From Flavobacteriales bacterium (lineage in GTDB: Bacteria > Bacteroidota > Bacteroidia > Flavobacteriales_F > PHOS-HE28), in the NCBI GenBank assembly GCA_016788205.1, contig JAEUTA010000017.1, positions 1 to 64,000 on the forward strand: DNA of 64,000 nt, written 5' to 3'. A program made the position numbers and the translations under genes. The notes beneath the pieces were generated by a model. It was not told the DNA's origin. It did no database searches and saw only the letters and a program-made list of their open reading frames with translations. Position 1 is the stretch's first letter; each line of letters opens with the position of its first letter. Positions 1 to 64,000 of the stretch are shown here, one piece after another.

Positions 1-321
1 CTCCTCGAATTTGGTGATGATGGCCTTAAGCTATTGGCTACTGGCAGCTGGCTGCTAATCGGTCTCGCCGGAAGCAGCCAGTGGCCAGGAGCCAGAGTCC
101 AGCGGCGCATTCAACAGATCCGGACCTCCGAAGGTGATGACAGCTGAATAGAGCCCGTAAAGCTTATCCGCGATCTCCGCCTGCTTGCGCACGTGGGCAT
201 CGTAGCGGCGGTTGTTCTCGCTGATCTCGCTCAGGTAGCGGCTCTTGGCGGGGGGGATGATCCACACCTTCTCGCTCATCAAGTAATGCGCGGCGAAGCT
301 GAACTTGAAGTCCACGCCGGA
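1..321 (-). pseudogene. In-frame continuation of icmF linker behind a TAG stop
   Basis: Reading on in the same frame past the TAG at 322-324 gives SGVDFKFSFAAHYLMSEK, then residues rich in Arg, Lys and Glu, and LYGLYSAV. This is how the IcmF linker normally begins after the G domain. The frame then enters a palindromic repeat (35-94) and meets two more TAG codons at 55-57 and 31-33. It resumes as LKAIITKFEE at the window edge. A GTG at 313-315 could restart translation but would give only 86 residues. The mutase domain itself lies outside the window, so I cannot tell whether it has its own start. All frames are preserved; only stops and the repeat break it. Confidence 0.5.
35..94. repeat. REP-like imperfect hairpin inside icmF
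   Basis: Two 21-base arms, 35-55 and 74-94, are inverted copies with 18 of 21 positions pairing, around an 18-base loop. The arms are built from TGGCT/CTGGC units, which is typical of interspersed palindromic repeats rather than of coding sequence. It sits in the icmF linker frame and brings two in-frame TAG codons with it. No second copy was noticed elsewhere in this window. Confidence 0.6.
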
Positions 322-1542
322 CTACTCGGCGATCTTGGCCATCAAGCGCGCGTAGAGCGTGTTGGTGCCGGGATCGTTGAACTGGCTGGCGATGGTGCCC
401 ACCACGGGCAGGTCATCGTCGTTGGCGTCCCACAGGTTGTGGTTGCGCTTGTACTGCTTCTTCACGTCGCGCAGGGCATCGAGGGCGCCGCGCTTGTCGA
501 ACTTGTTGATGGCCACCACGTCGGCGAAGTCGAGCATGTCGATCTTCTCCAACTGCGTGGCCGCGCCGAACTCCGGCGTCATGATGTAGAGCGACACGTC
601 GCTGTGATCGAGGATCTCCGTATCGCTCTGACCGATTCCGCTCGTCTCCAATACGATGAGGTCGAAGCCTGCGGCCTTCAATATGCTCACCGCTTCCTTC
701 ACATGCTTGCTCAGGGCGAGGTTGCTCTGGCGCGTGGCCAACGAACGCATGTACACGCGTTCGCCGCGGATGCTGTTCATGCGGATGCTGTCGCCCAGCA
801 GCGCGCCACCGGTCTTGCGCTTGCTCGGGTCCACGGAAATAACCCCGATCGTCTTCGTCGGCTGATCCAAAATGAAACGGCGGATCAACTCATCCACCAT
901 CGATGATTTACCTGCGCCGCCCGTTCCGGTGATGCCGAGGATCGGCGCCTTGTTCGCTTCGGACTTCTTGTGGATCTCGTCGGCGATCTTGGCGAACACG
1001 TCAGGATGGTTCTCCGCCGTGCTGATCAACTTGGCGATGGCCGGCCAATTCTTCGGGCTCAGCTTCTTCGCCTCACCATTCACTTTGTCGCTCAGGTCGA
1101 AGTCGGCCTTCTCCAGCATGTCGTTGATCATGCCCTGCAGGCCCATCGCACGACCGTCATCCGGATGGTAGAGCCGCGTGATGCCGTACGCGTGCAGGTC
1201 CTTGATCTCCTCGGGCAGGATCGTCCCTCCTCCACCACCGAAGATCTTGATGTGCCCTGCGCCCTTCTCCTTCAGGAGGTCGAACATGTACTTGAAGTAC
1301 TCGTTGTGCCCGCCCTGGTAGCTCGTCATGGCGATCGCGTGGGCATCCTCCTGGATCGCGGTGTTCACCACGTCCTCCACGCTGCGGTCGTGCCCCAGGT
1401 GGATCACCTCGGCGCCGGTGCTCTGGATGATCCGCCGCATGATGTTGATGGCGGCATCGTGGCCATCGAACAAACTGGCGGCGGTGACGACGCGGATCTT
1501 GTGCTTGGGGACGTAGGGCGGGGCTTGGACGAAGGTGGACAT
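322..1542 (-). CDS. icmF: IcmF-type fused acyl-CoA mutase, B12-binding plus GTPase half
   Basis: This 406-residue product is the N-terminal half of a fused isobutyryl/methylmalonyl-CoA mutase (IcmF). Such enzymes rearrange the carbon skeleton of short branched acyl-CoAs with adenosylcobalamin. A cobalamin-binding domain spans about residues 15-145; it shows a D26-G-H28 motif, where the His is the expected lower cobalt ligand, and a glycine run near 102-106. A MeaB-like G domain follows, with P-loop [12 protein letters not shown] at 203-214, switch-like [10 protein letters not shown] near 238 and ETSGIGQ near 299. NKFD is the base-recognition motif. IcmF proteins normally run to about 1,100 residues, with a linker and the mutase barrel next. 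Here a TAG codon at 322-324 ends the frame exactly after the G domain, and homology-like sequence continues in the same frame. The product may still act as a separate B12/GTPase chaperone subunit, or the locus may be decaying. A stand-alone meaB also exists at 57422. Confidence 0.85.
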
Positions 1543-1679
1543 GCTCAGGTGCCGGAGGTCGGATCGCGGCTTGCCGCGAAGGTATCGGACGCAAGCTTCA
1601 CCGGCCAGCCTTCCTGTTCACATCACCCACTCCTCTTCGATGTGATTAAGTTCACCTCCCTCGAACGAAGCACACATCC

Positions 1680-3371
1680 ATGACAACTCCTTCACTTCTA
1701 GCTGCTCTACTCGCTCTTTCAACCTCCTTCACCGCCTTCGGGCAAGGCTTGGAATGGGTCGCTCCCATCACCGGTACCCAGCAGTCCGAGGGCTACGGCA
1801 GCGCCGTGGACCCTGCGGGCAATGTGTATACCATCGGCACCTTCGAAGGCACCCAGGACTTCGATCCAGGTCCGGCGGAATGGTCCTTCACTGCTGCCGG
1901 TGCGAATGACGTGTATGCCACGAAGATGGACCCTGAGGGCAACCTGTTGTGGGCCTACCAGCTCGGTGGCCCCAGCACCACCCATGAATGGGGACGCGGC
2001 ATCGCTGTGGCCGCATCGGGGGATGTGTACTTGACCGGTGCGTTCAGCGGCACCTGCGATTTCGATCCCGGACCCGGGGTGGTGGAGCTGGGTGGCTCAA
2101 GCAACGGAACAGGCTTCCTGGTGAAACTGAACACCGATGGCTCGCTCGGCTGGGCCAAGCGCATGGGTGTGGGCGGCGCGGGCCGTGGGCATGCGGTGGC
2201 GGTGGGTGCCGATGGCAACGTGTATTGTACTGGCTTCACCAACGGGGAGGCCGATTTCTTCTTCGGCTCCGATGTGGTCACCGTGGATGGCAATGGGAAC
2301 TGGTGCTATATCTACAAGGTGGATCCCACAGGCACATCGGGTTGGGTGCGCCGTACCGCAGGCAATGATGGACAATCGGTGGTCGTGGATGGCGCTGGGA
2401 ACATCCATGTGGTCGGCATGTTCTCGAACACCACGGATCTGGATCCGGGCCCGGACGTGCTGCCTGCCACCTCGGCGGGAAGCAGCGATATCCATATAAG
2501 CAAGCTAACGAACACCGGTGATCTCATCTGGGCCAAAGCCATCGGTGGCAGCGGCGAGGATTGGGGCCTGGGTATCGCCGTGGATGGCAGTGGCAATGTG
2601 TTCTGCACCGGGCACTTCTCCACCACCGTGGATTTCGACCCGGGCACCGGTGTGCATGAACGTAATGCCATCATGGGGGTGGACACCTACGTGCTCAAAC
2701 TGGATCCCGATGGAACCTTCGGCTGGGCCCATGCCTTCGGTGGTCCGGCGGCCAACGCTGGTTCCAGTTACGACAACGGCTACGGCCTGACATGCGATGC
2801 GGACGGCAACGTATATGCCTGCGGGACGTTCACCGGCACCATCGATTTCGACCCCGGCTCGGGCGTGTACGAACTGAGCGCAGTCCACCAAGGTGATATA
2901 TACCTGGTGGTGTTCGACGAGACAGGTGCGTTGGTCCGGGCCACCTCGTTCGGCGATTACAGCTTCGACACAGCCCGTTCGGTGCAGGTGAATGCGGAGG
3001 GTGACGTGACCCACCTCACGGGTGCTTTTTCCGGCGCGGTCGATTTCGATCCCGGTATTGGGGAGCACATCCTCACAGCGACCACCAGTGGCGATGCGTA
3101 TGTCCTCAAGCTCGGTCCTGGATCGGGTACTTCCATTAACGAACCTGCGGACTCGCCGGTCACCCTTTGGCCCAACCCGGGCACGGATCACTTCTTCATC
3201 CAAGGACCCTCCGATCCCTATCTCATTGAGGTGATCGACGTGACCGGTCGAACCGTTCTGCAGCAGTATGTCACTGGGAACATCGCGGTGGTGGATACGG
3301 AAGGTCTCCGTTCCGGATCCTACTTCGTACGCTGCGGGGGAAAAGGATCGATCCGCTGGTTGAAACTGTAG
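1680..3371 (+). CDS. Secreted beta-propeller-like SBBP-repeat protein with T9SS sorting domain
   Basis: This is a 563-residue exported protein. It starts with a signal peptide (MTTPSLLAALLALSTSF, cleavage near AFGQ). The body consists of about seven repeats of roughly 65 residues. Each combines a D-x-x-G-N-V-Y strand with a DFDPG-type turn (for example near residues 60, 122, 260, 320, 390 and 460). This is the pattern of SBBP/beta-propeller repeats common in Bacteroidota. The last 75 residues contain a WPNPG...VIDVTGR...L..GSYFVR pattern, a type A T9SS C-terminal sorting domain, so the protein should cross the outer membrane and be anchored or released. It stands alone, with icmF divergent upstream. 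The ligand is unknown. Confidence 0.85.
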   Translation: MTTPSLLAALLALSTSFTAFGQGLEWVAPITGTQQSEGYGSAVDPAGNVYTIGTFEGTQDFDPGPAEWSFTAAGANDVYATKMDPEGNLLWAYQLGGPSTTHEWGRGIAVAASGDVYLTGAFSGTCDFDPGPGVVELGGSSNGTGFLVKLNTDGSLGWAKRMGVGGAGRGHAVAVGADGNVYCTGFTNGEADFFFGSDVVTVDGNGNWCYIYKVDPTGTSGWVRRTAGNDGQSVVVDGAGNIHVVGMFSNTTDLDPGPDVLPATSAGSSDIHISKLTNTGDLIWAKAIGGSGEDWGLGIAVDGSGNVFCTGHFSTTVDFDPGTGVHERNAIMGVDTYVLKLDPDGTFGWAHAFGGPAANAGSSYDNGYGLTCDADGNVYACGTFTGTIDFDPGSGVYELSAVHQGDIYLVVFDETGALVRATSFGDYSFDTARSVQVNAEGDVTHLTGAFSGAVDFDPGIGEHILTATTSGDAYVLKLGPGSGTSINEPADSPVTLWPNPGTDHFFIQGPSDPYLIEVIDVTGRTVLQQYVTGNIAVVDTEGLRSGSYFVRCGGKGSIRWLKL

Positions 3372-3540
3372 ATCGTGCGCTGGGTTCCCTCGGCGCTTGC
3401 TCCGTTCGATGATCGCATGACCTTGCCCCAGGCCAAAGCCCGGGCACGTTCCGGCATTGGGGCCAACGAACAACGAGGCGGCTGTAACCACGCCGCTCCC
3501 ATACACGGGATGGAGGCTGCCACCCGATAGCTTTACCTCC

Positions 3541-3915
3541 ATGCTCCGTGAAGTGGATCACTTCTATGCTGCGCAGCAAGAGCCGCTCAGGAGCTGCCTG
3601 TCGACCTTGCGCCGGATCATCCTGCAGGCTGATCCGCAAGTGAGTGAGACCGTGAAATATGGTATGCCCTGCTTCTATTATGGCAAGACCATGTTCTGCT
3701 ATCTGTGGATCGACAAGAAGACCGCCGCGCCGTACGTGCTCTTCGTAGAAGGGAAACACTTGCTCCAACCCGAGTTGGAGGCTGGCGGTCGCGCACGCAT
3801 GAAGATCCTACGCGTAGACCCGGAGAAAGACATCCCGATCGACCGGATCAAGGTGATCCTGAACGAGGCGTTGAACTTGTATCGTGAAGGCATCGTCAAG
3901 GCCCGCGTGCGCTAG
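3541..3915 (+). CDS. DUF1801-family protein
   Basis: This small cytosolic protein (124 residues from the ATG at 3541) resembles the DUF1801/YdhG-like fold: an early helix with YAAQQEPLRSCLSTLR, then ETVKYGMPCFYYGKTMFCYLW, the conserved K-x-G-x-P-x-F/Y segment of this family. The frame is open further upstream to 3457, but that extension (APP-like low-complexity sequence) does not look coding and I place the start at MLREVDHFY. The molecular role of the family is not established; some members are described as iron-chaperone-like or stress-related. No operon partner is evident. Confidence 0.75.
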   Translation: MLREVDHFYAAQQEPLRSCLSTLRRIILQADPQVSETVKYGMPCFYYGKTMFCYLWIDKKTAAPYVLFVEGKHLLQPELEAGGRARMKILRVDPEKDIPIDRIKVILNEALNLYREGIVKARVR

Positions 3916-4018
3916 CTCAACCACCGCCTTGATGACATGCTGTTCGTCCGGGACCGGGTCGATGATCACACGAAAACGCATCCGTCGGCGTTAGCTTCAC
4001 CACACCAAACCACGCATC

Positions 4019-4909
4019 ATGGCCATCCCCTTCCGCCTGCTCGTGCCGCTCGCCGTGCTACCCGCGCTCGCCTTCACCGGCAACAAGTCCGGCACACGCG
4101 ATCTGCCGAAGACCTACCGCGATGGCTTCGCGAGCGTACCTGCCGGAGTGCTCACCTCGCATGCTGGCGTGGCGGAGGTGAAGGGCTTCCTCTTCAGCAC
4201 CACCGAGGTGAGCAATGCGCAATACGGCGCGTTCGTGGCTGATGTGCGCGCACGGGGCGACATGGACCTGCTGGCCCGGATCGTCCCCGATGTGGAGCGT
4301 TGGCGTGATAAGGGGAGCTACAACGAACCGTACGTGGAGCACTACTTCACCCACACCGCCTACGCCAACTACCCCGTGGTGAACGTGAGCCATGAAGGTG
4401 CACGGGCCTATTGCGCCTGGTTGCAGGCGAAGATGGACCAGGAGGCCGATGGAGAAAGGAGCTACACCGTGCGCCTACCGGAGCGCAACGAGTGGTTGTA
4501 CGCGGCGAAAGGAGGTCTCGACCATTCCGTGTATGCCTGGGGCGGCCCTTACCTGCGCAACTCGCGCGGTTGTGTGCTGGCCAACTACTGTCAGGTGGGC
4601 GATGAGAACGTGCAACGCGACCCCGAGACCGGCAAACCGAACGTGATCGCCGATCCGAAGCAGGTGATGGGTGTGGCTGGTGCGGTGGGCGACAACGCGG
4701 ACATCACCGCGCCGGTGCGCTCCTACTTCCCCAACAACTTCGGTCTCTACAACATGAACGGCAACGTGGCCGAACTGCTGGCCGATGGCACGCAGGCCGC
4801 CGGTGGCAGCTGGCGCAGCCCGGGTCATGATATCCGGAACGAGAGCGTGATGGCGTTCAGTGGTCCTTCGCCGGAGGTGGGCTTCCGCGTGGTGGTCGTG
4901 GTTCAGTAG
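4019..4909 (+). CDS. Exported FGE/SUMF1-family protein, probably non-catalytic
   Basis: This 296-residue protein has an N-terminal hydrophobic segment (MAIPFRLLVPLAVLPALAF) that fits a signal peptide. The rest is a formylglycine-generating-enzyme-like fold: TTEVSNAQYGAFV near 60, VVNVSHEGARAYCAWL near 120, LPERNEWLYAAKGG near 157, NMNGNVAELLADG near 245, GGSWRS near 262 and a terminal GFRVVVV. The paired cysteines that true sulfatase-modifying enzymes carry after GGSW are absent (SPGHDIRNES follows). It is therefore more likely a structural or ligand-binding relative, like the FGE-type proteins associated with gliding and T9SS. It is not GldK: it lacks a lipoprotein cysteine and the usual gliding gene neighbours. 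Confidence 0.8.
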   Translation: MAIPFRLLVPLAVLPALAFTGNKSGTRDLPKTYRDGFASVPAGVLTSHAGVAEVKGFLFSTTEVSNAQYGAFVADVRARGDMDLLARIVPDVERWRDKGSYNEPYVEHYFTHTAYANYPVVNVSHEGARAYCAWLQAKMDQEADGERSYTVRLPERNEWLYAAKGGLDHSVYAWGGPYLRNSRGCVLANYCQVGDENVQRDPETGKPNVIADPKQVMGVAGAVGDNADITAPVRSYFPNNFGLYNMNGNVAELLADGTQAAGGSWRSPGHDIRNESVMAFSGPSPEVGFRVVVVVQ

Positions 4910-4977
4910 GACGCAGTTGCCACGGTGCGGCCCGGGAATTGACCTCGGAAGGGTTAGCCGGTAATTTTGACGCACCC

Positions 4978-5712
4978 ATGATGACACGCCTACCCTTCGC
5001 CTTTTTGCTCTGTTGGGTGATCCAGACAGCGCAGGCCCAGTGTTCCATCGACCTACCGAACGACACCGTGACGCTGTACCACGGTTACGACCCGCTGGCT
5101 TGCACCACCTTGGTGCCCGATGTGGACGGGGCCACTCCTACCCAATTGGTGTGGAGTAATGGGAGCACTGCCACCTCCTTGTACGTCTGTGATACGCTGA
5201 GCACGTGGTATCAGGTGAGCCTGACCGACGACACGCTGTGCACCGCTATGGATTCCGTCTATGTGAACGTGGTGGATGTGCGATGCGGGAACAACCTGAA
5301 CAAGGTGGCCATCTGCCACGTGCCGCCCGGCAACCCGGCGAACGCGCACACCATCTGCATCAGCGAGAACGCTGTACCGGCCCACCTGGCGCACGGCTGC
5401 CACTTGGGGACATGTTACCTGGCGCCAGACACTTCGGCCAGCAGCGAACTGGTGATGGAGGTTTCGCCGAATCCCGTTTCCGATCAGGCCTGGCTCACCA
5501 TCGCGAGCGATACCGACCAGCGCGTACGCGTGCGTGTGCTGGACGCGATGGGGCGGCAACTCCTCCTCCTCTCCGAGGCCACCATCTCCGCGAACACCCC
5601 GATGACGTTGTTGTTGGATGACCGCGGTATCCCGAACGACCTTTCCCTCGTGTGGGTGGAAGTGCGTGGAGAACGTGAACGGATAGCCCAGGCTGTGGTG
5701 CTTGAGCGGTAA
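4978..5712 (+). CDS. T9SS-sorted protein with a Cys/His 'ICHVPPGNP' module
   Basis: From MMTRLPFAFLLCWVIQTAQAQ, a clear signal peptide, the protein runs about 244 residues. I prefer the ATG at 4978 (a second ATG follows at 4981) over the upstream frame opening at 4939, which would bury the signal. An Ig-like segment (LVWSNGSTATSLYV...) covers about 20-100. A compact module follows with the pattern ICHVPPGNPANAHTICIS...AHLAHGC. It has conserved Cys and His residues and ends in C-x-L-G-x-C. A type A sorting domain (VSPNPVSDQAW...VLDAMGRQ) closes the protein. The module looks like a small metal- or disulfide-stabilised unit; its role is unknown to me. Confidence 0.8.
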   Translation: MMTRLPFAFLLCWVIQTAQAQCSIDLPNDTVTLYHGYDPLACTTLVPDVDGATPTQLVWSNGSTATSLYVCDTLSTWYQVSLTDDTLCTAMDSVYVNVVDVRCGNNLNKVAICHVPPGNPANAHTICISENAVPAHLAHGCHLGTCYLAPDTSASSELVMEVSPNPVSDQAWLTIASDTDQRVRVRVLDAMGRQLLLLSEATISANTPMTLLLDDRGIPNDLSLVWVEVRGERERIAQAVVLER

Positions 5713-5860
5713 CGCCAACCGGCTGCGGCCGCTTGTGCCAGGAGTACCCACCAACCGATACGTACTTCGAGATCGGCTTCGAGAACCTCTCCCATGTCTC
5801 GTTCGCCTTCAGAAGCACGACGTGTATTCGCCGAGCGCTGATGGGAGGTAGTGACAGGTG

Positions 5861-7132
5861 CTATCGCTGCGGGGTATTCGACAGCTCCTCCAGCTTTCGC
5901 CGCAACAACGCACCCTCCACTGCCGACTTCGTCAGTCGCAATCCCGTGCTATAGGCCGAACGTGCTTCTTCCAAGCGCGTAAGTTCTCGCAACGCATCGC
6001 CGCGTGCTGCGTGGTAGAGGTGCGAGGTGTTCAGGCCTTCCACCGCATCCAATGCCTTCAACCCTTCCGCAGCGCCGTGCGCACGACCGATGGCAATGGC
6101 CCGGTTGAAACGCACGATGGCGTTCGGCACCAATGCAAGAAGTCGATCATACAGCAGGATGATGGTGATCCAATCCGTCTCCTCGAACGAGGGTGCGTGG
6201 CAATGGATACCAGCGATGGCCGCTTCGATGTGGTAGGTGCTCACCTCTTCGCCTTTCACCGCTTCCTGCAGGTAGCCTTCGGCGAGACCGATGAGCTGTC
6301 GGTCCCAGCAGCTGCGGTCCTGGTCGGCGAGCAGGATGATGGCACCGTCGGCATCCAACCGCGCTTCGCTGCGCGCGGCGTGGAAGAGCATGAGCGCCAG
6401 CAGGGCCTTCACTTCCGAGCGAGCGGTCAACGGATGGCGCACGAGCATGTCGCCCAGGCGCAGGGCTTCCTCGATGAGGTCTTCGCGGATCAGGTCCTGG
6501 TGCTCGGTGCTGTTGTAGCCTTCGTTGAAGAGCAGGTACACCGTGGCGAGCACGGGCTTCAAGCGCAACGGCACTTCCGCTGCAGGCGGGAACTCCACAC
6601 GGCCCAAGGCACGGAACGCCTCGCGTGCCCGGTACAGCCGCTTGTTGATGCTCTCCTCGTTGGTGACGAACGCCCGCGCGATCTCCGGAACGCTGAAGCC
6701 GCAGAGGGTACGCAACGCGAGCGCGAGTTGCTGTTCTTGTGGAATTGACGGGTGGCAACAGGCGAAGAGCATGCGCAACTGGTCGTCAGCGATCAGGTCC
6801 TCGGCGAACGCTTCGGATACGGTGCCGCTCAAGGTCCATTCGCTGCGCAGCAGGGCAGCGTTCTCCTTCAGGAGTTCCACCCCGCGTGACTTGCGGCGGA
6901 GTTGGTCAATGGCCTGGTTCTTCGCCACGCGATGCAACCAGGCGGCGGGCTGGTCAGGCACACCGTGGTACGGCCAATCGCGCATGGCCTTCAGCAGTGT
7001 CTCTTGCACCACATCCTCGGCCAGCTCCAGGTGCTGCGTGCCGAACAATCGCGTGAGCGCACCGACCATCCTTCCCGCTTCGTGGCGGAAAAGACGGTCG
7101 GTCAACGGTCCTATTTGCTGGCTATCGCTCAA
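5861..7132 (-). CDS. ECF42-type RNA polymerase sigma factor with C-terminal TPR-like domain
   Basis: This is a 423-residue sigma factor. Region 2 (AEDVVQETLLKAMRDWP, WLHRVAKNQAIDQLRR) is near residues 35-85 and region 4 (SVPEIARAFVTNEESINKRLYRAR) near 140-170. A long helical C-terminal part of about 230 residues contains FNEGY and the FNRAIAIGRAHG motif, typical of the large ECF42 group (DUF6596/TPR-like). ECF42 factors are usually paired with a DGPF/YciI protein, and one lies directly upstream. The start is TTG at 7132, overlapping the upstream stop by TTGA, so the two are probably translationally coupled. There is no anti-sigma gene nearby; in this group the C-terminal domain is thought to do the regulation. 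Confidence 0.9.
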   Translation of the reverse strand: MSDSQQIGPLTDRLFRHEAGRMVGALTRLFGTQHLELAEDVVQETLLKAMRDWPYHGVPDQPAAWLHRVAKNQAIDQLRRKSRGVELLKENAALLRSEWTLSGTVSEAFAEDLIADDQLRMLFACCHPSIPQEQQLALALRTLCGFSVPEIARAFVTNEESINKRLYRAREAFRALGRVEFPPAAEVPLRLKPVLATVYLLFNEGYNSTEHQDLIREDLIEEALRLGDMLVRHPLTARSEVKALLALMLFHAARSEARLDADGAIILLADQDRSCWDRQLIGLAEGYLQEAVKGEEVSTYHIEAAIAGIHCHAPSFEETDWITIILLYDRLLALVPNAIVRFNRAIAIGRAHGAAEGLKALDAVEGLNTSHLYHAARGDALRELTRLEEARSAYSTGLRLTKSAVEGALLRRKLEELSNTPQR

Positions 7133-7479
7133 AAGTCCACATGCTGCACGGGACGGATCTCCACCACCCCATCGTGGGTGTAAATGGGACAGCCTTCGCT
7201 CATCTTCACGGCATCTTCGATGGAAGCAGCCTCCACGATCACATAGCCACCGACGATCTCCTTGCCCTCCACGAAAGGACCGTCGGTCATCTTCATCGCT
7301 TTGCCGGTCACCGTTCTTCCGGTTGCTTCCAGCGGATCACCGCCGAGGTACTTGCCGGACTTGGCCAGGTTCTCCATCCAGGTCTTCCAGGTCATCATGT
7401 AGGCGCCGAAACCGGCCGGGTCGCTCATCGGATCGACTCCTGGTTCGCCACCGCGGAAAAGGAACATGTACTTGCTCAT
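7129..7479 (-). CDS. YciI/DGPF-domain protein partner of ECF42 sigma factor
   Basis: The 116-residue protein starts at MSKYMFLFRGG and contains MTDGPFVEGKEIVGGYVIVEA, the DGPF signature with the conserved Asp, and a C-terminal EIRPV strand. It has the ferredoxin-like YciI fold. The frame is open further upstream to 7662, but the extra 61 residues look non-coding. It overlaps the sigma factor gene by four bases. Families of this kind are regularly encoded beside ECF41/42 sigma factors and may be part of the response they control; substrate and enzymatic activity are unknown. Confidence 0.88.
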   Translation of the reverse strand: MSKYMFLFRGGEPGVDPMSDPAGFGAYMMTWKTWMENLAKSGKYLGGDPLEATGRTVTGKAMKMTDGPFVEGKEIVGGYVIVEAASIEDAVKMSEGCPIYTHDGVVEIRPVQHVDF

Positions 7480-8081
7480 GGTTGGTTGTGTTGTGTTGTG
7501 GGCCGAGGCTCGTTCGTATGGGTTTTCACTTGTCTTGACGAACGGGCGCACCGGATCTGGACAAGCTGCGCGAAGTTCGTGCGCCGCCCACCGAATGGCG
7601 GTGAGCAGGAGCTCACTTTCCCGGATCACCCCCGTGGGTTCCACACACGTTGGCCTCGTCATTATTTACCGCGTCACGCCCTGTTCGCTCACATACCACC
7701 GTACCTTGTACGCATACCCGGTCTCACTTGCCGGGTCTTCCGAAGACCTGCGGGCGATGGCAGCCCGGCCGAAGTACGGCGCAGCAGCGTTCCTCCGATC
7801 GTTGATCCCGAAGTGTCACAGTGCCACCCGGCGCTGGGGTAACACGTTCTGCGGGAGGAACACAACAGGGCCTTAGGGCACAACGACATGAAAGCGCCTC
7901 GTCCGTCCGCTATCGCGATATCACTTCAGGCAGGGGTCGCTCACCGTGGGCAAATCGGACATCGCCATCTGCGCGACACGTTCGATGTGCACCAGCCGTT
8001 CAGCTACTTGGAAACGCTGATGCGCCGCGTGATGTCCTTCCTCACCCGTGCGGCCCGCGTACTCATTTCCATCCAAGGCCG
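7480..8081. other. 600-base stretch with no assigned gene
   Basis: I find no gene that I can support here. On the minus strand, 7666-7815 gives an open stretch ending YAYKVRWYVSEQGVTR that reads like the end of a protein but has a stop directly upstream and no start. On the plus strand a 65-codon frame (7888-8085) ends in ATGA overlap with the next gene, which could mean a tiny coupled upstream gene, but its composition is not convincing. The region should also hold the promoter of the sigma/DGPF pair. Confidence 0.4.
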
Positions 8082-8264
8082 ATGAGCAGCTCTCGCAAAG
8101 AAAAGGTGATGTACCGCCCGGCACAGGCCGACGAGGACTGCATCAAAGTGCGCCTGGACCACCGCACCATCGTGCTGATCAAGAGCATGAAGAAGTTCGC
8201 TTACTGGAAGGAGAAATACCCGGATGCCGAGGTGATCGAACCTGCTGTTCCGGGCAAGAAATAG
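8082..8264 (+). CDS. Small conserved-looking hypothetical protein
   Basis: This is a 60-residue, strongly charged protein (MSSSRKEKVMYRPAQADEDC...). It has a compact core DHRTIVLIKSMKKFAYWKEK followed by YPDAEVIEPA. The alternating hydrophobic/basic pattern and the tidy codon use suggest a real protein rather than chance. It has no signal peptide or membrane segment. The function is unknown to me; such small basic proteins are easily missed by gene callers. Confidence 0.55.
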   Translation: MSSSRKEKVMYRPAQADEDCIKVRLDHRTIVLIKSMKKFAYWKEKYPDAEVIEPAVPGKK

Positions 8265-8297
8265 GAACGTCTTGGCAGAGCGTTCTACCGCTGTCCA

Positions 8298-8957
8298 CTA
8301 GGCCGGGACGGTCGCCAAGGCTTTGATGTCCTTCACATCGAGGACGTTCTTCGCGTAGCCCTGCAACACGGCATTGATCATGGCCTGGCCTACCTGCTTC
8401 ATGCTGCACGTGGCCCAGGGCATCACCACAGCGAAGATGGGTACCAGTGCACGCATCCACCATTTGGGGTTGCGCATGCCGGGCGTAAGGGTCATGATGC
8501 CGGGCCGGAAGTTGAACTGCCGCGCGAACCCCATGCGGGCGAGGTCGTTCTCCGTGCGGCCCTTCACGCGCGCCCACATGAGCTTGCCCTTTTCGCTGCT
8601 GTCCGTGCCTCCACCAGAAACGTAGATGAAGGTGGCTTGCGGCGAGGCACCGTGCACGGCTTTCGCGAACGCGATGGTGGTGTCGTAGGTCAGTCGCGTG
8701 AAGTCGGCTTCGTTCTTCCCCACGGAGCTGACACCGGCGCAGTAGAAGCAGCCGTCGTAGCCACGCAGTCGTTCGGCCACCGCACCGAGCGAGAAGAAGT
8801 CCTGTACCAGAAGCTCCTTCAATTTCGTGTGTGTCCGTCCGCAGCTCTTGCGGCCCACCACCAGCACTTCTCCGATGGAGGGGTCAGCGAGGCACTCCAG
8901 CAAGACCCCTTCACCCACATAGCCGGTGGCACCGGTGATGATGACGCGCTTTCCCAT
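8298..8957 (-). CDS. NAD(P)-binding atypical SDR / epimerase-family protein
   Basis: This 219-residue Rossmann protein begins MGKRVIITGATGYVGEG, with the G-x-x-G-x-x-G dinucleotide-binding loop at residues 9-15. It continues with YCAGVSS near 93 and a YVSGGGTDSS segment near 130. K149 in a R-V-K-G-R-T-E-N context takes the place of the classical YxxxK. The family (NmrA/epimerase-like small SDRs) includes oxidoreductases and redox sensors; the substrate cannot be read. A hydrophobic stretch near 175-195 (ALVPIFAVVMPWATC) may attach it to a membrane. It converges with the small gene at 8082 and diverges from the hydrolase at 9016. Confidence 0.82.
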   Translation of the reverse strand: MGKRVIITGATGYVGEGVLLECLADPSIGEVLVVGRKSCGRTHTKLKELLVQDFFSLGAVAERLRGYDGCFYCAGVSSVGKNEADFTRLTYDTTIAFAKAVHGASPQATFIYVSGGGTDSSEKGKLMWARVKGRTENDLARMGFARQFNFRPGIMTLTPGMRNPKWWMRALVPIFAVVMPWATCSMKQVGQAMINAVLQGYAKNVLDVKDIKALATVPA

Positions 8958-9015
8958 GGTGCGAAGCTAGGACGCGTTACTTCGCAGCGAGGCGAGCATT
9001 CTGTTCCACACCACC

Positions 9016-10269
9016 ATGCGCCGTACCCTCCTGCCCTTCCTCCTGCTGGTCCTGGCCTACTGCACCGCAGGGGTCGCGAACGCCTGCACCGCTTTCAAGA
9101 TCACCCGCGAGGGGCGCACCATCGTGGGCAATAACGAGGATGCGTGGAGCATCAACGCACAGGTGCGTTTCGAGCAGGGACACGACGGTGGCTACGGCGT
9201 GGTGTACTTCGGGCATTTCAACGGGCATCCGTTGCGGAGCATGGTGGATCAGCTGGGCATGAACGAAGCCGGACTGGTCTTGGATGGATTATCCATCCAG
9301 CCGAAGAGCGCTCCCGCGATCGCGGGAAAGAAGCAGGTGCCGTTCGACGAGCTGATGCCGATGGTGTTGCGCAGCTGTGCGGATGTACACCAGGCGGCCG
9401 CCATCCTGCGCACCACGGACAACAGCTGGCTTACGCAGTCCATGTTGTTCCTCACCGACCGCAACGGTGAATACCTGATCGTAGAGGCCGATACGCTGAT
9501 CTTCGGCAACGCGGACACGTATGCCGTGGGCAACTGGCGCATGAGCTCCTGTACCGACCCCGATGCCATTCCCATTCCGCGTCTGCAAGCAGGGCGCGCC
9601 CTGCTCACGGACGGCACCACCACCTCCATCGCACAAGGCACCGCCGTGCTGGAACGCATGAAAGCCTGTCGCACCAAGCTGGGCGAGGGAACGCTCTTCA
9701 GCGTGTTGTTCGATACCCAGCTTCTGCAAGCGCACCTCTACTTCTACCACGACTTCAGCGAGGTAATCACGTTCAACTTGAAGGATGAACTGGCGAAAGG
9801 CGATCGCACGGTGGCGATGGCGCCGCTCTTCGGAGCGCGACCGGAGTATGATGCTCTGGTCGGGTACATCACCCCCTTCCATGTACGCTGGCTCTTCTGG
9901 GCGCTGGTCGCATGGCTCGGCCTCGCCGTGCTCGTGGGGGTGGTATGCGCCGTGCTGTTCCTCGTGCGCGCGGTGCGGTGCATGTTGCGCAAGCCGGCCG
10001 GGCGCCTCATGCCCATCGTGTTGCTTGGCCTGACCTGCTTGGTGATGGTGCTGATCACCGGTTCCCTGCTGATGAAGGAAGGCGTGTACTACTTCGGCCT
10101 GGGCGACGTGGAACCCTTCGTCGCATGGTCGCCCCTGGTGCTGATCGCGCTGCTGGCGCTGCTCGCCTGGTCGTGGAGACACGGGCCGCGTTGGAGCATG
10201 GTCGGCGGCGCGCTCCTTCTGCTTCCGTACGTGTTCCTGCTGGGCTACTGGGGCATGCTCATCCCCTGA
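9016..10269 (+). CDS. Exported Ntn-hydrolase (linear amide C-N hydrolase/C45-like) with C-terminal membrane domain
   Basis: Residues 1-23 form a signal peptide ending VANA. The next residue, Cys24 (CTAFKI), would become the N-terminal nucleophile after cleavage, as in penicillin V acylase/choloylglycine-hydrolase-like Ntn-hydrolases. IVGNNEDAW near residue 36 is the conserved N-x-E-D segment, and GMNEAGLVLDG near 83 is also typical. The hydrolase domain spans about 24-260. About four hydrophobic segments follow (roughly 291-321, 333-355, 371-388 and 393-415), an unusual membrane-anchoring C terminus for this family. The likely role is hydrolysis of an amide substrate on the outer side of the inner membrane; the substrate is unknown. 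It is transcribed away from the SDR gene and stands alone. Confidence 0.8.
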   Translation: MRRTLLPFLLLVLAYCTAGVANACTAFKITREGRTIVGNNEDAWSINAQVRFEQGHDGGYGVVYFGHFNGHPLRSMVDQLGMNEAGLVLDGLSIQPKSAPAIAGKKQVPFDELMPMVLRSCADVHQAAAILRTTDNSWLTQSMLFLTDRNGEYLIVEADTLIFGNADTYAVGNWRMSSCTDPDAIPIPRLQAGRALLTDGTTTSIAQGTAVLERMKACRTKLGEGTLFSVLFDTQLLQAHLYFYHDFSEVITFNLKDELAKGDRTVAMAPLFGARPEYDALVGYITPFHVRWLFWALVAWLGLAVLVGVVCAVLFLVRAVRCMLRKPAGRLMPIVLLGLTCLVMVLITGSLLMKEGVYYFGLGDVEPFVAWSPLVLIALLALLAWSWRHGPRWSMVGGALLLLPYVFLLGYWGMLIP

Positions 10270-10301
10270 CCTCTGGATGCCGACCACCCGGATCGGCGCT
10301 G

Positions 10302-10883
10302 CTACATCCGGTACATCCCCGGCTCCGGAGGGAAGACGATGCGCGGCTGCATCCCCAACGGATCCTTCTCCTTGGTGTAGTCCGGATACATCCGTGCCGA
10401 GAGGAACCATGCCAAGCCGGCGATCGATATGGAAAGCAGGTGACGACCGAACTCCCACGGATCCACGCTTCCCTTGGCCAACTCGGAAAGGTCGTTGAGG
10501 ACCGCGAACAACGTGAGGCCATTGATGAAGGCCAGCCACTGCAAGCCTTCACCACGGTAGCGGTACACCGCGATGCCGAGGAAGATGGTGGCGAAGGGCA
10601 ACACGCGGAGCATACGCCAGCTGCTCTCCATCTTCACTTCACCCGCTACGAACGGGCGCAGCAATTGGAGCAGGGCGAACGCGATGATGCACGCCAACAG
10701 CGCCTGGTGGTACGACTTGAAATGCTCGCGCGCCGCCAGCGAAGGCACGTAACGCACCACCTTGGCGATCTTCTCGGGCTTCTCCTCCGGAAGCTCCATC
10801 ACCAGCTCGTCGAAGATGTGCTGGCGCGAATAGCCGAAGCTGGCCCGTTCCTCGGCCCGTTCACGGATCTCCTTCGGCTTCAT
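10302..10883 (-). CDS. Four-helix membrane protein, unknown function
   Basis: The 193-residue protein (ATG at 10883; a GTG lies one codon upstream) starts with a charged cytosolic part. This part (KEIRERAEERASFGYSRQ..., residues 1-55) contains a short ELPEEKPEKIAKVVRYVPS segment that resembles a small helical regulatory motif. Four hydrophobic segments follow at about 60-80, 92-110, 117-136 and 147-165. The C terminus carries MYPDYTKEKDPLGMQPRI. I do not recognise a family. It converges on the Ntn-hydrolase gene with 32 bases between them and is not part of an evident operon. Confidence 0.65.
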   Translation of the reverse strand: MKPKEIRERAEERASFGYSRQHIFDELVMELPEEKPEKIAKVVRYVPSLAAREHFKSYHQALLACIIAFALLQLLRPFVAGEVKMESSWRMLRVLPFATIFLGIAVYRYRGEGLQWLAFINGLTLFAVLNDLSELAKGSVDPWEFGRHLLSISIAGLAWFLSARMYPDYTKEKDPLGMQPRIVFPPEPGMYRM

Positions 10884-11010
10884 CACCGCGAAGTACGCTG
10901 AACCCGTTGGAACTCCCCCGCCATCAGCAACGGCCTACGACCGCTCATCAAGGCTTGAAGGAGCTGGAGGCGACCGGCGAATGCCTTTGTTACCGATCTT
11001 ACCACCGTAC

Positions 11011-12432
11011 ATGGCCGCAACCACCACCGCATCATCGTCGAAAGGCATCCGCAGCGTGATCTGGGCATCATCGCTCGGCACACTGATCGAGTGGTACGAC
11101 TTCTACATCTTCGGCAGCCTGGCCACGGTCATCGCCACGCAGTTCTTCCCGAAGAGCGATCCCACCGCCGCGTTGCTGAGCGTGCTGGCCACCTTCGCGG
11201 CGGGCTTCATCGTTCGGCCCTTCGGCGCGCTGGTGTTCGGACGCATCGGGGATCTCGTCGGCCGCAAGTACACCTTCCTGCTCACGCTCATCATCATGGG
11301 CGGCAGCACGTTCTGCATCGGCCTGGTGCCGAGCTACGAAAGCATCGGTTTCGCGGCACCGATCATCGTGCTCGTGCTCCGTCTGTTGCAAGGCCTCGCG
11401 CTCGGCGGTGAATACGGTGGCGCTGCGACCTACGTGGCCGAACACGCACCACCCGGACGTCGCGGCTTCTACACCTCGTGGATCCAGACCACCGCCACGC
11501 TCGGCCTATTCGTTTCCCTCGGCGTGATCCTGCTCACACGCCACAGCCTCGATAGCGATCCTGCCGCTTCCATCGCCAAGTTCAACGATTGGGGCTGGCG
11601 CATTCCCTTCCTGCTGTCCATCGTGCTCGTGGGCGTCAGCGTGTACATCCGGTTGAAGATGCACGAGAGCCCGCTCTTCGCGAAGCTGAAGAGTGAAGGC
11701 AAGACGAGCACGAACCCGTTGAAGGAGAGCTTCGCCCACAAGCGCAACCTGAAGATGGTGCTGCTCGCGCTGTTCGGTGCCACCATGGGCCAGGGTGTGG
11801 TGTGGTACACCGGACAGTTCTATGCGCAGAGCTTTTTGGAGAACACCTGCAAGCTCGACTTCGACCAGTCGCGCACCATCCTGATCTGGGCCATTCTCTT
11901 CGCCACGCCCTTCTTCGTGGTCTTCGGCGCGTGGAGCGATCGTATCGGGCGCAAGTGGATCATGATCGCGGGCATGGTGCTGGCGGTGTTCACGTACCGA
12001 CCGCTATTCGGCACCATGCTGGACCTCACCGATGCATCCAAGTCGCGCATGGAGCAGGTCGATGTTCATTCAACGAGCGTGGTCCAGCCGCCGGAGAACA
12101 CGAAAACCGTTGTCGACACCTCGACCTACTGGAAACTCGTCGGCATCGTCTTCATCCTGATCCTCTACGTCACCATGGTCTACGGGCCGATCGCCGCCTT
12201 CCTCGTGGAGCTCTTCCCCACGCGCATCCGCTACACGTCCATGTCGCTCCCCTACCACATCGGCAACGGGGTGTTCGGTGGATTGACGCCGTTCATCGCC
12301 ACGCTGCTTACGACCATGCATGTGGGCGACAAGCTCGTCGGGCTCTGGTACCCGATCATCATCGCCGGTGTGAGTTGCTTGATCGGAGGCGTGTATCTGA
12401 CCGCGAAGCTCGACCGCAACGTGAACGACTAG
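11011..12432 (+). CDS. MFS transporter of the metabolite:H+ symporter (MHS) type
   Basis: From MAATTTASSSKGI the product has 473 residues with about 12 membrane segments. LGTLIEWYDFYIFG near 24, RPFGALVFGRIGDLVGRK near 70 and GLALGGEYGGAATYVAE near 130 are hallmark motifs of the MHS/sugar-porter branch, which moves small carboxylates and osmolytes with protons. The cytoplasmic-loop motif G-R-I-G-D-x-x-G-R-K is intact. The frame opens ten codons earlier, but MPLLPILPPY looks like leader sequence. A tiny membrane protein gene follows after 3 bases and acs after it. The order suggests uptake of acetate, propionate or another monocarboxylate; this is inference from neighbourhood only. Confidence 0.88.
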   Translation: MAATTTASSSKGIRSVIWASSLGTLIEWYDFYIFGSLATVIATQFFPKSDPTAALLSVLATFAAGFIVRPFGALVFGRIGDLVGRKYTFLLTLIIMGGSTFCIGLVPSYESIGFAAPIIVLVLRLLQGLALGGEYGGAATYVAEHAPPGRRGFYTSWIQTTATLGLFVSLGVILLTRHSLDSDPAASIAKFNDWGWRIPFLLSIVLVGVSVYIRLKMHESPLFAKLKSEGKTSTNPLKESFAHKRNLKMVLLALFGATMGQGVVWYTGQFYAQSFLENTCKLDFDQSRTILIWAILFATPFFVVFGAWSDRIGRKWIMIAGMVLAVFTYRPLFGTMLDLTDASKSRMEQVDVHSTSVVQPPENTKTVVDTSTYWKLVGIVFILILYVTMVYGPIAAFLVELFPTRIRYTSMSLPYHIGNGVFGGLTPFIATLLTTMHVGDKLVGLWYPIIIAGVSCLIGGVYLTAKLDRNVND

Positions 12433-12435
12433 ACC

Positions 12436-12675
12436 ATGCAACTCATCAAACGCACACTCGGACTGGTCTGCATGATGCTTGGGCCGCTCGCGATCTGGTA
12501 CCTGGTGAGCACCGCATCCAGCGAGATCGCGCGCAAACCCGGCACCGACACCTGGATCCAATGGGGCGTTTTCGTCGGTGTGTTCCTGCCCATCGCCATC
12601 GGCCTGGTGCTCTTCGGCTACTACGCCCTACGCGGCGAATACGATCGCTTGCCGAGTCGCTCCGATGAGCTTTGA
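12436..12675 (+). CDS. Small two-helix membrane protein, DUF6814-like
   Basis: This is a 79-residue protein with two membrane segments (about 8-27 and 42-64) and the ending GYYALRGEYDRLP. It lies 3 bases behind the MHS transporter and 29 bases ahead of the acs start. I recall such small proteins (DUF6814) following MFS transporters in Bacteroidota, which fits an accessory subunit or stability factor, but the assignment is from memory. It has no catalytic motif. Confidence 0.75.
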   Translation: MQLIKRTLGLVCMMLGPLAIWYLVSTASSEIARKPGTDTWIQWGVFVGVFLPIAIGLVLFGYYALRGEYDRLPSRSDEL

Positions 12676-12704
12676 TCCGCATCTTTGAACGAGACGTCCT
12701 GAAC

Positions 12705-14624
12705 ATGACCGCCGTGACCAACACTTCCGCCTTCCATCGCCTGCGCACCAACGCCGATTACCAAGCGGCCTACGCCCGAAGCGTGCAAGACCCCGAAGGC
12801 TTCTGGGCCGCGCAAGCCGAGGAGTTCACCTGGAAGAAGAAATGGGATCGTGTGCTCGACTGGAACTTCGATGCGCCCGATGTGAAGTGGTTCGTAGGTG
12901 GTCAGCTGAACATCACCGAGAACTGCCTTGACCGCCACCTGGCTATGCGCGGCGACAAGACCGCGATCCTCTGGGAAGGCAACGACCCGAACGAGGCCAC
13001 GCAACACATCACCTACACCCAACTGCATGAGCGCGTGTGCCGCTACGCGAACGTGCTCAAACGCAACGGCGTGAAGAAGGGCGACCGCGTGTGCATCTAC
13101 ATGCCGATGATCCCCGAACTCGCTGTAGCGGTGCTGGCCTGCGCGCGCATCGGCGCGATCCATTCCGTGGTGTTCGCGGGCTTCAGTGCGCAGAGCATCG
13201 CTGATCGTGTGCAGGATGCTGATGCCGCGTACGTCCTCACCAGCGATGGCATGATGCGCGGTGCGAAGAAGGGACCTGTGAAAGCCATCGTGGATGAAGC
13301 CCTGAAGAGTTGTCCTGGCGTGAAGAAGGTGATCGTGACCAAGCGTACCGGTGATGCCGTGGCCATGAGCGACGGCCGCGATGTATGGCTGCACGATGAA
13401 CTGAAGCATGTCGATGCCGACTGCCCGGCCGAACCGATGGACAGCGAGAATGTGCTCTTCATCCTCTACACCAGCGGCAGCACCGGGAAACCCAAAGGTG
13501 TGGTGCACACGTGCGGCGGCTACATGGTGTATGCGGACTATACTTTCCGCAACGTGTTCCAGTACGAGGAGAACGACGTGTACTGGTGTACCGCCGACGT
13601 GGGTTGGGTCACAGGCCACAGCTACATCATCTACGGACCCTTGCTCGCAGGCGCCACCTCGTTGATGTTCGAGGGCATTCCCACCTACCCCGATGCAGGA
13701 CGTTTCTGGCAGGTGATCGACAAGCATAAGGTCTCCATCTTCTACACCGCGCCTACCGCGATCCGCTCGCTGATGGCGCAAGGGCTCGATTTCGTGAAGC
13801 CCTATGCACTGTCTTCCTTGAAAGTGATCGGTAGCGTAGGTGAACCGATCAACGAAGAAGCCTGGCATTGGTATAAGGAACACATCGGGCACAACCGCTG
13901 CCCCATCGTGGATACGTGGTGGCAAACCGAGACCGGCGGCATCCTGATCTCTTCGCTCGCCGGTGTTACGGACGAGAAACCAAGCTACGCTGCATGGCCG
14001 TTGCCCGGCGTGCAACCTGTGCTGCTCACACCCGACGGCAAGGAGATCGCCGAGAACGACGTGGAAGGCCTGCTCGCGATCAAGTTCCCGTGGCCGAGCA
14101 TCATCCGCACCACCTACGGCGATCACGAGCGATGCCGACAGACCTACTTCAGCAGCTACAAGGGCTACTACTTCACCGGCGATGGCGCACGCCGCGATGC
14201 TGAAGGCCGCTACCGCATCATCGGTCGCGTGGACGATGTGATCAACGTGAGCGGTCACCGCTTCGGAACGGCCGAGATCGAGAACGCGATCAACGAAAGT
14301 GAATGGGTGGTGGAGAGCGCCGTGGTGGGCTATCCGCACGACATCAAAGGCCAGGTCATCTACGCCTACGTGATCACCGACAAGCGGATCGACGATGCCG
14401 ACAAGGCCCGCGCCGAGATCCTCGCCACGGTGACGAAGGTGATCGGTCCCATCGCCAAACCGGACAAGATCCAGTTCGTGAGCGGCCTGCCCAAGACACG
14501 CAGCGGCAAGATCATGCGACGGATCCTGCGGAAGGTGGCGGAGAACGAGCTGGGAAGTTTGGGGGACACCTCCACCCTGCTGGATCCTACCGTTGTGGAT
14601 GAGATCAAGGCGGGGCGGGTGTGA
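12705..14624 (+). CDS. acs: Acetyl-CoA synthetase
   Basis: This 639-residue AMP-forming acetate-CoA ligase activates acetate with ATP and CoA in the cytosol. Visible motifs are the P-loop-like YTSGSTGKPKG near residue 254, WWQTETGG near 404 that shapes the acetate pocket, and TGDGAR with the following adenylate-binding Asp. SGHRFGTAEIE is near 517. PKTRSGKIMRR is near 600, whose Lys is catalytic and the usual acetylation control site. The length is normal for Acs. I chose ATG 12705 because the upstream TTG at 12672 overlaps the previous stop and would add an atypical leader. Transporter, DUF6814-like gene and acs probably form one operon. Confidence 0.95.
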   Translation: MTAVTNTSAFHRLRTNADYQAAYARSVQDPEGFWAAQAEEFTWKKKWDRVLDWNFDAPDVKWFVGGQLNITENCLDRHLAMRGDKTAILWEGNDPNEATQHITYTQLHERVCRYANVLKRNGVKKGDRVCIYMPMIPELAVAVLACARIGAIHSVVFAGFSAQSIADRVQDADAAYVLTSDGMMRGAKKGPVKAIVDEALKSCPGVKKVIVTKRTGDAVAMSDGRDVWLHDELKHVDADCPAEPMDSENVLFILYTSGSTGKPKGVVHTCGGYMVYADYTFRNVFQYEENDVYWCTADVGWVTGHSYIIYGPLLAGATSLMFEGIPTYPDAGRFWQVIDKHKVSIFYTAPTAIRSLMAQGLDFVKPYALSSLKVIGSVGEPINEEAWHWYKEHIGHNRCPIVDTWWQTETGGILISSLAGVTDEKPSYAAWPLPGVQPVLLTPDGKEIAENDVEGLLAIKFPWPSIIRTTYGDHERCRQTYFSSYKGYYFTGDGARRDAEGRYRIIGRVDDVINVSGHRFGTAEIENAINESEWVVESAVVGYPHDIKGQVIYAYVITDKRIDDADKARAEILATVTKVIGPIAKPDKIQFVSGLPKTRSGKIMRRILRKVAENELGSLGDTSTLLDPTVVDEIKAGRV

Positions 14625-14673
14625 TCCTTGACTTCCTGAAGTAGGCAGCAGGCTGAGCAACAACTTCAGCGGC

Positions 14674-15051
14674 ATGTCATACAACAGATCATATTCGTCC
14701 CAGACATTCGCGGACCACGGGAATGTGGAAGGGGATAGCTTTGCCTCTATGGAGGAAGAAATAACCATCACTGGAAAGTCCGGGAGGGTGTATCGCTTTG
14801 CACTATTCCGAATGGAACATCTTGCGATGCTCGTTGATCCTCACAAAACTGGAGCCGTTGTAGTCGTTGTCACCGATAGCCAGACCAAACTCGTTTACGC
14901 TACGTACTCCGAAAATGGTCCTAGGGAAGGCTTGTTACGTGCTCATATGCATCTACGCTATGAGAGCGGATACTTCGGATACATACGGGTCGCAGACTTT
15001 GAAGGAGCCAGTATTGCTGGCGACATTCAGGCGGGGATAATACCAGCTTGA
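14674..15051 (+). CDS. Orphan hypothetical protein
   Basis: This 125-residue protein has no signal peptide or membrane segment. It seems to be a beta-rich fold (EEEITITGKSGRVYRFALFR, AVVVVVTDSQTKLVYATYS, LRYESGYFGYIRVADF). Codon use is richer in A and T at third positions than in the flanking acs and regulator genes, which may mean recent acquisition. It has no clear link to its neighbours: acs ends 49 bases upstream, and the regulator downstream is on the opposite strand. I do not recognise the family. Confidence 0.6.
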   Translation: MSYNRSYSSQTFADHGNVEGDSFASMEEEITITGKSGRVYRFALFRMEHLAMLVDPHKTGAVVVVVTDSQTKLVYATYSENGPREGLLRAHMHLRYESGYFGYIRVADFEGASIAGDIQAGIIPA

Positions 15052-15093
15052 TAAATGAGTCACTAGAGAGTACCGCAACTAAAGGCGGCTTGT

Positions 15094-16545
15094 CTATTCC
15101 TGCTCCTTCATCAACCGTTCCATCGCCGCGTTGATCCGCTCGAAGCGCTCATCGCGTTCGGCGACCACCGTGCGTAATGCGAGCGCCGTGCTTTTCACCG
15201 CCTTATCACGAAGGAAACCCACCACCTTCCCGTTGGCGTTGTTCACCTCCATCCCGATACACACCGCCAGGCTGCGGCCCGGTTCGCGGCCCATCTGGCG
15301 GCCGATGGCGATCACCAGGAATGTGCGCCCGTCGCTGTGCGCGAACCGATGCGCTTCGCAGATAGGTCCTGTGTACTTCTTCTTCGTACGCAGGTCATCG
15401 ATGCGCTGGAATAGGCCTTCCTTCAACCATGCGCCAACACCGTCGTTGAGCATTTCGATGGCCAGGGGCTGTTGAGCGCGGTCCAGGAAAAGCTCCTTCA
15501 TCGGCTCCACCGTGCCACGTGCGCGGTCATGGTCGAAGCGTTGAAAGAACAAGCTCGTGATCCCGAAGTGCTGCGGTGCGAGGTTCGTCAGGCGCACCAT
15601 GAACATCTCCGGGGATGAGTTGTGGCGTGCCAGCAGATCGAGTAGCGCGCCACCCTCGAAGCTGCTCCTCGCGAAGAACGAACGCAGGCCGTCGACCAGT
15701 TGTACGGGCGGGAGCAACAGGGCTCCCCCGAAATAGCTCGCCTTGCTGTTGTTCAGCACGTGATCGAAACTGGTGGCGCGTGGCCAGGGTGTCATCAACG
15801 CGCGCTGGCCGGTAAGGCCCAGGAACGCATAACCCAGCTCCTTCGCAAAGAGGAACGCCTTCTGGTTCTCCGCGAGGTGCGCGTTGATCAACAGCTTCTT
15901 CCTTTCGGGGATGAAGACGCTGCGGATGTGCGACAACTCGGGATATGCATCCAATCCGGTCTCCTCCACGGTATAGCCGAACCGATCCACGAGAAGTGCG
16001 CGTAAACGGACGCTCTCCAATCCCTCCAGATCGGCCACCCCGTGGAGCGCGCGGAACCGCACCACTTCAGCTTCGAGATCCGGGAAGTAGTTCTCGTGCA
16101 GCTCTTGATAGGAACGCAATGCGGCGAAGTAGAAATGCTCCTGCGACAGGTTGTAGTTGGCGGCGATGCGTGCCAGCGTGCTGATGAACGCTGTGACCTT
16201 TGCCGGCGCATTGGCGATGAGTTCCACGAGCTTGCCGCGGTCGATACCGAAAAGGTCAAGGGGCACTTCCTTCAGGAACCCGCTTTCAAGCAGCTCACCG
16301 ACCGGAGCCAGGTGCTTGTCCAGCTTCAGGCTCACCAACGTGTCGAAGGTGGTGCCCAGCGCTTTGGCCAGTGCTGCGATCTTCTCGGCCTTCGGATACT
16401 TACGGCCCTTCTCGATCTCGTTCAGGTAGGACACGGAGAGACCGGTCAGCTGACCGAGCTGCGCCAGCGAAAGGTCCTGCGCCTGTCGCGCGCGCCGCAA
16501 CTTCAGCCCGAAGATCAACCGGATGTCCTCCTCCTTCAGCTCCAT
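15094..16545 (-). CDS. ScfR/RamB-like regulator with XRE HTH and ImmA/IrrE-like domain
   Basis: The 483-residue protein starts at MELKEEDIR. An XRE helix-turn-helix covers about residues 8-65 (RRARQAQDLSLAQLGQLTGLS, YLNEIEKGRKYP). An IrrE/ImmA-like middle part (FIPERKKLLINAHLAENQKAFLFAKELGYAFLG, near 210) lacks a clear HExxH zinc site. A C-terminal domain contains ARGTVEP...ICEAHRFAHSDGRTFLVIAIGRQMG. This architecture is that of short-chain fatty-acyl-responsive regulators (RamB, MccR, PrpQ), which sense acyl-CoAs and control acetate or propionate pathways. Acs lies 470 bases away on the opposite strand, and icmF is also in this window, so acyl-CoA control is plausible. An upstream extension to 16590 is unlikely. 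Confidence 0.82.
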   Translation of the reverse strand: MELKEEDIRLIFGLKLRRARQAQDLSLAQLGQLTGLSVSYLNEIEKGRKYPKAEKIAALAKALGTTFDTLVSLKLDKHLAPVGELLESGFLKEVPLDLFGIDRGKLVELIANAPAKVTAFISTLARIAANYNLSQEHFYFAALRSYQELHENYFPDLEAEVVRFRALHGVADLEGLESVRLRALLVDRFGYTVEETGLDAYPELSHIRSVFIPERKKLLINAHLAENQKAFLFAKELGYAFLGLTGQRALMTPWPRATSFDHVLNNSKASYFGGALLLPPVQLVDGLRSFFARSSFEGGALLDLLARHNSSPEMFMVRLTNLAPQHFGITSLFFQRFDHDRARGTVEPMKELFLDRAQQPLAIEMLNDGVGAWLKEGLFQRIDDLRTKKKYTGPICEAHRFAHSDGRTFLVIAIGRQMGREPGRSLAVCIGMEVNNANGKVVGFLRDKAVKSTALALRTVVAERDERFERINAAMERLMKEQE

Positions 16546-16653
16546 GGCTGAAAAGTAGCACGAAAGGCTACCAGCGATCTTCAACGGCACAGCGGCACTC
16601 CGCAGCTAACGCTCGCGGCCGCGCCCACGCGATCACCTGTGCCATGCAACGAA

Positions 16654-16679
16654 CAAGCCCCGACACATGCCGGGGCTTG
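16654..16679 (-). terminator. Hairpin after the DUF779 gene
   Basis: A perfect 9-base stem (CAAGCCCCG and CGGGGCTTG) with an 8-base loop lies 25 bases beyond the stop at 16704. The T-rich tail on the minus strand is weak. It fits a terminator for the aldehyde dehydrogenase operon and separates it from the ScfR-like gene. Confidence 0.6.
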
Positions 16680-16703
16680 CTACTGGTCGGGAGAGGAGAG
16701 CGT

Positions 16704-17135
16704 TCAACCACCCATGAGCACGGGCTCCAACCGCGACACTTCAACTTCTTCGAAGAGCCTGGAACGGATGTGGAACCGTTTACCGTACGGGATCTCCAGA
16801 CTGAAACTGGAGCCGCGACCATCCACCACATCCAAGGTGAGCTGGCAGTGCTTCCAGTACGCGAACTGCTCGGCGTGCATCCAGAACTCCACACCATCCA
16901 CCACGCCCAACCGCACATCCTGGCTGCCCATGCGGAACTCATCCTTCGGGAAACACATGGGCTGCGAACCATCACAACAACCACCGCTCTGGTGGAAGAC
17001 CAACGGACCGTGCGCCTTGCGGATCACATCCAGGAGCTCCAACGCTGCGAACGTCGCCGTGATGCGCGGTACCGTAGTTCCTATTTCTGTCATGATGCGA
17101 TCGGAAGGGTCGATGAACGTGATGGATTCGAGCAT
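16704..17135 (-). CDS. DUF779 protein, partner of aldehyde dehydrogenase
   Basis: This protein has 143 residues from ATG 17135, or 129 from the alternative ATG at 17093 (MTEIGTTVP). The core GPLVFHQSGGCCDGSQPMC carries the conserved His and Cys pair and the following Cys that define the family and suggest metal binding. The gene starts 6 bases behind the aldehyde dehydrogenase stop, so the two form an operon. DUF779 genes are regularly found downstream of this kind of dehydrogenase; the biochemical role is not settled. Confidence 0.88.
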   Translation of the reverse strand: MLESITFIDPSDRIMTEIGTTVPRITATFAALELLDVIRKAHGPLVFHQSGGCCDGSQPMCFPKDEFRMGSQDVRLGVVDGVEFWMHAEQFAYWKHCQLTLDVVDGRGSSFSLEIPYGKRFHIRSRLFEEVEVSRLEPVLMGG

Positions 17136-17141
17136 GATGGC

Positions 17142-18680
17142 CTAGAAGAAACCGAGCTTGTTCTTGCTGTAGTTCACCAGCATGTTCTTCGTCTGCCGGT
17201 AGTGGCCCAGCATCATCTTGTGGTTCTCGCGCCCGAAGCCGCTCTTCTTGTAGCCGCCGAACGGTGCGTGCGCCGGATACGCGTGGTAGTTGTTCACCCA
17301 CACGCGACCCGCTTGGATGGCACGCGGCACCTGGTACAGTTCGTGCGCATCACGCGTCCACACACCTGCGCCCAGCCCGTAAGCGGAATCGTTCGCGATG
17401 GCGATGGCTTCCTCGGTGGTCTTGAAGGTGGTCACGGCCAGCACAGGTCCGAAGATCTCCTCTTGGAAGATGCGCATCTTGTTGTGACCCTTGAACACCG
17501 TGGGCTGTATGTAGTAGCCCTTGGATAGATCGCCGTCCAACTTCGCAGCGGTGCCGCCGGTGAGCACCTCGGCACCTTCCTGCTTGCCGATGTCCATGTA
17601 GCTGAGGATCTTCTCGTACTGGTCGTTGCTGGCCTGCGCGCCGAGCATCGTCGTGCTGTCCAATGGGCTGCCGAGCTTCACGGCTTTCACGCGCGCGATC
17701 ACGCGTTCCATGAACCTGTCATAGATGCTCTCGTGTACCAGCAGGCGCGACGGACAGGTACAGATCTCGCCTTGGTTCAAACAGAACATCACCGCACCTT
17801 CGATGGCCTTGTCCAGGAAGGCATCGTCAGCGTCCATCACCGACGGGAAGAAGATGTTCGGCGATTTGCCGCCGAGCTCCATCGTCACCGGATTGAGGTT
17901 CTCACTGGCGTACTGCATGATCAGGCGACCGGTGGTGGTCTCGCCGGTGAAGGCCACTTTGGCCACACGCGGTGATTGCGCCAACGGCTTGCCCGCTTCC
18001 GGTCCGAAACCCGTGACGATGTTCAGCACGCCTTCGGGAAGGAGATGGCCGATGAGCTCCATCAGCGCCATGATGCTCGTGGGCGTTTGTTCGGCGGGCT
18101 TCACCACCACACAACAACCTGCCGCCAATGCCGGTGCGATCTTCCACGTGGCCATGAGCAGCGGGAAGTTCCATGGGATGATCTGGCCCACCACACCGAT
18201 GGGTTCATGCAGCACGATGCTCACCGTATCGGGATCGTGCTCGCTGATGGATCCTTCCTCCGCACGGATGACACCGGCGAAGTAGCGGAAGTGGTCGATC
18301 ACCAAGGGAAGGTCCGCGTTCATCGTTTCGCGGATCGGCTTGCCGTTGTCGATGGTCTCGATGGTGGCGAGGTATTCCTTGTTATCCTCGATCACCTGCG
18401 CGATGCGGTTGAGGATGTTGCTGCGCTCGGTGGGCGTGCTACGGCTCCATTTGCCAAAGGCCTTGTGCGCCGCTTCGATGGCCAGATCCACATCCTCCTT
18501 CTTGCTGCGCGCCGCCTGGGTGAAGACCTGGCCGGTGATCGGGCTGATGTTGTCGAAGTATTCCCCACCTACCGGCTTCACCCATGTGCCGCCGATGTAG
18601 TTCTCATACCGCTCCTTGAACCGGATGTCCGTACCGGGGAAGGTGGCGGACTTCGATGCTGTCGCTGTTGCCATGTTCAT
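17142..18680 (-). CDS. NAD-dependent aldehyde dehydrogenase (ExaC/AldB-like)
   Basis: This 512-residue class I/II-type enzyme oxidises an aldehyde, probably acetaldehyde, to the acid. [20 protein letters not shown] lines the NAD site near 170 and FTGETTTG is near 244. [11 protein letters not shown] carries the general base Glu near 266. [11 protein letters not shown] near 303 holds the catalytic Cys in the context typical for the acetaldehyde/chloroacetaldehyde group. [20 protein letters not shown] closes the fold. A second ATG lies two codons in. DUF779 follows, and an AraC regulator is divergent with 136 bases between starts. Acetate made here would feed the acs product. Confidence 0.92.
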
Positions 18681-18816
18681 TGGGTTTAGGACGCCAAGGT
18701 GGCCGTGTAAGCGAGCCGATGACCTTCACAGCCGTCCCACGCACTAGCACATCCGTCCCAAGGGCCGTGCACCGGTCACATCCCCTTCATTCCGAAGTAC
18801 CTTGTGATCGCTCCCA

Positions 18817-19734
18817 ATGGCCACCCCTGCTCACCTGGATCCGGTAGACCTCACCCCTGAGGACAAGGTGACCACGGCCATCGAGCATCGCCGTGCCTAT
18901 TCCTTGGAGCGGTGTGAGCTGAACGTGTACGAGACGCGCAAGGCAACGAATGGCGTACATCTCACGTTCGGTGGGTTCACCATCACCAGCATGTTGCGCG
19001 GCAAGAAAGTGCTGCACGATGTGGGGGAGAACGCTGCGCTGGACTACGTACCGGGCCAGACCATGCTGGTCCCGCACAACGGCAGCATGGACATCGACTT
19101 CCCCGATGCTTCCCCCTGGCGACCCACGCAATGCACGGCGCTGGTGATCGAGCAATCGCACTTCACCAAGCAGCTCGATTACCTGAACGAGCAACGGCCG
19201 ATGCCCGATGGCCAGGCGTGGAGCATAGATCCGAACAGGCCTTTCCTGCAGAACGACGACGAGCTGGCGCGCTTGAGCGATCGTATGGTGCGCGTGTTGA
19301 GCGGCACGGATCCGTTGAAGGATATCCTGGGCGATCTTCTGTTGAAGGAGATCGTACTGGCCTTGATCCGCCTGCAGAACCGCGCCGATGTGTTCAACAA
19401 TGGTGCCGACGCACCTTGGAACCTGCGCTTCAAAGCCGTGGTGGAGCACATCCGCCGCAACCTGACCGAACCCATCGCCGTGCAACGGTTGTGCGAACTC
19501 GCTGGCATGAGCCGCAGTGCCTTCTACCGCGCCTTCACCGATCAGTTCGGCATGGGGCCCAACCAGCTCGTGCTGCACGAACGCATCAACTACGCCAAGC
19601 AGTTGCTGGGCCAACGTGATGTGCCCATCAAGGAAGTGTGTTATGCAAGCGGCTTCAGCGATCCGAACTACTTCGCACGGCTCTTCAAGAAGATGGAGGG
19701 CATCACACCCGGCGAGTTCCGCAACGCGGGCTGA
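18817..19734 (+). CDS. AraC-family regulator, divergent from aldehyde dehydrogenase
   Basis: The 305-residue protein has an N-terminal sensing domain of the AraC-binding type (about 1-190; FGGFTITSMLRGKKVLHD and VPHNGSMDIDFPD). Two helix-turn-helices follow at about 205-300, with IAVQRLCELAGMSRSAFYRAF and IKEVCYASGFSDPNYFARLF as the recognition parts. This resembles regulators that activate adjacent alcohol/aldehyde oxidation genes. The start lies a few bases behind a TACCTTGT element (18798), so the leader would be very short. The stop abuts that of the convergent phosphatase gene. Confidence 0.88.
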   Translation: MATPAHLDPVDLTPEDKVTTAIEHRRAYSLERCELNVYETRKATNGVHLTFGGFTITSMLRGKKVLHDVGENAALDYVPGQTMLVPHNGSMDIDFPDASPWRPTQCTALVIEQSHFTKQLDYLNEQRPMPDGQAWSIDPNRPFLQNDDELARLSDRMVRVLSGTDPLKDILGDLLLKEIVLALIRLQNRADVFNNGADAPWNLRFKAVVEHIRRNLTEPIAVQRLCELAGMSRSAFYRAFTDQFGMGPNQLVLHERINYAKQLLGQRDVPIKEVCYASGFSDPNYFARLFKKMEGITPGEFRNAG

Positions 19735-20649
19735 TCACGCTACGACAGGCTCCACTTTCGGATAGCGCACATTCCCATACTGCTTCATGTACAGGTCGTA
19801 GATGATCCCATCCGCCAGACCCACCTTGGGTACGAACACCTCTTCGATGCCTGCATGCTCCATGACCTGCAGGAAGATGTCCGCCGCTGGGATGATCACG
19901 TCGGCACGGTCAGGACGCAGGCGCAGCACTTTCACACGGTCTTCGAACGAATAGTTCGCGATACGGTCGCGTTGCTCTTTGATATCGCCACGCGACAGCG
20001 GCTCACCGAAGGCATTGCCGTTCTCCTTGAAGATGCGGTTGATGTTGCCACCCGTACCGATCGCCATGAGCGATCCGTGTTGCATCCGTAGATCCTCCAG
20101 GAACGCCTTCATCTCCACCCAGCTCTCGGGCAGCACCTTGCCTTTCAATGTCCGCACCGTCCCGATCTTGAAGCTGGCCCCTTTCACACGGCGCCCTTTC
20201 TCCAGCCAGGTAAGTTCGGTGCTTCCACCGCCCACATCGATGTAGAGGTAGCTGCGGTCCTTCAGCAGGTCCTGGGTCCAGAATGTGCTCACGATCAGAT
20301 CGGCTTCCAGCTTGCCGTTGATCACTTCGATGTGTACGCCGCTCTCCATCTCCACCCGCGCGATGATCTCCGCACTGTTGGTGGCTTCGCGCATGGCACT
20401 GGTGGCGCAGCAGCGCACGTAAGGCACGTTGTACACCTCGGTGAGCAGCCGGAACGCCTTCAAGCTCTTGATCAGGTAATCCCTCTTGGCCGCCCCGATA
20501 GAGCCGAAATCGAACACGTCCTCGCCCAAGCGGATGGGTACACGCACGAGCGTCTGCTTCTTGATGATCGGATGGTCATCGCGTTCGATCACCTCGCCCA
20601 CGAGCAGGCGAACAGCGTTCGACCCGATATCGATGGCGGCATATGTAAG
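19735..20649 (-). CDS. Ppx/GppA-family phosphatase, start codon unclear
   Basis: This is a sugar-kinase/Hsp70/actin-fold exopolyphosphatase/guanosine-pentaphosphate phosphohydrolase of roughly 300 residues. The phosphate-1 motif AAIDIGSNAVRLL sits at 20602-20640 and must be part of the protein. A further glycine motif (YIDVGGGSTELTW) and GTGGNINRIF are visible. The first usual start codon in frame is GTG at 20601, which would delete the first motif. Upstream, the frame reads LTYAAIDIG with CTT where a Met is expected. An ATG at about 20642-20644 is out of frame. The true start may be a rare codon such as ATC at 20661, or a base may be missing from the sequence. The family controls polyphosphate or pppGpp. 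Confidence 0.85.
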   Translation of the reverse strand, partial: LTYAAIDIGSNAVRLLVGEVIERDDHPIIKKQTLVRVPIRLGEDVFDFGSIGAAKRDYLIKSLKAFRLLTEVYNVPYVRCCATSAMREATNSAEIIARVEMESGVHIEVINGKLEADLIVSTFWTQDLLKDRSYLYIDVGGGSTELTWLEKGRRVKGASFKIGTVRTLKGKVLPESWVEMKAFLEDLRMQHGSLMAIGTGGNINRIFKENGNAFGEPLSRGDIKEQRDRIANYSFEDRVKVLRLRPDRADVIIPAADIFLQVMEHAGIEEVFVPKVGLADGIIYDLYMKQYGNVRYPKVEPVVA

Positions 20650-20665
20650 GTCGCGGGCGATGCAG

Positions 20666-20673
20666 CGAAGGTA
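20666..20673 (-). promoter_or_regulatory. Putative Bacteroidota -7 element of the ppx/gppA gene
   Basis: On the minus strand the sequence TACCTTCG matches TAnnTTTG at all but one defined position. It lies about 17 bases before the first likely codon, so the message would be nearly leaderless. No strong -33 TTG was seen. Confidence 0.35.
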
Positions 20674-20761
20674 GGCCGGATCCGCAGCTCCATCTCAACG
20701 GACCGAAGGAGGAAGCTGCAGTCCTGGAACGCGACACCACAACCCTCTTCGCGCATTCCGT

Positions 20762-20779
20762 CTTATGTTCGAACATAAG
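20762..20779. promoter_or_regulatory. Perfect 18-base palindrome at the promoter of the 720-residue paralogue pair
   Basis: CTTATGTTC is followed directly by its reverse complement GAACATAAG, with no spacer or mismatch. The palindrome ends 11 bases before the ATG at 20791. It contains TATGTTCG on both strands, which resembles the -7 element TAnnTTTG. It can be an operator overlapping the promoter, or an RNA hairpin next to the start codon. Confidence 0.6.
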
Positions 20780-20790
20780 TTCCACTCGCC

Positions 20791-22953
20791 ATGCGCTTCC
20801 TCCGTACGGTCCTTTCCACCCTTCTGGTCCTCTCGGGCCTTTCCGCCTCCGCCATTCAGGTCTACGCCGGGTTCGTACAGAACGCATCGTGCGGGAACCC
20901 CACAGGTGCCATCGACATCTATGTGCTGGGCGGCACACCGCCTTATGCGTTCCAATGGAGCAACGGCGCCACCACGGAGGATCTGAACGGCCTGGCCGCT
21001 GGGCAATACACGGTGACAGTGACCGATGCGAACAACGAGGTCGTCAGCGACGACTGGTACGTCTATGACGCGCCACTCGACGGGGGGGCCATGAGCGCGC
21101 AGGACGGCCACTACAGTTGCATCGGTGCACAGGGTGGTGAGGTACAGGTGATCGAATGGGGGATCAACGGAACCCCACCGTACAGCTATGACCCACCACC
21201 TGATGGCGTGGATCCGCAAGGCGACCCCTATTTCGTTTTCCCTTTCACGCCGCCTGGCAGCACGGTGAGCATACAGGTCACGGATGCCAACGGGTGCAGC
21301 GGCACCTTGCAGGAACCCATCGTTGCGCCGCAGACCGTCGGGGGCCCCAACATGATCGTATACGAGGTCCAAGGATCTTGCACATCCGGCACCGGCGGCA
21401 CGGCCACGATCGGCAATGTGAACGACGGGACGTTGGGGCTCGCGCCACAATGTTGGGTATTGGATGCGCTGAACAACTACGTGATGGGCGACATCTTCCC
21501 GTCGAATGAAGCCTCTCTTACGGGCCTCGCACCGGGGGCCTACCGTTTCTTCCGCAATTGGGATCCGCAAGGCACTTACATGGCCTGGAGCTGCGAGGGG
21601 AACCCTTACGACCAGATCGGTTTCGTGATCCCCGACCTTGGCACCGATTGCGGTTCGCTGAGCGGCCGCGTCTTCATCGATGTCGATCAGGATTGCACAC
21701 CGGATGCTGGTGAAGTGGGCGTGCCTTATTCCATCCTCCAGGTGCTTCCTGGAGCGCAATACACCATTACCGATGCCAACGGCGACTACCACATCGACCT
21801 CGTGAACGGTATCTATGCGGTGCAACACACGGAACCCTCGCTCATCCAGCTTTGCCCAACGACCAGCCCCGCACCCTTCGTGATCAACTATGCGCCGGTA
21901 ACGCTGAACCTGGCGGATAGCAGTTCGGTGCCGCACGACCTCGCCGTTAGTGTATGGACCTCCAACGCGCGGCCGGGGTTCGCCACGTCGACCTACGTGG
22001 TACTCACCAACACATCGGCCTATCCGAGCGGGGCGGTGACGTTGACACTCTCCTTCCCCGGTATCCTGCAATCGCCGAACCCGGCCAACGGACAGTGGAC
22101 CTTCCCCACCATACCACCCTATTCCAGCAGCGTGCATACGTTCACGGCCATGGTGCCTGCGGATATCGCCTTGCTCGGCATCTCGTTGGACTATACGGCC
22201 ACGGCTACCAACGGCATCACCGAAGAGAACACGGGGAACAACTCAGCCTCGGCGACCGTGGTGGTCACCGGTAGTTATGACCCCAACGACAAGACCGGCA
22301 GGACAAGCACCGGCTTGGCCGACAACCTGTATTTCGTGGACCTTGACGAGTGGATCGACTATACCGTGCGTTTCCAGAACACCGGCACCGCAGCTGCGGA
22401 AACGGTCGTGATCCGCGATACCATCGAAAGCGACCTCGACATCACATCGTTGCAGATCCTTGGCGCAACGCACGACTTCACACCCTCGTTCGGCGTAGGT
22501 AGGGAACTCATTTTCACCTTCAACGACATCGACCTTCCCGATAGCACCAGCGACTTCGCCGGAAGCCAAGGTGCCGTGCATTTTCGCCTGAAGCCTCGCG
22601 CGGGGATCACCGTGGGCGATGCACTGGAGAACACCGCAGCCATCTACTTCGACTTCAATCCGCCGATCATCACCAACACAGCAACGCACGTTGTGGAGAT
22701 CAGCACGAGCACTTCCGAAGGGGACGCGGGAGCATTGCACCTCTTCCCTGTTCCGGCCACGGATGAATTGAGACTGGTGAGCGCTTCTGCGGTGCGATCC
22801 GTGGAAGTGTTCAGCATGGATGGTAGGCGAGTTCCCGTATCCCGGACAACCGATGGCCGGATCCCTATCCGCTCCCTTGCCGAAGGCAGCTATTTCCTTC
22901 GCGCTGTTCTACAGAACGGTCAACAGTTCACGAAGCGGTTCGAAAAACGCTAG
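20791..22953 (+). CDS. T9SS-sorted surface protein with SprB-like, SdrB-like and DUF7619 domains (first of tandem pair)
   Basis: This is a 720-residue secreted protein. A signal peptide (MRFLRTVLSTLLVLSGLSASA) leads into an SprB-like repeat (GGTPPYAFQWSNGATTEDLNGLAAG, residues 45-75) and related Ig-like modules to about 270. SGRVFIDVDQDCTPDAGE near 290 starts a Cna-B/SdrD-like carboxypeptidase-regulatory module with a calcium-loop-like Asp cluster. A conserved DUF7619 block runs from GSYDPNDKTG (about 490) to YFDFNPPIITNT (about 627). A type A sorting domain with FPVPATDELR...VEVFSMDGRR ends the protein. It is likely an adhesion or motility-related cell-surface protein. The next gene, 3 bases downstream, is a same-length paralogue. 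Confidence 0.88.
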   Translation: MRFLRTVLSTLLVLSGLSASAIQVYAGFVQNASCGNPTGAIDIYVLGGTPPYAFQWSNGATTEDLNGLAAGQYTVTVTDANNEVVSDDWYVYDAPLDGGAMSAQDGHYSCIGAQGGEVQVIEWGINGTPPYSYDPPPDGVDPQGDPYFVFPFTPPGSTVSIQVTDANGCSGTLQEPIVAPQTVGGPNMIVYEVQGSCTSGTGGTATIGNVNDGTLGLAPQCWVLDALNNYVMGDIFPSNEASLTGLAPGAYRFFRNWDPQGTYMAWSCEGNPYDQIGFVIPDLGTDCGSLSGRVFIDVDQDCTPDAGEVGVPYSILQVLPGAQYTITDANGDYHIDLVNGIYAVQHTEPSLIQLCPTTSPAPFVINYAPVTLNLADSSSVPHDLAVSVWTSNARPGFATSTYVVLTNTSAYPSGAVTLTLSFPGILQSPNPANGQWTFPTIPPYSSSVHTFTAMVPADIALLGISLDYTATATNGITEENTGNNSASATVVVTGSYDPNDKTGRTSTGLADNLYFVDLDEWIDYTVRFQNTGTAAAETVVIRDTIESDLDITSLQILGATHDFTPSFGVGRELIFTFNDIDLPDSTSDFAGSQGAVHFRLKPRAGITVGDALENTAAIYFDFNPPIITNTATHVVEISTSTSEGDAGALHLFPVPATDELRLVSASAVRSVEVFSMDGRRVPVSRTTDGRIPIRSLAEGSYFLRAVLQNGQQFTKRFEKR

Positions 22954-22956
22954 GCC

Positions 22957-25119
22957 ATGGACGTAGCACGAAAAACGTTGACCGTTGCGTGCCTGCTTTG
23001 GGTGACCAGGTCGTTCGCGCTGAGCGTGAGCGTTACGGCCGAGCCCATCCCCTGCGGGAGCACCTTCACCGTTACGGCGCATGCCACGGCTTCCGGTGGC
23101 ACCCCTCCCTACACCTACCTATGGAATACCGGGGAGACCACCCAGACCATCTCGTTCAACGCACCGGGGATCTATTCCTGCACGGTGACCGATGCTTCAG
23201 GAACGACCGCTTTCGACTCGGATGTCTCCAATGCCTTCACTACGTTCCATCTGGCTGTGCAGGATGTGATCGCGGCCTGCACGCCCTGCGAAGGTGAGAT
23301 CTTGTTGGATACGCTCCTGTTGACAGGCACATCGCCGTACGCGATAACGCCTGAACCCGCATACTACGATGGGTCTATGGCCCACCTCACCGACCTGTGC
23401 AGTTTCGAGTTCACGTTCAACGTGACCGATGCCGCTGGATGCACGCAGGATATCTCTTTGCCGATCGGCTCGCAACCCTACTTGAGCGGCCAGGTCATCG
23501 GTACCACGCCCGGTTGCAATGGCGGCGCGGATGGTTCGGTGGAATTGGCCATCTGGCTGGAGAACACACCACTGAACAATTACCCGATCGACCTGCGCGT
23601 ATTGGATGAACTGGGGGCCGTGGTCATGCAACCAGGTGGCGCGGCCGGCTCTGTGATGAGCCCCTACTACCAGACGATCGAAGGTCTTGCTCCCGGAGCA
23701 TACACGGCCCAGGGTTCGTTCACGGCGCATTGTGACCCGGCGGTATTCAACCTTCCGTTCACCATTACCGACATGGGTCCGGACTGCGGTCATGTGCAGG
23801 GCGTGGTGTGGTACGATCTGGACCAGGATTGCCTGCTCGAAAGCGGCGAGACACGACTCCCGTTCCGCGTGAACACCATATTGCCCGGGCCGCAGTACGC
23901 GATCACCGACGGAAATGGACAGTTCAACCAAGCGTTGGACTACGGCAACTACACCATCCAGCAGAACAGCCCTGATCTGGGACAAGTGTGCCCACCAGCT
24001 GCACCAGTGCCGTTCACGCTCGACGCCGGGAACCAGAGTGCTTTCATCGGCTTCGCGGATACCAGTACGATCGCCTTCGACCTGGAGACCGATTGCTTCC
24101 TGGGAGCCGCACGGCCAGGGTTCGAGGTAGCCAGCACCGTGCGCGTTGAGAACCGCTCCATCTATCCCAGCGGGCCACTTACCATTACCTACACCTACGA
24201 TACCGAACTGCAATTCATCAGCGCCGACATCATGCCGTCCGTTCAATCACCCGGTCATCTTGAATGGGAACTCCCGGCGATCAACGGATACGGGCTGCGC
24301 TATGTGCATCCCTTGTTCAGCCTGCTAGCGGACCCACTGCTGCTGGGCACATCGCTGGAAGCGACCGCAACGGTCATGAACGATGGTCCCGAGGACATGC
24401 TGACCAACAACACCTGCACATCGTCACGTATCGTTACCGGCAGTTACGACCCGAATGACAAGTCGGGAACTACCAGCAGCCGGTCCAGTGATTCGCAGTA
24501 TTTCCTGGACGAGGACGGATCCATCACCTACACCATCCGCTTCCAGAACACGGGCACGGATACGGCCTTCACCGTGCTGCTTCGCGATGAACTGGACGCG
24601 GACATGGACATCGGATCACTGCAGCTTCTGAGCGCCTCGCATGCCTTTGCACCATCGTTCGGCGAAGGCCGCGAACTCGTTCTCACGTTCAACCACATCG
24701 ACCTTCCGGATAGTGCAACGGACCTGCTCGGAAGCCAGGGTTTCGTCCGGTACCGCATCCAACCGAAAGTCGATATCGAAGTGGGTGATGTCCTCGAGAA
24801 TACGGCGGCCATCCACTTCGACTTCAACCCTCCGATCATCACCAATACGGTGACGCATGTCGTGGACTTCAGTACGGGGGTGGAACCCGCATCATCCCAC
24901 ACCCTGCATGTGAAGCCCAACCCGGCGAATGACGTTCTCTACGTGAGCCTACCGCTCAGCGGCCCTTACTCAGCGCAGGTCTTTGCCATCGACGGACGAG
25001 CGGTGAGCGTGCCGATCACCCAGCGCTTGAACAACCTGGAGATCGACGTGCATGGGCTTGAGCCCGGCACCTACGTGGTAAAGACAGGGCAAGGAAGCGC
25101 CCGTTTCGTGAAGCGGTAA
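22957..25119 (+). CDS. Tandem paralogue of the preceding T9SS surface protein
   Basis: This 720-residue protein has the same domain order as its upstream neighbour: a signal peptide up to SFA, an SprB-like repeat (GGTPPYTYLWNTGETTQTIS, near 50), a Cna-B-like module at GHVQGVVWYDLDQDCLLES (near 280), and DUF7619 from GSYDPNDKSG (about 494) to HFDFNPPIITNTVTHVV. It ends in a T9SS sorting domain (VKPNPANDVL...VFAIDGRA). The DUF7619 part is clearly the more conserved half between the two copies, while the N-terminal Ig-like part has diverged. This suggests a duplication followed by change of the exposed part. The 3-base gap implies cotranscription. Confidence 0.88.
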   Translation: MDVARKTLTVACLLWVTRSFALSVSVTAEPIPCGSTFTVTAHATASGGTPPYTYLWNTGETTQTISFNAPGIYSCTVTDASGTTAFDSDVSNAFTTFHLAVQDVIAACTPCEGEILLDTLLLTGTSPYAITPEPAYYDGSMAHLTDLCSFEFTFNVTDAAGCTQDISLPIGSQPYLSGQVIGTTPGCNGGADGSVELAIWLENTPLNNYPIDLRVLDELGAVVMQPGGAAGSVMSPYYQTIEGLAPGAYTAQGSFTAHCDPAVFNLPFTITDMGPDCGHVQGVVWYDLDQDCLLESGETRLPFRVNTILPGPQYAITDGNGQFNQALDYGNYTIQQNSPDLGQVCPPAAPVPFTLDAGNQSAFIGFADTSTIAFDLETDCFLGAARPGFEVASTVRVENRSIYPSGPLTITYTYDTELQFISADIMPSVQSPGHLEWELPAINGYGLRYVHPLFSLLADPLLLGTSLEATATVMNDGPEDMLTNNTCTSSRIVTGSYDPNDKSGTTSSRSSDSQYFLDEDGSITYTIRFQNTGTDTAFTVLLRDELDADMDIGSLQLLSASHAFAPSFGEGRELVLTFNHIDLPDSATDLLGSQGFVRYRIQPKVDIEVGDVLENTAAIHFDFNPPIITNTVTHVVDFSTGVEPASSHTLHVKPNPANDVLYVSLPLSGPYSAQVFAIDGRAVSVPITQRLNNLEIDVHGLEPGTYVVKTGQGSARFVKR

Positions 25120-25123
25120 CCCT

Positions 25124-25200
25124 TACTTCAGCACGGCCAGCCGTTCCTCCAGCGACTTGATCCATACCTGGGCGTCGGCTTACTTTTTGCGTTCGTTCAA
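25124..25200 (-). repeat. Decayed second copy of the valS 3' end
   Basis: Bases 25124-25162 are identical to 25664-25702, the last 39 bases of valS, and the next 38 bases match at about 24 positions. In frame on the minus strand it reads NERKK-stop-ADAQVWIKSLEERLAVLK-stop, against NERKKKADAEAKIKSLEERLAVLK in valS. The two copies are exactly 540 bases apart and bracket the small secreted gene at 25212. Confidence 0.8.
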
Positions 25201-25211
25201 ATGTCGATGGG

Positions 25212-25619
25212 TCAATGTGCTCGCTCTTCGTTGACGGGCGGCGATCCGCCTTTGCCAGACCGAATCACCGGCGGGTCTGCAAGCTCGAAGTTGGTGGGGC
25301 TTAGCCTGATTGTGTACACCCGAGCGGAGGCTCTTCGAGGCACTCGGAAGCGTGTCGTTTGGTAGCCGAGATAGCTGATCAGCAAATGGCTTCGTCCAAC
25401 TTGCGACACGCCGGATATCTCCATGCTGAAGAGCCCGTTCTCATCGGTCATGGTACCCTGACCATTGTCCTCAGATCGTACGGTCGCGAACATCAACGGT
25501 TCCCCATTCGTGCGATCGACCACGCGTGCTGATATCGCTCGCAAGCCCTGCTGCTGCTGCGCAAAAAGACCTATGCTCGATAAGGCTATCAGCAAGAAGG
25601 CTACAACATGGACCTTCAT
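25212..25619 (-). CDS. Small secreted carboxypeptidase-regulatory-like domain protein
   Basis: This 135-residue protein has a signal peptide (MKVHVVAFLLIALSSIGLFAQ) and one CarboxypepD_reg-like beta-sandwich. The domain is visible as ARVVDRTNGEPLMFATV, GTMTDENGLFSMEI and LLISYLGYQTTRF, the pattern found at the N terminus of many TonB-dependent receptors, here as a stand-alone domain. The C-terminal tail is loose and charged, with no sorting domain. The gene lies between two copies of the valS 3' end and has probably been inserted there. The upstream GTG one codon before is a possible alternative start. Its function is unknown. Confidence 0.75.
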   Translation of the reverse strand: MKVHVVAFLLIALSSIGLFAQQQQGLRAISARVVDRTNGEPLMFATVRSEDNGQGTMTDENGLFSMEISGVSQVGRSHLLISYLGYQTTRFRVPRRASARVYTIRLSPTNFELADPPVIRSGKGGSPPVNEERAH

Positions 25620-25662
25620 CACTTAGCAGGATGCCAGGAGGCCGATGTTTGCATAAACAGGC

Positions 25663-28290
25663 CTACTTCAGCACGGCCAGCCGTTCCTCCAGCGACTTGA
25701 TCTTGGCTTCAGCGTCCGCCTTCTTCTTGCGCTCGTTCTCCAACACCTGAGCGGGTGCGCCGGAAACGAAACGCTCGTTGCTCAGCTTCTTGTCCACGCT
25801 GGAAAGGAAACCGCGGAGGTACTTGATCTCTTCCTCGGCCTTCTTCGCCTCGGCTGCGGGATCCACCTTGCCTCCCAGGTCAACGGCGTACTCCGTTGTG
25901 CCCACGAGGAATGTGATCGCACCCTCACCGGCTTTCTCCACTGCGCTGATCGCTTTCAGGTTGGCGAGCTTCAGGGCCAGGGTGGAAACAGCGTCACGCA
26001 TGGGTGCCGCCCCTTTCACCTGCACATCCAACGCTTCCTTCGGCGAAAGGCCACGCTCATTCCGCACGTTGCGCGCGGCGGTCACCAGGTCGAAGGCATG
26101 TTGCATCTCGGCTTCCAGCTTCGCATCGCCCGCTGCACCCTTCGGCCATTGTGCCACGATCACGTCATCGGCACGTTCGCGCAGCAGATGCCACACTTCT
26201 TCGCTGAGGAAGGGCATGAAGGGATGCAACAACTTCAGCACATCCTGGAACAGGTCCAGTGTGGCTTCGTAGGTCGCGCGGTCGATGGGTTCACCAACGC
26301 CATCAACGAAGGCTGGCTTGATGCTCTCGAGATACCAGCTGCACAGATCGTCCCAGACCAGCTTGTAGGTCGCCATCAACGCCTCGCTGATGCGGAACTG
26401 ATCGAAGAGCCCATCGATCTCGGTGGTGCCACGCACCATGCGTGAACGCATCCAAGCGACAGCGGCTGCGGAGCTCTCAGATTGTGGTTTGTCAGCGACC
26501 TCCCAGCCTTTCACGAGGCGGAACGCGTTCCAGATCTTGTTGCCGAAGTTGCGACCCTGCTCGCACAACGAATCGTCGTACGGCAGATCGTTGCCCGCAG
26601 GTGAGGTGAGCAGCATGCCCACGCGCACGCCATCGGCACCGAACTTGGCGATAAGGTCCAGCGGGTCCGGGCTGTTGCCCAGGCTCTTGCTCATCTTGCG
26701 GCCAAGCTTGTCGCGCACGATGCCGGTGAGGTACACGTTCTTGAACGGCACCTCCTGCTTGTACTCCATGCCCGCCATGATCATGCGCGCCACCCAGAAG
26801 AAGAGGATCTCCGGTGCGGTCACCAGGTCGTTCGTGGGGTAGTAGTATTTGATGTCGGCGTTATCCGGATCCTTGAACCCGTCGAACACGCTGATGGGCC
26901 ACAACCAGCTGCTGAACCAGGTGTCCACGACATCCTCGTCCTGCTTGATGCCCGTGGTGCTCTGTCCAGCAGCCTTGAACTGCGCGATGGCCTCGGCTTC
27001 GGTCCGGCAGACGGCGGCATCACCGGCATCGTTGTACCACGCCGGGATCTGCTGTCCCCACCACAACTGGCGGCTGATGCACCAGTCGCGCACGTTCTCC
27101 ATCCAGTACTTGTAGGTGTTCTGGAACTTCTGCGGATGCAGTTTCACACGACCGTCCATCACCACCTCCAAGGCGGGTTTGGCGAGTTCGCTCATCTTCA
27201 GGAACCACTGCAACGAAAGGCGCGGTTCGATCACCGCATCGGTGCGTTCGCTGGTGCCCACCTTATTCTGGATGTCCTCGGTCTTCACCAGGGAGCCCTC
27301 GGCCTCCAACTGCTTCGCGATCTTCTTGCGCACCACGAAGCGATCCTCGCCCACGTACAGTTGGGCGGCGGGGCTCAACGTGGCGTTGGCCTCCAGGATG
27401 TCGATGGTCTCGAGGTTGTGCTTCTTGCCGAGCTCGTAGTCGTTCGTGTCGTGCGCGGGTGTCACCTTCAACGCACCGGTACCGAACTCGCGCTCCACGT
27501 ATTCATCGAAGATCACCGGGATGCTCCGGCCGATCAACGGCACCAGCACGCGCTTGCCTTTCAGGTGAGCATAGCGCTCATCCTCTGGATGTACCGCAAC
27601 GGCCGTATCGCCGAGGATCGTTTCCGGACGTGTCGTAGCGATGGTGACCCATTCATCCTTCGCTCCTTCAACAGCATAGCGGATGTGGTACAACTTCGAG
27701 CTGACCTCCTTATGGATCACTTCTTCGTCGCTGACGGCCGTCAACGCCAGGGGGTCCCAGTTCACCATGCGAAGGCCACGGTAGACCAAGCCCTTCTTGT
27801 GCAGGTCGATGAACACATCGAGCACCGCATCGCTCAGGTCCGGCTCCATGGTGAAGCGCGTGCGGTCCCAATCGCAGCTAGCACCGAGCTTCTTCAACTG
27901 CTCCAGGATCACACCGCCGTACTTCTCCTTCCACGCGAAGGCATGCTTCAGGAATTCTTCCCGACCGATCGCGCTTTTCTTGATGCCTTGCTCCTGCAAC
28001 AGCCGAACGACCTTCGCCTCGGTGGCGATGGAGGCATGGTCCGTACCCGGCACCCAGCACGCGTTCTTGCCCTGCATGCGCGCACGGCGAACCAGCACAT
28101 CCTGGATCGTGTTGTTCAGCATGTGCCCCATGTGCAGCACACCCGTCACGTTCGGCGGAGGGATCACCACGGTGTACGGCTCGCGCTCGTCGGGTACACT
28201 GCGGAAGTAGCCCTTCTCCATCCAGTGCTTGTACCACTTGTCCTCGCTCTGCGCGGGCTCGAAACGTTTCGGGATCTCTGCTGATGCCAT
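25663..28290 (-). CDS. valS: Valyl-tRNA synthetase
   Basis: This 875-residue class I synthetase charges tRNA-Val. The HIGH motif appears as PPNVTGVLHMGHMLNN near residue 40 and the KMSKS loop as LGRKMSKSLGN near 525. The editing domain lies between (TTRPETILGDTAVAVHPED near 215). A C-terminal tRNA-binding coiled coil (AEEEIKYLRGFLSSVDKKLSNERFV onwards, about 810-875) ends the protein. I chose MASAEIPKRFEP at 28290 because the 27 residues upstream are arginine-rich and atypical. The final 77 bases have a decayed second copy 540 bases downstream, so the end of the gene has been involved in a rearrangement, but the reading frame here is intact. Confidence 0.96.
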   Translation of the reverse strand: MASAEIPKRFEPAQSEDKWYKHWMEKGYFRSVPDEREPYTVVIPPPNVTGVLHMGHMLNNTIQDVLVRRARMQGKNACWVPGTDHASIATEAKVVRLLQEQGIKKSAIGREEFLKHAFAWKEKYGGVILEQLKKLGASCDWDRTRFTMEPDLSDAVLDVFIDLHKKGLVYRGLRMVNWDPLALTAVSDEEVIHKEVSSKLYHIRYAVEGAKDEWVTIATTRPETILGDTAVAVHPEDERYAHLKGKRVLVPLIGRSIPVIFDEYVEREFGTGALKVTPAHDTNDYELGKKHNLETIDILEANATLSPAAQLYVGEDRFVVRKKIAKQLEAEGSLVKTEDIQNKVGTSERTDAVIEPRLSLQWFLKMSELAKPALEVVMDGRVKLHPQKFQNTYKYWMENVRDWCISRQLWWGQQIPAWYNDAGDAAVCRTEAEAIAQFKAAGQSTTGIKQDEDVVDTWFSSWLWPISVFDGFKDPDNADIKYYYPTNDLVTAPEILFFWVARMIMAGMEYKQEVPFKNVYLTGIVRDKLGRKMSKSLGNSPDPLDLIAKFGADGVRVGMLLTSPAGNDLPYDDSLCEQGRNFGNKIWNAFRLVKGWEVADKPQSESSAAAVAWMRSRMVRGTTEIDGLFDQFRISEALMATYKLVWDDLCSWYLESIKPAFVDGVGEPIDRATYEATLDLFQDVLKLLHPFMPFLSEEVWHLLRERADDVIVAQWPKGAAGDAKLEAEMQHAFDLVTAARNVRNERGLSPKEALDVQVKGAAPMRDAVSTLALKLANLKAISAVEKAGEGAITFLVGTTEYAVDLGGKVDPAAEAKKAEEEIKYLRGFLSSVDKKLSNERFVSGAPAQVLENERKKKADAEAKIKSLEERLAVLK

Positions 28291-28433
28291 GCTGTTCTGC
28301 CGATGGGTTCGGATACCCATATTCCGGCGGGCCGCGAAGTTACCGTTCCCTCCACGACGGTGGGCGCGCATTCAGCTTGTCAACGTTCTGTTAGATCCGC
28401 GCCGCCCGTTCCCCAGTAAGCGAACCTTGCATC

Positions 28434-28877
28434 ATGAACGCACCGATCGCGACCATAACGCTGGCACTGACCTTCCTGATGGGCACGCATGCTTCCAGGC
28501 AACGTACCGGCCATGAAATGACGGAGCGTGGCCCCAGGATCGGCTTCATCGACCCGATGGTGCATGACTACGGGGCCATAACCTACGGTTCGGCCGGACG
28601 GTGCTCCTTCCGCTTCATCAATACGGGCGATGCACCATTGGTCATCGAGGCCTTCCAAAGTAGCTGTGGGTGCCTTGTCCCTTATTTCGACAGGGAACCT
28701 GTGTTGCCCGGCGACACCGCCTCCGTTGGCTTGAAGTACGATACACATCGGGCCGGGCGGATCAACAAAAGCGCCACCTTGAGAAGCAACGCCCTCAACA
28801 CGCCGGTCGTCACACTGCGGATCGTAGGCACGGTGCTTCCTGATAGCGCATCCCGACACGCACCGATAGCGCGCTGA
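28434..28877 (+). CDS. DUF1573 protein, first of three
   Basis: This 147-residue protein carries a short N-terminal hydrophobic stretch (ATITLALTFLMGTHA) and one DUF1573 Ig-like domain: VHDYGAITYG, FRFINTGDAPLVIEAFQSSCGC and LRSNALNTPVVTLRIVG. The SCGC motif matches the family. It is the most divergent of three adjacent members and lacks the Pro-rich tail of the other two. The function of the family is unknown; it is exported and often found in several copies in Bacteroidota. It starts 143 bases behind valS on the other strand. Confidence 0.85.
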   Translation: MNAPIATITLALTFLMGTHASRQRTGHEMTERGPRIGFIDPMVHDYGAITYGSAGRCSFRFINTGDAPLVIEAFQSSCGCLVPYFDREPVLPGDTASVGLKYDTHRAGRINKSATLRSNALNTPVVTLRIVGTVLPDSASRHAPIAR

Positions 28878-28930
28878 ACCTCCGCTGTTAAACTCCTGTT
28901 AAGGTCTACAAGCACGGTATACCACCCTTC

Positions 28931-28938
28931 TACCTTCG
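28931..28938 (+). promoter_or_regulatory. Putative -7 element of the DUF1573 pair
   Basis: TACCTTCG, matching TAnnTTTG at all but one defined position, stands 34 bases before the ATG at 28973. No convincing -33 element is seen upstream. Confidence 0.35.
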
Positions 28939-28972
28939 ACGTACGAAAGCCAAAAACGACACTCCTCAACCC

Positions 28973-29434
28973 ATGAAACAGTTCCTCTTCACGCTCGGCC
29001 TCAGCCTCTTCACGCTGGGCGCCATGGCCCAGCCCGGTATGAAACCTGTTGGTGGCACCGGTCCCATGCTCAGCTTGGATAAAGAAGTTCACGACTACGG
29101 CAATATCAAACAGGGCGGCAACGGCGAATGCGAGTTCACCGTGACCAACACCGGTGATCAGCCGCTGATCATCTCCCAGTGCCAGGGTAGCTGCGGCTGT
29201 ACCGTACCACAATGTGATACGGCTCCCATCAAACCCGGTGCGAAGAGCGTGATCAAGGTGAAGTATGACTCCAATCGTCCCGGATCCATCGCCAAGAGCG
29301 TCACCATCACCAGCAATGCCACTAACGCGCCCAGCAAGGTGATCCAGATCAAAGGTTTCGTGGAATCGGCCCCAACCACGCCCACCAGCCCTGAGAAAGA
29401 GCCCGCACAAGGCGCTCCTGTAGAGAAGAAGTAG
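28973..29434 (+). CDS. DUF1573 protein, second of three
   Basis: This 153-residue secreted protein has a signal peptide (MKQFLFTLGLSLFTLGAMAQ) and a DUF1573 domain: VHDYGNIKQGGNGECEFTV, TNTGDQPLIISQCQGSCGC and SVTITSNATNAPSKVIQIKG. The TP/EP-rich tail ends GAPVEKK. It is the same length as the next gene and clearly its paralogue. The DUF1573 fold resembles a bacterial Ig/MSP-type sandwich. No partner is known. The two genes are 40 bases apart and likely cotranscribed. Confidence 0.9.
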   Translation: MKQFLFTLGLSLFTLGAMAQPGMKPVGGTGPMLSLDKEVHDYGNIKQGGNGECEFTVTNTGDQPLIISQCQGSCGCTVPQCDTAPIKPGAKSVIKVKYDSNRPGSIAKSVTITSNATNAPSKVIQIKGFVESAPTTPTSPEKEPAQGAPVEKK

Positions 29435-29474
29435 TCCATAGCGGCCCTTAGAACACGATCCATCCGAAACGAAC

Positions 29475-29936
29475 ATGAAGAAGTTCCTCCTTTCCCTCTC
29501 CGCTGTGGCCTTGATGCTCGGCGTCAGCGCCCAAGAAGGTGCCAAGCCGGTCAGCGGCAGCGGCCCGCAGATCAGCATCGACAAGGACGTGCATGACTAT
29601 GGCATCATCGATCAAGGCGCTAATGGAACCTGTGAATTCGTGGTGACCAATACCGGCGATCAGCCGCTGATCATCACCAACTGCAAAGGATCCTGCGGCT
29701 GTACGGTGCCCAAGTGCGACACCGCGCCCATCAACCCTGGTCAGAAGACTACCATCGCGGTGAAGTACGACACGAAACGCCTGGGTGGCATCAACCGAAG
29801 CGTCACCATCACCAGCAACGCCACCAACGCTCCAGAGAAAGTGGTCCGCATCAAAGGCGAGGTGAAAGGCACACCGGAAACCCCGACATCCCCCGTGAAA
29901 GAGGCCAGCCCGATGGCTCCGGTGGAGAAAGGATAG
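29475..29936 (+). CDS. DUF1573 protein, third of three
   Basis: This 153-residue protein is a close paralogue of the previous gene. It has a signal peptide (MKKFLLSLSAVALMLGVSAQ) and the same domain: VHDYGIIDQGANGTCEF, TNTGDQPLIITNCKGSCGC and SVTITSNATNAPEKVVRIKG. It ends with a matching Thr/Pro tail and APVEKG. A strong hairpin terminator follows within 55 bases, so this ends the transcript. The close similarity points to a recent tandem duplication, with the first gene (28434) an older member. Confidence 0.9.
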   Translation: MKKFLLSLSAVALMLGVSAQEGAKPVSGSGPQISIDKDVHDYGIIDQGANGTCEFVVTNTGDQPLIITNCKGSCGCTVPKCDTAPINPGQKTTIAVKYDTKRLGGINRSVTITSNATNAPEKVVRIKGEVKGTPETPTSPVKEASPMAPVEKG

Positions 29937-29956
29937 TCCGAAGTATCACGGCCGAC

Positions 29957-29989
29957 AAAAGCCCCTTCCGAACACGGAAGGGGCTTTTT
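29957..29989 (+). terminator. Rho-independent terminator after the DUF1573 genes
   Basis: GCCCCTTCC pairs with GGAAGGGGC around a short loop, preceded by AAAA and followed by TTTTT on the plus strand. A near-identical stem occurs at 38770-38797. Confidence 0.88.
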
Positions 29990-30037
29990 GCATTCCACAA
30001 CTCCGGTATGCCGATCTTCGCCACCCACTCTACGACC

Positions 30038-31237
30038 ATGCCTGCCATCTCCACGAAAGGGCTCAACATGCCCCCGTCGCCGATCCGCAAACTCGTTCCC
30101 TTCGCCGAGGCCGCCAAACAACGGGGCGTCAAGGTGATCCACCTCAACATCGGTCAACCCGACATCGCCTCCCCGGAAGTGGCGCTGAACGCGATACGCT
30201 CGTTGGACCGTACGGTGATCGAATACAGCCATTCGGCAGGCTACGAGAGCTACCGGAAGGGCCTGGCTACCTACTACGCTGAGCATGGGATCAAGGTCAC
30301 CGCCGATGAGATCATCGTGACGAACGGGGGAAGTGAGGCTCTGCTCTTCGGCATGATGGCTTGCTTCGAGCCGGGCGACGAAGTGATCATCCCCGAACCC
30401 TTCTACGCGAACTACAACAGCTTCGCCATGGCGGCAGGGGTAACGGTGGTCCCTGTTCGCAGCACCATACAGCAAGGGTTCGCCCTGCCTCCCATCGAAG
30501 CGTTCGAAGCCCTGATCACCAAGCGCACGAAGGGGATCCTCATCTGCAATCCGGGCAACCCTACCGGCTATCTCTACAGTAGGGCAGAACTGGAGACCTT
30601 ACGTGATATCGTACAACGCCACGACCTGTTCCTTTTCGCCGACGAAGTGTACCGCGAGTTCTGCTACGACGGTGCCCACCATGTGAGCGCCATGACCCTT
30701 GAGGGTGTGGAACAGCATGTCGTACTGATCGACAGTGTGAGCAAACGTTACAGCATGTGCGGCGCACGCGTTGGAGCGTTCATCACACGCAACGAAGACC
30801 TTTACGCCGCCGCCCTCAAATTCGCTCAAGCGCGATTGAGCCCACCCACCTTCGGACAGATCGCCTCGGAAGCTGCACTACGCACCCCGGCATCCTACTT
30901 CACAGCCGTAGTGGACGAATACGTGGAGCGGCGCGATATCCTCGTGGACGGTCTCAACGGGATACCGGGAGTTACCTGTCCCAAGCCGAAGGGTGCCTTC
31001 TACTGCGTCGCAGAATTGCCTATTGACGACAGCGACCACTTCTGCCAGTGGCTGTTGGAAGCGTTCGAACTGGATGGCCATACGGTGATGATGGCGCCGG
31101 CAACGGGCTTTTATGCGGAACCGGCCAGCGGGAAAAGGCAAGTTCGACTAGCTTATGTACTGGAAAAGAAGCTATTACAACGAGCAGTGGCCGTTTTGGC
31201 GAAAGCTTTGGAGGTTTATCCAGGTCGCCGGCCATAA
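30038..31237 (+). CDS. PLP-dependent aminotransferase (aspartate aminotransferase family)
   Basis: This 399-residue fold-type I aminotransferase starts at MPAISTKGLNMPPSPIRKL. The motifs NIGQPD near 41, SHSAGYESYRKGLATYY near 67, ICNPGNPTGYLYS near 175 and FLFADEVYREF near 205 are all present. The PLP Lys is in DSVSKRYSMCGARVG near 236. The C-terminal RQVRLAYVL ending carries the substrate-carboxylate Arg. The substrate cannot be read. Frames opening upstream (29714, 30008) run through the terminator and are rejected. No operon partner is clear; the promoter and inverted repeat behind it belong to the next gene. Confidence 0.92.
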   Translation: MPAISTKGLNMPPSPIRKLVPFAEAAKQRGVKVIHLNIGQPDIASPEVALNAIRSLDRTVIEYSHSAGYESYRKGLATYYAEHGIKVTADEIIVTNGGSEALLFGMMACFEPGDEVIIPEPFYANYNSFAMAAGVTVVPVRSTIQQGFALPPIEAFEALITKRTKGILICNPGNPTGYLYSRAELETLRDIVQRHDLFLFADEVYREFCYDGAHHVSAMTLEGVEQHVVLIDSVSKRYSMCGARVGAFITRNEDLYAAALKFAQARLSPPTFGQIASEAALRTPASYFTAVVDEYVERRDILVDGLNGIPGVTCPKPKGAFYCVAELPIDDSDHFCQWLLEAFELDGHTVMMAPATGFYAEPASGKRQVRLAYVLEKKLLQRAVAVLAKALEVYPGRRP

Positions 31238-31246
31238 AGGCGGCAC

Positions 31247-31268
31247 GTTCGAAGTCAAGACTTCGAAC
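31247..31268. promoter_or_regulatory. Perfect 10+10-base inverted repeat before the first companion gene
   Basis: Arms GTTCGAAGTC (31247-31256) and GACTTCGAAC (31259-31268) are exact complements with a 2-base AA spacer. It ends six bases before the -35 hexamer at 31275, an ideal place for an operator. It could alternatively be a terminator hairpin of the aminotransferase gene, but lacks a T-run. Confidence 0.65.
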
Positions 31269-31274
31269 AAGGGG

Positions 31275-31302
31275 TTGACAACGAACAACTCGTCTTTATA
31301 AT
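31275..31302 (+). promoter_or_regulatory. Near-consensus TTGACA-N16-TATAAT promoter
   Basis: TTGACA at 31275-31280 and TATAAT at 31297-31302 are exact housekeeping-type hexamers with a 16-base spacer. The predicted start near 31309 gives a leader of about 37 bases before the ATG at 31346. Bacteroidota genes usually show a different (-33 TTG, -7 TAnnTTTG) pattern, so such a match is notable in an A/T-rich patch of GC-rich DNA. Confidence 0.5.
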
Positions 31303-31345
31303 TTGCTCATCCAACGGCCCTACAAAGGGATTCGTCGAATGAGAA

Positions 31346-31837
31346 ATGCATAGGGCGGTAGGATGTTGTTCGAGATGGTGCAGGCTGGCTGGATTCGCCA
31401 TCGTGGCGGGCTTGGGCGCACTTTCGAACGCGGCTCAAGGCCAAGAAAGACCGCTCGTTCTCATCCAGTTCGAAAAGCCCACGACCTCCTCAACGAAAGA
31501 GCTGCTGGCTTTCGTGGAAGAACGCACAGCGTGTGCGAACCTCACGCTGCATGAAGGCTGGGTGGTACGCTGCGAATGTCCGACCGCTATTCACCTGAAC
31601 GAGATCCTCAACGCAGAGGACAAACGGTCGCCGCGTGCCATCGGTGTTACCATCCTCTCTTCTGATGGTACGATGACCATGGAGGGTGATGCACCCTTCC
31701 CGGTCCTGCTCGTAACGGGTGATGATGCGGCCGATGACGAACGCTATACGACGTGGAAGCTGCACTGGATAGCGAACTACCCCGCACGCTATGCGAGCAT
31801 GTTAAGGGACCCGCTCGAAACAACAACAGGACGATGA
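31346..31837 (+). CDS. Small secreted companion protein with ferredoxin-like-looking core and 'TGD..RY..WK..WIA' tail
   Basis: This 163-residue protein has a signal peptide (about 1-32, ending NAAQGQ). Its predicted core has an order of strand, helix, strand and helix (LVLIQFEKP, TKELLAFVEERTA, LTLHEGWVVRCEC, AIHLNEIL), which resembles an HMA/ferredoxin-like fold without a metal-binding C-x-x-C. The C terminus TGDDAADDERYTTWKLHWIA, followed by xxPARYASM, matches the protein at 53255 (TGDAQLDNQRYDAYKAAWIA). It overlaps the downstream cargo gene in an ATGA (31834-31837), so the two are translationally coupled. I do not recognise a named family; the fold is inference from pattern only. Confidence 0.65.
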   Translation: MHRAVGCCSRWCRLAGFAIVAGLGALSNAAQGQERPLVLIQFEKPTTSSTKELLAFVEERTACANLTLHEGWVVRCECPTAIHLNEILNAEDKRSPRAIGVTILSSDGTMTMEGDAPFPVLLVTGDDAADDERYTTWKLHWIANYPARYASMLRDPLETTTGR

Positions 31838-33777
31838 ACGCACAGGGATACCGAAAGCTAGCCTTTGCCTTGCTCGCCGTGTTGGGGTCGGTGCCCGCGG
31901 TTCTCTCTCAATGCACCAATAACAATACGGTCATTGCAGGTGGTGCCATTACTCCTCCGTGTCCGGGGTCCATCATCGTGCCGTGTGTCAACGGCGGTCA
32001 GTACGCATTGGTGAACGTCACCCTTGGCAACATCTATGAGTTCGGCACCTGCAATGCCACGTACGACACCCGGATCACGCTCTACAACAATTCCGGAGGC
32101 GGGAGCATCGGCTACAGCGATGATGCCTGCCAGACGCAATCCATCGTAGTGTGGACGGCGACTTACACGGGGCAGTTGCGCGTGCTGGTGGATCGGTACG
32201 TGAGCATCTTCAATACGTGCGCGCACTCCGGGGGGTGCGCTCCGTTGTCCATTTCGTGTTATTCGCCAGCGCCCGCGGTCTCCAACAACGAGTGTTCCGG
32301 GGCGATCGACCTCTTCGTATTCCCCACCTGTTTTTCGCAGACCTTTTCCAACGTAGGCGCAACGAACTCGAGCACCACTCCGAGCCCTTCATGCAGCTTC
32401 ACGGGCACCGCCCGCGACGTTTGGTTCCGCTTCACCGCTCCTGGAAGTGGGGCCGTGGTCATCCGCACACAAGCTTTCAGCCTGGGCGACCTGGTCATGC
32501 AACTCTACAGCGGGGCATGCGGTTCGCTGGTACGTGTGCAGTGTGATGATGACAGTGGACCAGGCCTTACGTCACTGATCGACAGACGTTGTACGAACCT
32601 GACGCCCGGCGCCGTGTATTACCTGCGCGTATGGGGACAGGGATCGACCACGGGAACCTTCGGAGTGTGCGTGGAAGGGTCGGACGTATTCACCACGCCA
32701 CAGCAGGATTGCAGCGGCGGCTTCACGTTGTGCAGCAGTGGCAGCATCAATAACGCTTCTGACTTCACTGGTTGTTCCGCGGATCTCAATACCACGAACA
32801 TGGGTTGCCTAGGCTCATTGGAACAACAAGGCACGTGGTATTTCTTCTCCCCACAGTCCACGGGCGATATCTCGTTCAATATCGTACCGATGAACGCGCT
32901 CGGGCAGCCGGATGACGTGGACTTCGATTTCGCCGTATGGGGTCCGCTGACGGCCGTGACATGCCCTCCTCCCGCAGCACCGATCAGGTGCTCCTACGCG
33001 CTGCCTCCCAGCGGCGGCCCGTGGGCGACCGGACTGCAAAGTCCTAACACCGATAACTCGGAAGGTTCCACTGGCAATGGCTTCTTGGCCCCCCTCACGA
33101 TAGGTGCTGCCCAAATCGGGCGGATCTACATGTTGTACGTCGACAACTTCAATGCGAATGGACAGGCCTTCAGTCTTTCCTGGGGCCTTGCCGCACCAGG
33201 CCAACTAGACTGTACCCTGCTGCCGATCTCGGTTATCGACCTCAACGCGCGTATGGAGCATTCTTCGGTCGCAGTGGAATGGACCGCTCAACATGAAGCC
33301 CCTGTCTCCCATTTCATCGTGGAGCATTCGGTCGATGGAACGACCTTCAAATCCATTGGAACCATCATGGCGACTTCAGGGGTAGCTGCTACGACCGATT
33401 ATCGTTTCGACCACGTCGACCCTGTTCCCGGACTCAACTATTACCGCTTGACGAGTATAAGCGACAGCGGGTCGGAAGAAAGAACTCGGGTCGTGTCCGT
33501 TCTTTGGATGGACAGCGACGACGTGATCAGACCATACCCGAATCCGGCTGGGGACATGGTGTTCGTCGACTTGAGCTCCTTTGAACCGGGCTCAGCCCAT
33601 ACGTTGCACCTGTTCGACGCTAGTGGCAGAGACCTCAGGACCCATCGATTTGGACCAGAGGGATCCTCCAGCACGGTCCGCATCCCGCTGCTCGGTCTTA
33701 GCGCAGGGTGTTATGTCCTCAGCCTCCTCGATCCGGACGGTCAGCGGCTTGCTTCATGCCGCGTGGTCAAGGAATGA
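31834..33777 (+). CDS. T9SS cargo protein, PPC-like modules (647 residues)
   Basis: This protein starts at MNAQGYRKLAFALLAVLGSVP with signal cleavage after VLSQ. A cysteine-rich N-terminal module (CVNGGQYALVNVTLGNIYEF, near 50) is shared with the protein at 53765. A PPC-like module follows (about 155-290), then the conserved block DCSGGFTLCS...GCLGSLEQQGTWYFFSP...DFAVWGP...YVDNF (about 296-460). Next comes a FN3-like region opening LDCTLLPISVIDL (about 463) and a T9SS sorting domain (PYPNPAGDMVF, VVKE end). The start overlaps the previous stop by ATGA. It is one of four related cargos in this region; function is probably adhesion or matrix binding. Confidence 0.85.
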   Translation: MNAQGYRKLAFALLAVLGSVPAVLSQCTNNNTVIAGGAITPPCPGSIIVPCVNGGQYALVNVTLGNIYEFGTCNATYDTRITLYNNSGGGSIGYSDDACQTQSIVVWTATYTGQLRVLVDRYVSIFNTCAHSGGCAPLSISCYSPAPAVSNNECSGAIDLFVFPTCFSQTFSNVGATNSSTTPSPSCSFTGTARDVWFRFTAPGSGAVVIRTQAFSLGDLVMQLYSGACGSLVRVQCDDDSGPGLTSLIDRRCTNLTPGAVYYLRVWGQGSTTGTFGVCVEGSDVFTTPQQDCSGGFTLCSSGSINNASDFTGCSADLNTTNMGCLGSLEQQGTWYFFSPQSTGDISFNIVPMNALGQPDDVDFDFAVWGPLTAVTCPPPAAPIRCSYALPPSGGPWATGLQSPNTDNSEGSTGNGFLAPLTIGAAQIGRIYMLYVDNFNANGQAFSLSWGLAAPGQLDCTLLPISVIDLNARMEHSSVAVEWTAQHEAPVSHFIVEHSVDGTTFKSIGTIMATSGVAATTDYRFDHVDPVPGLNYYRLTSISDSGSEERTRVVSVLWMDSDDVIRPYPNPAGDMVFVDLSSFEPGSAHTLHLFDASGRDLRTHRFGPEGSSSTVRIPLLGLSAGCYVLSLLDPDGQRLASCRVVKE

Positions 33778-33982
33778 CCCTACAGCTGGTCGGACAACCC
33801 TGCCCTTTCCATTCCGTCCATCATAATGGACATGAACACCGAGCGGTTCATGGTCATCTGGACGAGCACCCCCTTCGTCGAATAAAGGATTCATATATTG
33901 GTAACAATTAGTAAAGACTCGCCTTAAAGGGCACGCTCACTTCTGAACGCCGAGGAACGAGGTACTCAACGAACCATTCGAC

Positions 33983-34375
33983 ATGCTGGTACGCTACCTT
34001 CTGACCATCCTTCTCTTCACACCTTTTGTCCTGTGCGGGCAGACTCTCTCCACGGTATCGACGGTACGCTGTCAGACCGATGTGGAGCCTCTATCCAAGA
34101 GTCTTCGAGCCACCATTACTGAACTGGACCCTACCGCGCAGATCAGTATTTCGGGTCCTATGGTGAAATTAAGGCTCAGTATCGCCCCATGCACGGATCA
34201 AACCATCGAGACTGCTTTCCAGCACGCAGGCTTGGCAGGTTGCCATCGTGTAGCCTCACATCCTCATATCTCCTTGGATGGTAATGATCCTCGGGAGTAT
34301 GATGGACCCCGCACGACCGAAAGCACGATAGACGTGAACGGATCAATTCGTCAAGTGATCATCGTGCAACAATGA
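33983..34375 (+). CDS. Small secreted companion protein, second
   Basis: This 130-residue protein has a signal peptide (MLVRYLLTILLFTPFVLCGQ). Mature sequence VSTVRCQTDVEPLSKSLRATI, TAQISISGPMVKLRLSIAPC and CTDQTIETAFQHAGLAG gives a strand-helix-strand-strand-helix order like an HMA fold with no C-x-x-C. It lacks the TGD...WIA tail of the other two companions and has a polar tail (DGNDPREYDG...) instead. It lies 188 bases before the 1014-residue cargo gene, less tightly coupled than the other pairs. Codon use is more A/T-rich than the cargo genes. The family is not recognised. Confidence 0.6.
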   Translation: MLVRYLLTILLFTPFVLCGQTLSTVSTVRCQTDVEPLSKSLRATITELDPTAQISISGPMVKLRLSIAPCTDQTIETAFQHAGLAGCHRVASHPHISLDGNDPREYDGPRTTESTIDVNGSIRQVIIVQQ

Positions 34376-34563
34376 GAGAGCCATGGATGAGCGAGACATT
34401 CCTTCTTCCAAAGGCCTTCGCTTCCTCGGTCTCCCGGGTCAACCCTGTATACACGATGGCTTGTGCACTCCTTCGCGAACGCTCCTCACCTTGACCGCTC
34501 TTCATAGCTCTTACTCTGACAGATGCTCTCCTCGTCTGTGAAGCCATCTTAAAAGCTTGCATC

Positions 34564-37500
34564 ATGACCAGGATGGAACGGAATTCATCAGCGCGGACCA
34601 AGCGGTATCCTCACATGCAATGGTGGATACTCGCGCTTCTCCTGCTGCCATTCACCGATGTCCTTGCCCAACCGGCGAATGATGACCCTTGCGGGGCGAT
34701 CCCCCTCACCGTGGGAACAAGTTGTTCGTTCTCCAGCCGGACTACCGCGGCCGCATCTGCTACGCCCGGTGTTCCGGCTCCCGGCTGCGCATCGTACAAC
34801 GGTGCTGATGTCTGGTTCACCGCGGTGGTACCTGCCAATGGTCAACTCTTCTTCGACACCAACGTAGGGGTGGTGACCGACGGTGGAATGGCCCTGTATT
34901 CCGCAACCTCGTGTTCGGGCACTTTCACCCTGATAGAATGTGACGACGATGACAGCGCCAACGGCTTGATGCCATCGATCATACGCACCGGGCTTGCGCC
35001 AGGAAGCACCGTCTACATCCGTTTCTGGGAATACGGCGGCGATAATAACGGCACATTCACCATTTGCGCCTACTCCCCTCCTCCGCCTCCACCGGCATGC
35101 GGCACTACCGTTACCGACCCGGGAGGCGCTGGCAACTACGCGAACAACACCACGTTCATCGCCACCTATTGCCCGGCAGTGGCAGGGCAGGTGGTCTCCA
35201 TCAATTTCTCTGCGTTCGCGACCGAAGCAGGATACGATTTCGTGTATATCCATAATGGCCCGTCCATCGGTGCGCCGGTGATCGGCACGTACTCGGGCAC
35301 GACCCTTCCACCGGCCATCACTTCCAATGATGTGGGGGGATGCATCACCTTGAGGTTCACATCGGATGGATCAAGTGTCGCCGCCGGCTGGGTCGCCTCC
35401 ATCACGTGCGGTGCTCCGCCTCCGCCGCCTGCGAATGACAATCCGTGCGGTGCCACTCCGCTGACGGTGAACGCAAGCTGCACGTTCAGCACGAGCACCA
35501 CAGCGAACTCGACCAGTACTTTGGCCGTACCCCCCCCGCCCTGTGCCAACTATGCGGGTAGTGATGTGTGGTTCAGCATTGTGGTCCCGGCATCGGGCAA
35601 CTTGCTGGTGAACTCCAATACCGGCGTCATAACCGATGGTGGTATGGCGCTTTATACGGCTACCGCATGCAACGGCACGTTCACCCTCGTGGACTGCGAC
35701 GACGATGATAGCCCGAACGGCCTTATGCCGCAGATAACCGCAGGTGGTCTCATACCCGGGTCAACGGTGTATGTAAGATTCTGGGAACGCGGTGGCGATA
35801 ATAACGGGACTTTCAGCATCTGTGCTACGATGCCACCTACCCCACCTGCTAACGACAATCCGTGCGGTGCCACTTTACTACCGGTGAATACGACGTGCGT
35901 GAACACGACATCGACTACGGTGAACGCACTGGCCACTACCGGCCCACCAGCGCCTACCTGCGCTAACTATAATGGGAATGATGTCTGGTTCAGGGCGGTG
36001 GTACCTGCTAACGGGAGCATCATCATCGAGACGGCTCCCGGGGTGGTCACTGATGGAGGCATGGCCCTTTACACCGCACCAAGTTGTTCGGGACCCTTCG
36101 TCCAGGAGTTATGCGACGATGACAGTGGAACGGGGCTGATGCCTTCCATCACCGCGAATGGACTAGCTCCAGGCACTACCGTGTACATCCGCTTCTGGGA
36201 ATACGGGAACGACAACAACGGCACATTCTCCATCTGCGTGCGCACCCCGCCTCCCCCACCTTCAGGAGATTGTGTTTACGTGCTTAACCTCTTCGACAGC
36301 TTCGGTGATGGTTGGGGAAGTTCGAATGTCGGTGTTCGGATTAATGGAGGTGCATGGACCTACTACACCGTAGGTGGTTCGAACACGCAGGTACTTCTCG
36401 GTATGATGATCAACGACTTCATCGAGCTCAGCTACAATAACTCGGGGCCCTTCCAAGGAGAGAACAGCTATTCGCTCGGGCTGATGGGGGGCGGCAACTA
36501 CTTCAACTCCGGATCAACACCCGCGCCAGGCGCCTCATTCGGCCAGTTGGTGGATTGCGTACCTCCTCCAGCTGCACCGCAGGACTGCAACGGAGGGTTT
36601 ACCATATGTAGCGGACAGGCCTTCAACAACAGCAGCAGCAACACCGGCAATGTCGTGGACCTCAACAGCGCCAATCGCGGCTGCCTATCTTCTGGAGAAC
36701 GTCAAGGCACTTGGTATTACTTCTCGCCAAGCTCGACGGGCTCCGTTGGCTTCACCATCGCTCCCGTAGTGGCCACGGATTATGACTTTGCCGTGTGGGG
36801 CCCGATGTCCACCGTGACGTGCCCACCGGCTAGCGCTCCTGTAAGATGTTCGTATGCGGCACCCACAGGCAATACAGGGCTTGGCAACGGAGCAGTGGAT
36901 GCTTCTGAAGATGCCGGTGGCGACCGGTGGGTGAGCCTGTTGAACGTGACGGCAGGTCAGATCTACGTATTGTACGTGGACAACTTCTCATCCAATGGGC
37001 AGGCCTTCAATCTCTCCTGGCAGCTTTCGGGCGGAGCATCGTTGGATTGCACATTATTACCTATCGAGATGATAGGTGTTGAAGCCGAAGCCCGCGAGGA
37101 CCATATCCTGGTCACTTGGCGAACCGCAGTCGAGTCAGCCACCGACCACTTCATCGTGGAACGATCGAAAGACGGAATGTACTTTGAACCTATCGGCACT
37201 ACAACGGCAGCCGGACTTTCCTCGAGTACGATCCACTACTCCTTTAAGGACGAGAACCCTTTCCAAGGCGATAACTATTACCGTATCGTAATGGTCGATG
37301 TGGACGGGAACACCACTTTGTCGCCGATCGTCAACGCGCACATGATGAGCATGGGCCATGGTTTGGTGGTTTCTCCGAACCCGGTCAGCAGCATGTTGTC
37401 CATCTCTTCGGATCAACTCTTCGGATCGATATCGGAGATCCTGATCCTGGACGCTGCCGGTCGTACGGTACGCACCCTGAACATGGACCTGAAGGTTCCG

Positions 37501-37608
37501 GCGACGGTCACCGTCGACGTCTCGGACCTTGCTCGTGGACCCTACCGATTGGTCGGACGAAGCGGTGATCACTCCATTGTGGCTTTCACTGCGTTCATAA
37601 AGGAATGA
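34564..37608 (+). CDS. T9SS cargo protein with three PPC-like modules and a CUB domain (1014 residues)
   Basis: A basic n-region leads to MQWWILALLLLPFTDVLAQ as signal peptide; ATG 34615 is the alternative start but would lose the positive charges. PPC-like modules (ANDDPCGAIPLTVG, ANDNPCGATPLTVN, ANDNPCGATLLPVN) lie near 37, 292 and 428, and a CUB domain (DPGGAGNYANNTTFIATYC...AGYDFVYIHNGPS) near 182-285. A DSFGDGW module (about 570) is followed by the DCNGGFTICSG...QGTWYYFSP...DYDFAVWGP block (about 675-830). FN3-like LDCTLLPIEMIGV and a sorting domain (SPNPVSSML...LDAAGRT) end it. The domain combination suggests a large extracellular binding protein. It is preceded by a small companion gene. 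Confidence 0.88.
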   Translation: MTRMERNSSARTKRYPHMQWWILALLLLPFTDVLAQPANDDPCGAIPLTVGTSCSFSSRTTAAASATPGVPAPGCASYNGADVWFTAVVPANGQLFFDTNVGVVTDGGMALYSATSCSGTFTLIECDDDDSANGLMPSIIRTGLAPGSTVYIRFWEYGGDNNGTFTICAYSPPPPPPACGTTVTDPGGAGNYANNTTFIATYCPAVAGQVVSINFSAFATEAGYDFVYIHNGPSIGAPVIGTYSGTTLPPAITSNDVGGCITLRFTSDGSSVAAGWVASITCGAPPPPPANDNPCGATPLTVNASCTFSTSTTANSTSTLAVPPPPCANYAGSDVWFSIVVPASGNLLVNSNTGVITDGGMALYTATACNGTFTLVDCDDDDSPNGLMPQITAGGLIPGSTVYVRFWERGGDNNGTFSICATMPPTPPANDNPCGATLLPVNTTCVNTTSTTVNALATTGPPAPTCANYNGNDVWFRAVVPANGSIIIETAPGVVTDGGMALYTAPSCSGPFVQELCDDDSGTGLMPSITANGLAPGTTVYIRFWEYGNDNNGTFSICVRTPPPPPSGDCVYVLNLFDSFGDGWGSSNVGVRINGGAWTYYTVGGSNTQVLLGMMINDFIELSYNNSGPFQGENSYSLGLMGGGNYFNSGSTPAPGASFGQLVDCVPPPAAPQDCNGGFTICSGQAFNNSSSNTGNVVDLNSANRGCLSSGERQGTWYYFSPSSTGSVGFTIAPVVATDYDFAVWGPMSTVTCPPASAPVRCSYAAPTGNTGLGNGAVDASEDAGGDRWVSLLNVTAGQIYVLYVDNFSSNGQAFNLSWQLSGGASLDCTLLPIEMIGVEAEAREDHILVTWRTAVESATDHFIVERSKDGMYFEPIGTTTAAGLSSSTIHYSFKDENPFQGDNYYRIVMVDVDGNTTLSPIVNAHMMSMGHGLVVSPNPVSSMLSISSDQLFGSISEILILDAAGRTVRTLNMDLKVPATVTVDVSDLARGPYRLVGRSGDHSIVAFTAFIKE

Positions 37609-37668
37609 CATCAAGAACTTCCTTCAGTTATTGCACCGATTTGATGATCCGGTCCTTACGGTTTTGCC

Positions 37669-37986
37669 CTATCCGAACATCCAGGAGCAGCCTGCCACGA
37701 CTCCTGCAGGCACTCCCGTAGCATTCGCGCGGCCTCTCAGTCTCAAAGGCGACGGAACGTTGCTCATGGATCCACACGAATTGAGGAGGACCTGACCCAG
37801 TTCGTCCAACTGGGGTAGACGAACTTCCGGCCAAGCACGATCCAGCTTGATGATGATCGTGTCGTCCGGTGTCGAAACATATCCGAGCACCTCAACTGGG
37901 ACCGCATTGAGCCTTGTGGTGATCACCGATTCATGGTCAGATCCTGCCGGTGTTGGGCGGGCGTTCCTGGTCAGTTTGCCATCGTA
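37669..37986 (-). pseudogene. Possible gene remnant
   Basis: An open frame of 105 codons directly follows a TAG and lacks an ATG; a GTG sits at 37926. The stretch VITTRLNAVPVEVLGYVSTP, with DDTIIIKLDRAWPEVRLPQL after it, reads like a real beta/helix protein and the codon use looks coding. I recognise no family. It may be the 3' part of a lost secreted-protein gene, or a short real gene with GTG start. Confidence 0.3.
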
Positions 37987-38769
37987 CTAACCCGCTCCCA
38001 TCCGCGATCGATCATACCTCCTAGGGTATTCGGCAAGCGTTCTACCACGCGAACCCATACGCGGCAACCAGGAATGCACAGGATCATCGGATGAATGCAT
38101 TCGCGGAGTCCATTCAGATCGCGCAGGGAGGATCATGATGTGGTACGCTGATAGGATGTACCGATGTGCGCCTAGGCATGAACATGCCCTGATGACAGAT
38201 GGTTCGTCGCAAGTCGCTCGCAGTCGCTGGTACGACATGGCCGGTGCCTTATGGACACAACGCAGCTCGAACGCTCCGTTCATCGGAACAGCCCGTTCGG
38301 GACAGTATATGCTGCGGGTCAAGCCCCGGAGCAGTGGAACTTGCAGGTATGCACCTCATGCCAGGAGCATAGTGATCGTCTACCGCATGCTGCGCTTGCT
38401 GAAATGCAAGGGCTCAACAGGCTTTGACGGCATGTTCATCCACAACGCTTCCCCAACCTATTTCACTCCTTCAAAAGCCGTTGAGCATTCTCGAATTCGC
38501 TTGCGCGGTAACCGCGGCGTCGATCACCGGATAGCCGGTCACGACAATATACCGCCCCTGCGTCCAACATGCTCGGTCACCGCTGTGCGAACTACCCCCT
38601 GGGGGCCACAGGGCGCCATCAAGATCCATCCCTACCTACGTATTCCAACCCGGAAAGCGTCCATTCAGTTCGACTCGACATAGGCAGCGATGTCGATCCG
38701 TTCCCATACGCGGCTGATGCAGGTTCGACCTCCTTGAATGACCGGACGGGATCCATAAATCGCAAGCAA

Positions 38770-38797
38770 AAAGCCCCTTCCCGAATGGGAAGGGGCT
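38770..38797 (-). terminator. Terminator of the giant T9SS gene
   Basis: An 11-base stem (AGCCCCTTCCC and its complement) closes a 4-base GAAT loop. On the minus strand it is followed by TTTTTGC, a U-tract. It lies 37 bases behind the stop of the 2891-residue gene. Confidence 0.85.
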
Positions 38798-38833
38798 TTC
38801 GCAATTGAGCGGTGAGCTCGGCTACTCAGCCTA

Positions 38834-41800
38834 TCAAGGCTGGATCACCAGGCGCTCCGTGTAGGTCTTATCACCAGCAGTGATATTGACCATGTACATA
38901 CCACCAGCAAGGTCGCCGTTCAGGTCGACAGCAGTCTGCAAGAAACCATCCTGCACAGCGATGGTACGAGCCATCACGCGCTTTCCGGTCATATCGAAGA
39001 CGTCCATGCTCACGGTGTTCACATCACCCTCCACTTTGGTCAGGCTCAAGAAGAGCTGGTCGCCGCGGTTCGGGTTCGGGTACATGGTGAATTCGCCATT
39101 ACCCTCAGCGTTCATGCTGCTAGCACCACCGTTGGCACTTGCAGGACAGAACGTACTGGTGGTGACGTTCACCTTGCACACCTTACCCCAGGTAACGATG
39201 GTCTGCGGAGCAGCGCAGGTGGGAGCAGTTCCTGCCACGCACCACGTCGCACCACCATCAAGGCTCACGCGTACATCAACGTCGTACTGCGTGTTGCACT
39301 TCAGCCTGTCACCAGTGGTCCAGTTCAGGTAGATCGTCGGGCTCGTTTGGATCGGGCGCACGATGCAGCTACCTGCAGCAGGATACTCACCAGGGATACG
39401 GAAACGGAACTGATAGCGCACGTTCGCGCTGGCAACGGTTGGAACCGGCTGGGGCGGAGTGGCCACCAACTTGTTCGCTGTGCTGTTGGCACCACCGAAC
39501 ACCTTGCTAACGCCGCAGCTCAGATCGATACCACTTCCTGGGTTGTCCTGAAGCTTCACCAATGGGCAAGCGGCGCGCACTGGGTCGATCTTGAACAAGC
39601 AGGCAGGACCGAACGGCAGGTTCACGTTCGCTACGCGACCGCGTACACGCACGTTCAACAGCACGCTCGCAGGCAGGTGCGGTGTGGTCACCGAGTTCAC
39701 CCACGCATTCACGCGGAAGTGGCAGGCACGCAGCGCGCCTGTTCCCGTTCCATCGCTCGTGGCGTGGCTGCGGAAACGACGGAAGCTGTAGCTACCATTC
39801 GGGTCGAAGAACCAGAATTCGTAACCGCTCGTAGCGTTCGTAACGCCATATTGACCGGAAACGGTCGTGTTCTCCGTGGCAACGATGAACCGGTCATTCA
39901 CCCAGTCGAGCTTGTCGCAGCTGGTGTAGATCGGACGATCGGTACCCACCGGCACACAGAAAGTACCTCCATTGGCGATGGCGCTCAGGCTGCCATTGAA
40001 CACGCCATTGAAGTTGTACTGGTTGTCGATGATCTTGAGGTTGCTTCCTTGCGTACGGAGGGTGTAACCACCGATAGGCCAGGTCGTACCTCCAACCATT
40101 CCGTCTCCACCGCTATCCAGGATGCGGAGGCGGTAGCAACCGTCGGGCAGGCACAAGCCTTGGGTTCCGATGGAGTTGGCAGGGAAAGCGTCCGTGCCGT
40201 TCAGCACAGTTGCCGTTCCAGATTCATTGACGACTTCCCACGTGATCTCGTTCGGGTTGGCAGCATTCTGGAACTCCAGCGTCAGACCATTACCCGTGCA
40301 AGCACCAGAGGTGGCACCGCAAGTGGTGGTCAGCGTGAAGTCACCAGTGGTGGTCGCACCCCAAGCCGTTACGTAGATGTAGTAAGTGGTACCTGCAACG
40401 GAGTTCCAGGTGGCCACGCTACGCGTTCCCGAAGAGGGGCAAGCAGCACCTGCGTCATCGTTACCCGCTACGCAGGTGAACGTACCGCAAGAACCACTGA
40501 ACACACCCACTTGTGAGTCGAACGTCGATCCGCAGAGGCTGGCCTTCATCTGGCCGCCCCAACCGATCACCCTGTACCAAACACCAGGAGCCGCATTGTC
40601 AACGTAAGGATCGTTGATCGCTGCGTCGGTGCATGTACCCGTTGGACGACCCGTGTTCGTGGCGCCCACCGTGGAGCCGGTCACAACGGAGTTGCAATCA
40701 ACCAGGATAGCGTTCGCGCAGAGGTCGTTCGCGGGCGGCGAGGTAACACAAACGTTGAACGTCGTGTTCTGGCCCACAGTTGCCGTGTTGGTGTACACAC
40801 GCACATAGTACGTGTTACCAGCCACAAGACCGGAAACCGCCGTGCTCGTTGTACCGCAACCGATGTTCGTCAACGTACCGCAAGCGCCACTGAAGACGTT
40901 GAAGTTCATTGAAGTAACGCTACCAGCAACGCTGTTCAAAGCGACCGTGTGCGTAGGACCAGTGGCGACGAAGGAGAACCAAACGTCGTCATCCGCAGTA
41001 CCGGCGCATGGCGTAACCGCCTGTCCCGATGCCGTTGCACCGAAGACGGACCCGAAGGTCTGGCTGGTGCAAACCTGGCCAGCGTTCACTGTCAGGCTAA
41101 CAGCACCTGCGCAGTTGTCGTTCGCAGGAGGACCGACAGGAGGCGTGGTCACGCAGATGTTGAAGTTGGTGGATACAGCGGTCGTTCCGTTGCTGTAAAC
41201 ACGCACATAGTACGTATCACCCACCACCAACGTGTTCGGGGTGGTGTAACTATCCACCGTACCGCAGGCAACGCTCGTCAGTGCACCACAGGCGCCGCTG
41301 AAGAGTTGCATACGCATGGTGGTAGCCGGAGTGACACTGCTCAGCGTGATGATCTGCTGCGTGGAACCGGCCACGAAGCTGTACCATACGTCATCCTCTA
41401 CGCCACCGGCGCAAGGAGCCACAGGCACACCGCTGTCCGTCGCGCTCTGCAACGTTCCAGCTGTCTGCACAGCGCAGGTCAGACCGGTGTTCACCACCAG
41501 GCTTGCGGCGCCAGCACAGTTGTCGTTGGCAGGAGGAGGAGGCGGAGCTCCGATGCAGATGCTGAACGTGGTCGTCTGCGGGGCAGCGGTCGTGTACGTG
41601 TAGACACGCACGTAGATCATCTCGCCCACCGTCAGACCCGTAAGGTCGATGGAGTTCGGATCGCTGCACGCGAGGTCCACCAAAGAGCTGCAATCAGCTC
41701 CGCGATAGATCTTCATGTACATGTCCGTTACGCTACCAGCGACGTTCAGGAGGGAAACACGATGCGTCGCATGCGTAGCCGTGAAGCGGTACCACACGTC

Positions 41801-44800
41801 ATCATCTGGGCCACCGAAGCAGGAGCCCAACGCATTACCCGAAGGCGTTGCGTAAGCGACCGTACCAGCGGTAACCGTGCCGCAGAGGTAGTTCGGGTTC
41901 ACCGTCAACACGGTAGCGTTCGTGCATGCGTCGTTGATAGGTGCCGGAGGCGGCGTACCGATGCAGATGCTGAACGCTGAGGTCTGTCCTACGGTGGAGG
42001 TCCAGGTGTAGACACGCACGTAGTACGTATCGCCCACGGTCAGACCGTTGACCAGACTGCTGTTCGGATCGCTGCAGAGCAGGTTCACCAAGGAACCGCA
42101 TGTACCGCTGTAAACAGCATGGTACAGGTCGGTGGTGCTTCCCGTTACGTTGTTCAGCGAGATCGTGTGTGATGTGCTCGTGGCCACGAACTGGTACCAC
42201 ACATCATCATCAGCCGTGCCGAAGCAAGGTGTGACCGCATCGACAGAAGCCGTTGCGCTCTGGATGGAACCAGCCGTTTGCACGGTGCAGGTAAGGCCGC
42301 TGTTCACGGTCAATACCGTCGCGCTCAAGCACTCATCGTTCGCAGGCGAAGTGCGGAAGTTGATCGGACCGAAGGCCGAGCTCGTTCCTGACACGCCGCA
42401 ATCAGCACGCACATAAGCGCTGTAAGCCGTTCCTGCGAAGAGATCGGTAAGGGTCGTCTCCGGAGTTCCGCTCACAGGTACGGTAGTACCGGTACCGAGC
42501 GTGAAGCCTTGAACGCCGTATTCGATCACCCACGCCGTCTCGGTGCAACCGACCGCCCAATCCAGGTCCACGGTGCTGGCGGTGGTATTCGAGGCCACCA
42601 GACCAGAAGCGCTAGGACAAGGAGGAGGAGGTGCCACCGTTACGAGGTAGTCTTCCACTTCACCGAAGGAGTTGTCACCGCAAGCGGTAACGTCGATACC
42701 GTTCGTTGCGAACATGGCACGCACGCGCAGGCGATGCTGACCAACGGGAGGGGAGCAACCCAGTACGATCGGGAACGTGGCGCTAGAGCCAAGAACGTTC
42801 TCCACACCGCTACCGGCTACCGTTCCGTTCGAGTAACCGATACGCTCGGTCAAGTTGTCGAACTGGCCGTCATCGTTGTAGTCGATCCAAGCCGCATAAC
42901 CTTCGCTCCACTCACCGGCGTAAACCGTGCAGCTGTAGGAGGTACCTGCGTTCAACGTGGTCGTCAGGGACAGGTTGCCCGTGTAATCGGAATAACCAGG
43001 ACCCTCGCCACCGGCAACGCTGGTGTTACCCGGAACAGGATCGCTCGGGCAACCGGTGCCGGAGTTGTTATCCAAGGTGTTCAGCGTTACACGTGCGATA
43101 ACGTCACCATCAGCACAGCCGTACGTGGTGACAGGCAGGCAGGGGCAGTTCGCCAACGGAGCCAATGTCAGGGAGATCGGCGTGCTCGTTCCCGTGGAAG
43201 CGCTCGCGGTGCAAGTCACTTGGGCACGGAACATGGTCGGCACGGTGATGCTCGTCGTGAACGTGGCAGCGTTGGTACCCACAGGGGCCCATATGCCACC
43301 TCCATCGGTGGACGATTCCCACTGGTAGCTTACACCAGCACCGCTGATCGTGTTCTGCAGGCTCAGCGTGAAGCTGCGGCCCGAGCACACGGAACTACCG
43401 GCACTGCTCAGCGTGTTACCAGGGTTCGGTGTACCCGCGCAAGCAGGGATGATCTGGTAGGTCAACGTGAAGGAACCTTCACCGGCGCTGTAACCATCCT
43501 GCACCCACCATACACGCTGGGTGGAACCCGTGGTGTTGGTCCATGTCGCGGTCTGATCGTCCGCATCGTCCCAGCATGTGATCACGATATCGCCAGGGCA
43601 GGTCGCGCCATAGCTCATCATCACTTGGGAATCATAATCAGCGCTGGCATGTGCAATGTTCAATTGAGCACCGGCAGGAACATCGATGTAGTACACCATG
43701 TCCGCAGCCACGTTAGCGCTCGTGCTACCGCAGATCAGCGAGTAGTCAGCGTTCAAGCCGGCGGTCGCCGTGCTACCGCTCACAGGGCTGGTCTGCGCAC
43801 CCAGGTTGATGGCATTGCCGCAATAGTCACCGGGCAGGGCTGCACCGGCGGAGGACATGCACACCGTGAAGTTACCAGCACCAGCCACCGTAGTGAACAA
43901 ACGCAGGTAGTAAATGCCGGGAGGCAGGTTCCAGTTCACGGGCAGGGCGGTCATATCGGCTACGCAAGCGCCGTAAGGCGTCAGGCAATCCGTATAGATC
44001 TCACCACCAACGACCGTAGCGGAGCCATCGGTCACGGTGATGACAGGCATTTGGAAGCCCGTGGTGTTCACGGTGTACCAAACGTCCTGTACCGCACCCG
44101 TTGCACAGGTGGGCTGTGCGCCACTCTGATCGGCACCCAAGGTGGTACCGGTCACCGCGTTCGCTGGGCAGTTCGCGGTCAGCTCTACGTTGAGCGTGGT
44201 CGCGTTGGCGCAAGCGTCGTTCGCAGGTGGGCAAGCGCTGTAGCCCACGGTGATGTTATCCGCGATCTGCACGTTGCACTGCGATTGTCCACCATGCAAC
44301 AGTTGCACATCGATCAGCGTGCCCAAGGGGTACGATCCGATGTTCAACCAATCCAGGAAGTCGTTCGCATCCAGACCGGTCACCGTCTCATCCAGTACGT
44401 TGTTCACGTAGATATTGTAGCCGACCGTGGTGGCGGGCAGTGCGGTGGTGGCATCGATGCCGAAGTCCTCCACGAAGAGGAACACACTGAACGTAGCCGG
44501 ATCAGCGGTGCAGTTCACCGTTGGCTGACCCACTTCGTTCTCGTCGATGGACACATAGCCGGTAGGCTCCACGCATCCACCGCAGCGGACCTGGAATTCC
44601 CAACCCGCCGTGAGGCCCGAGCCTCCATCAGCGCAGCTGTTGGAACCATCGGAAAGGATGCTGACGGAGAACGTGTTACCAGAGCTCGTGATCACACCAC
44701 CGGAGGTGAGCGATCCCGTAAGGCTCGCCGGGGTGGCCGGCGTGCTGCCCGGAGCACCGTTCCAGAAGCGAACGTTGTCGTTGCTCTCCATGCTTCCGCT

Positions 44801-47509
44801 CAGGAACTTGAACGCCACCGTACCCAGCGGGTCGGGGTTCGTGAAAGTCCAGGTGCGGGTATCGTTGTTGGTGTAGCAATGCTCCAGTACGATCGCGGGT
44901 GCACCGCAATCCAGATCGATCGGACAAGCACTGTGGTAATTGCCGATGTGCGTGCTGCAGAAACCATTGTTCACCGTTACGTCAACAACATCGATGTCCG
45001 CGAAAGGCCCGATCGATGTTCCAACACCGGTCAGAGGAGCCGTTTGCACAGCTCCGCCGTTCACCGTGTATGAAACGGTCCCGCTCGATAAGCTCGAGGC
45101 GGTGAACTCCAACGTGAACGTGTTGCCCGCGCAGTTGTCGTTCACCTGGATCGTCGCCGTGGCCGTAGCGCACACAGCGATGGTGTAATCTTCAACGGCG
45201 ATGTAGCTCTCCGAAAGGCAAGGGTTGGTGGGGGCGTTGAAGTCCGCACCGTAGATGCGCATCCGGTAGTTGCCTGCCGCTTGTCCAGGAGGCACCGTGA
45301 TGCTCGCGCTCTGTACGCTGGGGATCGCATTGGACGAAGTGAGGCCGGTGAACATCTGTTCGCCGCTTTCGAAGACCACATCATTGTCCCAATCGACCCA
45401 GATCGTGGTTCCGTAAACGAAGCCGGTCTCATACGTGATGGAAACAGGGACCACTTGGCCTGCGGCTACGTAACCGATGCTCGAAGTGTAATCCGCATAA
45501 CCGCCGGTCTCGTTGTTGGGGCCGGTGGAGTTGTTCACGTTGCTGAACGTCACGTTGGTGATGCCACCGGGATCCAGCGTTGCGGTGTTCGGCACGCAGT
45601 ATCCGGTGTAAACAGAGCTACCCGAGGTCCATGCGCTGAAACCTTCAGCTGCACAATCGCTGCGCAGGTAGATGGTATACGTGGTGTTCGCGCTGAGGGT
45701 ATTCACCGTCAGCGTTCCACCGCTGGTGGTACCGCTCGTGGCAAGACCCGTGGCACCGCTGCCAGCTGCTCCGCTCGTACGCACTTCGTATTGGGCGAGG
45801 CTGCTGTTAACGGGCAACGTGTAGGTCATGCTGAAGCCGTTGAGGGCCGGTGCCGGTGTTCCTACAGTTGGCAGGAAGCACTGCGGCGTCGGAGCAACGC
45901 TCAGATCGTCGATATGGAAATCGTAATCTGCGGCGTCGTCAACAGGTCCGTCCGCTGCGTAGATCGCTAGCACAACGGTCTGCCCTGCGTAAGAGCTCAG
46001 TGGTACGACCACTTCTGTCAGCGCACTGGTGATGCCCTGAAGGTTGGCAGCGTTTATGGTGAGCAGGTCCGTGAAGGATACACCGCAGTTCGTGGAAATA
46101 CGAACGACTACGCGGTCATCGCTGGCGGCCATGCCACCACTCGCATCAGGACCGGCAGCGAAGAATTCGGTGATAGCTGCCTTGAAGGTCAGGCGGTCGT
46201 TCGCGCCTAGAGTCACTTTCGGCATCACGATCCACTCGTTCCGTGTAGCAAGGTACAGGTTGATGACGGCGGTCGTGTTCGATGCGAACGTTGCTGTGCG
46301 ACTCGTCCACGCAGAACCCGCCGTTGTTGGGAGGGTGCCGGTGAACTCATCGAAACCCGGATGCGTGGCGGCCAGGTTGGTTCCGCTGAAGCCCGTGAAG
46401 TTCGCAGTCTGTGGAACCGCATACAATGCAGTCGTTGAAGACGTGCTGTTCGCCGTGTTGTTCGTTGCGGAGAAATCGCCCGTCATCGTCACCGTTGATG
46501 CATAGGTGTATGTACCTGCAGCGGAACGGTCCAATGAAGGTGTGAGGGGAACCAGAACGAAACCGCCCACGGCCAGCGTGCCGGTGTTCACAGAACCCGT
46601 CAAGGTGGTGGTAGCAGCACCTGTTACGGCCACAGAGACCGATACAGGCTGTACGGAAAGATCGATGGGCAGGGTACCAGAGTTGTTCACCCGGGCCACC
46701 ATGGCATCAGAGGCGGTAGGGCAACCAGCAACGGAGCCCGACACCGTGGAAGCCGCTACATCCGTGATCGCCGGAGGCGTCCAGGTGTAGGTAAGGCCGC
46801 TCGGAGGCAGAACCGTTGCGGACCAGGTCACCGTGTTACCGGCAGCCGTGCCCGCAGTGGTTGCGGCCCAGCTGGTCGTGGTCGTACGGTTGTTGAATTC
46901 CGTTGTACCCGTGCCGCCGCGCATACCCACTTGCACCGTGTAAGCATTAGCTGCTACGGCACCAGAGTATTTCACCTCGACCACGTTGGTGGTCTCGTAC
47001 AGGCGGATCTGAACGGAGACGGCATTGGTAGCCGCGCTCCAGTTCACCCAGTACAAGGGGTACTCGATCACGCACACGCGGTTGGGGGCTGTACCCTCCA
47101 ACACGGTGAACACACCACTGCCCGAACCTCCGTCACGCGCAGCGAATGCGATGGCGTTGGTGTTGGACGTCGTGGAGATCGGTGTGGTACCCGAGGTAGG
47201 GTTGGAACTCCCTAAACGGATATTCCCGTTGGAGTTAGCCACGAACTGCGTGAAACTAGTCCCATTGAACAGGAACGAGAAACCGATGTTCGTCGCGGGC
47301 GAGTTACCCGTATCCGTGTTCGGCGCAAGGATCTGCGTACCGCCCGTGATAGGGGTATATGTACCCGTCGAACTTGAGAACACATACGAAGCCACAGGCT
47401 GGGCGAATAAGCTTGTACAGCTTAACGCCAAACCCGTGAGCAAGAGCAATGCCTTACGCCAACGCGGTATTCGCCGCGTTCGCGAAGGGCTTGTGTTACA
47501 ATTACTCAT
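38834..47509 (-). CDS. Giant T9SS cargo/adhesin with PPC-like, GEVED and FN3 modules (2891 residues)
   Basis: This is the largest gene here. A signal peptide ends near FAQ (RKALLLLTGLALSCTSLFAQ); a conserved beta-rich N-terminal domain reaches to about 250. FN3-like and GEVED modules follow: GYADYTSSIGYVAAGQVVPV with VEDYTIAV near 670-790, and GYSDYTGNLSLTTTLNAGT with GEVEDYLV near 1480-1620. Four close tandem PPC repeats of about 130 residues start NDECLSATVLTVN, NDACTNATVLTVN, NDNCAGAASLVVN and NDNCAGAVSLTVN (about 1720-2250). A conserved C-terminal region (FRVNAWV...YQFRFRIPGEYPA, about 2560-2780) precedes the sorting domain (MYPNPNRGDQLF, ERLVIQP). The protein is probably a filamentous adhesin. 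It is transcribed alone, opposite to its neighbours. Confidence 0.9.
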   Translation of the reverse strand: MSNCNTSPSRTRRIPRWRKALLLLTGLALSCTSLFAQPVASYVFSSSTGTYTPITGGTQILAPNTDTGNSPATNIGFSFLFNGTSFTQFVANSNGNIRLGSSNPTSGTTPISTTSNTNAIAFAARDGGSGSGVFTVLEGTAPNRVCVIEYPLYWVNWSAATNAVSVQIRLYETTNVVEVKYSGAVAANAYTVQVGMRGGTGTTEFNNRTTTTSWAATTAGTAAGNTVTWSATVLPPSGLTYTWTPPAITDVAASTVSGSVAGCPTASDAMVARVNNSGTLPIDLSVQPVSVSVAVTGAATTTLTGSVNTGTLAVGGFVLVPLTPSLDRSAAGTYTYASTVTMTGDFSATNNTANSTSSTTALYAVPQTANFTGFSGTNLAATHPGFDEFTGTLPTTAGSAWTSRTATFASNTTAVINLYLATRNEWIVMPKVTLGANDRLTFKAAITEFFAAGPDASGGMAASDDRVVVRISTNCGVSFTDLLTINAANLQGITSALTEVVVPLSSYAGQTVVLAIYAADGPVDDAADYDFHIDDLSVAPTPQCFLPTVGTPAPALNGFSMTYTLPVNSSLAQYEVRTSGAAGSGATGLATSGTTSGGTLTVNTLSANTTYTIYLRSDCAAEGFSAWTSGSSVYTGYCVPNTATLDPGGITNVTFSNVNNSTGPNNETGGYADYTSSIGYVAAGQVVPVSITYETGFVYGTTIWVDWDNDVVFESGEQMFTGLTSSNAIPSVQSASITVPPGQAAGNYRMRIYGADFNAPTNPCLSESYIAVEDYTIAVCATATATIQVNDNCAGNTFTLEFTASSLSSGTVSYTVNGGAVQTAPLTGVGTSIGPFADIDVVDVTVNNGFCSTHIGNYHSACPIDLDCGAPAIVLEHCYTNNDTRTWTFTNPDPLGTVAFKFLSGSMESNDNVRFWNGAPGSTPATPASLTGSLTSGGVITSSGNTFSVSILSDGSNSCADGGSGLTAGWEFQVRCGGCVEPTGYVSIDENEVGQPTVNCTADPATFSVFLFVEDFGIDATTALPATTVGYNIYVNNVLDETVTGLDANDFLDWLNIGSYPLGTLIDVQLLHGGQSQCNVQIADNITVGYSACPPANDACANATTLNVELTANCPANAVTGTTLGADQSGAQPTCATGAVQDVWYTVNTTGFQMPVITVTDGSATVVGGEIYTDCLTPYGACVADMTALPVNWNLPPGIYYLRLFTTVAGAGNFTVCMSSAGAALPGDYCGNAINLGAQTSPVSGSTATAGLNADYSLICGSTSANVAADMVYYIDVPAGAQLNIAHASADYDSQVMMSYGATCPGDIVITCWDDADDQTATWTNTTGSTQRVWWVQDGYSAGEGSFTLTYQIIPACAGTPNPGNTLSSAGSSVCSGRSFTLSLQNTISGAGVSYQWESSTDGGGIWAPVGTNAATFTTSITVPTMFRAQVTCTASASTGTSTPISLTLAPLANCPCLPVTTYGCADGDVIARVTLNTLDNNSGTGCPSDPVPGNTSVAGGEGPGYSDYTGNLSLTTTLNAGTSYSCTVYAGEWSEGYAAWIDYNDDGQFDNLTERIGYSNGTVAGSGVENVLGSSATFPIVLGCSPPVGQHRLRVRAMFATNGIDVTACGDNSFGEVEDYLVTVAPPPPCPSASGLVASNTTASTVDLDWAVGCTETAWVIEYGVQGFTLGTGTTVPVSGTPETTLTDLFAGTAYSAYVRADCGVSGTSSAFGPINFRTSPANDECLSATVLTVNSGLTCTVQTAGSIQSATASVDAVTPCFGTADDDVWYQFVATSTSHTISLNNVTGSTTDLYHAVYSGTCGSLVNLLCSDPNSSLVNGLTVGDTYYVRVYTWTSTVGQTSAFSICIGTPPPAPINDACTNATVLTVNPNYLCGTVTAGTVAYATPSGNALGSCFGGPDDDVWYRFTATHATHRVSLLNVAGSVTDMYMKIYRGADCSSLVDLACSDPNSIDLTGLTVGEMIYVRVYTYTTAAPQTTTFSICIGAPPPPPANDNCAGAASLVVNTGLTCAVQTAGTLQSATDSGVPVAPCAGGVEDDVWYSFVAGSTQQIITLSSVTPATTMRMQLFSGACGALTSVACGTVDSYTTPNTLVVGDTYYVRVYSNGTTAVSTNFNICVTTPPVGPPANDNCAGAVSLTVNAGQVCTSQTFGSVFGATASGQAVTPCAGTADDDVWFSFVATGPTHTVALNSVAGSVTSMNFNVFSGACGTLTNIGCGTTSTAVSGLVAGNTYYVRVYTNTATVGQNTTFNVCVTSPPANDLCANAILVDCNSVVTGSTVGATNTGRPTGTCTDAAINDPYVDNAAPGVWYRVIGWGGQMKASLCGSTFDSQVGVFSGSCGTFTCVAGNDDAGAACPSSGTRSVATWNSVAGTTYYIYVTAWGATTTGDFTLTTTCGATSGACTGNGLTLEFQNAANPNEITWEVVNESGTATVLNGTDAFPANSIGTQGLCLPDGCYRLRILDSGGDGMVGGTTWPIGGYTLRTQGSNLKIIDNQYNFNGVFNGSLSAIANGGTFCVPVGTDRPIYTSCDKLDWVNDRFIVATENTTVSGQYGVTNATSGYEFWFFDPNGSYSFRRFRSHATSDGTGTGALRACHFRVNAWVNSVTTPHLPASVLLNVRVRGRVANVNLPFGPACLFKIDPVRAACPLVKLQDNPGSGIDLSCGVSKVFGGANSTANKLVATPPQPVPTVASANVRYQFRFRIPGEYPAAGSCIVRPIQTSPTIYLNWTTGDRLKCNTQYDVDVRVSLDGGATWCVAGTAPTCAAPQTIVTWGKVCKVNVTTSTFCPASANGGASSMNAEGNGEFTMYPNPNRGDQLFLSLTKVEGDVNTVSMDVFDMTGKRVMARTIAVQDGFLQTAVDLNGDLAGGMYMVNITAGDKTYTERLVIQP

Positions 47510-48274
47510 CTTCTCTGGTTTTGGTAAAGAAAGGAAAGGGATATTGGCGGCTATGGCGCACCACCGGACGCAGGTAAGGCGTTGTCAACGCCTGGCACGG
47601 AATTAAGGACGGGGTCCTAGGGCTGCGCGCTCAGCGCGGCTGGGCCGCACATGGCAGCCCCGGGGTGGAGGAGTATCGTCGATCCAGTTGGAGGTTTCGG
47701 TTAGGTTAAGTATTCGGAGTGGGCCTAATGTAGGAGGATCGGAAGATCAAGCCCAAAAAGAAAATCTTTTCAACAGGGAGCAACCAGATCAAGGTGTGCA
47801 CGTACCCCTTCGCAGCTTGCCCAACGTGCCGTCGCGGGAACTTTCGGTCAACATACAGGCAACCTCTTTCCGTTCTTAACGTTCCAACCATAGATAGGGC
47901 TCCGTGGCGCCCCTTACATGCTTTACGCACCCCCTCTCCCGCTTCGAACGCCCTCGGTGGCCACTGCGCTCGCGCCGGTAGAACACCACTCTATCACGCA
48001 GTGGAAATCCAACCTTGACGCGGGGTTCAAGTGCGGCCACAGCGCTTTACTCTCCACGGATCACCTGAGTTGGGTTCCGGACCGACGTGATCTACCTGTA
48101 TCTTTCGCAGCGATGACTTTTCCTCTCCGAGGAGTCGCATGCACGGGATCGACCATCCCGACACCTCCGACCAGGGTGTACGCATGCTTCGCCAAGGAGG
48201 CGTGCCTTGTACTCCCGATGCCCTCATCGGAAAGCCTTGGATAAACCAAAACCCACGCAAATCCGGCGCATGCC
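47510..48274. other. Divergent control region between the giant gene and the 1608-residue gene
   Basis: No gene is supported in these 765 bases. Beyond the palindrome at 47577, bases 47620-47660 can fold into a branched structure: an outer 7-base stem (GGGCTGC with GCAGCCC) encloses GCGC/GCGC and GCGGC/GCCGC hairpins. An A/T-rich patch near 47735-47770 (on the minus strand TTGATC, then TACATTAG 15 bases after the TTG) is the best candidate for the giant gene's promoter, giving a leader of roughly 200 bases. Confidence 0.4.
47577..47593. promoter_or_regulatory. Perfect 17-base inverted repeat upstream of the giant gene
   Basis: AGGCGTTG, one T, then CAACGCCT: an exact palindrome 68 bases upstream of the giant gene's ATG at 47509. 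Its place fits an operator or a leader hairpin of that gene. The sequence differs from the palindromes at 20762 and 31247. Confidence 0.55.
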
Positions 48275-51200
48275 ATGACTTCTACGTTGCTTCGAACGCT
48301 TATCGTGCTCTTGCTGCTCGTACCCGGTAGCATGGCCTTGGCGCAAAGCCCACAGAACGCGGACTGTACCGTGTGCCCGGAGTGTACGGTCATTCCTCTA
48401 GTTGGTACTGCGATTGTCGTCGGGCCAATTCCGGGCGCGACAGCCGTATGTCCTGGGGGGAGCATAGCGGGAACTATGGGAGCCAACGTTACTCACCGAA
48501 CATTTACCGCGATTGGAGGAAATAGTTATAGAATAAGTATCTGCGGGATAGGTGCGGGTGTGAATACTATCATTTACATCCGTTCGAACATTGCTCCATA
48601 TCCTGTCTATCCAAGCGTTTGCGACGATGACGGATGTGGATTCGGTGATGGTCCTTCTTCCGTGATCTTCAACGCACCGATCGCAGGAACGGCAACCTAC
48701 CGTATGTCCGTTTATGATGGTAACGGAGCAACCCAATGCACCATTTTACCGCACGCTGCGGTTTGGCCAGTCCAGATTCAGTGTTTAGGTGCTGTGCCCG
48801 CACCTGCCAACGACGACCCCTGCGGCGCTGTGGCCATTCCACTTACCGGCACCAACTGCCTTACCCAGGTACCGGGCACCACGGTAGGTGCCACCAACAC
48901 CACGGTGAACAGCCTGGACGTGGCTCCGCTGAACCCGGTGAGCGGTTGTGGTACCGTGAACTACACCGGTGGTGATGTGTGGTATTCCGTAACCGTGCCC
49001 GCAACGGGCTTCATCGGCATCAACGTCACGGAATCCGGTGTTTGCGCAACGGGTATCGCGCTTTACACAGCGCCCAACTGCGGCGCCGGACCATACACCT
49101 GGCTTACCGGAACAGCTACCGGGGTTTGCGCCATCGATGGCCTTACGGGGCCTGCTACCGATCCCGGCATGATCGTGAATCCCGCCACGTACGGCCTTAC
49201 GCCCGGCCAGACGGTCTACATCCGTGTTTGGGAACGTAACAACAACGAGAACGGAGCCTTCACGATCTGTGCTTACAATGCGCAGCCGCCGCCCAACGAC
49301 GAGCCTTGCGGTGCCATTCTGCTGAACGCGGTGGACCCTTGCCTACCGGTGGAATACAACACCGAGAATGCACAGCCCATGCCCGCAGGCCTCACGATCA
49401 ATGCACCCAGCTGCGGTAACCCGGTGTTCCCGGCCGTGACCAACGTAGTGCAGGACGTATGGTTCCGCATCGTGGTGCCAGCCACCGGTGACATGACCGT
49501 GACCACCGAAGCCGGAACGCTGACGGATATGGCGATGGCTTGGTACCGCCCCTCCGCCGGTGCGGTGCTTTGCGATCCACCGGGCTATGTAGGCTCCATG
49601 GATTTCATCGCGGCCAGTTGCAACGATAACCAGAGCGCCACCAACCTGATGCCGCGTGTGAACAGCAGCATCGCAGGGGTCGCGCTCACGCCAGGTGAGA
49701 CCATTTACGTGCGCGTATGGAACCGCCCGAACACACAGTACCGCTACTACGGCACCTTCAAGATCTGCGTAACGCCCAACACACCGCCACCCAACGACGA
49801 TCCGTGCGGCGCCATCGCCCTGGATGTGAACGGTGATTGTGTGCTGGTACCCGCTACCAACGAGAACGCGACGAATACGCCGAACGCGCCGACCACGTTC
49901 CTTCCCGGCTCCAGCCTGGCGCAAACGCCTACATGCGGTGGTGCCACCAATGGCGATGTGTGGTTCACCATCGATGTACCGGCTGACCTGATCGCCCCCT
50001 ACGGCATCAGCATCGATACGGATGACCTTACGGCACTGGATTTCGCCCTCGCCGTGTACCGCGATACCAGTGCGCTTGGCTGCCCCACCGAAACGAAGTT
50101 GGTGCAGGTGGGCGGTGCTGGTGGCTGTTCGCCAAGTGGCTCGTTGCAAGGGAACGCGGCGATGCCCGCGCTTACGTTGAACGTACCCACCATCACACCC
50201 GGAGAGCGCTTGTACGTGCGGGTCTGGAGGCAGAACACCGCGCAGGGGATCTTCTCCATCTGCGCCCGCCGCACCGATCCCTTGCTCTGCCAGGGTACCA
50301 TCTACGATAGCGGCGGCCCGGCAGCGAACTACGTGAACAACGAGAACACCAACCAGGTGTATTGCGCTGCCAAAGTCGGTGATGTGGTGACCTTGACCTT
50401 CTCGCAGTTCAACATCGAGGCGGGCTGGGATTTCATGCGCATCTATAACCAGGCCTCTGGAGCGCCACTTCCCGCGAACCTGATCGGAACCTACACCGGC
50501 ACCAACGGCCCCGGGACCATTTCGGGAACGGTATCCGTGGCGAACCCCACGGGTTGTTTGATGGTGGTCTTCACTTCGGATGGCAGTGTCGTGGCACCCG
50601 GGTTCGCCTTCAAAGTCTCCTGCGCACCGCCCGGCCCGCCGCCGCCGCCGCCATTGGGAGTTTGTGGCTCCATCGTTTACGATCCCGGTGGTCCTGCTGC
50701 CCAGTACGGTGGTAACCTCGGGGTGGCAAGCACCGGCATTCTTCCTTGGTCGGCTGTTTACTGCCCGTACAATGGGAACGGCATCGCTGACAGTGTGGTA
50801 ACCATCACCTTCAGCAGCTTCGATGTGGAGGACAACTTCGATGGTCTTTACATCTTCGACACCGAACAGGCCAATCCATCGATCGCTCCGAACCCCGCCA
50901 CCTTGTTCAACAGCGGCAATGGTGCGCAGCTCACCTGGAGCGGCCCGTACAACCCACCGCCTCCGCCCAACGGTGGCCATTGGGGCAACGGTATCATCGG
51001 TCCCTTCACCTCCGTGGTGAACGCGACCACCAACCCGAACGGGTGCTTGACCTTGCGCCTTTATTCCGATGGTATCATCAACGGTAATTGGCAGGCGACC
51101 ATCACCTGCGGTCCTCCGCCCCCACCGGACCCGCCTCCGGTCGGCGACTGTAACCGCATCTTCTACGAAACACTCACCGGCTCCACCGGCAACTACGCCA

Positions 51201-53101
51201 ACAACGTAACATCCACGCAGACGTTCTGCCCAGGAGTGGGCCAGATCATGCAGGTGACCTTCACACAGTTCGCCTTGGAGAACACGTGGGATAAGGTGTA
51301 CGTATTCGACGGGTCCAGCACCACGGCACCGATGTTCGCCAGCGGTAACGGGCCAGGTAACGGGCCAGCCCCCTTCGGAGCCGGCGCTTACTGGGGTTTC
51401 AATCTCCCCGGGCCGTTCACCTCCAGTGTGGCGCGGCCTGCGGTAGCCCCACCGTTGAACCAGCCCAGTGGTTGTCTCACCTTCCATTTCGTCACGGATG
51501 CCTCGGTCGTGTATCCCGGATTCCGCGCACGTACGACCTGTATGCCGCAGGTAGGTAACGATAACCCCTGCACCCCGTCGGGGGCCACCTTGGTGAACGC
51601 CAACTCCAGCTGCATCCCCCTCACGTACTCCAACACGAACACCACGAATACCTCCGGGCCACCGCCCCCAGGTTGTGGCAACTATGCCGGCGGCGACGTG
51701 TGGTTCCGCTTCGTGGCACCGCCGAGCGGGCGCGTGTTCATCGATACCCGTGCTGGCACCTTGTCCGACGCGGCCATGGCCCTCTACTCCGCGGCAGCCT
51801 GCGCTGGCCCCTTCACGCTGATGGAATGCGATGATGATGATGGACAGGGATTGATGCCCGCCATCGACCGCATGTGTAACCCGTTGACACCCGGTGAGAC
51901 TTACTGGCTGCGTGTGTTCGGCTACAACGGTGCGCGCGGGAACTTCCAGTTGTGCATCGTTGCCGGTGGAGGCCAGACAACGCTGCAAAGCGATTGCGGT
52001 GGCGCTTTCTCGCTCTGCTCCAACGCATCGTTCACGAGTACGGCTTATGGCAACGGCTGTGGACCGGACATCCAAGGGGTGAACATGGGATGTCTTACCG
52101 GTGGTGAGCGCCAGGGTTCCTGGTATGCCTTTACCGTGACCGCAGCTGGTAACCTGGGCATGACCATCACGCCTTCCATACCAGCGGATATCGACTGGGC
52201 GATCTGGGCCGCCACGAACACCGGTGGACCCAATCCAGTGGGTGCGAACTGCATGCCGACCGCCGCGCCTATCCGTTGCTCCTATGCTTCACGTCTGAAC
52301 ACGGTGAACTCCGGTGGAACGAATAATAACCCCACCGCCGCAACGGGAATGGGTGCCGCAACGTTCGGCGGTAGCAGTTATACCACCGTGAACGAGACGG
52401 ATAACTTGGACGGCTGGGTACCTGGTCTGCAGGTAACGGCTGTGGGTCTACCCCGCACGTATCTACTGTTCGTGGATGACCATCACCTAGCGGGACAATC
52501 GTATTCGGTGGCTTGGAACGTTTCGCCGACGACCATGATCGATTGTGTGCTGCTGCCTGCGGACATGATCGAGTTGAAGGCGCACCAGCGCACCAGCACC
52601 GTGGACCTCACGTGGAGCACCAATTTCGAGCATGGCACCTCGCATTTCGTGATCGAGCGTTCCGAGGACGGCATGCACTTCGAACCCATCGGCACGCTCG
52701 GCGCGATCGGCGATTCCGATGTCCGCACGGAATACATGTTCCCGGACCAGCATCCTGTTCGCGGCCTGAACTACTATCGCGTGCAAGCGGTGGATACCGA
52801 TGGAGAAACGCGTGCCACGAACATCGTGAGCGCCCTGTTCCAACCCGATGCCGCATCCGTGCTGGTGGTACCCAACCCCACCCGTGACCGGGCAGAAGTC
52901 CTGCTTAGCGCAGCCTATGACGGCGTGTTGCAGGTGCGTGTGCTGGACGGCAGTGGACGGATCGTGTCGATCTTCCGCACTGGCAATGGTGTCATCCGCT
53001 TTGAACTCCCCACGGAGAGACTGGAAGCTGGCAGCTACACTGTTCAGTTGCTCACCGAGAAAGGCGAACCCTTCGCGCGTACCCGGTTCGTGAAGCAGTA
53101 G
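48275..53101 (+). CDS. T9SS cargo protein with PPC-like and three CUB-like modules (1608 residues)
   Basis: The signal peptide ends near ALAQ. The N-terminal module (about 27-170) is coded by A/T-richer DNA than the rest. PPC-like modules begin PANDDPCGAVAIPL (about 176), PNDEPCGAILLN (about 340), PNDDPCGAIALDV (about 508) and GNDNPCTPSGATL (about 1094). Three CUB-like domains lie at about 670-785, 795-945 and 960-1090 (YDSGGPAANYVNNENTNQVY, YDPGGPAAQYGGNLGV, GSTGNYANNVTSTQTFC). The conserved DCGGAFSLCSNASF...GERQGSWYAF block, a FN3-like region (IDCVLLPADMIEL) and a sorting domain (VPNPTRDRAEV, RFVKQ) follow. It is related to the other three cargos but has no companion gene upstream. Confidence 0.88.
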   Translation: MTSTLLRTLIVLLLLVPGSMALAQSPQNADCTVCPECTVIPLVGTAIVVGPIPGATAVCPGGSIAGTMGANVTHRTFTAIGGNSYRISICGIGAGVNTIIYIRSNIAPYPVYPSVCDDDGCGFGDGPSSVIFNAPIAGTATYRMSVYDGNGATQCTILPHAAVWPVQIQCLGAVPAPANDDPCGAVAIPLTGTNCLTQVPGTTVGATNTTVNSLDVAPLNPVSGCGTVNYTGGDVWYSVTVPATGFIGINVTESGVCATGIALYTAPNCGAGPYTWLTGTATGVCAIDGLTGPATDPGMIVNPATYGLTPGQTVYIRVWERNNNENGAFTICAYNAQPPPNDEPCGAILLNAVDPCLPVEYNTENAQPMPAGLTINAPSCGNPVFPAVTNVVQDVWFRIVVPATGDMTVTTEAGTLTDMAMAWYRPSAGAVLCDPPGYVGSMDFIAASCNDNQSATNLMPRVNSSIAGVALTPGETIYVRVWNRPNTQYRYYGTFKICVTPNTPPPNDDPCGAIALDVNGDCVLVPATNENATNTPNAPTTFLPGSSLAQTPTCGGATNGDVWFTIDVPADLIAPYGISIDTDDLTALDFALAVYRDTSALGCPTETKLVQVGGAGGCSPSGSLQGNAAMPALTLNVPTITPGERLYVRVWRQNTAQGIFSICARRTDPLLCQGTIYDSGGPAANYVNNENTNQVYCAAKVGDVVTLTFSQFNIEAGWDFMRIYNQASGAPLPANLIGTYTGTNGPGTISGTVSVANPTGCLMVVFTSDGSVVAPGFAFKVSCAPPGPPPPPPLGVCGSIVYDPGGPAAQYGGNLGVASTGILPWSAVYCPYNGNGIADSVVTITFSSFDVEDNFDGLYIFDTEQANPSIAPNPATLFNSGNGAQLTWSGPYNPPPPPNGGHWGNGIIGPFTSVVNATTNPNGCLTLRLYSDGIINGNWQATITCGPPPPPDPPPVGDCNRIFYETLTGSTGNYANNVTSTQTFCPGVGQIMQVTFTQFALENTWDKVYVFDGSSTTAPMFASGNGPGNGPAPFGAGAYWGFNLPGPFTSSVARPAVAPPLNQPSGCLTFHFVTDASVVYPGFRARTTCMPQVGNDNPCTPSGATLVNANSSCIPLTYSNTNTTNTSGPPPPGCGNYAGGDVWFRFVAPPSGRVFIDTRAGTLSDAAMALYSAAACAGPFTLMECDDDDGQGLMPAIDRMCNPLTPGETYWLRVFGYNGARGNFQLCIVAGGGQTTLQSDCGGAFSLCSNASFTSTAYGNGCGPDIQGVNMGCLTGGERQGSWYAFTVTAAGNLGMTITPSIPADIDWAIWAATNTGGPNPVGANCMPTAAPIRCSYASRLNTVNSGGTNNNPTAATGMGAATFGGSSYTTVNETDNLDGWVPGLQVTAVGLPRTYLLFVDDHHLAGQSYSVAWNVSPTTMIDCVLLPADMIELKAHQRTSTVDLTWSTNFEHGTSHFVIERSEDGMHFEPIGTLGAIGDSDVRTEYMFPDQHPVRGLNYYRVQAVDTDGETRATNIVSALFQPDAASVLVVPNPTRDRAEVLLSAAYDGVLQVRVLDGSGRIVSIFRTGNGVIRFELPTERLEAGSYTVQLLTEKGEPFARTRFVKQ

Positions 53102-53119
53102 TGCTCCATCGCTCTTAAC

Positions 53120-53152
53120 GGAAGCGGCCATCCCAAAAGGGTGGCCGCTTCC
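53120..53152 (+). terminator. Hairpin terminator after the 1608-residue gene
   Basis: GGAAGCGGCCATCCC pairs with GGGTGGCCGCTTCC around AAAA, with one bulged T. The stem is long but there is no U-tract after it. It lies 19 bases behind the stop codon. Confidence 0.6.
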
Positions 53153-53242
53153 GCATTCAGTGCCTCCTCCAAGGCAGGGATGTTCACCTCGACCTGTTGA
53201 GACTACATCAAGGGTTGAGCGGTGGCCGGAACAACAGGCCGA

Positions 53243-53250
53243 TAGTTTCG
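53243..53250 (+). promoter_or_regulatory. Putative -7 element of the third companion pair
   Basis: TAGTTTCG fits TAnnTTTG at all but one defined position. It is only 4 bases from the first ATG (53255), so translation may begin at a later ATG (53258 or 53276). A 7-base inverted repeat (CCTGTTG 53193, CAACAGG 53232) lies just upstream. Confidence 0.4.
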
Positions 53251-53254
53251 TGCC

Positions 53255-53761
53255 ATGATGCAGTCTGCCCTCCGTATGCTACAGCGGGTCTCCATGTTGT
53301 GCATTACCGGCATCAGCGTGCTTGCGTGCCATGGGCAGCAAGTGCATCATTACCGCATGGCGGTGAACGGTATGAGCACCACGCTGCAGGAGAAACGGAT
53401 CACTTCCCTGTTATTCCAGTCAGATGCGCTCTCAGAAGTACACGTAGACCGCCTTGCCGGGCTGGTGGAATGGAAATCCGCACTGCGTTGGGACCGGTTC
53501 AGTGCCGAAACGCTGTTGCACGACCTTCAAATGACCATCCTGAACTTCGAAGAGGTCGGGGTGACGCAGCAGCCCTCGGTGGCCGAAGCGCCTGAACGGC
53601 GGATGCAGGACATGCCCCGCTTCATTGATACCGGTGATGCGCAACTGGACAACCAGCGCTACGATGCCTACAAGGCCGCCTGGATCGCGGCTCATCCAGA
53701 GGAATACGAACAACTCACAGCACCTGCCGGAACCTCCCTCCAGCCGGGATCGATCGACTAG
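53255..53761 (+). CDS. Small secreted companion protein, third
   Basis: This protein has 168 residues from ATG 53255; starts at 53258 or 53276 (MLQRVSMLCITGIS) are also possible. It has a signal peptide ending ACHGQ. The core YRMAVNGM, LQEKRITSLLFQSD, LAGLVEWKSALRW and SAETLLHDLQMTI shows strand-helix-strand-helix order like the first companion. The C terminus (PRFIDTGDAQLDNQRYDAYK followed by AAWIAAHPEEYEQL) matches the first companion: TGD, then D, RY, K, WIA, P and Y at the same spacing. The cargo gene starts 3 bases behind its stop. Conservation between two distant pairs argues for a real functional unit. Confidence 0.7.
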   Translation: MMQSALRMLQRVSMLCITGISVLACHGQQVHHYRMAVNGMSTTLQEKRITSLLFQSDALSEVHVDRLAGLVEWKSALRWDRFSAETLLHDLQMTILNFEEVGVTQQPSVAEAPERRMQDMPRFIDTGDAQLDNQRYDAYKAAWIAAHPEEYEQLTAPAGTSLQPGSID

Positions 53762-53764
53762 TGC

Positions 53765-56700
53765 ATGCCTGAGACCCCGCTCTTCCACAAGCTGCTAACA
53801 GCAGCCGTTCTCGCCATGTCATTGTGCATGGGTGATGTGCTGGCTCAATGCCCGAACGATAACAGTGTAACAGGGAGCGCCATCGCGCTGGCTTGCCCGG
53901 GTAGTGCGTCCGGGGGGTGCGTGCAAGGCGGTCAGTACGCGCTGGTGAACGTGACCAGTGGCAATATCTACACCTTCAGTACCTGCGATGCATCATGGAA
54001 CACCATGATCACGCTTTACAACGGCGGCGCTGCATCAAGCCTCACCTTCAACGACGATGCCTGCACTACGACCCGCTCGGCCGTGCAATGGACGGCGACG
54101 TATACCGGCCAGGTACGGGTACTTGTGGACAGGAGTAACTGCAATACGAACGGTACCTGCGCCCCGCTTTGGATCACCTGTTCGTTGAACGATGACCGTT
54201 GTTCAGCCACTCCGCTCACGGTCGGCACCAGTTGCACGAACAGTACCGGCACCAATGCCGGAGCCACGGCTACCAGTGGCGTTGGTGCTCCGTCGTGCAG
54301 CAATTATGCAGGCGGCGACGTTTGGTTCAGGTTCACTGCTCCGGCATCAGGTCAGGTGACCATCACTTCCAGCACGGTCTCAGGAAGTTCGCTTACCGAC
54401 GGGGGTATGGCCGTTTATAGCGCGTCCGCTTGCGGCAGCACGTTCACAGAGGTGGGCTGCAACGATGACACGCCCACCAGTTACATGCCCGCTCTCAGCC
54501 TTTCAGGACTTACATCGGGAGTGACCTACTACATCCGTTTTTGGGAGTACGGGAACAATTCGTTCGGCCAGTTCAACATCTGCGTGACCACACCGGCCGC
54601 GCCCGCGAATGACAATCCCTGCACGGCAACGACCTTGACCGTCGGTTCAAGTTGCACGAACACGACCAGCACGACCTCCGGCTCCACCAATACCACAGGG
54701 GTAAGTACCCCCACCTGTGGCAACTACCTGGGCAATGACGTCTGGTTCCGCGTGGTGGCTCCGGCTTCCGGGACCGTTGTGATCTCCACCAGCACGGTGA
54801 CCGGTAGTTCACTTACGAACGCGGCCATGGCGCTCTATTCGGCATCCGCATGCGGCGCTACGATGACGGAACTCTCGTGTAACGATAACAGCGTCTCGAG
54901 CAACATGCCCGAGTTGGTCGCAACAGGCCTTACCTCAGGAGTATCTTATTACGTGCGTGTCTGGGCCAATGGCAACACCGCGTTCGGCCAATTCAACCTA
55001 TGTGCGGTGGAACCGCCCGCCAACGATGAGCCTTGCGGGGCCATCGCTTTGACCGTGGGTTCCAGTTGCAGTATGGCCAGCCGTACCAACATGGGCGCGA
55101 CCTACAGCAGTGCGGCGGCGTTGGCCGGCTGCGGCTCGCTCAACGCTGCCTCACACGACGTTTGGTATCGCTTCACTGCACCCAGTTCCGGCATCGCCAT
55201 CATCGAGAGCACATCCGGCACCCTCACGGACGGGTCCATGGCCCTTTATTCCAGTACATCCTGTACCGCAAGCAACCTCACATTGATCCAATGCAGCGCG
55301 GACGAGGGGATGGGTACGATGCCCTTTCTGCGTTTCGCAGATCTCGTCCCGGGCGCCACATACTACCTGCGCTACTGGGGTTCGGGGAGCGCTGAAGGCA
55401 CATTCAACCTGTGCGTTTGGAGCCCTACCATGCCTTCGGGCTCTTGCGTGTACTTCTTGGAATTGTGGGATTCCGGGGAGAACGGCTGGGGCACGAGCGA
55501 GGTGCAAACACAGGTGAACAGTTCGCCAGTGGTGAGCACTACCGTGGCCGCTTCTGATTTCTATGAGTGCAGGCTGATCGGTGTGAACAATGGGGACATG
55601 TTCATGGTCAGCTACGTTAACTCCGGGGCGAACCAAGCGCAGAACAGGTATCAGATCCGGCAGGTGCCAGGTGGCGATGGCGTACTCACGCAAGGGCCCT
55701 CGCCCGCTTCGGGCATTTCGTTGTTGGAGACCATCGATTGCGTTCCTCCAGATGCGCCCAAAGAAGATTGCGAGGGCAGCATGAGCATCTGTAACGGACA
55801 AACCTTCAACGACAACCCCTCCGGAACCGGGTTCGACGTGGATCTGCGCTACGGCACCTTCGGGTGCTTGGCTTCAGCGGAAAGGCAGGGAACATGGTAC
55901 AAGTTCTCGCCTTCTGCGAGCGGCACGATCGGGCTCACCATATCCCCATCCACATCCACCAACGATTATGATTTCGCCGTGTGGGGGCCCGAGAGTGGGA
56001 TCTTCTGTCCACCCTACAAACGTCCCAAACGCTGCTCCTATTCAGGCACGACCGGGGATACCGGTATGCGAACGAGCTCTGCCGACACGACGGAGGATGA
56101 CACCGGGGATAAGTGGGTGGCTGCACTGAACGCGGTGGCCGGCGAACGTTACCTTTTATACATCAGCAATTATTCGCAAAGCGGTCTTGCGTTCAGCCTG
56201 TCATGGCAACTCACCAACGGAGCTGCGTTGGACTGTTCGCTGCTTCCCGTGGATTTCATTGAACTGCAAGCCGAGCTAAGTGGAGATGTCGTGGACGTAA
56301 CGTGGTCCACCGCATCGGAAACGAATGCGAGCCATTACGTCGTTGAGCGATCGGCCGATGCCGAGAACTACGTGCCCATCGGCACGGTGCAAGCCGTGGG
56401 TAACAGTACGCAACTTTCATCCTATTCGTACCTGGACGAGCATCCGGCCGAAGGGCTGAACTACTACCGTGTACGGCAGATGGACATGGATGGCTCAGCG
56501 CAAGAAAGCCCTGCTGATTATGCCATCTACCGGAAAGGAACATCGGACATGGTGGTCTTCCCGAACCCGGCCGGGAACATACTCTGGGCATCGTTTGAAA
56601 TGCCCGAGGAAGACGCCGTGATATGGCGTGTGCTGGACGCACAGGGGCGTCTGGTAGAGCAAGACCTCTACCAAGGCACGAAAGGGAACATGCTCATTGA

Positions 56701-56797
56701 CATCCCGCTAGAGCGGCTGGCCGTGGGTAGCTATACACTGCTGATCAACGACTCGCGCGGCCTCATGAACAGGTCCGCGCATTTCCTGAAGCACTGA
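53765..56797 (+). CDS. T9SS cargo protein with PPC-like modules (1010 residues)
   Basis: The signal peptide ends near VLAQ. The first module (CVQGGQYALVNVTSGNIYTF) is the same as in the 647-residue protein at 31834. PPC-like modules begin NDDRCSATPLTVG, ANDNPCTATTLTVG and ANDEPCGAIALTVG (about 142, 280 and 419). A GSCVYFLELWDSGENGW module is near 557. The DCEGSMSICNGQTF...RQGTWYKFSP...DYDFAVWGP block covers about 663-815. FN3-like LDCSLLPVDFIELQ and a sorting domain (FPNPAGNILW...VLDAQGR, HFLKH) end it. It resembles the 1014-residue cargo without a CUB domain. Confidence 0.88.
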   Translation: MPETPLFHKLLTAAVLAMSLCMGDVLAQCPNDNSVTGSAIALACPGSASGGCVQGGQYALVNVTSGNIYTFSTCDASWNTMITLYNGGAASSLTFNDDACTTTRSAVQWTATYTGQVRVLVDRSNCNTNGTCAPLWITCSLNDDRCSATPLTVGTSCTNSTGTNAGATATSGVGAPSCSNYAGGDVWFRFTAPASGQVTITSSTVSGSSLTDGGMAVYSASACGSTFTEVGCNDDTPTSYMPALSLSGLTSGVTYYIRFWEYGNNSFGQFNICVTTPAAPANDNPCTATTLTVGSSCTNTTSTTSGSTNTTGVSTPTCGNYLGNDVWFRVVAPASGTVVISTSTVTGSSLTNAAMALYSASACGATMTELSCNDNSVSSNMPELVATGLTSGVSYYVRVWANGNTAFGQFNLCAVEPPANDEPCGAIALTVGSSCSMASRTNMGATYSSAAALAGCGSLNAASHDVWYRFTAPSSGIAIIESTSGTLTDGSMALYSSTSCTASNLTLIQCSADEGMGTMPFLRFADLVPGATYYLRYWGSGSAEGTFNLCVWSPTMPSGSCVYFLELWDSGENGWGTSEVQTQVNSSPVVSTTVAASDFYECRLIGVNNGDMFMVSYVNSGANQAQNRYQIRQVPGGDGVLTQGPSPASGISLLETIDCVPPDAPKEDCEGSMSICNGQTFNDNPSGTGFDVDLRYGTFGCLASAERQGTWYKFSPSASGTIGLTISPSTSTNDYDFAVWGPESGIFCPPYKRPKRCSYSGTTGDTGMRTSSADTTEDDTGDKWVAALNAVAGERYLLYISNYSQSGLAFSLSWQLTNGAALDCSLLPVDFIELQAELSGDVVDVTWSTASETNASHYVVERSADAENYVPIGTVQAVGNSTQLSSYSYLDEHPAEGLNYYRVRQMDMDGSAQESPADYAIYRKGTSDMVVFPNPAGNILWASFEMPEEDAVIWRVLDAQGRLVEQDLYQGTKGNMLIDIPLERLAVGSYTLLINDSRGLMNRSAHFLKH

Positions 56798-56836
56798 GCC
56801 TGGGTACTTCGGTATCTTAGCGCTTCAGAAGTACTG

Positions 56837-57415
56837 ATGCGCTTTCCCCTCAGGATCATACTCGCGGCACTCGCTTTCGGTCTTCAGCCCACTGGCCACG
56901 GTCTGAGCCCTGCGCCACTTGCCGTGCGGATGTTCGGGGTAAGCTTGAACACCGGCCTCAACAATCAGCTTTACACCCTGTTCATCGTAAAGGTGTATGA
57001 GGGAAAGGTGATCCAGGCGGACCCTATAACGCGGGAGCAATTCGTGCTTCAAGCCCAAGGTATCGTACCGAGTCCTGCCAATCCGACCAGTGAGAACCTC
57101 TTCCGCAAGTACGACGTGAAGTTGTGTCTTCCCGAAGGAGCGGATACCACGGGTAAATACCTGCTCGATTGCCCGGTGTTCGACGATCTATGGAAGATCA
57201 GGTTCTGGGAGTATCCGTTCCGGTTGGTAGAAGGACAACATCCGGGCAAGGGTTGGGCTGAGAAACGTGAGGCTCCGTCCGCACGCCAACTCCTGCTGCT
57301 TACCGATTACGGCATGTTACACCTGAACGATATCGCCCGTGGCGAGGACGCGTTCCGCCTTCTACGGGACGTAGGTGACAGTTCCTGGGTGGATAACTAC
57401 CGCAAGGGCTATTAG
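56837..57415 (+). CDS. Exported hypothetical protein upstream of meaB
   Basis: This 192-residue protein has an N-terminal hydrophobic segment (MRFPLRIILAALAFGLQ). The body GLNNQLYTLFIVKVYEGKVI, ENLFRKYDVKLCLPEGAD, DLWKIRFWEYPFR and LLLLTDYGMLHLND...FRLLRDVGDSSWVDNYR looks like a conserved folded protein rich in aromatic residues. No family is recognised. The gene ends 6 bases before the meaB start, so they may be cotranscribed. No sorting domain is present. Confidence 0.7.
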   Translation: MRFPLRIILAALAFGLQPTGHGLSPAPLAVRMFGVSLNTGLNNQLYTLFIVKVYEGKVIQADPITREQFVLQAQGIVPSPANPTSENLFRKYDVKLCLPEGADTTGKYLLDCPVFDDLWKIRFWEYPFRLVEGQHPGKGWAEKREAPSARQLLLLTDYGMLHLNDIARGEDAFRLLRDVGDSSWVDNYRKGY

Positions 57416-57421
57416 GCTGTA

Positions 57422-58411
57422 ATGGAACGCCCTGCGGATGCCGCTCAACTTTTCGAGGCAGCGCGCGCTGGTGACCGCGTAGCCCTCGCTCGCGCTATCA
57501 CGCTGCTCGAAAGCTCACGCGTCGCGGACAGGCGGCTGGCGGATGAGTTGATGCGCATGGCACTCCCCTACGCTGATCATGCGCTACGGCTCGGGATCAC
57601 CGGTATCCCGGGTGTAGGGAAAAGCACCTTGATAGACGCTTTGGGACGTGCCGCGATCAAGGATGGTAGGCGGGTGGCTGTACTCGCCACGGACCCCAGC
57701 AGCGCTCGTTCGAACGGCAGCATCCTCGGCGACAAGACACGCATGGAGCTGCTCTCCAGGTCCGAGCACGCGTTCATCCGCCCTACGGCGAGCGGGGGCC
57801 ACCTGGGAGGCGTGGCACGCCGGACACGCGAAACGGCCATGCTCTGTGCCGCTGTGGGCTTCGACCTGATCATGATCGAAACGGTCGGTGTCGGGCAAAG
57901 TGAATTGGAAGTGGATGACATGGCCGACTTGAACCTCGTCTTGATGATACCCGGTGCCGGCGATGAGCTACAGGGTATCAAACGCGGGATCATGGAAAGC
58001 GCGGATGTAGTGGTACTGACCAAAGCGGATGGACCCACCTCCGCTGAACACATCGGCACGCGCAATGGGTTGAAGAACTCCATCGCCTTTCTTGCGCCCA
58101 GAGATAGTGGAAGACTTCCCGACGTGTTGCTGACCGATGCGCTGACCGGTACGGGCGTTCAGGAACTTTGGAAGCATGTGATCGCGCTCCATCAGAACGA
58201 CCTGGCCACAGGCTATTTCGAGCGTCGGCGCCAGGACCAGAACGTGCGTTGGATGCATAACGCGATACGTGAAGGGCTTCTGGAAAGCTTGCTGAGCGCA
58301 CCAGCCATCACCCAGGCACTCGCCCAACTGGAAACAGACGTACGCAACGGCTCCCGTGGCCCGTTCGAGGCCGCCAGCGCCGTGCTGGAATTGCTCAGAA
58401 AAGGCGTCTGA
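57422..58411 (+). CDS. meaB: MeaB-type GTPase, methylmalonyl-CoA mutase chaperone
   Basis: This 329-residue G3E-type GTPase loads and protects the adenosylcobalamin cofactor of methylmalonyl-CoA mutase. The P-loop is GITGIPGVGKST near residue 58, with VLATDPSSARSNGSILGDKTRM near 88 as Mg2+/switch region and IETVGVGQSELEV near 150 as Walker B region. TKAD near 200 is the base-recognition motif. Length and order are standard. Its natural partner mutase (mutAB) is not in this window; the icmF fragment at 322 carries its own G domain. The last 17 bases overlap the convergent membrane-anchored protein gene. Confidence 0.93.
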   Translation: MERPADAAQLFEAARAGDRVALARAITLLESSRVADRRLADELMRMALPYADHALRLGITGIPGVGKSTLIDALGRAAIKDGRRVAVLATDPSSARSNGSILGDKTRMELLSRSEHAFIRPTASGGHLGGVARRTRETAMLCAAVGFDLIMIETVGVGQSELEVDDMADLNLVLMIPGAGDELQGIKRGIMESADVVVLTKADGPTSAEHIGTRNGLKNSIAFLAPRDSGRLPDVLLTDALTGTGVQELWKHVIALHQNDLATGYFERRRQDQNVRWMHNAIREGLLESLLSAPAITQALAQLETDVRNGSRGPFEAASAVLELLRKGV

Positions 58412-58919
58412 CGTCCTCCTTTATCACGACCAAGCACTCCTGCGAAGGCGTGTGCGAAAGCCGCGACACGTTCTCGAAGACATGCCTGCTCAGCTCCGTA
58501 CCGGATGGCGTATCGCCGGTCTGCTCGTAGCTCACGTTGATCAGTCGGATGGTCTCCTCCTTGGCCTGTTTCACCTTGCTCCAGGCTTTGTCGCTCACGT
58601 AGATCTGTTGCGTCACATTGTGCTCGAACTCTTCCCTTATCGTGGCGACGAGCTCGGCGTGGAACATCCGGGAGCTCATGCTACCCTTGTGTACCCGCAA
58701 CACCAACGCACCTGGCGAGATCCGTTCCGCGAACAAAGCCAGCCGTTCGTAGGCTTGGAGCCGTAATGGAAGTGTATGCTTGTGGTCGTCCTTACGCACT
58801 TCCGCGATGCGCGCCGCAGCCTGTGCGCCCACCATCTGCTTGATCAGGTAGAAGGCGGTCAGGAATACCACGATGGAAGGCAGCACGGCCACCAGGATCT
58901 GTACGAACGGGTCGTTCAT
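58395..58919 (-). CDS. Membrane-anchored hypothetical protein
   Basis: This 174-residue protein starts at MNDPFVQILVAVLPSIVVFL, one membrane segment at about 5-27, followed by a short basic linker and a long helical cytosolic domain (RLQAYERLALFAERISPGAL, near 52). The later part contains HAELVATIREEFEHNVTQQI and QAKEETIRLINVSYEQTG. This shape (one N-terminal segment and a helical soluble part) is common among small Bacteroidota hypotheticals; I do not recognise its role. Its 3' end overlaps meaB by 17 bases. The frame opens further upstream to 59051 but that extension is not plausible. Confidence 0.78.
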   Translation of the reverse strand: MNDPFVQILVAVLPSIVVFLTAFYLIKQMVGAQAAARIAEVRKDDHKHTLPLRLQAYERLALFAERISPGALVLRVHKGSMSSRMFHAELVATIREEFEHNVTQQIYVSDKAWSKVKQAKEETIRLINVSYEQTGDTPSGTELSRHVFENVSRLSHTPSQECLVVIKEDVRRLF

Positions 58920-58989
58920 GGTTGATAAAGCAGTGGACGAATATCGGAATAGCGAGGCGCTCCCGGCCAACCGCCCCCGGTGGCTTGTG

Positions 58990-58997
58990 TAGTTTTG
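58990..58997 (+). promoter_or_regulatory. Consensus -7 element of the aminotransferase-rfaE1-ubiE-porT run
   Basis: TAGTTTTG is an exact match to TAnnTTTG, 59 bases before the ATG at 59057. The -33 TTG was not found at the usual distance. Confidence 0.55.
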
Positions 58998-59056
58998 CCG
59001 CTTTCGGGACAGCCGTTGAATAACAACGGCGCATGGTCCCTCGAAGTACACTGCAC

Positions 59057-60241
59057 ATGCACGTTTCCCCGACCGTTGCCGCGATCGCCGAACCGGCCAC
59101 CCTGCTCATGGCTCGCCGAAGCCGCGAATTACGTGCCCAAGGCCGCGATATCATCGACCTCAGCCTGGGCGAGCCCGATCACGAACCACCAGCCTTCGCG
59201 TTGGACGCCGCCCACGAGGCGTTGCGTGGCCCCTGGCACAAGTATCCACCCGTGAACGGATACCTGGACGTACGTCAGGCCATCGCCGACAAGTTCGAAC
59301 GCGACAACGGGTTGCACTACACAGCCGACCAGATCGTGGTGAGCACCGGCGCTAAACAGGCGCTGATGAACGTGGTGATGAGTCTCGTTGGGCCCGGCGA
59401 TGAAGTGGTGATCCCAGCACCGTTCTGGGTGAGCTATTCAGAGCAAGTGCGGCTGGCGGGTGGAACTCCTGTCATCGTGCATTCCACATTGGAGGAGGAC
59501 TGGAAAGCCCCGATCGACCGCATCGCTGCAGCGATCAACGAACGAACGCGGTTGATCATGTTCAGTTCCCCCTGCAACCCCAGTGGGTCCGTTCTGAGCG
59601 GTGAAGAGCTGGAAGCATTGGCCGAAGTGGTCCGTCGCCACCCGAACCTGTACGTGGTGGCTGATGAGATCTACGAGCACATCGTGTTCGATGGCGCACA
59701 TCGCAGTTTCGCGGCACTGCCCGGTATGGCCGAACGTACGATCACCGTGAACGGATTGAGCAAAGCATTCGCGCTCACGGGCTGGCGTTTGGGCTTCATC
59801 GGCGCACCCCTCTGGATCGCACAGGCCGCCACGAAAGTGCAAGGGCAGTTCACCAGCGGCACCAACAGCATCGCCCAACGGGTGGCGAAAGCCTGCATGG
59901 AGGCGGATCCGGCACAACTCGGCGCCATGCGAACCGATTTCCTTCGTCGTCGTGACCTCGTACTGCGGGAACTACGGAAGATACCCGGATGGCGCTGCAA
60001 CGTGCCACAAGGCGCTTTCTATCTGTTACCCGACGTGCGATCCTGCATCGACGGGAAGATCATCAAGGGCTCTGTGGACCTGAGCCTCTACCTGCTGGAT
60101 ACCGTGGGTGTAAGCCTGGTAGAAGGCCGATCATTCGGCGCTGAAGGCACACTGCGCATCAGCTATGCCACCAGCGACGACAAATTGAGCGAGGCCATGG
60201 CACGTGTGGCCAAAGGCGTTGCCCAGTTGAAAGGCGCATGA
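59057..60241 (+). CDS. PLP-dependent aminotransferase (aspartate type)
   Basis: This 394-residue fold-type I enzyme starts at MHVSPTVAAIAEP; the frame opens eight codons earlier without support. SLGEPDHEPP near 36, KYPPVNGYLDVRQAIADKF near 65, FSSPCNPSGSVLS near 170 and VVADEIYEHIVFDG near 203 are the typical segments. The PLP Lys lies in VNGLSKAFALTGWRLG near 235, and LRISYAT near 372 carries the carboxylate Arg. This is the aspartate/prephenate-aminotransferase type, distinct from the enzyme at 30038. Its stop overlaps the heptose kinase start by ATGA, the first of two such overlaps in this operon. Confidence 0.93.
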   Translation: MHVSPTVAAIAEPATLLMARRSRELRAQGRDIIDLSLGEPDHEPPAFALDAAHEALRGPWHKYPPVNGYLDVRQAIADKFERDNGLHYTADQIVVSTGAKQALMNVVMSLVGPGDEVVIPAPFWVSYSEQVRLAGGTPVIVHSTLEEDWKAPIDRIAAAINERTRLIMFSSPCNPSGSVLSGEELEALAEVVRRHPNLYVVADEIYEHIVFDGAHRSFAALPGMAERTITVNGLSKAFALTGWRLGFIGAPLWIAQAATKVQGQFTSGTNSIAQRVAKACMEADPAQLGAMRTDFLRRRDLVLRELRKIPGWRCNVPQGAFYLLPDVRSCIDGKIIKGSVDLSLYLLDTVGVSLVEGRSFGAEGTLRISYATSDDKLSEAMARVAKGVAQLKGA

Positions 60242-61236
60242 GCACCACGATCGATACGTTCCTTCGGAAAGCACAGGAAACCACGGTGCTCGTCGTGGGT
60301 GATGTGATGTTGGACGCCTACCTGTGGGGACGCGTTGATCGCATCTCGCCCGAGGCTCCGGTACCTATCGTGCACGTCACCGAACGGAGCGCGCGCCTCG
60401 GTGGGGCGGCGAACGTCGCCCTGAATCTGCGTGCGCTCGGTGCCGTGCCGATCGTGGTGAGCATCATCGGCAAGGACAAGGCGGGCGACGATCTCGCGCA
60501 GTGCCTCCTGGATTCGGCGCTCGACAGCGTTGGCCTGGTGCGCTCCTCCACGCGGCGTACCACGGTGAAGACCCGTGTGATCAGCGGTCACCAGCACGTG
60601 GTCCGTGTGGATGAGGAAGAGACCGAGGATCTTTCCGCAGCTGATCAGCAGGCCTTGCTGAAGCGCGTATCCGAAGCGATCGAGCACCGGCGACCCGCAG
60701 CCATCGTCCTGGAGGATTACAACAAGGGGGTGCTCACCGAAAGTAACATCGAGGCCATCATCGCCGTTGCGCAGAAAGCCACCATCCCCGTTGCGGTGGA
60801 TCCCAAGCTGAAGAATTTCCTCTCCTATCGTGGCGTGTCGCTTTTCAAACCGAACTTGAAGGAATTGCGAGAGGGTTTGAAAGTGGATGTCCAGGCGGCA
60901 GACCTCGCTTCCGTGCGAGCAGCCGTCCATACACTGGAGCGGAAACTCGGGAACGCCGCGACCATGGTCACCCTGAGCGAGCATGGTGTGTATGCGCATC
61001 AAGGCGCCCAGGAGCATCACCTGCCGGCTCATCGCAGGAAGATCGTTGATGTGAGCGGTGCTGGTGATACCGTTATCGCCGTCGCCACGCTCGCACTCTC
61101 ACAGGGTCTACCACTCCCGTACATCGCCTCGTTGGCCAATCTCGCCGGCGGTCTCGTCTGCGAAGAGGTCGGGGTGGCCCCCATCAACCTGGAGCGCTTC
61201 CGCAACGAAGTGCTACGCCTCAACCTGCTGCAATGA
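60238..61236 (+). CDS. rfaE1: D-glycero-beta-D-manno-heptose-7-phosphate kinase domain (RfaE1-like)
   Basis: This 332-residue PfkB-family carbohydrate kinase matches the first half of HldE/RfaE. GDVMLDAYLWGRVDRISPEAP near 21 and GGAANVALNLRALGA near 56 are the substrate-binding signatures. VDPKLKNF near 185 and KPNLKELREG near 203 follow, and VSGAGDTVIAVATLALSQG near 265 holds the catalytic Asp and anion hole. It phosphorylates heptose 7-phosphate for lipopolysaccharide core. The adenylyltransferase half is absent, so it must be encoded elsewhere. It overlaps both neighbours by ATGA and is probably translationally coupled. Confidence 0.9.
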   Translation: MSTTIDTFLRKAQETTVLVVGDVMLDAYLWGRVDRISPEAPVPIVHVTERSARLGGAANVALNLRALGAVPIVVSIIGKDKAGDDLAQCLLDSALDSVGLVRSSTRRTTVKTRVISGHQHVVRVDEEETEDLSAADQQALLKRVSEAIEHRRPAAIVLEDYNKGVLTESNIEAIIAVAQKATIPVAVDPKLKNFLSYRGVSLFKPNLKELREGLKVDVQAADLASVRAAVHTLERKLGNAATMVTLSEHGVYAHQGAQEHHLPAHRRKIVDVSGAGDTVIAVATLALSQGLPLPYIASLANLAGGLVCEEVGVAPINLERFRNEVLRLNLLQ

Positions 61237-61949
61237 CCGTAACCCCTTACTCATCCGATGGCTCCAAGCGCGAGCAGGTGGAGCAGATGTTCGATGCCAT
61301 CAGTCCGAAATACGACCTGTTGAACAGGCTCTTCTCCCTCGGTATCGATCAAGGCTGGCGCAGGAAAGTGATACGCATGGTGGGCGAAAAGCCGGTCGAA
61401 CATCTGCTGGACGTGGCCACCGGAACGGCCGATCTCGCCATCATGGCCGCCTCCAAGGCACAGCGCGTCACGGGCATCGACATCTCTGAAGGAATGTTGA
61501 AGCACGGGCGCACAAAGGTCGATGAGCGTGGCCTTTCCACACGCATCACACTACAACAAGCGGACTCTACGGCCCTCCCCTTCGCCGATGCCACTTTCGA
61601 TGCAGTGACGGTAGCGTTCGGGGTGCGCAACTTCGAGGATCTATCCAAGGGCCTGCGCGAGATGGTGCGTGTGTTGAAGCCCGGCGGACGGCTCTTCATC
61701 CTGGAATTCTCCAAGCCGCAGCGCACGCCGATGAAGCAGTTGTTCCGTTTCTATTTCCACCGTGTGATGCCGCTGATCGGCCGCACGGTGAGCAAGGATG
61801 CCGCAGCCTACACATACCTGCCCAAGAGCGTGGATGCCTTTCCGCAAGGAAGCCGATTCCTGGCATTGCTCACTGCGGCCGGTGGTAAAGGGGGCGAAGC
61901 ACGTTCGCTGACCGGGGGTATCGCAACGTTGTACACGACCCGGAAGTAG
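61233..61949 (+). CDS. ubiE: Demethylmenaquinone methyltransferase
   Basis: This 238-residue SAM-dependent methyltransferase (UbiE/MenG) completes menaquinone synthesis, the respiratory quinone of this phylum. KYDLLNRLFSLGIDQGWRRK near 28 and LLDVATGTADLAIMAA near 58 (SAM motif I) are seen. VTVAFGVRNFEDLSKGLREM near 127 and GGRLFILEFSKPQ near 151 follow. The C-terminal GGIATLYTT matches the family ending. It overlaps the heptose kinase gene by ATGA and is followed 53 bases later by porT, a gene order I recall from other Bacteroidota. Confidence 0.93.
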   Translation: MTVTPYSSDGSKREQVEQMFDAISPKYDLLNRLFSLGIDQGWRRKVIRMVGEKPVEHLLDVATGTADLAIMAASKAQRVTGIDISEGMLKHGRTKVDERGLSTRITLQQADSTALPFADATFDAVTVAFGVRNFEDLSKGLREMVRVLKPGGRLFILEFSKPQRTPMKQLFRFYFHRVMPLIGRTVSKDAAAYTYLPKSVDAFPQGSRFLALLTAAGGKGGEARSLTGGIATLYTTRK

Positions 61950-62002
61950 GATCGCCGCCCGAAGCACACAACGATCCGTCGCTACTTTCGTTCCCAGACT
62001 CG

Positions 62003-62731
62003 ATGCGTACTCGACTGCTCTCCCTTCTTTCCGTCATTGGCTTCATCGCGTGCACAACGCACGTTGCGCGAGCACAGAAGGGGATCAAGGTGGAGAACCT
62101 GCCGAACTTCGACCTTCATCGCCTGCACTTCGGCTTCCTGCTGAGCTACAACACGAGCGACTTCCAGATGAAGCTGGACCCGCGTTCGCCCTTCCGTGAC
62201 TCGCTGCTCGTACTGCAACACCAGAAACAACCAGGGTTCAATCTGGGCATCGTTGCCTCGCTGAACTTGAACCCGTACCTGAGCTTCCGTTTCCTGCCCA
62301 CGCTGTCCTTCCAGGAACGCATCCTGCAGTACGAATTCCGAGAGCCGGATGGAACGTCCAAGTTCTTCCTGAAACCCGTGGAGAGCACCTACCTCGAGTT
62401 CCCGTTGCTGATGAAGTACCGGAGTGCACGGATCAACAACTTCGCCGTGTATCTGATCGGCGGCGGCAAATACTGCATCGACATGGCCAGCCAGAAGGAC
62501 GTGAACAATTCGCTGGATGACGAAGTGGTGGTGAAGCTGGCCCGGAACGATTACGCTGCCGAGATCGGGGGTGGTATGGACATGTTCCTCACCTACTTCA
62601 AGTTCGGCATCGAATTGAAAGCATCGTTCGGGATACCGAACCTGCTGGTGGATGACGGCACCCGGTTCAGCACACCCATAGAGAGCCTGCGTTCCAAGAC
62701 CTGGGTGCTCACATTCACCTTCGAAGGATAG
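62003..62731 (+). CDS. porT: PorT-family outer-membrane protein of the type IX secretion system
   Basis: This 242-residue protein has a signal peptide (MRTRLLSLLSVIGFIACTTHVARAQ). LHFGFLLSYNTSDFQMKL near 41 and FNLGIVASLNLNPYLSFRFLPTLSF near 80 are followed by LEFPLLMKYRSARINNFAVYLIGGGKY near 130. These have the alternating hydrophobic pattern of a small outer-membrane beta barrel, and the last strand ends TWVLTFTFEG. PorT is needed for export of T9SS cargos, so it fits the nine sorting-domain proteins in this window. Its place after the quinone methyltransferase supports the call. Confidence 0.85.
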   Translation: MRTRLLSLLSVIGFIACTTHVARAQKGIKVENLPNFDLHRLHFGFLLSYNTSDFQMKLDPRSPFRDSLLVLQHQKQPGFNLGIVASLNLNPYLSFRFLPTLSFQERILQYEFREPDGTSKFFLKPVESTYLEFPLLMKYRSARINNFAVYLIGGGKYCIDMASQKDVNNSLDDEVVVKLARNDYAAEIGGGMDMFLTYFKFGIELKASFGIPNLLVDDGTRFSTPIESLRSKTWVLTFTFEG

Positions 62732-62733
62732 GC

Positions 62734-64000
62734 ATGGAACGGGTGGTGGACATCGCGTTGTCCCCCCGCGACGCTGCGGACCCCGTTCTGGTGCGGGAAG
62801 CCGCCGCCGAAGCTGCTGGAATGCCGTTGGATCGGGTTCGAAGCTCAACGATCCTGAAGCGCTCCATCGATGCACGCAGCAAACTGCCGCTCATCCGCAT
62901 GCGTGTGCAGGTGCTGGATGAGGTAGCAGGAGAAGTACCGCCATCGGTACCCCGGCCGGATGTGCACCGGGAGCGACCGGTCATCATCGTGGGTTGTGGA
63001 CCGGCCGGCCTGTTCAGTGCATTGCGCTGCATCGAGCAAGGCTTGAGACCTGTGCTGCTGGAACGAGGGAAAGACGTACGTGCGCGCCGGCGCGACCTCG
63101 CTGCGATCAACAAACAACACATCGTCGGAGGGGACAGCAACTACTGCTTCGGCGAGGGCGGTGCGGGAACCTACAGCGACGGCAAGCTCTACACGCGAAG
63201 CCACAAACGCGGTGACGTGGAAGCCGTATTACGCACCCTTGTGGAGTTCGGTGCATCGGAGGACATCCTGGTCGATGCGCATCCGCATATCGGGACCAAC
63301 AAGCTTCCGCATATCATCACCGCCATGCGCGAAGCGATCATCGCGGCGGGTGGTGAAGTGCACTTCAACAGCAGGGTCATGGATCTTCTGGTCGAAGGTG
63401 GCCGCATCCGTGGTGTGCGAACCGCGGATGACCGTGAATTCGAAGCTGATGCGGTGGTACTGGCAACGGGCCATTCCGCACGGGACATCTTCCGTTTGTT
63501 GCACGCGAAGCGCATCCGTATCGGACGCAAGGACTTCGCCCTGGGGGTGCGCATCGAACATCCGCAAGCCATCATCGATGCCGCCATGTACCACTGCAAG
63601 GTGCGCGACCCCTATCTACCACCGGCGAGCTACAGCTTGGTGCAACAGGTGAACGGGCTCGGTGTCTATTCATTCTGCATGTGTCCGGGCGGGATCATCG
63701 CGCCCTGTGCCACAGCGAACGACGAGATCGTGACCAACGGCTGGAGCCCCAGCAAACGCAACAATCCGTTCGCGAACTCAGGCATGGTCGTTGGCCTTTC
63801 ACCGAAAGAACTCGCCCTGCATGCCGTGCCCGAAGAAGCCGAATTGGCCAGTATGCACTATCAACGTGATATCGAACATGCCGCCTGGAAAGCGGGAGGC
63901 CAACGACAGACGGCCCCGGCACAGCGCATGGAGGATTTCATCCAGGGGCGCAACTCCAATGACTTGCCAGAATGTAGCTACCCGCCCGGCATCGTTCCGT
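62734..64000 (+). CDS. FAD-dependent dehydrogenase (COG2509-like), 3' end outside window
   Basis: At least 422 residues are visible; the gene runs off the window. The start at ATG 62734 is 2 bases behind porT. PVIIVGCGPAGLFSALRCIE near 82 is the FAD-binding Rossmann loop. INKQHIVGGDSNYCFGEGGA, with GTYSDGKLYTRSHKRG after it, is near 125, HPHIGTNKLPHIITAMREAI near 188 and VVLATGHSARDIF near 244. This matches an uncharacterised family of FAD-dependent dehydrogenases. The N-terminal 70 residues (ALSPRDAADPVLVREAAAEA) resemble the family's extra alpha/beta domain. Substrate and role are unknown. Confidence 0.85.
   Translation, partial: MERVVDIALSPRDAADPVLVREAAAEAAGMPLDRVRSSTILKRSIDARSKLPLIRMRVQVLDEVAGEVPPSVPRPDVHRERPVIIVGCGPAGLFSALRCIEQGLRPVLLERGKDVRARRRDLAAINKQHIVGGDSNYCFGEGGAGTYSDGKLYTRSHKRGDVEAVLRTLVEFGASEDILVDAHPHIGTNKLPHIITAMREAIIAAGGEVHFNSRVMDLLVEGGRIRGVRTADDREFEADAVVLATGHSARDIFRLLHAKRIRIGRKDFALGVRIEHPQAIIDAAMYHCKVRDPYLPPASYSLVQQVNGLGVYSFCMCPGGIIAPCATANDEIVTNGWSPSKRNNPFANSGMVVGLSPKELALHAVPEEAELASMHYQRDIEHAAWKAGGQRQTAPAQRMEDFIQGRNSNDLPECSYPPGIVP

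Follow-up and report, generated by a model that had tools for sequence, protein, structure and literature searches.

One family of short exported proteins stands before very large surface-type proteins in many Bacteroidia, which suggests that its members are dedicated partners of T9SS cargo. The window, i.e. the entire 64,000-nucleotide stretch of DNA that was analysed, contains three such companions, all on the forward strand, and an ORF check bore out every coordinate of the three pairs of small gene and large cargo that a preliminary description had recorded (163, 130 and 168 aa for the small members). Companion 1 (P0001, 163 aa, positions 31346..31837, PFPVLLVTGDDAADDERYTTWKLHWIANYPARY) has a signal peptide, an HMA-like domain assigned by homology through its membership in the HMM family, and a C-terminal W/P..Y motif, and its gene overlaps in an ATGA junction that of cargo 1 (P0002, 647 aa, 31834..33777), in which a signal peptide and an N-terminal QC...GGQYALVNV domain are accompanied by a GBD_T9SS repeat and a type A T9SS sorting domain. 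Companion 2 (P0003, 130 aa, 33983..34375), with a signal peptide and an HMA-like domain (AlphaFold2, HMM) and without the C-terminal motif, precedes by 188 bp cargo 2 (P0004, 1014 aa, 34564..37608), which has GBD_T9SS repeats, a CUB domain recognized by Pfam, and a type A sorting domain. Companion 3 (P0005, 168 aa, 53255..53761), a signal-peptide protein with an HMA-like domain (AlphaFold2, Foldseek) and the C-terminal W/P..Y motif, is separated by 3 bp from cargo 3 (P0006, 1010 aa, 53765..56797), which carries an N-terminal QC domain, GBD_T9SS repeats and a type A sorting domain; its motif (53609..53716, DMPRFIDTGDAQLDNQRYDAYKAAWIAAHPEEYEQL) was matched in the motif search and is predicted by AlphaFold2 to form a pair of helices. 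The tight spacing initially ascribed to all three cassettes thus applies to pairs 1 and 3 and does not extend to pair 2. Similarly, the cargos had been described as PPC-rich T9SS proteins, and of this description the T9SS part stands: each combines a signal peptide with the C-terminal domain (TIGR04183/PF18962) by which type A substrates are recognized, and a type A sorting domain ends all three, in two of them scoring just under Pfam's own cut-off. Their repeats, however, are assigned by Pfam to GBD_T9SS_assoc (PF23759), with PPC giving weaker matches.

P0001 and P0003 escaped a simple gene caller based on codon usage, which also clipped P0005, and the reality of these genes was therefore judged from their conservation. 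The same array contains a related GBD/CUB T9SS cargo of 1608 aa on the forward strand (P0008, 48275..53101), which has no companion, and a T9SS protein of 2891 residues, likewise without a companion and with seven or more GBD/PPC-like repeats, is encoded on the reverse strand between two of the companion cassettes (38834-47509). Variable arrays of one to four cassettes occupy one syntenic site, seen at positions 28973-57415 of the window and at loci L073-L092, which constitutes a hotspot of large-surface-protein expansion. The 192-residue protein encoded at 56837-57415 has no Pfam or NCBIfam match, and several relatives have a short ORF of similar size separating the array from MeaB.

Direct similarity among P0001, P0003 and P0005 is barely visible, and they are bridged by their relatives from the genus. 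Each small protein was searched against 45 related genomes of the genus, which are mostly drafts, and iterated HMMs were then seeded separately; those started from each single seed converged on the same ~50 proteins, placing all three in one family. Most of its genus members have lengths of 104-220 aa, the majority type (~140-220 aa) having the C-terminal motif and the other type (~104-158 aa) lacking it. This motif had been noticed in two of the three window companions, and P0001 and P0005 indeed have it, while P0003 does not. The AlphaFold2 model of P0005 (mean pLDDT 88.8) contains a confident βαββαβ domain (pLDDT blocks of about 96) and a C-terminal helix pair at the motif, and that of P0003 has the same order of elements, E-H-E-E-H-E, so that the common strand-helix-strand order first suggested for the small proteins is recovered: P0005 and P0003 share a predicted HMA-like ferredoxin fold, and P0001 is placed with them by HMM homology. 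In Foldseek, the P0005 fold groups with Atx1-type HMA domains (best TM-score for the target about 0.8); the matches for the two models include Atx1 and ZntA and are weaker for P0003. None of the three window companions contains a CxxC, and any CxxC was found in only 3 of 75 family members, which makes a metal role unlikely; the function of a metal chaperone was rejected on these grounds. The Pfam HMA model (PF00403) did not match P0001, P0003 or P0005 at E<=1 and matched 2 of 48 family members weakly, with a best E of 0.0047. Pfam and NCBIfam gave no convincing match for the companions or the motif, and neither detected a sorting domain on the companions themselves.

For the genus, the surrounding DNA was retrieved, ORFs were called, and models were built for the sorting domain and the GBD repeat. 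In the 45 genomes, all 68 family members with enough flanking DNA have a large secreted cargo ORF directly downstream on the same strand, while among 141 other small genes from these loci only one precedes such an ORF. This pairing is not due to chance: relatedness among genomes and paralogues inflates the formal Fisher P, yet the arrangement recurs at independent genomic sites and in further families of the class. The tail is in view for 61 of the 68 downstream cargos, the rest being mostly cut by a contig end; of 63 genus cargos, curated tail models recognize 56 (TIGR04183) and 57 (PF18962). Gaps between companion and cargo have a median of 3 bp, with 57 of 66 at or below 30 bp and 15 at exactly -4, i.e. 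of the ATGA type. The genus copies are not independent, because most of them share one syntenic location, where an array of one to four cassettes follows tandem DUF1573 genes and an aminotransferase gene and is often bordered by MeaB at its other end. A second site (L134-L136) has weaker relatives, which precede a T9SS-tailed gene lacking GBD repeats. The window's genome, a 4-Mb draft with a large secretome, has 150 matches to the T9SS type A sorting domain, so that companions serve only a few cargos; those with GBD repeats and no companion include P0008, P0009 and a cluster on contig C9. Since most T9SS cargo and several GBD cargos have no companion, export in general does not depend on one. 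The cluster on contig C9 (G000:C9:206001-226000, locus L267) is the second one in this genome and comprises three GBD_T9SS cargos, with no companion or motif nearby.

Beyond the genus, 396 genomes of the class were searched with the whole family and with the 36-residue motif alone. The motif was found in 37 of them, including 27 outside the genus that belong to 11 other families of the class. All of the matches are on short open frames of 114-322 aa coding for exported proteins, and nearly all of these ORFs stand immediately before a secreted ORF that is giant or truncated by the contig end, mostly at a distance of 5-68 bp; the tails of 14 cargos were readable, 11 of them being of type A and one of type B. 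The preliminary description had left it to homologues of the small proteins to decide the matter, and they do lie upstream of T9SS cargo and not away from it, without exception in the genus and in nearly all matches across the class. The exceptions are L246 (9541-9882) and probably also L168 (5606-5926), where the motif protein is immediately downstream of a giant T9SS gene, and L219 and L234, where the nearest large ORF is about 450-560 bp off. The named records among the matches are metagenome-assembled Bacteroidia, Flavobacteriales and Bacteroidales, with one labelled Chryseobacterium gleum; the window's genus includes the record Flavobacteriales HKST-UBA112. The motif proteins from across the class are not covered by any Pfam or NCBIfam model. 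Conserved motif residues are P, T-G, D, Y, K, W, P and Y, and some companions carry the motif twice. An HMA-like N-terminus could be recognized by eye in the companions at L160, L210, L217, L235 and L237, and in others the N-terminal halves are variable, low-complexity or disordered-looking. The constant element is the short helical motif, which resembles a docking element more than it does an enzyme. A comparison of its presence with that of the T9SS is uninformative, because SprA is found in 384 of the 396 sampled genomes.

Many of the cargos found across the class open, right past the signal peptide, with one Cys-containing domain (QC.NN...GGEY..VNV..GN.Y.FSTC). The HMM for this N-domain drifted into general GBD/PPC repeats after several rounds, and a strict early-round version was therefore used. 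When the search was reversed, 23 of the 30 best N-domain matches had a small exported protein directly upstream, an upper estimate because the search seeds came from paired cargos; 19 of the 23 upstream proteins carry the motif, two are HMA-type without it, and two have a different, related C-terminal motif. A second C-terminal motif, EFxxMPxEKxxxIxxxPxxY, which resembles the first, occurs on small exported proteins (L278, L285, L302-L306, L161, L162, L222) that are mostly upstream of T9SS-type cargos, and some proteins carry both motifs. Its model, applied to 222 genomes, yielded five proteins beyond the seeds, four of them directly upstream of an N-domain cargo and one before another exported protein. 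Within the genus, the presence of the motif in the companion and of the N-domain in the cargo was not significantly associated (Fisher P = 0.17), and a strict rule connecting the two was dropped for this reason.

Distances between companions correlate with those between their own cargos, and none of 500 within-genome shuffles reached the observed correlation. Companion divergence follows the C-terminal region of the cargo (r 0.45) more than its N-terminal 130 aa, for which the correlation is weakest (r 0.23). The cassette is inherited as a unit; the correlation alone does not imply binding.

The original suggestion that companion and cargo act together has come through the checks of genomic position and fold, and the binding, location and role of the companion we infer. 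The reading that we favour, at about even confidence, is that the companion is a dedicated periplasmic partner, i.e. an escort or chaperone, of large repeat-rich type A T9SS cargo. Encoded by overlapping or very close genes, companion and cargo are probably translated together. Sec would carry the companion into the periplasm, where it should be soluble and begin with a glutamine, since the signal peptides end in ..AQ, in keeping with the Q-rule for exported proteins (PMC10653852). There it could bind its own cargo via the HMA-like domain and/or the C-terminal helical motif; the motif is the likelier docking element because it is more widespread and is also found on companions with no recognizable HMA domain, and the HMA-like fold, with no CxxC, may serve as a protein-binding scaffold and not as a metal site. 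The companion may then hold the cargo export-competent or escort it until its passage through SprA/PorV and, having no sorting domain of its own, would either stay in the periplasm or exit with the cargo. In its favour, the T9SS has been described as transporting its substrates in the folded state (PMC9251779), and cargo-specific partners have a precedent among type B substrates (PMC12618676). Points against it are the many cargos that have no companion, the variable or disordered-looking N-terminal halves of companions across the class, the closer agreement of companion divergence with the C-terminal region of the cargo than with its N-terminus, and the non-significant association of motif and N-domain in the genus. 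In the literature we found no cargo-specific partner for type A substrates and no description of the companions, although most subscription papers and preprints were outside the coverage, so that novelty is unproven. Type A substrates are thought to share one carrier, PorV. We tentatively extend the proposal, at somewhat under even confidence, to all companions marked by the W/P..Y helix or the related EFxxMPxEKxxxIxxxPxxY motif, which may be cargo-specific escorts for T9SS surface proteins that are giant, of type A and in many cases equipped with the N-terminal Cys domain, and may thus form an undescribed class-wide two-gene module, the type A counterpart of SprF/PorP shuttles. With a conserved companion for the largest type A cargos, it becomes testable how proteins of 600 to >3,000 residues stay export-competent in the periplasm; the motif provides a sequence signature by which any Bacteroidota genome can be searched for such pairs, and an uncharacterized family gains a likely partner.

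The main rival to a periplasmic escort is co-secretion, in which the companion would be a non-covalent subunit of the surface protein, binding the cargo in the periplasm, hitchhiking with it through SprA and staying in the adhesin complex. The same gene pairing and co-divergence fit this reading, folded proteins are described as passing through the T9SS (PMC9251779), and companions with no sorting domain would need a carrier to leave the cell; a literature search for piggyback T9SS substrates, however, found none, and we consider co-secretion possible but rather unlikely. We see even less reason to expect an adaptor, in which the conserved motif would dock on the translocon or an accessory protein instead of the cargo and so deliver a particular cargo, even though the motif is conserved across the class while cargos vary, behaves as an autonomous short element that is at times present in two copies, and has a parallel in the cargo-specific targeting of type B substrates via SprF/PorP (PMC12618676). 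With SprA in 384 of 396 genomes and the motif in only 37, the receptor would have to be a general component that is retained although few proteins use it, and PorV is already used by type A cargo.

An immunity-like partner had also been considered at the outset, i.e. a protein or inhibitor shielding the cell from the activity of the cargo in the manner of potempins, for which there is the precedent of a small exported protein beside a T9SS cargo gene. The window cargos disfavour it: their C-terminus is a sorting domain, and in the four that were scanned Pfam and NCBIfam detect GBD/PPC/CUB repeats together with that domain, and no protease, toxin or enzyme domain; moreover, related cargos exist without a companion. 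Such a role is therefore very improbable, and we would say the same of the view that there is no joint function at all, an ancestral pair having been duplicated and its linkage merely inherited. The latter would account for the concentration of most genus copies in the single array between the DUF1573 and aminotransferase genes and, often, MeaB, but the pairing is kept at 9-38% identity, recurs at other sites and in further families of the class, and holds where cargo architectures differ and the N-termini of companions are unlike one another, and none of the 68 members with room lay away from T9SS genes.

Comparison of the proposed escorts with known systems shows the closest parallels in PorP/SprF-like shuttles (PMC12618676, PMC9143113), which are likewise dedicated, genetically linked partners of one large T9SS substrate. 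SprF and PorP, however, are outer-membrane carriers, usually encoded downstream, for type B sorting domains (PMC12618676, PMC9143113), whereas companions are small and exported, have an α/β fold predicted to be soluble, and come from genes in front of cargos that are mostly of type A. Type B partners are not the rule either in the genus (56 of 63 cargos match TIGR04183) or in the class sample (11 of 14 type A, one type B), and the genus companions, mostly 104-220 aa, upstream and predicted to be soluble, do not look like downstream outer-membrane carriers. HMA or Atx1-like metallochaperones have the predicted βαββαβ fold in common with the companions, which differ from them in being exported, in mostly lacking CxxC, and in having no Pfam HMA match among the window proteins. 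Potempins inhibit adjacent KLIKK proteases of Tannerella forsythia and, like companions, are small exported proteins encoded beside a T9SS-secreted protein; the window cargos, in contrast, have no protease domain, and the fold of their companions is predicted to be ferredoxin-like. Finally, SkpA of the T9SS extended translocon (PMC10994853) resembles the companions as a periplasmic chaperone-related factor working with T9SS substrates, but it is a Skp homologue and a general component of the translocon (PMC10994853), whereas companions are linked to particular cargos and belong to another family.
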